From: Heterotrichella gracilis
Taxonomy: Eukaryota > Sar > Xanthophyceae > Tribonematales > Xanthonemataceae
Length of the DNA stretch: 38,169 bases
Assembly (NCBI GenBank): GCA_032358255.1
Contig: JAULBX010027330.1
Span: 1-38,169, forward strand
Reading direction: 5' to 3'
Part shown: piece after piece, positions 1-38,169 of the stretch
Numbering within the stretch: position 1 is the first letter of the stretch
Layout of the letters: each line of letters begins with the position of its first letter
The notes under the pieces: model-generated
Database searches by the model: none
What the model saw: the letters and a program-made list of their open reading frames with translations, nothing else
Told to the model about the DNA's origin: nothing
Made by a program: the position numbers and the translations under genes

Positions 1-44
<44 letters not shown>
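1..44. repeat. (TA)22 microsatellite at the window edge
   Basis: Perfect alternating TA for 44 bases at the left edge, continuing an unknown distance outside. It probably lies inside an intron of the TERT gene, whose coding frame is open down to about position 180 on the minus strand. Confidence 0.95.
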
Positions 45-45
<1 letters not shown>

Positions 46-179
46 GGTAAAATTCATATAAATACATTCTTTGCATATTGCTCTGTGACAAATGTGTAAT
101 TCTTCTGCATTACACTTGAATGCAAAAGTGGTGCATCAGCAAGCCCTCAGCATATGCAGCCGGTAGGAGACACACGTAC

Positions 180-2490
180 GCCTGCAGTTAAAGCCTTGCT
201 TCTGCCTGAAGGTCGGGCAGTAGAAGATCATCCTCCGGGGAAGGACCAGGCTGTTGGGGGACACCCACAGCCTAGGAAGCTGCCTCGCCTGGTGCCTCAA
301 CTGCCTCCCAGGCAAGCCTGCCTGGCCTCCAGCCAAGGGGTCACTGGGTGCTGCTGCCTTTGTAGCAGTATGCCTGGCAGCTGATTGGCTCACAGGAGGG
401 TGGTGGATCAACTCCTGTGGCTGTGTCCCAGCTTGATTGTCCGCTGGTTGCTGCACAGGAGGGGGGTGCATCGGCCCCTGTGGCTGTGCCTCCGCTGGGT
501 GGATCGGCTCCTGTGGCTGTGCGTCAGCTGGATTGTCCGCTGCCTGCTGGTTGCAATCCACTGACTCCGCGTCAGCATCGGCAGCGTCTGTGTCCATTGG
601 CTGCACAGCTGCTTCCTCCACTGCCATAGCAGCATCTGGTACACACGGTCACATTCACAGTAAAAGGGAGTTCACAGCTGCCATTGGCTCATGGCCTTGT
701 GTGCACATCGTGATGCAACCCAGAAATTGAAGTTAGTGAATAATCTGTTGCGTGCTAGGGCCTGCATCACATGACTTCAAACTACAACCAAGGGGTCAGG
801 AGTGGCAACAGTGCACAGCAGCGCCTGTCGTCAAACCACAAACACACCGTATGTCTGCGCCTGTGCCTGTGCTCGCAGCTTGGCCGCCTTCCTCCGCTGC
901 CAGCTGGGCAACCTCCCCTTCCTTCCCTCATTCCCAACACTCCCCACCTCCCTCGCGGATGTGAAAGGGCCAATAGGCGCCCTCTGGCCAGGCACCTGGC
1001 GCCCCATATCACATGGGTGGTGGGGGTTGGCATCCTCCCCTGCGGTAATGGTCACATTGTGTCCCCCTTGCAAACCTCTGGCTCCAGATGGCTCCCCACC
1101 TCGATCCCCACCACAATCCCCGCCAACTGCATTGCAATCCCTGGGAAGCCGTTCAGAGGCTGGGACTGCCCCGCCGCGTTGTCCTACTGCTGCACTAGGC
1201 TCTGCTGTGGGTGTGTACCTGGAGTGCGATAGCAGCGGCTGCGCAAACTGGGACTGGCGGTGGGCCTTGCTGTTGGCTGCTGTCTGGCCATAGGCGATCT
1301 GCTTGGCGACCTGCATTGGTTTAGGGTTAAGGGTTTAGGAGGGCAAAACCCTAAACCACAAGGCGGGGTTGGAGGTGGGCATGCCTTGCAACTCCAACAA
1401 CTGTGTGTATAATAGACATAAACCAGTGGCACGAGTATATGATAATGCGCCAACGTGCTTGGTTGTGAACGCTGTCACCTGTGCCCGGCTGAGCCGGCTG
1501 CCCTAAACCCTAAACCCTATGCCGCGCTGCACCGTCTGCCCAGTGACCTGCACGTCAGGTTCAGTTGTGTTTCCAGAGTTTAGCCTGCACCACACCTGGT
1601 TGACTGGCTGCCCAGTGATGTGCAAACAGGGTTTCAGTGAACAGGTCTAGGGTTTTAGGGTCAGCCCCCGCATCACACCTGGTTGACTGGCTGCCCAGTG
1701 ACTTGCAAACAGGGTTTCAGTGAACAGGTCTAGGGTTTTAGGGTCACCGCCCGCATCACACCTGGTTGACTGGCTGCCCAGTGACTTGCAGGTAGCATCC
1801 GTTCGCCAGGGGGACGAAGATGGTGACGTGGACGAGCACGAACAGCATCAGTTCGTCCCCGATGCGTGACAGCAGCAGCTGCCATGCTGGGCTGTGCTCC
1901 AGCTGTTCCTTGATGATGTTGGTGTGGTAGGGCTCCGCATTCGACAGGCCTTGCACGAAGGACGAGGAGTCCAGCGACGGTCGCTTCTAGCGGTGGAAAT
2001 GGTGCACACAGCACAGCAAGGTGGTAAAGGGGTTGAGGCAAAGGTTTCACAACGGTAGGTAAGGAGGACATAAGAGTGGCCTTGGCCAAGCGTACCTTTC
2101 TGTAACCTAATGAGAGGACATTGCCGTCCTTGCGTCCGTTTCTGATTAGCAATTCGATTGCCCTGTTCAGCACCTGCACACGGTGATAGAATGTAGGACT
2201 AGGAATGTCCTTTTAACGCCGTGTGTATGCATGCGTCATGTGCATGCATGCATGTGCTGGCTCGGTGGCCCCACCTCTGAAAAGGACGATTGCTGCCCCA
2301 ACTCCGCCTGAGAAGGACACTGTACCGCAGAGTTTATGTGCACTATGGACTTTGATAGAAGGCTTCTGTACTCCGGAGGATCATCGTGCTGCACAAGGTC
2401 AATCGAGCCCTGTGAGAGGCCTCTGAGCAAATCTTGGAAACTGAGAGACGTGTCGTACAGGGCTGCCAACACTGAGCTCTTTATCTGCAT
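180..2490 (-). CDS. TERT: Telomerase reverse transcriptase, N-terminal part (partial)
   Basis: Catalytic subunit of telomerase, which copies an RNA template onto chromosome ends. Five exons join in phase on the minus strand: 2275-2490, 2096-2173, 1762-1986, 848-1310 and 180-635 (about 479 residues); the rest lies beyond the left edge. Residues 1-173 resemble the TEN domain: LVQHDDPPEYRSLL (compare LVQRGDP in human TERT), then GNVLSLGY, then SRIGDELMLFVL and YLQVTGQPVNQ (human RVGDDVLVHLL and YQVCGPPLYQ). Exons 4-5 are a low-complexity linker with a PADAQPQEPIHP-type repeat; the end of exon 5, PRRMIFYCPTF, matches the segment before the RNA-binding domain. The start at 2490 follows the family's usual N-terminus; the frame is open further upstream. 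The last donor (GTACGT after 180) is inferred. Reverse-transcriptase motifs are outside the window. Confidence 0.85.
1318..1357. repeat. Inverted interstitial telomeric repeats in TERT intron 3
   Basis: TTTAGGG-type units at 1318-1339 are followed by CCCTAAA-type units at 1345-1357, so the two arms face each other. The pair abuts the 3' splice site of TERT exon 4 (exon starts at 1310 on the minus strand). Confidence 0.85.
1501..1520. repeat. Interstitial telomeric repeat in TERT intron 3
   Basis: About three CCCTAAA units, next to the most decayed copy of the TERT exon 3 end. Confidence 0.9.
1526..1800 (-). repeat. 83-base tandem copies of the TERT exon 3 end and splice donor
   Basis: The end of exon 3 with its donor (CAACCAG|GTGTGA on the minus strand) lies at about 1753-1800. 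Near-identical copies start at about 1670 and 1587 in the intron, a period of 83 bases; a fourth, eroded copy lies at about 1526-1565. Each unit carries TERT coding sequence, a plausible donor and a telomeric tract (1647-1661 and 1730-1744). The two extra donors look usable. Confidence 0.93.
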
Positions 2491-3806
2491 GGCAGCCTCG
2501 ACAACATGACTACTGAAGCTACAGGGACTGCAGCGTTTCAGCTGGTTAGCGTTGGCACAACTGCTTTGCACACAGGTGCAGCAACGGTTGGAAAGACTGC
2601 ACAAACCATGCAGCTGTATTTATAGCTGCGACCGTTGATGGTCTATTTTTTGTATAGCAACATCTTGAGGTTGAGGGTTCTTGTAGTTGAAGCCCTTTTA
2701 GCAGTTGAAGCCTTTTTGGAGGTGTGTCGCTGATTAGGGTCATACAACAGCAAGCTAGGGTTCTCCAAAGCCCAAGCATGTCCAGTGAACATGATGTGCC
2801 ATACAACCTCAGATATTGGTGACCTGTGATCTTTCACCCTTTCCTATTTCTGGGGGTCTTCCTCCCCAGGTGGACATCCTGGGTCCCAATTTGCAAATAC
2901 CCAGAATTCAGAAAGGAAGTCTGCTTTGCTTAATGTCACCATGTGCGCCGTAATAGCAGGGCACCTTTACATTACTGCAGTGGGGAATTTCAGCCACAAC
3001 GTTGGGTACCATCATATAGTACCTAACCTTGCACGCTTGAATACCATCGTTGCACTTCAAAAACCACAATGGTGTCCTTGACGATGGGTACTTGCACTCA
3101 GAACCTAACCTTGAAGCCTCAACTCGAAAAGCCTTGTACTGGCATCTACACCAACCCCCTTAGACTACTGAGACAAAACATGATGACAACACCAAAGACA
3201 ACACCAAAAGCAAACGGATGTCAGTTGCAAAAGGGCAACAAGGAAGAGGCTGACAAATGTGTCGCACTCCTCCTAAATCTACCTACCTATCTACTTGCCT
3301 CAGACACTTGTGCAAAACCTAAATGATAACTGAGAGGGGCGCATCATAACAGGAGGAGGGTAACACCGAAATTGGTTAAAACACCGCGCCTGCACAAGCC
3401 ATGGTGCACACACTACTAGGAGAATCTGCCCGACACACAGAGCTTACGAGTTGTGTGACGGACCAACAACAAACACGCTGAATGCAGTGCCAACCAACAG
3501 GGCCCCATAATCATCCCAAAAAACAGAAATGTGAACCAACACACCCAGGAAATTGCGGGGACAAGGAAAAACAACTGCCATGAACTGTGGCAAAACCATC
3601 AAAGCAGTTGGTACGCAGCGGGCACATGAAACAGGAGCAAAATAAGAACTGCAAACCCCCATGGCTGGGGCTGCACCGCTTGGGATTGTGTTTTGACTGG
3701 AGAGTGGATTAGTGGTTTAGATGGAATCAACTTCCTTCTCCCAGGGGGAAGGGGTTGGCGGCGAACAGAATTGCAAGATGAAAACTGCATGATGACATCT
3801 AAAAAG
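2491..3806. other. Intergenic, between TERT start and the unknown gene's stop
   Basis: No gene I can support. It should hold the TERT promoter and 5' leader (minus strand) and the 3' region of the upstream unknown gene. A short imperfect direct repeat of a TAGTTGAAGCC-type unit occurs near 2680-2720. Open frames here show no recognisable protein and lack matching splice signals. Confidence 0.6.
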
Positions 3807-6800
3807 TCAAACGCCCCGAATGTAGTGCTTCTTCAGCACCTTGCCCCCTTGGACCCGCCCAGGCTGTTGGTCCTTGCCCCCCTGCGCGCGCTTTCCCTCC
3901 CCGTGGCCATAACCACGCCCCTCTTCTGAACCCTTAGGGTACTGGGCGAACAACATGGCGCGCATCCTCCCCTTGTGCATCCCCACAGGGTAGTCCGCGC
4001 CCTTGCTCGCGCGCACCTTACCCCCCTTGCGTGGCCCAAAGAGTGGCTCCGAGGTCACCACCATGCGCACCTTGCTCCCCTTGTAAAACCCTACGGGGTA
4101 CGCCACCGACTTGATCATGCGCATCTTCCTCCCCTTGTGTTGCTTAGGGTTTAGGGTTTGATAGTGCCCATGCCCATCCAGCCAGGGACTAGCAGGCACT
4201 CGGAGGCCCCGCAGGTGGTGGCGGTGGTGGGTGCCGCCCCCCCCGTCGGACACGTCGTAGGCTGTGGCGGGGATGCGGAGCGCGTGGCTGGCAAGCAGGG
4301 TGGCTGCCAAGGATGCGGTGTTCATCATGGTGTTGGTTCCCCCCTGGAAATCGGCACACAGCAATGATTACAACAAATACGAAAATAAATGGAATGGGGT
4401 GTTCTGCTGCCTGTTGTGTACCAGGCCCCGAATACTGGGGACACCTTCACATGCACGCAATAAAACCCCTGGCAAATGCAACAATCACAAGGCCCAAATC
4501 CTATACAGCAATTTCAACCCCCGCCAACACCGCAGCCACCCACCTGCGTCACAGCCCCGATGATCTTGAGGCGCTGCTCCGTGTGGGGGTGCAGGCGAAA
4601 GTGCCCACCCGCAGCCGCCTGGTCCACTGCATGAGGGGGAGAGGGTGATGGATGGATGGTGAAAGGGAAGGTCAATCAGGACGTCGAGGAACGGATGGTG
4701 AGGGGAGGGTCACACACACAGCAGCAGATTAAGCCAAGGGTGTGCGCGATGGAATCAGAGAGAGGAGGTGGAGGGATAGCAGGGGCAAAGAGTACAAGGG
4801 ATGGATGGTGAACATCGGTTTAGAAATTTAGGCTTTGGGGTGAGGTATTTAGGGTTTAGGGTTTTGCGCGCACCCATGGCATTGCCAAACAGGATGCTGC
4901 CCAGTGCGAGAGTCACGCAAAACAACATCGCAGCGGCATAGATCATGCGATGTGCGCGGGGTATGCGCGCGACTTGGCGCTTGCACGCCTCCCACACACT
5001 GCCGCAGCGGCCGCTGATGCTGCCGCCGATGGCCCTGCCGGCGGCGCCGCAGGCGGGCCGTTTACCGACATTGCTGGCGCAGTCGCTGCCGCTGTTGTTG
5101 CCGGTGTTACCCCCAATGCTGCTGCTTTTCCCACCGCCGCCGGCGCCCCGCGAAGCCTCCGATGGCGACTCAATGCGCATGACCCCAAGCGCCACATGTC
5201 GATCATCCAGCAGGCGAGCGAGTAACGAGGGCTGGAAGTTGATCAAGGCGCCGGGGATGCTGAATTCCTGTGGGGATGCGTAGCTGGTTATGCTGTCCCA
5301 GAATCTCCACAGGCTGAAGGACGCAGGCTCGGGCTGTGTTGGGGGCTGCGCTGGGGGCGGGGGGCTGGTGGGGGCGGGGCCAACAGCGGTGACGGGTTTT
5401 GCTGCGCGGGAGGCAGCGAGAGACCCACCGTCCTTGCCTGCACAAAGGGGTTTGGGAAGGGTTTTAGTGAAGTGCAGGTATGAAGTGGTTGGTTGCAAAG
5501 GGCTAGTTGAGAAGCGGCACTCCCTAAACCCCCCTTTATGCATGCCACTGCTGCCCCTATGCAATACCAGCAAAGGACCGCTGACAATTTAAGTTCAGGG
5601 TTCAAGGGATGGAGACAGCAAGGGACCGTTATCAATTTAGCAAGAGGGGAATCACTCAAACATCACACTGTGATTCACACCACACAGCTGCACAGCAACC
5701 CTGGTTTTAGGATGGGGTCACTGTTCTTTGCCGGCCCCGTAGCCCATGCTCAAGTTCTGGATGCAGGTTCAGAAATCATGTATACACCTGTTCTGCCGAC
5801 AAGCGTAGGGTACATGGTTTGTGTATCCAACTGTCCTGCCGACAAGCTAGGGTTGAAGGGTTAGGGTTTTAGGGTTTGTCTGTTCACCTGTCCTGCTTAC
5901 AAGCTTGAGCATCTTCAGGGCCGGTGGTGGTGGTGGTGGTTGCGCCACTGGCTGCTGATCCTGCTGCTGTGGTGGTGGTGGTGGTGGTGATGCCACATGC
6001 AGTGGCTGCTGCAGTGGCGGCGGCACCACGGGCTGCTCCTGCTGTGGTGGTGGCGGCGGCGGTGGTGGTGGTGCTTGCTCCCGCGTCTCCTGCAATGGTG
6101 ATGGTGGCAGCGGTGGTGCCACGTGCTGCAGCTGACGTGGCGGTGGCGGCGGCGGCGGCGGTGGTGGTGGTGGTGCCAGCGCCGGCGCAGGGCGAGCGTG
6201 CGGTGCCCTCTCCAAGACGTGGTTCCAGCTCCCTTCAGGCCGCGGCCGCGCCACCGGTAGGGGGAGTGATGTCACCCCCACCGCACCCCCACCCCCAACG
6301 CCACCGCCAGAACCCACCCCTGGTGGTACCGCAGGCTCGGTGGGGGTCTGTGGGACGCTGGGCGCTGAAAGGGGGATGGCTGGGGCAAGCTGGGGCTCAA
6401 AATAAAACGTGGCTTCCGCCCAGGGGGAGATGATTGGCTGCAGGGGAGGTCCAAAGTAGACCGGGGCATCCGCCCAGGGGGAGACGATTCGCTGCGGGAT
6501 TGCAGGGGAGGTCTTGGTGGGGCCGGCTGGGGGTGGCTGGGGTCCAAAATCAAAAGTGGCTTCCGCCCAGGGGGAGACTATTGGCTGCGGGATTGCTGGA
6601 AATGCCCTGGGAGGGGTGGCTGTGGCAGGCGGGGGTCCAAATAGTCCATCATCAATCAGGGCTTCAGCCCAAGGGGAGATGATTCGCTGCGGGTTTGCAG
6701 GGGAGGTCTCGGGGGCCGCGTTTGGGACAGGCTGGTGTCCAAAATGAACAGTGGCTTCTGCCTCAGGGGAGACGATTGGCTGCGGGATAGCGGGGGGCGC

Positions 6801-7154
6801 CTGGGGGGTGGTGGCGGCGAGGGGTGGGGGCCTTGCCTGGACGGGTGGGGACAGTGGCTGTGGCTCCTGTGACACAGCCCTTTCCGGCCCAAACACCGCC
6901 ACCAGGGGTTGCTCTATGTACCCCGACACGTGGAGGGGGGTGGGGGGCGGGCCTGGCTTAGCGGCGGGGCTGGTGGCGGGCGACACCTCCCGCCACCTGC
7001 CCACGGTGGCGAAGGGCGCGGGGGTGGGGTGGCGGGGGGAGCCTGCGAGGTGGGCCAGGTGACGTAAGCCGCTCAGCACGCCTGGTCGCCTAGGGCGGGA
7101 AGCCACGGCGGCTTGCGCGGGGGTGGGGACGTCATCCCTGGATACGAGCTCAAA
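3807..7154 (-). CDS. Unrecognised proline-rich protein with one membrane segment (partial model)
   Basis: I do not recognise this protein. Four exons join in phase on the minus strand: 5888-7154 (from an acceptor GCGCAG), 4874-5437, 4544-4626 and 3807-4343 (terminal, stop at 3807-3809). The first is proline-rich, with five degenerate repeats around IPQPIVSPWAEATF and several polyproline tracts. The second holds FWDSITSYASPQEFSIPGAL, a Gly/Ser linker and a hydrophobic stretch MIYAAAMLFCVTLALGSILF that looks like a membrane helix. The third reads HTEQRLKIIGAVTQ into GGTNTMMNTASLAATLL of the fourth, which ends in basic KG-rich repeats. A telomeric tract sits inside the last exon frame, so that exon may be split differently. 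Upstream exons are probably missing. A cell-wall or membrane role is possible but unsupported. Confidence 0.5.
3930..4140 (-). repeat. Degenerate repeats encoding YPVG..KG.KVRM-type units
   Basis: On the minus strand three or four units of about 55-65 bases encode AYPVGFYKGSKVRM, EPLFGPRKGGKVRA, DYPVGMHKGRMRAM and QYPKGSEEGRG. Reading frame is kept across units, which favours real coding sequence over a chance minisatellite. Confidence 0.6.
4144..4159. repeat. Interstitial telomeric repeat
   Basis: Two TTTAGGG units between the conserved part of the unknown gene's last exon and its KG-rich repeats. On the minus strand the frame stays open and encodes a TLNPK peptide. Confidence 0.85.
4848..4865. 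repeat. Interstitial telomeric repeat just after a splice donor
   Basis: Two to three TTTAGGG units lie within 10-25 bases of the donor that ends the membrane-segment exon (exon edge at 4874, minus strand). Confidence 0.85.
5779..5912 (-). repeat. Three copies of a splice-donor region (exon-edge echo) with telomeric tract
   Basis: The real exon end and donor lie at about 5881-5912 (plus-strand core CCTGCTTACAAGCTTGAG). Related copies lie at 5822-5858 (core CCTGCCGACAAGCTAGGG) and 5779-5816 (core CTGCCGACAAGCGTAGGG). A telomeric tract of TTAGGG, TTTTAGGG and TTTAGGG units at 5848-5878 separates the real edge from the first copy. Confidence 0.85.
6390..6800 (-). repeat. Five proline-rich coding repeats
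   Basis: On the minus strand the frame holds five units with the core P(Q)xIxSPWAEA followed by an aromatic/acidic patch and a Pro-rich spacer. Synonymous differences and variable spacers with an unbroken frame suggest selection at protein level. Polyproline tracts encoded at about 5925-6180 follow. Confidence 0.8.
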
Positions 7155-9084
7155 CTGCGCGGCGGGTCAGCGGTGGTTCAGCACTGGCCGAATGGGGTGG
7201 TGGTGCAGTGGTAGTGGCGTGGGTGGGGTGGGTGGAGGGTGGGTGGGGCGGTTGAGCAGTGGATATGGCGGGCAAGGATCTGGTGACCAGTCGGCTGGCA
7301 AGCGGTGGGTGCTTCAACAAGGAGCAGGTGGCAGGCTGGAATGGGGCTGCTGCTGCATGCATATCAGCAGTCTCGAAAAAGTGCGGGCAAGATGACAAAC
7401 CGTGGAAAAAAGCAGCTTTTTGTGCGCGTTCTACGGGTTTTCATGGGTCAATGCGTCGCGGCGTTGGCTATTCCAGTTTGGTGGGCTATACAGTGGAGCG
7501 GCCGAGTGCGTCGCCCACCCGGGATGTCCCACATGTATTACTCACGTTGCTGCTGCTGGGTACCCAACTTTTCCGGAACGAATGGGGTGCTCATGGCCAA
7601 CAACGGTGGCGCCAGGACGTTGTTAATAGAAAAGACGAGTATGCAGCAGTACATCCAAGGCTTGGAGCAGCGCGCGGGGCATGTCGCGCACCACGAGGTA
7701 AGTCCACGTCTGCAAATCGGTGGTGCAGGGGCCCCCCAAAAGCTCCCCGGGCAACGATTGAACCGGCGACCCCCCGCCACCCACTACACCCACCGACCCC
7801 GCAAAAAAGGTATCTTGAAACCGCCGGGGGTGGTGTGCGTCGAGCATTGCGCCTATACTTGCGAAACAACAGGCGCACGCTACAGCTACACAGGCTGGAA
7901 GAGTGCTTACCTCCGAGAGTAGGTCGTCTTCCCCGAGCATGGGTTCCTCAACGGTAGCGCCAGAGGCGCTTTTCCGTGCTACGCAATGGTAGATATGGGT
8001 CCTTCCATGGTGCAGCGAGGACTCGTTGACACGGCAAGTACCCCTGTGTAAGGGCCTGAAAACTTTGGAACACCCTGTGGGCCCAGCTTCCTGCCGACAC
8101 CTGGTCCCTCGCCAGGCGTACAGTCAAAGGGTGGAGAGCGTCACAAAGGGATAAGGTTCTAACTGGGTGGCCCAAAGCTTGCTTTGTGACGCTTGCAATG
8201 GCTGCTTTGGAGGGCTTTATGTCGTGTGGGGTGTCGAGGCTCATCATACCACCTCGGCAGGATTGTAATAGGTCCTGTGAAACGGGGAGACATAATATTT
8301 CTCCCTCGCTTTAATTGTATTGCAATCATCACTTTGCCAGCTCAGCATTGTCAGCCAATCACAACGCAGCGACCACCCCTGCCAGGTGGAGCCTTGGCAG
8401 CGCCTGCAGCGTGCGAAACAAGTTTCTCGAACCTGCTGCCCTCTTCAACCACGAGGCATACAGCCCCGAGTTCAACGGACAACAGGTCAGGTTGCCCTTG
8501 AACACGTGCTCTATCTCACAAGCTGTGGTGTTGCGGTCAGGCACCGCGGAGGACAAGTGCTGGTCACCCAGCAAAGCCATCATGGTACATACTCGTCGTG
8601 ATTGAGCTTCCGATTGTGCAACTTGTTGGGTTGGAAACAGCTCGCTGTACTTGAACCACTACCTGGAATCCGTTTTCTGAGGTAAGCGTAGTGTAATACA
8701 TAAGGGGTGAAGCCAGGATGATACACACCACTCGGGTATTTCCCTTGTTGGGTCTGCAGCTGGATGAACCAGAGCTATCAAGTTGATAGGACAGCAACAC
8801 TTTTGCACTAACCCCTTAAATCCTGGTCGGTGGATAGTGTTATCAAGAACCATTCACTACCTCTGCCTACAAACTACACATACAGGGCTACACACCAAAT
8901 CAATGTCATAGGTAGGCAAGCTCAGTTGTGGGTCTACAGCAAGTCTACAGCTCACTGCAAGACTGCAAACTGCACCCGGCACAACCCACCCCCGTTCACT
9001 GACATCATACTACCCTGCACTGCCCTGTGAACCCCACCTGTGCCCCCTCCCCATTTCAAACCCCACCCCGGCTTAATGACCATT
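7155..9084. other. Unresolved region with exon-like signals on both strands
   Basis: No gene model I can defend. On the minus strand, 7917-7960 reads EEPMLGEDDLLSE into a strong GTAAGC donor, and about 7542-7640 reads APPLLAMSTPFVPEKLG into a GTGAGT donor; these could be upstream exons of the unknown proline-rich gene, but frames between them do not join cleanly. On the plus strand a 205-codon frame (7305-7922), with a GTAAGT inside it, and one at 8315-8605 are also open. None resembles a family I know. Confidence 0.4.
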
Positions 9085-9566
9085 GAGCATCACCCCACCT
9101 AGGCGCATTTGGTCCGCTCTGCTGCTGCTGCTGATACCCTATGCCTCCCTGTATCCTACACTTGCCGTGAACACAGCACGCGGCACCTCAAAAATGCACG
9201 ACAAAAGTGCCACTAGAAAATCACCCCACTGGTTCACCTGTGCCTCCCCCACTCGGCAACGCCCCCACCACCCGCCACCATGCATTGGCCCTTGTGGCTA
9301 CACCTGGCGCCACTGCTGTTATTAGTACTGGCAATGTGTGGCCCCGCAGTCCCCTAGCACCAACAGATATCACCCTGCGCAACCAACTTGTACAAAGAAC
9401 ACACGCTTCCACCTGTTTCCCCCTCCAAATCTCAAAACCCCCTCTCCTCCCCACCGCAGGCCCCCCACATCTCCCGCCACCATGCATCGCCCCACATGGG
9501 CGCACCTGGCGCCGCCCACTCTGCTGCTAGTACTGGCCCTATGTGGCCCTGCAGCCGCCATGTACA
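9085..9566 (+). repeat. Triplicated leader and signal-peptide exon of the P5 gene
   Basis: The start of P5 exon 1 (from 9482) has two diverged upstream copies at spacings of about 202 and 195 bases: 9280-9357 and about 9090-9160. The nearest copy shares the CCCGCCACCATGCAT start context and the CACCTGGCGCC and TTAGTACTGGC segments; the oldest keeps only a scaffold such as CCCCACCTAGGCGCA and CTGCTGCTGCTG. The duplicated unit is about 200 bases, so the leader was probably copied too. Confidence 0.88.
9280..9357 (+). pseudogene. Decayed copy of the P5 signal-peptide exon, stop-truncated
   Basis: ATG at 9280 opens a 25-codon frame ending in TAG at 9355-9357. The peptide (MHWPLWLHLAPLLLLVLAMC...) parallels the real signal peptide (MHRPTWAHLAPPTLLLVLAL...), but the stop falls where the real frame continues into the mature protein. 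If transcription starts upstream it would act as an upstream open reading frame. Confidence 0.85.
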
Positions 9567-12500
9567 CCCCCAATGGGGCTGTGAAAGTGCTCAATGGCAA
9601 GAACTTTGCCAGCGCGATCCACGGCAGCAACCTCCCCGCGGTGGTCGAATTCTTCGCCCCCTGGTGCGGCCACTGCCAGCGGCTGGCCCCCGCGTGGACC
9701 AAGGCGGCTGAAAACCTGCAGGTGCGCCGTCGCCCCTCGAAATGCATTGGGCCGAAACACCGCCGCCAGCACCAGCACCAGCACCAGCACCACCGCCACC
9801 GCCACCGCCACCGCCAGCACTACTCTGTGGCCACAGCACATGCATGAGCCAGCGTTCATGGCCTGCCGCAGGCGGCGGTGGTACCCTTACACAGGGTGTC
9901 TGCATGTGGTCCGACGTGCCATGCCATCAGTGACACCCTAGGGTTTGGTGACGGTTGGTGCTGTGGACTGCAGAAACCCCAAACCCTATTCCTACACCCT
10001 GAGCTACTCATACCTTGTGCGCAGGGGCTGGTGACTGTTGGGGCTGTGGACTGCGACCAGGATATGAACAAGCCGCTGTGCGGGGAGTATGGCATACAGG
10101 GCTTCCCAACAATCAAGGTGGCAACCCTAAACCCTAAACCCTAAACGGTTACCCCGCAGGCCCTTCAGCCCTGCACAACCGTGGGCTCCTTCAGTTTAGG
10201 GTTGGGGGCGCCAAGTCATGTGTCACTGGTCCAATCATTCGCAGCACCAGCGTTGCACATGCACTGGCAACCTTTGTGCCCGAGTGCAGCCCCTCCCTGC
10301 TGCGGCATGCGGCAAAGCTTGCTGTTACCTAGGTACTACAAATGTGTTACTTAAACCAGGTTCTGGTGTGTAGGGTGTTACAATAACCTACCTAGGTGTT
10401 ACGGTTACCCTGGCCAGGGTTTTGACAGGTTCCTTGTGCCCCCCTGGTTGCAGACCTTCCCAGCTGAAGCGAGGGGCAAGCGCAAGTCAGCAAGTGACTA
10501 CAACGGTGCGCACACATATACCCACTGTTTAGGGTTTTGAATTGGCAAGCGCAGCGCCAAAGCCATTGTGGCCCAAGCCCTGTACGTGCTGACTGATAAG
10601 CACATAAAAAGGGTCAAGCACGCCCTTGAATTGACCTGCATTGGCCAAACCCTTCACCCTTAACACATGGTCATCTTCGCACCTCCCGCCCACCGCCCGC
10701 CCACCCACCCCCGTCTATCCCGCAGGCGAGCGCAGCGCCAAAGCCATCGTGGCCCAAGCCTTGTACATGCTCACAGACAAGAATATTAAGAAGGTTAAAA
10801 ACGCCGCTGACATGGCGGTTTTCGCCTTGGGGCCCGAACCTGCCAAGGTGGTCCTTTTCACCGACAAGGATACCACCACGGCCCTCTACAAGAGCCTGAG
10901 CATGCGGTTCAAGGGTCGGCTAGGGTTTGCCGAGGTGCGCAAGAGCCGCGCCCCCGATGTTGTGGAGGAGTATGGCGTGGAGAAGTTCCCCTCACTGATG
11001 GTGCTGCAAGGGGAGGAAAAGGTGGTGTATGAAGGTGGGTGAGGGATGAGGGGAGGCGAGGATTCAAGGGTTTTGTAGGGTTTGACGAGGTGTGCGAGAG
11101 GTTTGGGGTTTGGGGTTTGCTGGGGCGCTCAATTGCCGCACGCCTGGTGTTGTTGGCCCCCTACCCAGGGGATGAGCCATCTTGTAGTCTCCCGCCTGGA
11201 TCATACTTCCCCCCCTTGCTCGCAGGCGCCCTCAAGCCCCTCAAGCTGATCGAGTTCCTCAACAAGTATGCGGGTCCAGGGGGAGGCGATTCGGTGAGTA
11301 CTCCCCCGCCTGACCACCATCACCCCCCCTTTCCCTAAGTGTATGGTTTAGAGTGGCCACGTGCGTGGATGTGCACATTAGGGTATTACCCATTAGGATA
11401 TTGCCAGTTAGGGTTTGATGTGGGGTGACACGCATGGGATGTGCGTATTGGAGCGTGGCCCAGTGGTGGGGCTGCATCTTTTGAGTATGTCATGTTCAGG
11501 GTATTTCACAGATGGTTGTGATGCAGCGTTGGGGAAATGCACCATCGGGTATCAATACCATAGCGCACCTGACCAAGCATGCTCATTAGGGATTGGGTAC
11601 AAGGGGTTTGATGTTTTGTTGCACATTAACAGGACGGGGAGGAGCCCAAGAAGGAGAAGGTCACCCCCCAGGTGGTGGTCCACCTGGCGCCAGGGGAGGT
11701 GGCGGGAATAGAAGGAAAGGAGGGGATGTACCTGCTGGCGTTTGTCAAAGGTGAGGGCAAGCATGATCGCAGTATAGGTCGATCAAATCGCACTTGATGA
11801 TTCATGTTTTGCATCTGCTGGCATTCGTTATAGCCAGGTGGTCGGGCGCCAGCAGGTGCACGCACATACCAAACCTCCCCAACCCTATTACAAACCCTAA
11901 CCAAGGGTTTCTGCCCACCCTGCAGGCAAGGACAACTGCCCCAAGCAGGCAGCGGAGCTCAACAAAATTGCGCACCAGCTGGCGGGACTGGTGCTTGTTG
12001 GCCAGGTGAACGTATCAGATGCGGCAGGGGAGGAGGCAGCCAAGGGCGTTGGGGTGGACCCTTCGGGGTTGAGCTGCAACCCTAGCCTGGTGCTACTGCC
12101 CTATGGGGAGAAGGGCGATGCAGACGAGTACCTCAAGTTCACCGGTGGGTGGTTGGGGTGGGGTGGTGGTAGTGGTGGCTGTGGTGGTGGCGGTCGTGCT
12201 GGTGGTGGTGGCGGCGGTGGTGCTGGTGGCGGTGGTGTGGGAGGGTGGAGGTGGTGCCAGGGCTATGGGGATACATACGGGGTGACATGCATCCCCCCAC
12301 CATTTCAAGCTTGTAAGAAATGTAATCACCCCCAAAGCCATACACCATGGCTGCCCTCTTACATTCAACCCCCTCCCCAATTCCACTTCCAGGCAAGCTG
12401 ATTGCCAAGGCGGTCCAGGACTTTAGTCACCAAGGCAGCCCCAGGCAACTTTGTGACCCAACTGAACTTTTCCCTGGCTAAAACCCTGACTATGGTGACC

Positions 12501-15500
12501 CTCTTGCCTCAATATCCACCCCAATACCCTCAACCCGTGAACTAACGCTGCCCCCTCACACTACAACCCTAAACCCTAATCCCCACTCCCACACAGGCAA
12601 GCTGAGCGCCAAGGCAGTGCAGGACTTTGTGACCGAGGCAGCCCCAGGCAACTTCGTCACCCGCCTTGACTCCACCTCTGGCCAGGTGTTCTTTAGCATG
12701 AACCCAGAGCTGCCCAAGGTGCTGCTGGTGACTGGCAAGGATGAAACCCCAGGTGGGTGGCGTGATGGTGGTGGTGAAGGTGGTGGTGATGGCGTTGGTG
12801 GTAGTGGTGATAGTGGGAGTGGTGGGGCGGTGGCGGTGGGTTTGGGTGGTGTGTTCTTCAGGATGAACCCCCATCTGCCTAAGGTGCTGCTGGTGACTGG
12901 GTAGGATGAACCACTGGGTGGGTGGCTGTGTGATTGTGTGTTGATGGTGGTGGTGTGGTGGCGGTGGTGGTAGTGGTGATGGTGGTGGTGGTGGTGATGG
13001 TTTTGTGTGCGTTTGCGAGCGGGGTGTGTGTAGGCAGTAGTGCCCTAACGAAAGACATGCAATGGTGGGTGGTCATTTGAGACGCACCCTGAGGTGTTAA
13101 AGGTGCTGCTGGTGACTGGCAAGGGTGAGGCACCAGGTGGGGGGCTGTGATGGTAGCATGGTGGTAACGGTGTGGGGAATGGGTTGCATGGGTTGTGCAA
13201 GCAGGGGTTGAGTAGGCAGTGGTGCACTTAAAACAAGGGAAAAATGCCGTGGTGGGTGTCTTTTGGGTTGACCCCCGGGCTGCGCAAGGTGCTGCTGGGG
13301 ACTGGCAAGGGTGAGGCACTGGGTGGGTGGAGATGGTGGCGGTGGTGGGGAGGGTGAGTGTTTCTTGGGATGAACCGCAAAGGTGCCCAATGTGATTGAT
13401 AGAGCGACAAATTAAATGAGTAATATCATATGGATTTGATTGACCTATTGGCACGATCCTCTGATTCCCCACCTTCCATCCTCATGCGGCCGCCATGGTA
13501 TGCCCGTGAACAACCTGCTTCGCCTCAGGCGAAAGAACCCTACAACAAGTTGACAAACCTCCTGCATGCACCTCCTTTGCAGGCGTGTACCGCGCACTGG
13601 CCATGAACCTGCACCGGCTGGGCTTTGCATTTGCGGATGTGCACCAAGATGAGAAGGCGCTCATCGGCATGCTGGGGCTGGAAGCGGTGGTGAAGAAGGT
13701 GGGGAGTAGGGTTTGGGACGTAGGGTTTTGGATTTCAGGGTACCAGAATAAGAATGTGTTTATTGGCATGCTGGGGCTGGAAGCGGTGGTGAAGAAGGTG
13801 CGGGCGGGGTGTAGGGTTTGGGGCGTAGGGTTTAAGGTGCACCAGGATAAGAAGGCTTTGATTGACAACAAGGCTTCCAAGCAGCGCGCCAGCTTCCACC
13901 ACTTTACTGAGGTTGAGCCCCAAAATACATTGTAAAAGTAAATTGTGCCCACTCCTTCACCCCCTGGTGCAGTGATAATGGTCAACATTGACAGCCCCTC
14001 CAATCCCCTCAACAGCTCAAACCATGCGCTGCCCCCCTTCCCTGCAGGTCCCCTCGCTGGTGATCCTATCGCTCTCCCCTGGCGCCGGTGGCCAGAACTC
14101 AGACCCTGATGCGGGTTCCAAGATGATGGTCCAGCCCTACCCAGGCCCGCTCAAATACAAGTCGATGGCTGACTACCTCATGGCGATGGCAGCAGTGCTA
14201 GGGTACGCGCTAGGGTATGCCTCGCTGGGGGTGCCTGCTAGGGTGTGTGTGCACGGGTATGCTGCTAGGGTGTGCGCCGCTAGGAAATTCATTCGTCAGA
14301 CTGCGAGGAGGGTTTTAGGATGACGGTGCAGCACCACAGTACCCAGGCCCACTCAGGTACAAGGCAATGGCGGACTATCTCACAGCGATGGCAGCAGTGC
14401 TAGGGTAATCCTAAACCCTAACCAAAGGAAGGAAGGGAGATTGCGCGCATGTACCCTACCATATATTTTTCCTAGTGCGCTCAAAGAATATGGCAGGGTT
14501 TAGGGTTTAGGGCCATGTCAGGGCCATGGGACCAGGAGATAAACACTCGAAATCCCTACCCATCTCCCTACATCTCATTCCCTCCACATCCATATTCCCT
14601 CCCCGCGTGCAGATCCGCCCCTGATGCCCCCCCTGCCTCCGCCCCCGGCACCCTCACCCAGGTCTCCTCCCAGTCAGACTGGCAGGCGGGGTGCGTGGAC
14701 CAAGGGGGGGTGGTGTGTGTGGTATTTGCAGTGGACGGGGAGGGGAGCGGCCTGCAGGAGGAGCTGGAGGTGGCGAGGGAGGTGGCGCGCAAGGAGGTAA
14801 GGGTTCAGATCTAGGGTCTAGGGTTTTGAGGGTTAGGTTCGGGTTTAGGTACCCCCTGGTGCCAGCCAGTCCTCTGAATCCGCCTCTGTGCGTCCCCTTT
14901 GTAAATTTTTTCCTACCCCCATTCCTGCTATCCTTTCCTGTCGTACCTCCACACCACCTACTCCTACCAACACCCACCAGCGGAAGCCCCCATATCTGCC
15001 GCCCTTTCTGCCGCCCATTTCTGTCTCTCAACAACCAATTCCACAGTACCCCTCTCTCAACCACTACCCACTCACCCCACACCCCCACACCGCTGATCAT
15101 GTCGCTGTGCACATACCACCACCACCCACCACTCACCCCCCCACCCCCCACCGCAGCGCTCCCCCGCCCTCCGCTTCCTGTGGGTGGATGCCCCCCGCCA
15201 GCCCACCTTCCTGGCCTCCCTGGGATTGGCGCCCGGGGATGCACCGGTGGCGATTGCCCTGGCGCCGAAAAAGATGCGCGCCAGCCGGCTAGGGTCTGGG
15301 TTTGATGCAGGGCAGATGGCGAGCCAGTTGGGGCGTATGTTGTCAGGAGGGGCGAGCACTGAGCCGATTCAGGTGGGGTGGGCTTTGTCTTTTGCCATTA
15401 ATGTCCCAGAACTTCAGTGAATCATGGTGGTTACCCCATACATGGTGTTTCTGTGTCAATGCAACATTTGCGCGCCCATCCAAGAACTTGCCTGCATCAG

Positions 15501-16218
15501 CATTGCAAGTGACAGTACTAGGGTAGAGATAGCTTTGCCATGGGACCACGTGCAATGGATGCATGGAAAGCAACCCTGCGTTCCCCCACTCCCGCAGTCC
15601 CTCCCCTCCATTGTTGACGGCGGCGAGGCCCCCGCCACCCCCCCAGCCCCCGAGGAGCCCCTTGAGGAGGAGTTTGACCTGAGCGACATCATGGGGGTGG
15701 AGGTGGAAGGGGGGAGCCTGGGGACCAAGGAGGAGCAGCTGGAGCGGCTGGCTAAGGTAGGGTGGTGGGGGGGGTGTGGGGGGTACCGGGTGGGGGTGGT
15801 ATAGCAGGCAGGAGGCATGTTCCTTCATTCACAATGGGAGCATTTTGTTTCTTTCTTTCTTCCTTGCCGGTGATGCGAATTGCAAGGACATTGGCCAGCG
15901 TGCATTGGGGTGCATCATCATGCGCGGGCTTGCAATGCGCGGCGTGCCCTGTACCTTCAGAAAGTGTACTGACACAGCGTGAGTCCACCTGGCATTCTGA
16001 CATGTTGCGAGTCATGCGGCATTCGCACATGATGTGAGTCAGTGACACCTGGCGTTCTGACACGTGGCGCCCACCTTGTGCTGCAGGAGGATGCTGAGCG
16101 GGCCACCCAGCAGGCGGCATCTGATGCAGCGGCGGCTGCCGAGGAGGGCAAGGGGAAGAAGAAGAAGAGTAAGAAGAGCAAAAAGGGGAAGAAAAAGGCG
16201 GCCAAGGAGGAGTTGTAG
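9482..16218 (+). CDS. Protein disulfide isomerase, P5/PDIA6 type, ER-retained
   Basis: Catalyses disulfide formation and exchange in secretory proteins. Exons: 9482-9721, 10025-10117, 10454-10505, 10726-11034, 11226-11293, 11633-11750, 11926-12144, 12597-12752, 13583-13698, 14048-14202, 14613-14796, 15157-15372, 15598-15756 and 16087-16218, all in phase (738 residues). A signal peptide (1-26) is followed by a thioredoxin domain with FFAPWCGHC (Cys62 and Cys65) and the cis-proline of GFPTIK (Pro108). Residues about 130-500 form further thioredoxin-like segments without CxxC. Residues about 510-680 resemble the C-terminal b domain of PDIA6 (RFLWVDAP, KKMR, ending EEFDLSDIM), then a lysine-rich tail and KEEL, a KDEL-like retrieval signal. 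P5 proteins usually have a second CxxC domain and are about 440 residues, so this one is long. Introns are full of exon echoes. Confidence 0.9.
9943..9985 (+). repeat. Echo of P5 exon 2 start in intron 1
   Basis: TTGGTGACGGTTGGTGCTGT followed by GGACTGCAG repeats the first 35 bases of exon 2 (from 10025). The flanks carry TAGGGTTT before it and AAACCCT after it, degenerate telomeric units in opposite orientations. Confidence 0.85.
10123..10146. repeat. Interstitial telomeric repeat at P5 intron 2 start
   Basis: Three perfect CCCTAAA units begin about 8 bases after the 5' splice site of intron 2 (10118). Confidence 0.95.
10528..10640 (+). pseudogene. Pseudo-exon copy of P5 exon 4 start in intron 3
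   Basis: After a telomeric unit (10528-10538), 10543-10640 repeats the first 90 or so bases of exon 4 (from 10726). Its translation, SAKAIVAQALYVLTDKHIKR, parallels SAKAIVAQALYMLTDKNIKK of the real exon. The CGCAG acceptor is replaced by AATTG and there is no donor, so it is probably not spliced in. Several differences are conservative at protein level. Confidence 0.9.
11059..11102 (+). repeat. Echo of a P5 exon 4 segment in intron 4
   Basis: TTCAAGGGTTTTGTAGGGTT and the following GACGAGGTGTGCGAGAG repeat an internal piece of exon 4 near 10907-10945 (TTCAAGGGTCGGCTAGGGTT, GCCGAGGTGCGCAAGAG), placed just after the donor. Confidence 0.75.
11802..11840 (+). repeat. Echo of P5 exon 6 end in intron 6
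   Basis: CTGCTGGCATTCGTTATAGC followed by CAGGTGG parallels the exon 6 end CTGCTGGCGTTTGTCAAAG|GTGAGG. A GT follows at the equivalent place. Confidence 0.7.
12148..12250 (+). repeat. G-rich GGT repeats at the start of P5 intron 7
   Basis: Immediately after the GTGGGTGG donor the non-template strand is almost pure GGT/GGC/GGG repeats. Runs of three or more G could fold as G-quadruplexes. A similar tract starts intron 8 at 12753. Confidence 0.85.
12391..12470 (+). pseudogene. Decoy copy of P5 exon 8 start in intron 7, acceptor intact
   Basis: TTCCAG|GCAAGCTGATTGCC at 12387-12406 copies the exon 8 start (GCAAGCTGAGCGCC from 12597), with a complete AG acceptor. The copy continues for about 70 bases but has one extra base near 12425, so use of this acceptor would shift the frame. 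A telomeric tract (12565-12579) lies between copy and real exon. Confidence 0.9.
12854..13400 (+). repeat. Four decayed copies of the P5 exon 8 end in intron 8
   Basis: The exon 8 end (core AAGGTGCTGCTGGTGACTGG, donor at 12753) recurs at about 12854-12922, 13074-13146 and 13256-13326, plus a stump at 13366-13398. Each of the first three keeps GTGGGTGG- or GTGGGGGG-like sequence where the donor would be. The second and third copies belong to a longer unit of about 182 bases that starts at TAGGCAGT. Confidence 0.9.
13639..13880 (+). repeat. In-frame tandem repeat across P5 exon 9 end and intron 9
   Basis: Three units start near 13639, 13740 and 13837. Unit 2 repeats GMLGLEAVVKK and its donor exactly (AAGAAG|GTGCGG against AAGAAG|GTGGGG); unit 3 keeps VHQDKKALID. 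The GMLGLEAVVKK copies are 99 bases apart, and the frame stays open from exon 9 through all units to about 13935. TAGGGTTT units follow each donor. Confidence 0.9.
14318..14422 (+). repeat. Echo of P5 exon 10 end plus telomeric units in intron 10
   Basis: About 85 bases repeat the exon 10 end (real copy near 14121-14207), including CAGCGATGGCAGCAGTGCTAG at the donor edge. The copied donor reads GTAATC instead of GTACGC. CCCTAAA units follow directly at 14410-14422. Confidence 0.9.
14495..14512. repeat. Interstitial telomeric repeat in P5 intron 10
   Basis: Two and a half TTTAGGG units, in the opposite orientation to the tract at 14410. Confidence 0.9.
14813..14846. repeat. Degenerate telomeric units at P5 intron 11 start
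   Basis: CTAGGG, TTTTGAGGG, TTAGG and TTTAGG variants lie 15-50 bases after the donor at 14797. Confidence 0.7.
15979..16068 (+). repeat. Short direct repeat in P5 intron 13
   Basis: CCACCTGGCATTCTGACATGT near 15986 and CACCTGGCGTTCTGACACGT near 16047 are two related units, close to the 3' splice site of the last exon (16087). Confidence 0.75.
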
Positions 16219-17407
16219 CCTCTGCTGTGGGGCTATGTGTAGCATGGAAAGTAGTTTTTGAGCTGCTTTAACCACAGAAAGGCTGTCATGCATGATTTCA
16301 GCAACACGCTCTGTCAGCGTCGTGCACCTGACAAAAGGCTTCATTTTACAAGATGCATGTGTTCTGAGGCGGCACAGCACAGCAGCGGACTCGTGATCAG
16401 CATGGCCAGGATCCGTTTGCTAGCACAGTCAATGTCTCTTGTGAACCACAGTCCACCATTGGTGCAACAGCACCATCCTTTTCCCTTGCATGCAGTTTCA
16501 CAAGTATATTTGCCACTGATAGTATTCGATAGCAGGGTGCGCACAGCCGCCCAAGCACTGCGTAATCAGTTATGTAAAATATAATTATTATACGCACGCA
16601 AGGCACTGAGTGCCCATGCCAATGCATGTCATGCCTAGCAGCTGCGACAATGGCAGCACAATATCGATACTGTGCTCCGTGGCAGATGCCATTCAATTAG
16701 GAGCTCGCAGGAGCACAGCATTTGTAAGTAAAATTATTTAATTTGTCATTATAATGATCAGCGCGCGCAGCATGTGGGCGGAAATGGCTCGCTTGTGGCC
16801 AGCCATGAATGTACTGCACCACTGGTGGCAAGCAAGCAAGTTTTGAACCAGTCATCATTCATAGTCAGTGCGGTCAGGGTCCGGCGTGCCTGTGCTTTCT
16901 GACAGCCATTTGAAGAATGAACGGGAAAGGGCTGCACAATGCCATGCAGTGCAAAGGTAGAGGGGCACACGCCCGCCGGTGGCTGTAAAAATCGTCAGAC
17001 AAGAGTACAAGTGAGGGTCTGGGATGGGACACAAATGTCTGCTGTCCCCCGCTGCTCCTCCAGCTACATGAAAGGCAATCGTGGAGAGGAGGGTGTCCAC
17101 CGCAATGTGGCATGGGCTGAGCCACATTGAATGCAATGTGCTCGTCAAGCACATGAGCCATGTATCATATGATAGCCCACAAGCAAGCACCCTCTTCTGC
17201 CTCAGCCCCCTCCCCCCACTTCCCTCCCATGGGGCATTGCCTCGTTCACGTATTCCCCCTTCAAGGAGTCCTCTGCCGTGCATGAGGCTGACAGTCCCGC
17301 GGGTGCGCCCCCTCCAGCCTGTATCACACATCCCTCCAAGGACTCAGCCCACATGCTGTATCAATAGGTTGGAGGCCTCATGACCCTGCACTCCCCAGCA
17401 CCATGCT
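16219..17407. other. Intergenic between convergent P5 and CCDC12
   Basis: No gene supported. A TGTAA, the usual chlorophyte polyadenylation signal, occurs at 16573-16577, about 355 bases after the P5 stop, in a locally AT-rich patch; it is a candidate 3' end for P5. A 158-codon minus-strand frame at 16855-17331 has no recognisable features. Confidence 0.5.
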
Positions 17408-17536
17408 TCAGTCCTGTATACCCCCATCCTCTGCCAATCGCCGCTGCTCCTCCCGCTGCATGAGCACGATGCTGATGGTGCCGCAGCTGTAGTTCAGCCA
17501 GGTATCTGCGTCACGCTGCGGGTCCCAGCTGCTTCC
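17408..17536 (-). pseudogene. Decayed downstream duplicate of the CCDC12 last exon
   Basis: On the minus strand this copy reads SSWDPQRDAD, then a diverged middle, then LMQREEQRRLAEDGGIQD and a stop at 17408-17410, parallel to WDLQRDAAP...LMQREEQRRLAEEGGIQD of the real exon. The period is 183 bases. It lies past the real stop, so it falls in the 3' UTR or beyond. The C-terminal half is far better kept than the middle. Confidence 0.92.
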
Positions 17537-17590
17537 CAAAACAGCGCCACACGGTGCATCGGGCATGCAACCCCTTCAGACCACAGGGAT

Positions 17591-18917
17591 TCAGTCCTGT
17601 ATACCCCCCTCCTCTGCCAGCCGCCGCTGCTCCTCCCGCTGCATGAGCGTGATCATGGCGCGGATGGTGCGCCGCTCAAGCTTGTCGAGCAGGGGTGCGG
17701 CGTCGCGCTGCAGGTCCCAGTTGGCCTTCTTGGGGGCAACATTCAGCAGCACCTCCTGCGCAGGAAAACTATATATAAGAACATGGTAAACTGTAATAGG
17801 GAACACGGTAAACTGCAATAGGGACCGGGATTTTCAGGCAATTGCAGGCAACGTTCAGCAGCACCTCCTGCAGGCCATGCGGTCGTACAGTCTGCACCCA
17901 TAGCATTGTGGCAGGTTTTGGAAGCTAGAAAAGGTCTTGCGTGATTCCAAGGGAGGTGGGTACGTAAAAGCAGGGGGCTGGAGTGGATGGTCAATACTCA
18001 GCACGAGATGGCGTGTGCGACCCATCTTGGCCGCTTACTCGCAACTGAACCCTAAACCCTAAATCTCAAGCCCAAGCCCCCTTGGGCTATCCATCATGTT
18101 TATGGACGACAGGATACTGAACAATAAACCCTTTGCATGGTGACTGGTGCCAAGAGCCAGGGGGGGCGGGGGGTGAGGTTGGCTTGTGACACAAAGCACA
18201 CCCGGTACGTACCGCATCGTTGGATGTGGCTACAGGGTCTGCTTCGGGCTTTGGCTCCTCGAACTTTGGGGGTTGTGCAGCCTCAATCTGCAGAAGGTGC
18301 ATGTCAGATGGGGATAGCCACAAATGCCATGGCGTCAAAGAGAGGGGCAACACCCACAATGTCCAGCATGTATTCCATGCCATGCGTCTGCATGCATATG
18401 CGCAAAGCAGACCATAACCAGTGGAATAATATGAATATGGGCGTGATACGTACCTAAAAATGGCCAAATGAAGCCAGATGCGCCGCATCAGTTGCAGGAA
18501 GTACCCCATATTACACGCATGCATATGCGCAATGGACATCTAAACTTGAGCAGAGTTGGCACAACGCATGATAATACGTTAGGTAACGCAAGCTGTGCAA
18601 GGGTGACTAGCCAACTATATGGTTGCTGCAGTGGCTCACTGACCACTATATGCATGCATATGCAACACAGACGCCTTGGTTGAACAACCCTGGTTACTGT
18701 TATACTACGATACCAGTACGATGGTTACTTGCCAATTTACCTTTTCGTGGTCGATTTTCTCATCCCTGGGCATGTAATTCCGAAACTTCAACACCGGCTC
18801 GTCCGCCGGCAGCTGCGCCTGCTCTGCTGGTTCCGCCGTTTGAGGCTGCTCATCGTCTAACCGAGCTGCCTCTCGCAGTGCTCGTAGCCTCTCCTTTCTG
18901 GCGGCAGGGTCCTCCAT
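17591..18917 (-). CDS. Coiled-coil protein CCDC12 / Cwf18, spliceosome component
   Basis: Small nuclear protein of the Cwf18/CCDC12 family, a component of activated spliceosomes. Three exons on the minus strand, all phase 0: 18741-18917, 18213-18287 and 17591-17755 (138 residues; human CCDC12 has 166). Family features in order: ARKERLRALRE near the N-terminus, LKFRNYMPRDEKI, an acidic/proline linker (PPKFEEPKPEAD), then EVLLNVAPKKANWDLQRD and a charged C-terminal helix with LERRTIRAMITLMQREEQRR. The start at 18917 gives MEDPAARKERL, matching the family N-terminus. Intron 2 holds an echo of the last exon's start and a telomeric tract, and a full decayed copy of the last exon lies downstream. 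Confidence 0.92.
17845..17876 (-). repeat. Echo of CCDC12 exon 3 start with acceptor, in intron 2
   Basis: On the minus strand CTGCAG|GAGGTGCTGCTGAA then CGTTGCC repeats the exon 3 start (GCGCAG|GAGGTGCTGCTGAA then TGTTGCC) with an intact AG. With the downstream copy, the last exon has echoes on both sides. Between them, 17782-17826 holds a short direct repeat of a GGTAAACTGTAATAGGGA-type unit. Confidence 0.88.
18048..18063. repeat. Interstitial telomeric repeat in CCDC12 intron 2
   Basis: Two CCCTAAA units. This is the rightmost tract before the F-box cluster; the next clear one is in CDC48 at 36 kb. Confidence 0.9.
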
Positions 18918-19882
18918 CGGGTGAAACCAGGCAGCAGTGGGGGAGATGTCAACTAGGGGTGGGTGAAAGTCTCCTCGAAGTATGCCTGGTCTGCGGAATG
19001 TTTTGGTAGCAGCCAGATTGTGCCTAATGCTAGGCAAGCAGCAGAACTCGTCGGCTCTTGACTAGAGGAGGTGGGGTAGTAGTGAGTAGGCTATGCCAAC
19101 ATGCTATTCTGACCCGCACAGCTGGAAAAACTTTGTGTGTGCAGAGGTAGGTACAAACCTAATCGGGCAGTGCGTCCTAGAGTACGAGAATACAGGCTCG
19201 CTTCTTGCAAACAACCAACTTGTATGTGGAGTGTAGCCTGTTGCACAACGGTGAATGGCCCATCTCAGAATGGGGGTGACCAAAAACCATATTGTTTTTG
19301 TCCATATAAAACAAATGCTTTTGTTTATATAATAAACAATGTACCCATATTTAGAGACGAGGCACAACAGCTAACCAGTGCCATTGACCATATGAATTAT
19401 GTCACCTTGGCACAACAATCAGACACAGCTATGAAACCGCCGATCACACCACCAACGGCGTGAACACATTGCATGTCATTGGCATTTATTTTTTTCTCTT
19501 TTCATTGTTGACCGACAGGTGACCTGCCAGAAGTCCACACGTTGCCAAGCCTGCTGTCCTGGCACTGCTCACACCAACCCTGCACGTGCGATTTCAAAGT
19601 GCTGTGAGTTTTAAGTAACCCAAGGGTAAACCTCTAGGACACCATGCCGATACCTCATAGAGTACTTGGTAACGTTACAATTCTAAACAGATACACAGCC
19701 CACTAAGGGTTGCTGTGCACGGTCCTGTGGGAACTGCTCACCACACAATCCATTGAGCAATAGAGTATACAAAGCATGACATTGTCACCCACAACAGGAC
19801 AGCTAAAGTCGTTCTGGGGAAAAGGTTGGAACCAATTGCGCAACATTGGTGGTGCCCGTGTTGGTACACACCACGTTTTGTC
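18918..19882. other. Intergenic between CCDC12 and the first F-box gene
   Basis: It should contain the CCDC12 promoter and the 3' region of F-box gene A. I see no gene, no telomeric tract and no strong repeat. A plus-strand open frame at 19137-19463 has no features and is likely chance. Confidence 0.55.
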
Positions 19883-21801
19883 TCAAGCTACACCCCCCAC
19901 TGGCCCCATGCCACGCAGCCCCTGCCCCATCAACCCCTTTAGTTTGGCTGCCAGCTGCTCGGGTGGGCACCACAGGCCAGGGTGGGCATGCGAGTCAAAG
20001 GAATGCACCGTGGCACGCACCACCCTCCCCGGGCCCTGGGGTTGCGGTAGCTGCCTTGACACCAGGTATGCATGCGCGGTGTGACAGTGCGCCCATTAAT
20101 CAGTGACACGCCAATTAAGGCTGGTGAGTGCAGACAGCAGGCTGATGTGACCACCGAAACGTTCTCCAGATGCTCATCCAGATGCTCATTCATCGGGTGG
20201 GGGTACCTCAGCAAACTCCAGGTGGCGGAGGCGGGTGAGCGCCGCTGCGGCTTGTGGGAGCCTGGCTGCATCTGAGGAGGGTCCATTGGGGCTGACTAGG
20301 TAGCGCAGGGAGAGGGAGGTGAGGGCGGTGAGGCGGGAGAGGGCGGCCAACGAGGCGGCGCCAGCTGTGCACATGGTCGCCCCTCGTACAGCCAGGTTGG
20401 CCAGGTTGGGCAGCGTGGAGGGCAGGGCGTCCACCCTTGCAAGCAGGATGGGCGATGTAGGTTGGCAATTGCACCCAAAGCTGAGGCTGCGCAGGCTGGT
20501 GCTGGGGGCGATGGGCAGCATGATGGGGGTTATTTTGTCCAGGCCCTGTGTGAAAGAAGCTAGTTCCTGTTCCATGCGGATAGCGAGCTCCTCCAGGTGA
20601 GGGAAGCATGCGAGGTTGCTTGGGCAGAAGAGATTGTGCAGCTTCAAGGTTGTGAGGGCTGTCAGCGCCTGCAGCTGGTCGGAGATGCCCTGGAGCTGCG
20701 CATGCTGCTGCTCAGCCTGTGCTGCTGGCAAGTCATAGATAGCAAACACGAAGTTGGTTATCTCTAAGTGCTGCAGCTGCGTCAGGCCCGCCAGGTGCAC
20801 AATTTCAGAACCCATTGCCTCCACAGTATGGGCCAGACCGAGCGGAAGGTCCATATCCATGCCCCAGTGCAGCCGAGTGACGTGCACAAAGCTACGGAGG
20901 TTAGACAAAAGATCAGGCGGCATGGAAGCCACTTCAAGCACACGAAGCCCACTCAGCCCACTTGCAGCCCTGCCCACGCAAATCAAGGTGGCCTGTTGCA
21001 TCTGGCAGTGCGGGGAGCCATTGTAGCGGTCCAAATGCCCCACTGCCAGGTGGCGCACAGAAAATAGGCGGGGCAGCAGCCAGGTCATGAAGCCTGTGCT
21101 GTCAAACAGATCGCAAAAGCCGCCAGGCGGGGATTCGGTCGAGAGCCAGCCCATGCTTGAAACCTGGAACAACACAGGCATCGCATAAGCAAGGCATCTG
21201 CACTTTTTTTACTTTCTTTCACCTTATTCAAATACGAAGGCGGTGAATATATGCTGAAAATGATCGTATTACCGGTTCAATCAGATCAAGTAAAACATTA
21301 CAGCAGAGTTGCACAGCAGGCACTGTGGTCACCATTACGATTTTAGCAACAGGATTGCCGCACTTTGGCCATAACATAAATGGGCTGACGAGAAGCCACA
21401 CAATGCACTTGCACAGTGGGCACGCATGACATGTACCTAGGTTGATATGTGGGCCTTACATATTAACACCTTGGTAACAGTAGGCCAAGGTAATATGGAC
21501 AGCTGCATGCTTGTGAAAGCATGGCAGCACACTGGAATGCAACGCGGGTCTCCTCCAAAATATAGGCAGGCAGGCAGTGCCCCTGCTGTGAAGTCCTGCC
21601 CAAAACTGGCCATGGCTTCCATACCTTCAGAACTTCCCACACTGACGAGGATGCCTTGCTCATCTGGTGCCATGCCTTGCACACCAGGGGCACTGCCTGC
21701 ACACGTTCTTTCAAATCCACCCGGCCCAGTATGAGCAGCAGGAGTGCGTCAGGTAGATCATGGATGCTTGTGGCACCTTCCTGTTGCTCCATCTTGGCCA
21801 T
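19883..21801 (-). CDS. F-box / leucine-rich-repeat protein A
   Basis: F-box proteins recruit substrates to SCF ubiquitin ligases; the substrate is unknown. Three exons on the minus strand, all phase 0: 21625-21801, 20207-21163 and 19883-20035 (428 residues). Residues about 14-50 form the F-box (IHDLPDALLLLILGRVDL, then VPLVCKAWHQM). The long second exon carries degenerate leucine-rich repeats (LRVLEVAS, LQHLEITN, LTTLKLHN, LRSLSFG, LTSLSLR). The last exon encodes VHSFDSHAHPGLWCPPEQLAAKL, a C-terminal motif shared with paralogues B and C. An in-frame ATG at 21912 would add 37 residues; I chose 21801 because it aligns with the start of B. Relative to B it lacks roughly 150 residues before the C-terminal motif. 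Confidence 0.8.
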
Positions 21802-22841
21802 TCTATCCGAACTGGAAAACCTTCTCTCAAGCCTATCCAGCAGTTCCAATAGGACACGTACGCGCACAACCCCGCCAGGGAGCGACTGGGTGCTAAGGGG
21901 TCCTTGCTCCATCTCGCTCGGTCTAGCACAGGGTTGTAGGTTACCCCGGTGCTACTAGCCAGTCACGCAGGTGCCCAAACTGCATGGGGGGAATGCTGAG
22001 GGTGGTGGCGCAAAGTACAACGGGGTTCTGAAAAACTCAGGGCATTCATAAGTAGTTTGAAGGGTTGAGGAGGTTTAGGCAGCCATATGACTCTTGCAGC
22101 AGGGCAAGGCATATGCATGCATGCAGACATGCCACCGTATTCCGAAACACTGTATTCCGTCCACACGGGACCATTCACAGAGACCTGAAGGAACCCAGTT
22201 CATAGCTATGTACAAAGCAAAGGATATACACAGCCTACGCACTTACAAGCACACCTTGTACGAGGGACGGCGGCAGCCTGGGAAGAGCCAATGGACGAGT
22301 GCGCGACGAGTCTCACTCCAAACCAAAGTAAGCGCGCAGCATCGGTCCTTCTCACATTGGTTTGCTTCAACTGTACCTGTTCTGCATATGCCCGGTGTGT
22401 ATCCGCCAGCTTTGGGTTTCTCATCGGAAGTCAGTGCTGATACTTTTGGCGCCAACTGCCAGGGAAAAAATAAAAGTTGTTTTCAATAGTTGTTTTGAAT
22501 AGTATTTAAAACCACAAAATTGATAACAGTTTCTGCTAAAATCTAACCTACATTTGCCAAGCTGTTTCTAAGAATAATGCATACTGCCTACTTGCTCCAA
22601 AAGATGCCAGTTGGACCCTTCGAGGAGCGATATCACACATTCAATGCCCTGTCATTGAACTGCCCGGGACTACAACGTCAATAGCTCCTAGCACAGCAGG
22701 CCAAGGCAAGCAAGGGAACCCAGCCTGCTATTAGTCTCTGGAGTGATCTGGCACATAGCTAATATTGCTATGCAGCGGGCTTGCGGGCTACATCATACAT
22801 AGCAGCTGTGTCCACATGGCAACTCATCAGCATACGTTTGG
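21802..22841. other. Intergenic between F-box genes A and B
   Basis: No gene supported. It contains an ATGCATGCAT palindrome within 22109-22125 and AT-rich stretches at 22470-22560. There are no telomeric tracts. Confidence 0.55.
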
Positions 22842-24917
22842 TCAACAATTGTGCGCATTGCCACCCGCGATTGGTTCAAAGCTGTACCTTTGGTCCCCAA
22901 GCCTTGCCAAGTGGCGCCTGCCAGCACCTGCCAGCTTGGCCGCCAGCTGCTCGGGTGGGCACCACAGGCCAGGGTGGGCATGCGAGTCAAAGGAGTGCAC
23001 CCACTTGAGCGCTGCATGTTCACCAGGCGGCCTCACCCCCACACGCGGTGGGCACCCCTCCAGCCGCTCCCACAGCCACAAAAGCACGTCTTCCATGGCT
23101 GCCCAGTCAGTCGCAGGCTCCACGCCCACCCCTTCCTCCTCACCTTGAGCAGAAGGTATGCTGGCAATCCACTCCTCCACGTAGCAGCCAGCCACACCCA
23201 CCTCCTCTCCCCCTGGTAGCATAAACCTGTGCCACCTATGCAATCTTTGCTCTGGCTGGCACACAATCCCCACCTCCCCACCACCCACTTTGACCACAAC
23301 CGCCGCGCACGACCGCGCTACCCCGTGGCCCCGCATGCTCACCCGCACCAGCCGTGTGAGCGTGGTGATGTGATCTGGCAGCACAAGCGCACGCATACCA
23401 AGCTCGCGTCCAGACCACATGAAGGAGGTGCAGTCAAAGCCGAGGCTAGTGAGTCCAGTCAGCCGGCTGATGTGGTCCCCGATGCAGGGCTCCACATCAT
23501 CATCATATGGGCAGATGTCTAAGATGAGATCCAGGTGGCGAAGACCGGTCAGCAACGCTACCAGCTGTGGCAGCAAGTCTGCATCCAAAGAGGTGCTGAC
23601 CGGAGATTCGGGGTGGTGGTGGTGGAGGGAGAGGGAGGTGAGGGCTGTGAGACGGGAGAGGGCGGCCAATGAGGCGGCACCAGCTGGGCACATGGTCATC
23701 CACCTCAGCACCAGGTGGGTAAGGTTGGGGAGCATGGAGGGGAGGGCGTCCACCAGGGGAAGGAGGGTGAACTTTCCAGAGTAGCTGTCGCCCCCAAAGC
23801 TGAGGCTGCGCAGGCTGGTGCTGGGGGCGACGGGCAGCAGCAAGTGGCCTCCTCTGTCTTGGCCCTGTGTGAGCTTGGCCAGCGCCCGCCCCATGCGGAT
23901 ATTAAGCTCCTCCAGGTGAGGGAAGCAAGCGAGGTTGCTTGGGCAGGGCAGGTTGTGCAGCCTCAAGGTTGTGAGGGCTGTCAGCGCCTGCAGCTGGTCG
24001 GAGAAGCCTTGGATCAGCACAAGGGCAACGCGAGGACGTGGCGGTGCTTCGTACGGTCTGGAAATATCGTAAGCATAGTTTGATATTTCAAAGTGCCTCA
24101 GCTGGATCAGCGCCACCAGGTGCCAAACCCCTTTGCGCATCTGGGGCGCAACCAGCTCCAAGTCGCGAGACGCACGTGGCGACCGCGCCTTCCAGCAGAG
24201 CCGTGTGAGGTGAAAACAGCCTTCAAGTGCCCACCCCAAATCTTCAGGAAGCAGCCAATCCAGGTCCAGCACACGCAGGTGCCTCCCTGCGACATCCGTC
24301 AGTAGGCACTTGCTTATTGCCCCCTGAGTGCTTTGGCCGCCCAGAATCGAGTCCAAGCGCCCCACCGCCAGGTAATGCACAGAAGGCAGGCGGTGGCGCA
24401 GCCATAATCTGAAGCCAGGAACGTCGAAAACTGGGGGACCAGGCGGCGGCCGTGGTTGCTTACTCCAGACCCACCCCATATCCGTTCCCTGCAGATACCA
24501 CCGGTTGCGCTTAGGATAGGCACTCAGCCAGCTGGAGCAGGGTTGTACTGCGCCAGTGTGGCCATACTTGTATTGCCAATAAAGTCAGCCAGAAAACACT
24601 TGCACAGTAAGCGCTATCAGGTGGGACCAAGGAAAGATATAAAATTGGGGGCATGGTTGCGTTATGGCTCAATAGGTGTGCAAGGTTGGCGGCGCACTGG
24701 CCGAAAAGTAACGTAAAAGGAATCTCTGGAACTGCTGCGATACTGGCTCCCATACCTTCAACACCTCCCACATTGAAGAGGGTCCCTTGCTCAGCTGGTG
24801 CCATGCCTTGCACACCAGGGGGACTGCCTGAACCCGGTCCCTCAATTCCACGCGGCCAAATATGAGTTGCAGGACTGGGTCAGGGAGAGAGTGGACGGTG
24901 GCTGCACCTTGCGCCAT
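22842..24917 (-). CDS. F-box / leucine-rich-repeat protein B
   Basis: Paralogue of A and C, best preserved of the three. Two exons on the minus strand, both phase 0: 24756-24917 and 22842-24488 (602 residues). The F-box (VHSLPDPVLQLIFGRVEL, VPLVCKAWHQL) is followed, at the same intron position as in A, by leucine-rich repeats (LRVLDLDW, LRHFEISN, LTTLRLHN, LRSLSFGG, LTSLSLHH, LRHLDLIL). A C-terminal region has KVGGGEVGIVCQPEQ, WIASIP and LLWLWERLEG and ends in VHSFDSHAHPGLWCPPEQLAAKL. The conserved tail outside the LRRs may be the substrate- or partner-binding part; that is inference. Confidence 0.85.
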
Positions 24918-25453
24918 CTCGCCCAGTCAGATAGTGCGGCGATCACCCATTCTGCAGAGCAAAGGCAGCAAGCTGGGTGGGAGGTGGCACAACACATGTA
25001 GGCAAAGACCCTTTGTGAGCCTTTTGGAAGTCGAAGAGGTGCAAGAAGCCAAACTTGAGGTAGTGCAGCACGGCCATATGCATATATATGCATGCATGCC
25101 AGGATGGTAACCAGGGTTTCTACTTCAACTCAGGACACCCAAATCGTATTTGGTGCTTAAACAAGGTTAGATAGGATATGTCAGCACTTGTAGCCACACC
25201 TGGCTGGAGGGCTACACTGCATCAAGTAGTGCCTGACCACACCAGCTGTAGTGGCCTTTGCGTGGTCTGCCAATGGCGTTACTGTGTTAGCTCTTCTCTA
25301 AAGCCTTCAACTTTTATGCATATCTCTGCGTGATGCTGCAGTGGCACTTCACGCACGTTTAGCTTTCTGTGCAGGTCAGAGACAAGAAACTGGATTTTTC
25401 ACGATGTATAATAAATAGTAAGAGCAAATTTTTCGTCAAAAATTGTCAATGTT

Positions 25454-25503
25454 CTTCTGTCTGATCATGATCCTTAGCTCTTCTGTCTGATCATGATCCT
25501 TAG
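25454..25503. repeat. 26-base tandem duplication
   Basis: CTTCTGTCTGATCATGATCC occurs twice with a 26-base period. Each unit contains the palindrome TGATCA. Confidence 0.95.
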
Positions 25504-25849
25504 GTCTGATCTGGTTTTCAAACAGTTCAAAATTACTGAATGATTTGACCAACTGATCTGGATCATGTCCAAACGTTTTTTGCAAGTTCCTGTTTGCCAA
25601 AACTGCCAAAAAAGCAAGGAGGGTCTTCCTCCGCCTCAGAAACATTGCATGGGTCAGTGCGCACTGACGCACAGCAGCCTGTACTGTTCTTAATCTGCAT
25701 AAGATGGTTGAAGATGTCACACAGCATGCAGTGTCCTCCAACCAGGACTAAGCATCCAATGAACATACAATTTGCCACAAACAACCTGTGCATCCTCTGT
25801 GTTCATACTGCGACTATGCTCACCCTGTGAGTAGGGAGCTGGCAAGGTG

Positions 25850-25936
25850 AAAATAATCTGCAGCAAGCGGTTCGAACACCGCCGATCCCGCGCTGGGTGT
25901 CACACATCTCGCAATACCCAGCTGACCACTAAGCTA
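25850..25936 (-). other. tRNA-like element, possible SINE head or tRNA pseudogene
   Basis: On the minus strand an A-box-like TAGCTTAGTGG (25926-25936) precedes a B-box-like GTTCGAACC (25869-25877), followed within about 16 bases by TTTT (25850-25853), as in a Pol III unit. AGCT/AGCT could form a D stem, and GCTGGGT pairs with ACCCAGC (25916-25922 and 25892-25898). The A-to-B spacing is about ten bases too long for most tRNAs, the T loop is one base short and the acceptor ends do not pair, so it is not a normal tRNA. Confidence 0.4.
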
Positions 25937-26670
25937 ATGGCTATGTAACCTTTATGCCCAGCGCTAGTCTTTGCACGCTCAAGCATGTGAGAGCGGTCAA
26001 GTGTACGGGGACCGCCATTGCATGCACGCCTTAATGCGCTGATGCCACAATGGTGAGGGTATACACCAAGCTGAGACTGGGTTTAAAGGATACAATTTCA
26101 TCCCCGGCCCCTTTTCACTGTTCCTCTGCTTCTTCATCTTCCCATTGCTCGTCATTTGAAGTCAAAGACTGGCCACCAATCAGCCACAGTGGCACCCCCC
26201 ATGGTGTGGCTGGCGCCTTGCACAGGTCTGATTCCGTCATGGCTCCCAGCTTGGCAGCCAAGTCAGCAGGTGGGCAGTGGAGTTGCGGATGCGCCTCGTG
26301 TGGCAGGAAGGAATGCACGCAAACACCGTCAGCGCCCTCCAAATGGTTTGCAGGCGCCTTGATGCAGACATGTGGGGAGCATCCCAGCAGATTTTGCCAC
26401 GTCCACTCTAGCACATCAGCAACCGCCTGCCATTCCAACTCTCCATGTCCATATTTGCGCTCCAGCATACTCCTATGTACACAGTTGCTGAGTAGCAACA
26501 CACAAGCTTGTTTCAAAAAAAGAGTTTTCTCAACCAAATAGTCAATTCTGCAACTGTGATGGAATCGGGTAAAATAATGCACAAAATAACAAATTAAATA
26601 CTAAGTCTTGACTACATGCATACAGCAACACACCAGCCAGATGAGCAATCGACCTTGCTCCCAAAGCACC

Positions 26671-26788
26671 AGCCAGGTCTGCCAAATTTTAGAAGTTAGC
26701 AAATATGTGCATTTCAGTGAGGAAGCCACAGCCAGGTCTGCCAAATTTTAGAAGTTAGCAGGTGTGTGCATTTCAAATAATGAAGCCA
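26671..26788. repeat. 59-base tandem duplication in F-box gene C intron
   Basis: AGCCAGGTCTGCCAAATTTT starts at 26671 and again at 26730. The two units differ mainly at AAATATG versus AGGTGTG. Confidence 0.95.
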
Positions 26789-27450
26789 GAGTAGCAACCA
26801 GCCTTGCTCATGCGGCGCCAAGCACTTCCATCATGGGCCAAGTGCTTGATATAAGTGCTCAGTTATATCAAGGCTTGGTGCTCATTATACCGACTGTTGA
26901 TGTAGATGCATGGGCATGGCATACCTGCGTATAAACAGGTAGGCGCCTTCATCAGCTGGCAATAAATGATCATCGTCATCATTGTACTGTGGATCTGGAT
27001 GCGCCACACCGACCACCCCTCCTGGAACGGGCACTGTGATGTACACCATCCCATTTTTGTCTGATAGTCCAGTATAGCGTGCTTTGAGCCTCAACTCCTG
27101 CAACCATTGAGTGCATGCAGTATGGCCTAAGGATTTGCATCGCAGTAGGAATTGCCAATTCCATCTACAAAAAGACATTCAACTCCTGATGATCAAGATA
27201 AGCTTCTGGTAAGTCACCTTGTTTAATTTATAAAGGAGAATGGTCCCCATATAAGCATGTACATATAATTGAAGGGTGGTAATCTGGTAAAAAGTTGTTG
27301 AAGGATGCAATGCTGTTTGTGAGTAACAATAAGAGCCCATTGCATCCTGTCAATTCAAAGGTGCGTCGGCGACTGATGATCATTTAAAGGATGCAAGGCT
27401 AATATTCCTTGGTACCACGTACCACGTACTACACGGTCCAACCGCGAGAT

Positions 27451-27520
27451 CGGTACTACGTCCTACGCATTCCCACTGCGATATCGATACTACGTACTGC
27501 GCATTCCCACTGCGAGGTGA
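27451..27520. repeat. Short tandem repeat in F-box gene C intron
   Basis: Two units of about 35-38 bases share TACTACGT and GCATTCCCACTGCGA. A partial third TACCACGTACCACGTACTAC lies just before. Confidence 0.85.
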
Positions 27521-29021
27521 TCATCACAAGAAGAGGGGGCCAGAATCACATGGGTGAGTGAGCAATGTTAATCACACTCCATATTCATAGGTGAGCAGAT
27601 GACACTAGCTGGTACCAAGCGCCACTCACCTGGAGGCTATGCATGGTGGTGATGTCAGCCGGGAGGTACATCACTGGATCCCTGCCAGCCGCCTCCCACA
27701 TTTCTGCTAGTATGCGCAGCTCTCTGAGCTGCGTGAGGTTGGCGATGTGGCTGCCCAATGCCCATTCACGCTGGTCCTCAACCACACCCTCCCCGCTGTC
27801 AACATCATATTCCACCATGAGGAATCTCAGCTGCGTAAGGAGACCAATTGATGATGGCACCAGCTCAAGCATATTATCTGGCCAATCATTGACCTCACCA
27901 GGGGGGTTAGGGTACAGGCGCAAGGAGAGGGCGGTGAGGGATGACAATGTGGAGAGTGATGAGAAGGCTGGCTCATCAGCAGACAAAACAAACCCCTCCA
28001 AGTCCAGCTCAACAAGGCAGGGAAGGGCAGGCGGGAGGTGGCTCAGGTGTGGCATCAGAACCCCCCTCCCCGTTGTGTCCCGAAATGCCAGTTGCGTGAG
28101 GCTCTGGCAGGTGCAGACGGGCAGCGGGTACTGGCTGCCATGTGTCGCCTGCAGGGCTGCCAGGACATGCTCTGTGCTGTTCACAGATCTGACCAGGTGA
28201 GGACAGCAGTTGAGGTTGGCAGGGGAGGGCAGGCCATGCAGCGCCAGGGAGGTGAGGGCTGTCAGGCTGCTCAAGCTGTTGGCAATCCCCTGGCGGAACT
28301 CCCTGGAGTGCTCATCAATTGCAGCCCACCCACGCGCAAACTCCACATCTAATATCAGCTCCTCCAGACTTGCCAAGCTGGACAGGGACCCCACAGCTTC
28401 TGACAGCGCGGCATCGTTCACGTCACCCACCCGCACATCCAGCTGCAGGCAAGTCAGTGCGGTGCAGCTGGAAATTGATAGCAGGGTCTCGACTTCAACT
28501 GTGCCGGGGCGCAAGTGCACAAGGCTGCCAGCAGCTTTCAGCAGGGAAGTTTTGAGGCAGCTGTCGATGTCTTATGGTAGATCCAGGCGCATAACACCAG
28601 GCATGTGGCGCATGAGCCAGGAAGAGAACTTAGTGCAGAAATTCAAGCGCCGCGCTTGCCGGATTGGGCTGTCCAGCATTCCAGCCTAAGGGACGCATAA
28701 TGTGGTGGTCAGCCTCCAGGTGCAAGAAAAAAAATGGTACTCACTGTTTTAGGCACACAATTTCAAGTCACCATACAAGTGCAATATAACTTAGTGCAAA
28801 GTCTGGTGCATGCGTTGCGCTAGCAAAAGAAAAGGCAAGTGGCTGTGCCACTTGTGGCTACCTACATCGATGTCAGCCCACATGGCAGAGGGCCCCAGGC
28901 TCAGCTGATGCCATGACTTGCACACAAGCGGGACCAACCCCAGGCGCTCTTCTAGGTGGAGGTGGCCAAGCACCTGCTGGAGCACTTCTTCTGGTAAGGA
29001 GCGTATGTTTGGCTGATCCAT

Positions 29022-30587
29022 ATTGGTGGGATGGATAAGCGGTCTTGTTGCTGCTGTGTCTCTACTAAATGAATCAAGAAGGAAGGCTATGTTTCCTGCA
29101 GTGGGGGTGCGGTTGCTTTTCAGGCCATGGCATGCCGTCAAGGGTGATGAGAAAATAATAGTCCTATTTTTATCTGATTACCCTTGATGCCGTGTGAAAG
29201 CAGGGCTGGGAAAAACTTGGAAATTATGTGTATAAATAGGTGCTGGAATAACGGGGCCTGATGTAATGCACGCAGTTGTACCTAAGTGCGTTTCAGACAA
29301 GAGATAAGGGAGGCAGACAGGCCGGCATGTGTATGCATGTGCAAGGAGGGGTTGCCTGGCCTGGCCTGATGTGGCACCTGACAGCAGGGTGCAAAAGCTT
29401 AAACTTTCGAAGCGCAAGACTCACGTTTCAAGGCGCATATGTCCTGCGCCTCACCCGCTGATGGGCACTGGCAACGAGGAGGATGCCAACGGATGTCAAC
29501 GGACGCCAATGTGAAAATATTTAGTGATCAACGACCTATTTCCCGAGTGACAGGAGGGCTTGAAAGTGAAACATACTGAAATGGCATCGGTCACTATCTA
29601 TTTTGCTGACAGTCGACTGCAGTATGCATGCGATAGCGAATAATAAAGTGCAACGTTAAAAAAGAATATTCTAATCAGTTTTGTCGGGAAAGACTTCGGA
29701 TTGGGTTGACTTTCCATCAACTTTCTTCAGCCATCGTCCTAATGCATAAATAATGATAGGAGCAAAGGTATACAACCTGCTGCTCTAGATCTACTTGATT
29801 CGCGGTGTGGCATGTATGTGGAATGCATGCATGTGCACAAAGACCCTGCACTCAGCCTGCACTTGGAAACGAGCAGAGTCATTCCTGTGAGCGGCCATTT
29901 TCTACCGATAGGTGTGCGTTTTTGGTAGTTTTGGACTCCCGGGCATATTGCACGCATACCATTTCCCTTGACCATTCAAAATCGTTTTGTATTGCCTGCC
30001 TGCCTTTCCATGTACCCATGGCAAGATTGCAACAGGCAATACGGTCTAACTTGCCTGCTACATACTTCAATTTGAAGAAGAAAATACACACCCGAGTACA
30101 GGGGGGCTGGGGGTAAATATACTGTATGCTGGCATTGCAACGATCTCAACACACTATGTGCCAAGCAGTTTGGTCCTTTCATATGTTCATTTCTGCAAGA
30201 CGAAGCCTATAAATAATTATGAATGGCGTATGGCAGTGGCCCCCGGCTTCCATAAAGGGCTGTGGTGCAAAAAAAAGGAAATGACATAAAATCTAATACG
30301 GCGGCGCCCCACTACATATAGCAGGCAGTCCACTACATACAGCAGGCAGTCCACTACATACAGCAGGCACACCTTGTAGAGATGATGGCCGTGGCAGATG
30401 TTGTTTCAGCATCACTTTAACAGCTAGTGCGTGTTACGTGCTTTTAACAAACCTTAAAACCTAAACAGGTGGGTGGTCTCTCCAAAACAACCCATGTTGG
30501 CTAGCTGGCATTGCATAACAGACTGGAAGGGAAAATGGTCATGTTCTCTAGGCTCAATTCTGTGCATCAGCTGTGCCCACTTGCGCG
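29022..30587. other. Intergenic between F-box gene C and ELP6
   Basis: No gene supported. It includes ATGCATGCAT at 29823-29832, related TATGCATG motifs near 29333 and 29623, AT-rich stretches, and three 21-base tandem units at 30309-30371. Confidence 0.55.
30309..30371. repeat. Three 21-base tandem units
   Basis: CCACTACATACAGCAGGCAG recurs at 30309, 30330 and 30351 with one or two changes. Confidence 0.95.
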
Positions 30588-32504
30588 CTACACCGCCTGC
30601 TTCACAAAGCGGATGCCTGTGTCTGACAGCTTGTAGAAGAAGCGCTCGTGGAGGGAGGAGGGGGGGGAGGCGGGGCAGGGGGTGCGGTGGGTGACAAGCA
30701 TCTGCAACAACGGGGAAGGGCGTTGGCAGGGGTTGGCAATTCAAAAATCATTCTAAGCAGGGGTTGGAATGATGCAAGCAGGGGTTGGAAAATGCAGCGC
30801 GTGTATGTATGTCTAGGATGGTCGCATAACCACACTTTTATATGAAACATGTCCCAGTGGCAAAAGTCCCAAAAAATCAAACAAACAAGCCACCATACCC
30901 TCCCCAGGACCCATACCATGGCCTGTCACACCACCCACGTGGCCAGTCATATGTCGGATTCTCCTTCACGCGCTCCAGGGAATGATGAATGCAATTTAAA
31001 TACACAGTGAAAACACATGGCATCATGGTGGATCAATGCGCTTCCATGATACATTGATTCTACGCCGAATCAATGATGCCAAAACCAGACCCCCAGCACA
31101 TAACATGCAAGGAAGGAACAGGACAGGGATGCAACAACCCTGCCATGCCCCTTGCCATGCCCGTCGCACCATACAACCCACCTGGCCCGTCACATCCCCC
31201 ACCACCCGCTCCACCCCTTGCACCTCCACATCCACACTGCTGCTGTGCCGCAGCACAGCCACCCACCCTGCATCCTCCATCACATCCCCATGCACCACCG
31301 CCACCACCACACCGCCCCCCGGCTGGGCCCCCACCAGCGCCCGGCAGTACTGCACCCAGGTGATCAGTCTGGAGGGGGTGGGGTGGAGGGCAGCAAGGGG
31401 GGAAATGGAGTCGAAGATCAGGGAGACGGGGAGGGCGGGGTGGGTGTGCAGGCTGTGCAGCGCGGCTTTGATTCGGTGGTACGTCGCTTGGAGCATGTCT
31501 ATGGGGGTTGGGGTGGGTCCAGGTTGATGGGATACATGCTACAGTTGGTGAGGAGACACAATGACATACCACGTAGACATGAGCGGGCATTTGTGATCCC
31601 CATGGCACGCCCTCGTGGGACTTTATGCAGCGTTGAGCTAGCAGGCTCAAACCCACGCCGTTGCCCAATGCATTTGCCTTGCTACAAAATGCAATGTTGA
31701 CCTGGGTGAGTGTGTTAACAGACAGCCATACTGCCGTGCCGCACATGCACCTAGGCACACTTTCCAGCATCGGCCCCCACCCAGGCACACCCAGTCAGAC
31801 CCGCACCTGGTTGCTCTGCGCTGGCCATGGGTTGCGTGAGCAGGTCCACAAACACAAACCTGCCCTGGTCATGGAGCGTGTGCAGGCCCACACCCTGCAT
31901 AGGGTATGGGAAGGGTAAGCAGCAGGGCTGCGGAACAAGACCGAGGTGTGTATTCAACTATTAAGGGCGGTCTGGCAACTTTCAGATTATTAGTTCGTTT
32001 TGCGGTGGGGGGTGGAACGGCACTGGGCTGTGAATGCGTGCGCGTGGCTGTTTTGCACGTGGTAACTTTGCACCATGCGAGCGAGCAGGTGGGTGGTGCG
32101 CATGTTGGCTACACCAGGTTAGCAAAACCACTCACACTTGCTAATGTTTTGCTGCAAGTCATCTCACCCCTTTGCTGCATAGCCCACAAGCCGTACTTGG
32201 CATGTGCGTACCTAGCTATATAGTTCGCACTCGACAGCATATGCATGCATATGGCAATCTGCCCCGTTTTCCCCCAAACCCCTTCACCACACACGGGCTA
32301 CAACACTTTTTAACGTACCAGCTTGCGCATCACTTGCTGATAGTGTGGCAGGGTGGCCTGGAGGCCCACCAGCACGGCTGCCCCACCCCCCTGGAGGGTA
32401 GTGCGCAGGTGGTGTGCCAGCAGGAAGCTGCCACTGGCTTGGACGCTGTCCCTGATGAGGAGGAAACCCTCCTGTGGGGTGCTCCAGTCGTGCGCCAGCG
32501 CCAT
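30588..32504 (-). CDS. ELP6: Elongator complex subunit 6
   Basis: ELP6 forms, with ELP4 and ELP5, the RecA-like hexamer of Elongator, which modifies wobble uridines in tRNA. Four exons on the minus strand join in phase: 32319-32504, 31807-31894, 31182-31498 and 30588-30701 (234 residues; human ELP6 has 266). Matching features: GSFLLAHHLRTTLQ and LPHYQQVMRKL in exon 1 (human GSFLVHHFLSFYL, FSHYSIVGQKL), RFVFVDLL in exon 2, SLIFDSISPLAAL and TWVQYCRALV in exon 3 (human PVLLVDDLSVLLSL, IHYCRATV), and ERFFYKLSDTGIRFVKQAV at the end. As in the family, no Walker A motif is seen. Start 32504 matches the family N-terminus. Its start faces CDC48 across about 500 bases. Confidence 0.85.
30928..30978 (-). 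repeat. Diverged echo of ELP6 exon 3 end in intron 3
   Basis: On the minus strand GAGCGCGTGAAGGAGAATCC, then GACTGGCCAC|GTGGGTGGTGTG, resembles the exon 3 end GAGCGGGTGGTGGGGGATGT, then GACGGGCCAG|GTGGGTTGTATG. It keeps a GT at the donor position but has lost the AG before it. No telomeric unit is nearby. Confidence 0.6.
32238..32256. repeat. GCATATGCATGCATATGGC palindrome
   Basis: A near-perfect palindrome in ELP6 intron 1 or near its splice edge, one of seven exact ATGCATGCAT sites in the window, all outside exons I could assign. Confidence 0.85.
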
Positions 32505-33002
32505 AGTGGGTAGGCCTAGGTGCTGGCAGGGTCATTGTGGTGCGTGGAGGGCCATGGGAGGCGAGTGGGGTTGTTTGCAGCAGTAGCAGTCATGGCATGG
32601 TGATGGCATGGAGTGGCACCTAGCATATGACCATCATATGTGGTTTAGAAGTTGTTTTTATGGTTGAAGTGTTGTATGCATGTGAAACAGTCTGCACTGA
32701 CTCGAGAGTCTGACGGCACTGAAAACCCTGGTATAAACCCTACTGAGTGGGCGATCATGATCACCGGAAGCACCCAGAAGCACTCGCCATATGCATGCAT
32801 GTGAAACCTCGGCAATTTCGTGTGGCGCGCCCAGCAAATGACCATAACCTTCTCTCGCCAACACCACTTGCCCACTATATACTGCGCAGTTACGATTCTC
32901 TCACTTTGTATTATCATTGGGTTTCGTTGTTTCCTGTTTTGAAAGGGAACAAGGCATCCTCGACACGGAAATTGGGTGGTGGCATCATCGCATTCAGGCA
33001 AC
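32505..33002. promoter_or_regulatory. Divergent promoter region between ELP6 and CDC48
   Basis: Starts of the two genes face away from each other across 498 bases. CTATATACTG at 32874-32883, about 120 bases before the CDC48 ATG, is a possible TATA element for CDC48. An ATGCATGCAT palindrome (about 32788-32803) and a related TATGCATGTGAAAC near 32676 share the string TGCATGTGAAAC. Promoter function is inferred from position only. Confidence 0.5.

Positions 33003-38169
<5,167 letters not shown>

What the first reader, a model, noticed from the sequence alone, without database searches (positions are those of the whole stretch)
1311..38004. Exon-edge echoes: introns across the window carry decayed copies of neighbouring exon ends, often with telomeric repeats
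Seen directly: about twenty intronic or flanking segments repeat 18-100 bases of the adjacent exon edge, usually spanning the splice site, in TERT, the unknown gene, P5, CCDC12 and CDC48 (weakly in ELP6). Ages range from exact to barely recognisable, and both donor and acceptor sides are hit. Telomeric TTTAGGG tracts sit between or beside many pairs. Known: tandem duplication and telomerase-mediated addition can both mark repaired breaks. Inference: breaks near splice sites are repaired by local duplication, with telomeric addition, and this makes introns grow and supplies decoy splice sites. Alternatives are replication slippage, or a mobile element that copies flanks.
Basis: partly seen in the sequence, partly recalled or inferred. 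Interest (0 to 1): 0.92.

Follow-up and report, generated by a model that had tools for sequence, protein, structure and literature searches.

The report
Exon-edge copies beside telomere repeats
In this genome many introns carry decaying copies of the neighbouring exon's edge, often with a short stretch of telomere sequence nearby, which looks like scars of broken DNA that was capped by telomerase, filled in and rejoined near splice sites.

Summary
In the window plus twenty 10-kb stretches of the same genome, 51 of 268 usable predicted introns hold a copy of a flanking exon edge; 0.2 are expected from introns of other loci, and 1 of 268 is seen on the reverse strand. In the window 14 of 68 exon edges match at p<=0.02 (1.4 expected). 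Copies are local and direct. Of 76 telomeric tracts (TTTAGGG) 37 lie between direct flank duplications, none between inverted ones; random intron positions give 11%. Across the genome, close opposite tracts run TTTAGGG then CCCTAAA at 36 places and the reverse at 7, the order made by joining two telomerase-capped ends. Best explanation: staggered breaks whose 3' overhangs were often extended by telomerase, filled in and end-joined. The bias to exon edges (62 of 74 clusters; 44 of 56 by a stricter count) exceeds a simulated neutral 45%; its cause is unknown. The ingredients are known elsewhere; their combination, frequency and place appear new. Most clusters show no tract in the junction. No RNA, empty-site or cross-species data were available.

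The parts
1587..1790 (-). TERT donor-edge array: 83-bp unit, 2.5 copies, TCTAGGGTTTTAGGG tract in the two full units; the 29-base edge 1762-1790 recurs exactly at 1679-1707
   Evidence: Tandem Repeats Finder; edge test p=0.0033, z=7.5; TEN_TERT domain E=9.4e-7 for three adjacent exon translations joined by hand
9942..9971 (+). copy of P5 exon start 10025-10054, with CCCTAGGGTTT before it and AAACCCCAAACCCTA after it (tracts read by eye)
   Evidence: 87%, z=6.1; sequence
10527..10537 (+). telomeric tract GTTTAGGGTTT shortly before the P5 exon copy
   Evidence: (read by eye)
10545..10646 (+). copy of P5 exon start 10726-10826 inside the preceding intron
   Evidence: 101 bases, 76%, z=28.3
12393..12480 (+). 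copy of P5 exon start 12597-12684; the wider alignment includes the acceptor; CCCTAAACCCTAA tract at 12564-12580 between the copies
   Evidence: 82%, z=20.4; tract position read by eye
12851..12914 (+). copy of P5 exon end 12686-12749; further copies at 13086-13128 and 13255-13314
   Evidence: 84%, z=15
13742..13867 (+). tandem copy of P5 donor edge 13643-13768, 99-bp unit, TAGGGTTT tracts in each unit
14296..14407 (+). copy of P5 exon segment 14099-14205 (the gene finder calls 14357-14404 an exon)
   Evidence: 107 bases, 82%, z=29.2
17407..17531 (-). copy of CCDC12 (cwf18) exon region 17590-17723
   Evidence: 77% over 135; cwf18 domain E=1.4e-24; not covered by the edge test
37192..37246 (+). 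copy of CDC48 exon end 37072-37135, with GGAACCCTAAACCCTG before it
   Evidence: 78%, z=5.5
37578..37593 (+). telomeric tract TAGGGTTTAGGGTTTA between the CDC48 exon end and its copy
37629..37711 (+). copy of CDC48 exon end plus donor 37507-37589; the copy's GT is now AT
   Evidence: 90%, z=15.8; exon borders agree with plant CDC48
35596..35675 (+). weak copy of CDC48 exon start 35750-35831; may be chance (a shorter pair 35646-35678 / 35733-35765 is 82% over 33 bases)
   Evidence: 64%, p=0.01; 34 bits
10124..10146 (+). telomeric tract (CCCTAAA)3 about six bases inside a P5 donor; no copy of that donor edge was found, though the acceptor edge of the same intron has one at 10291-10341
   Evidence: read by eye

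Best explanation
Staggered breaks (two nicks on opposite strands, some 20-160 bases apart) leave two ends that both carry the sequence A between the nicks. Telomerase extends one or both 3' overhangs, the C-strand is filled in, and end joining gives X-A-(TTTAGGG)n and/or (CCCTAAA)m-A-Y. Shown here: the X-A-J-A-Y layout, a telomeric J in many young cases, the almost purely direct orientation, the G-then-C order of close tracts. Inferred: the staggered nicks, telomerase as the source of the tracts, fill-in and end joining. If one end of A lies in an intron, one copy is spliced out, so the event is nearly neutral; the exon copy is kept by selection and the intron copy decays, which lengthens the intron and leaves a second splice site. 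Exon edges are hit more often than this survivorship alone predicts; I think breaks are concentrated there, perhaps through transcription or splicing, but that last step is a guess.
For: 51 of 268 introns with an edge copy against 0.2 expected. Exact cases: L033, a 43-base exact duplication flanking TTTAGGGTTTAGGG-A-CCCTAAACCCTAAA and holding a donor-like CAG|GTGTGT; L030, an 18-base exact duplication flanking the same kind of fused tract and holding an acceptor-like CAG|ACG (splice sites read by eye, no gene model there); L037 a diverged one: 3 of 10 fetched fused-tract places. Fused order 36 to 7 places within 30 bases (two-sided binomial p=9e-6), 10 to 1 with longer tracts, 22 new to 10 places at 31-60 (p=0.05), 71 to 55 hits at 150-180 (p=0.18). 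37 of 76 tracts flanked by direct duplication, 0 of 76 by inverted; by clusters 19 of 47 against 15.6% at random intron positions of the same loci and 6% away from tracts. Tract in junctions: 11 of 26 at >=88% identity against 1.25 expected, 5 of 17 at 82-88% (0.95), 3 of 12 below (0.75); reversed motif 2, 1 and 0. In print: telomeric repeats inserted at repaired breaks in mammals, with target duplication in 6 of 130 rodent and 4 of 25 primate loci (PMC2246262, passages seen); CST-guided Pol alpha fill-in of 3' overhangs makes small tandem duplications (PMC8355091, abstract, introduction and passages).
Against: 63 of 77 clusters have no 9-bp tract in the gap, so telomeric addition is not a constant step unless it has decayed. 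Many junction fillers (50-150 bases) are neither telomeric nor copies of the flanks and are unexplained. Seven of 10 fused-tract places show no accepted flank duplication, and L037's score (29), though above its own controls (at most 20), is below the highest control of another locus (32). In introns of the sample adjacent opposite tracts within 100 bases are only 1 G-C and 2 C-G, too few to support the order there. Within intron length classes the link of tract and copy is significant in one of four. No empty-site comparison was possible.
Confidence: 0.67

Rival explanations
1. Ordinary small tandem duplications strike the gene at random and telomeric tracts are just a common intronic simple repeat; exon edges stand out only because the exon copy is conserved.
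For: Survivorship must contribute: 5214 of 20000 simulated gene-body events have both ends in coding sequence and are excluded. Most duplications carry no tract in the gap (63 of 77).
Against: Simulated neutral edge share 0.447 against 62 of 74 observed (p=4e-12); at >=90% identity 0.407 against 12 of 15 (p=0.002). Leaving out the 18 clusters whose source is wholly coding, 44 of 56 (p=2e-7), and at >=90% identity 9 of 12 (p=0.017). Unmasked rerun 79 of 94. Tracts are tied to duplications (Fisher p=1e-6) and have a preferred order.
Confidence: 0.18
2. A pre-existing telomeric tract in an intron is fragile and causes later slippage or template switching, which duplicates the sequence next to it; the tract is cause, not product.
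For: Some arrays repeat A plus tract as one unit (L022:5664, L026:4299 and window 13643-13867; L026:893). In L033 the sequence after the second copy also begins with TTTAGGG and A itself holds tract-like sequence. Tracts and duplications vary together between stretches (Spearman 0.63, 20 loci).
Against: L030 has the tract only between two exact copies in the 130 bases shown on either side. Slippage does not predict the order of opposite tracts. Both processes may act, the first event making the site prone to more.
Confidence: 0.25
3. A mobile element copies flanking sequence or makes long target-site duplications.
For: Exact 43- and 18-base flank duplications around a short inverted-repeat insert look like target-site duplications.
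Against: In L033 and L030 the insert is telomeric repeat and little else; 47 of 57 copy-plus-junction segments match no other sampled locus, and 4 of the other 10 are matches between L015 and L016 that look like paralogous genes (only the 238 kb held were searched); the distance from source to copy varies (5-95% range 84-218).
Confidence: 0.05
4. Partial exon duplication that serves alternative splicing and is kept by selection.
For: GT kept in 14 of 20 and AG in 11 of 12 junction-spanning copies; the gene finder takes one copy as an exon (14357-14404).
Against: Identity ranges from about 77% to 100% and splice sites are lost in some (CDC48 copy GT to AT), as in neutral decay; not tested with RNA.
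Confidence: 0.04

Closest known systems
Short interstitial telomeric sequences inserted at repaired double-strand breaks (mammals; PMC2246262, PMC7215372, passages seen)
   Same: Short telomeric inserts at break sites, some with duplication of the target, a head-to-head case reported
   Different: There target duplication is a minority (6 of 130, 4 of 25, 3 of 66 loci, the last with further complex cases) and human inserts in introns are at the random expectation; here 37 of 76 tracts lie between direct duplications and introns and exon edges are favoured
Small tandem duplications from breaks with complementary 3' overhangs, CST-Pol alpha fill-in (PMC8355091); paired-nick duplications in plants (its reference 17, of which I saw only the reference entry)
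   Same: Direct local duplication, by the model of the overhang sequence
   Different: Telomeric repeats between copies, and concentration at exon edges
Duplication of a donor element in complex introns (Lipomyces stwintrons, PMC7138796, abstract seen)
   Same: Duplicated donor inside an existing intron
   Different: The abstract speaks of the donor element and mentions no telomeric repeat; here exon sequence is included and acceptors are hit too
Novel intron positions caused by tandem duplication (PMC2891723, listing and start of abstract seen)
   Same: Tandem duplication that affects splice sites
   Different: Here copies sit in existing introns next to their own edge

Membership tests
Interstitial telomeric sequence inserted during break repair | Short telomeric repeat tract at a non-terminal site | tested here: met
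   42 tracts of 14 bases or more in sampled introns, reversed motif 0; genome-wide 406 forward and 428 reverse exact 21-mers, chromosome ends included, reversed motif 0
Interstitial telomeric sequence inserted during break repair | Insertion in one step relative to an empty orthologous site | not testable with these tools
   no related genome held
Interstitial telomeric sequence inserted during break repair | Break-site scars (deletion, addition, duplication) | tested here: met
   direct flank duplication at 37 of 76 tracts, 0 inverted; deletion and addition not tested
Interstitial telomeric sequence inserted during break repair | Broken 3' end in register with the added repeat | not tested
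   L033 suggests it by eye; boundaries too diverged elsewhere
Joined telomerase-capped ends | TTTAGGG followed by CCCTAAA, not the reverse, at short range | tested here: met
   36 to 7 places; 22 new to 10 places at 31-60; 71 to 55 hits at 150-180; the tool says that its counts may be lower bounds
Paired-nick tandem duplication | Direct, local, variable-length duplication | tested here: met
   98 direct against 12 inverted near pairs
Paired-nick tandem duplication | Dependence on end joining and CST | not testable with these tools
   needs experiments
Mobile element | Same inserted sequence at many places | tested here: not met
   47 of 57 segments, telomeric words masked, match no other sampled locus at E<=0.01; only the 238 kb held were searched

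The most novel reading that the evidence does not exclude
Breaks in this lineage are concentrated at exon-intron junctions, through transcription or splicing, and telomerase is a routine partner in their repair; this is a main engine of intron growth and of new alternative splice sites.
Probability: 0.34. Interest if true: 0.92.

Novelty: new variant of a known kind. Interest (0 to 1): 0.76.

Why it matters
How introns lengthen and gain alternative splice sites is usually inferred from old, blurred sequence. Here about one in five sampled introns still shows the scar, in many stages of decay, some with a recognisable mark of the repair enzyme. That makes intron growth by break repair, the role of telomerase away from chromosome ends, and the siting of breaks relative to splice sites countable in one genome.

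Tried and rejected
Assembly artefact: rejected for most pairs because copies have diverged. Mobile element. Simple repeats as the source of the signal: an unmasked rerun with a loose filter leaves the edge share at 79 of 94. Edge excess as pure survivorship: simulated and not sufficient, though the simulation assumes a uniform break rate, frozen exons, removal of events with both ends in coding sequence and a length distribution that I chose. Orientation of tracts in junctions: at donors G 7, C 5; at acceptors C 7, G 0; I read this as selection against TTTAG, which makes an acceptor, but did not test it. Pairs between different loci (5 direct, 34 inverted at 35 bits) were not examined. Fused-tract places beyond the ten fetched could not be examined. 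Comparison with other chlorophytes and use of RNA were not possible. Papers: the listings showed no paper whose title or abstract start describes exon-edge copies with telomeric repeats; that is all I claim, and subscription journals are largely missing.

Full report
The window is a whole contig (C482, 38,169 bases) of an unnamed 68.5-Mb genome in 903 contigs. That alignment supports the exon borders used for CDC48.

Self-comparison of these 238 kb gives 98 direct and 12 inverted near pairs (within 1.5 kb, at least 35 bits, no telomeric word in the copy), 10 direct pairs at 1.5-5 kb, 6 farther, and 39 between different loci, not examined. All 12 inverted near pairs are single palindromes. The excess is local and direct.

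To relate pairs to genes I wrote a small hidden Markov gene finder, self-trained on the sample: 33 gene blocks, 376 exons, 343 introns. It merges neighbouring genes and makes some false small exons; its CDC48 exons agree with the protein match. Of 343 introns 268 were usable (80-1500 bases, no N, flanking exons of 20 bases or more). At score 32, 51 of 268 hold a copy of a flanking exon edge; their own reverse complement 1, their own reversed sequence 1, length-matched introns of other loci 0.0007 (5360 trials, 0.2 expected), distant introns of the same locus 0.0012 (1654 trials). Donor side 34, acceptor side 23. In the window alone 14 of 68 hand-curated edges pass p<=0.02 with 1.4 expected.

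The layout is X-A-J-A'-Y. In the 57 alignments A spans the splice junction in 39; the distance from source to copy has median 154 and 5-95% range 84-218. In young cases J is often telomere-like: at 88% identity or more 11 of 26 against 1.25 expected from copy-free introns (reversed motif 2); 82-88% 5 of 17 (0.95; 1); below 3 of 12 (0.75; 0); two of 57 junctions longer than 160 bases were left out. Some arrays repeat A and tract together several times.

Telomeric tracts are mainly an intron feature: 1.15 per kb in introns, 0.09 in exons, 0.22 in predicted intergenic sequence, with 0.10 for the reversed motif in introns; tracts of 14 bases or more number 42 in introns, 2 in exons, 1 in intergenic sequence, and none for the reversed motif. 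27 of 51 introns with a copy hold a tract, 39 of 217 without (p=1e-6); within length classes the link is clear at 300-450 bases (16 of 25 against 10 of 60) and not significant in the other three. 37 of 76 tracts of 12 bases or more lie between direct duplications, 0 of 76 between inverted ones, none of the other-locus controls at score 28, 11% of random intron positions. Merged into 47 clusters the figure is 19, against 15.6% for random intron positions of the same loci and 6% for positions far from tracts. Tracts lie nearer splice edges than a uniform spread (mean scaled distance 0.40, 95 tracts, p=6e-4).

If tracts are caps added to both broken 3' ends, then opposite tracts that meet must read TTTAGGG then CCCTAAA. 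I tested this on the whole genome; the tool calls its counts lower bounds. With two repeats on each side and a gap up to 25: 11 hits at 10 places against 1. With ten-base words and a gap up to 30: 46 hits at 36 places against 10 hits at 7 places (p=9e-6); one place, C33, is in both lists. At 31-60: 32 against 10 hits, of which 22 against 10 places are new (reversed-motif control 1). At 150-180: 71 against 55 hits. Places were merged by me from the lists. The bias is strong and short-ranged. Among ten such places whose flanks I hold, three carry flank duplications above their own mismatched controls: L033 with 43 exact bases and a donor-like site, L030 with 18 exact bases and an acceptor-like site, L037 diverged (score 29; highest control of any locus 32). 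In L029 and L035 the match is itself telomere-like and was not counted.

Exon edges: of 77 non-overlapping duplication clusters 62 pair a coding-edge copy with a less coding one, 12 are noncoding in both copies, 3 coding in both. A simulation of uniform duplication in gene bodies, with events that have both ends in coding sequence removed, exons frozen and introns decaying, gives 44.7% edge (34.9% over whole loci); observed 62 of 74, p=4e-12; at 85% identity or more 24 of 30 (p=2e-5), at 90% 12 of 15 (p=0.002). Without the 18 clusters whose source is wholly coding: 44 of 56 (p=2e-7), 17 of 23 (p=0.002), 9 of 12 (p=0.017). Without low-complexity masking 79 of 94. So survivorship explains part of the exon-edge pattern and not all, within the assumptions of that model.

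Mechanism. Telomeric insertion at repaired breaks is established in mammals by empty-site comparison, with target duplication in 6 of 130 rodent, 4 of 25 primate and 3 of 66 horse loci (passages of PMC2246262 and PMC7215372). Small tandem duplications arise when complementary 3' overhangs are filled in by CST-guided Pol alpha, the machinery that also fills in telomere C-strands, and are end-joined (abstract and introduction of PMC8355091). Put together, a staggered break with 3' overhangs would be a substrate for both: telomerase extends the overhang, fill-in copies it, joining gives X-A-(TTTAGGG)n-(CCCTAAA)m-A-Y. The combination is my inference. What makes staggered breaks at exon edges is open; transcription, splicing-linked structures or nucleosome edges are guesses.

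What does not fit: 63 of 77 clusters have no tract of 9 bases in the gap, many junction fillers are neither telomeric nor local, and five of the gene-bearing 10-kb stretches have at most one duplication and at most 3 seven-base telomeric words each (L019, L020, L021, L023, L028). The process is patchy or differs between genes.

Noticed in passing
L019, L020, L021, L023, L028: Gene-bearing 10-kb stretches with almost no telomeric words and almost no duplications; the two vary together across 20 stretches (Spearman 0.63). By eye the LRR genes at window 20-29 kb also lack both.
   Followed up: partly
window 10919-10930 and 15288-15304: In-frame CTAGGGTTTG and CTAGGGTCTGGGTTTG inside P5 exons (read by eye), possibly telomeric remnants that became coding.
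   Followed up: no
window 6448-6815, minus strand: Tandem repeat of about 93 bases inside a predicted exon of the unknown gene, both copies coding.
   Followed up: no
window 9244-9554: The 5' end of P5 with its start codon is duplicated about 200 bases upstream (73% identity), so edges other than internal splice sites may be hit.
   Followed up: no
L015:538-902 and L016:7161-7842: Sampled stretches with a similar exon (probably paralogous genes) that both carry edge copies at that exon end.
   Followed up: no
window 4139-4160: A TTAGGGTTTAGGGTTT tract inside a predicted exon of the unknown gene (read by eye); the exon call may be wrong there.
   Followed up: no
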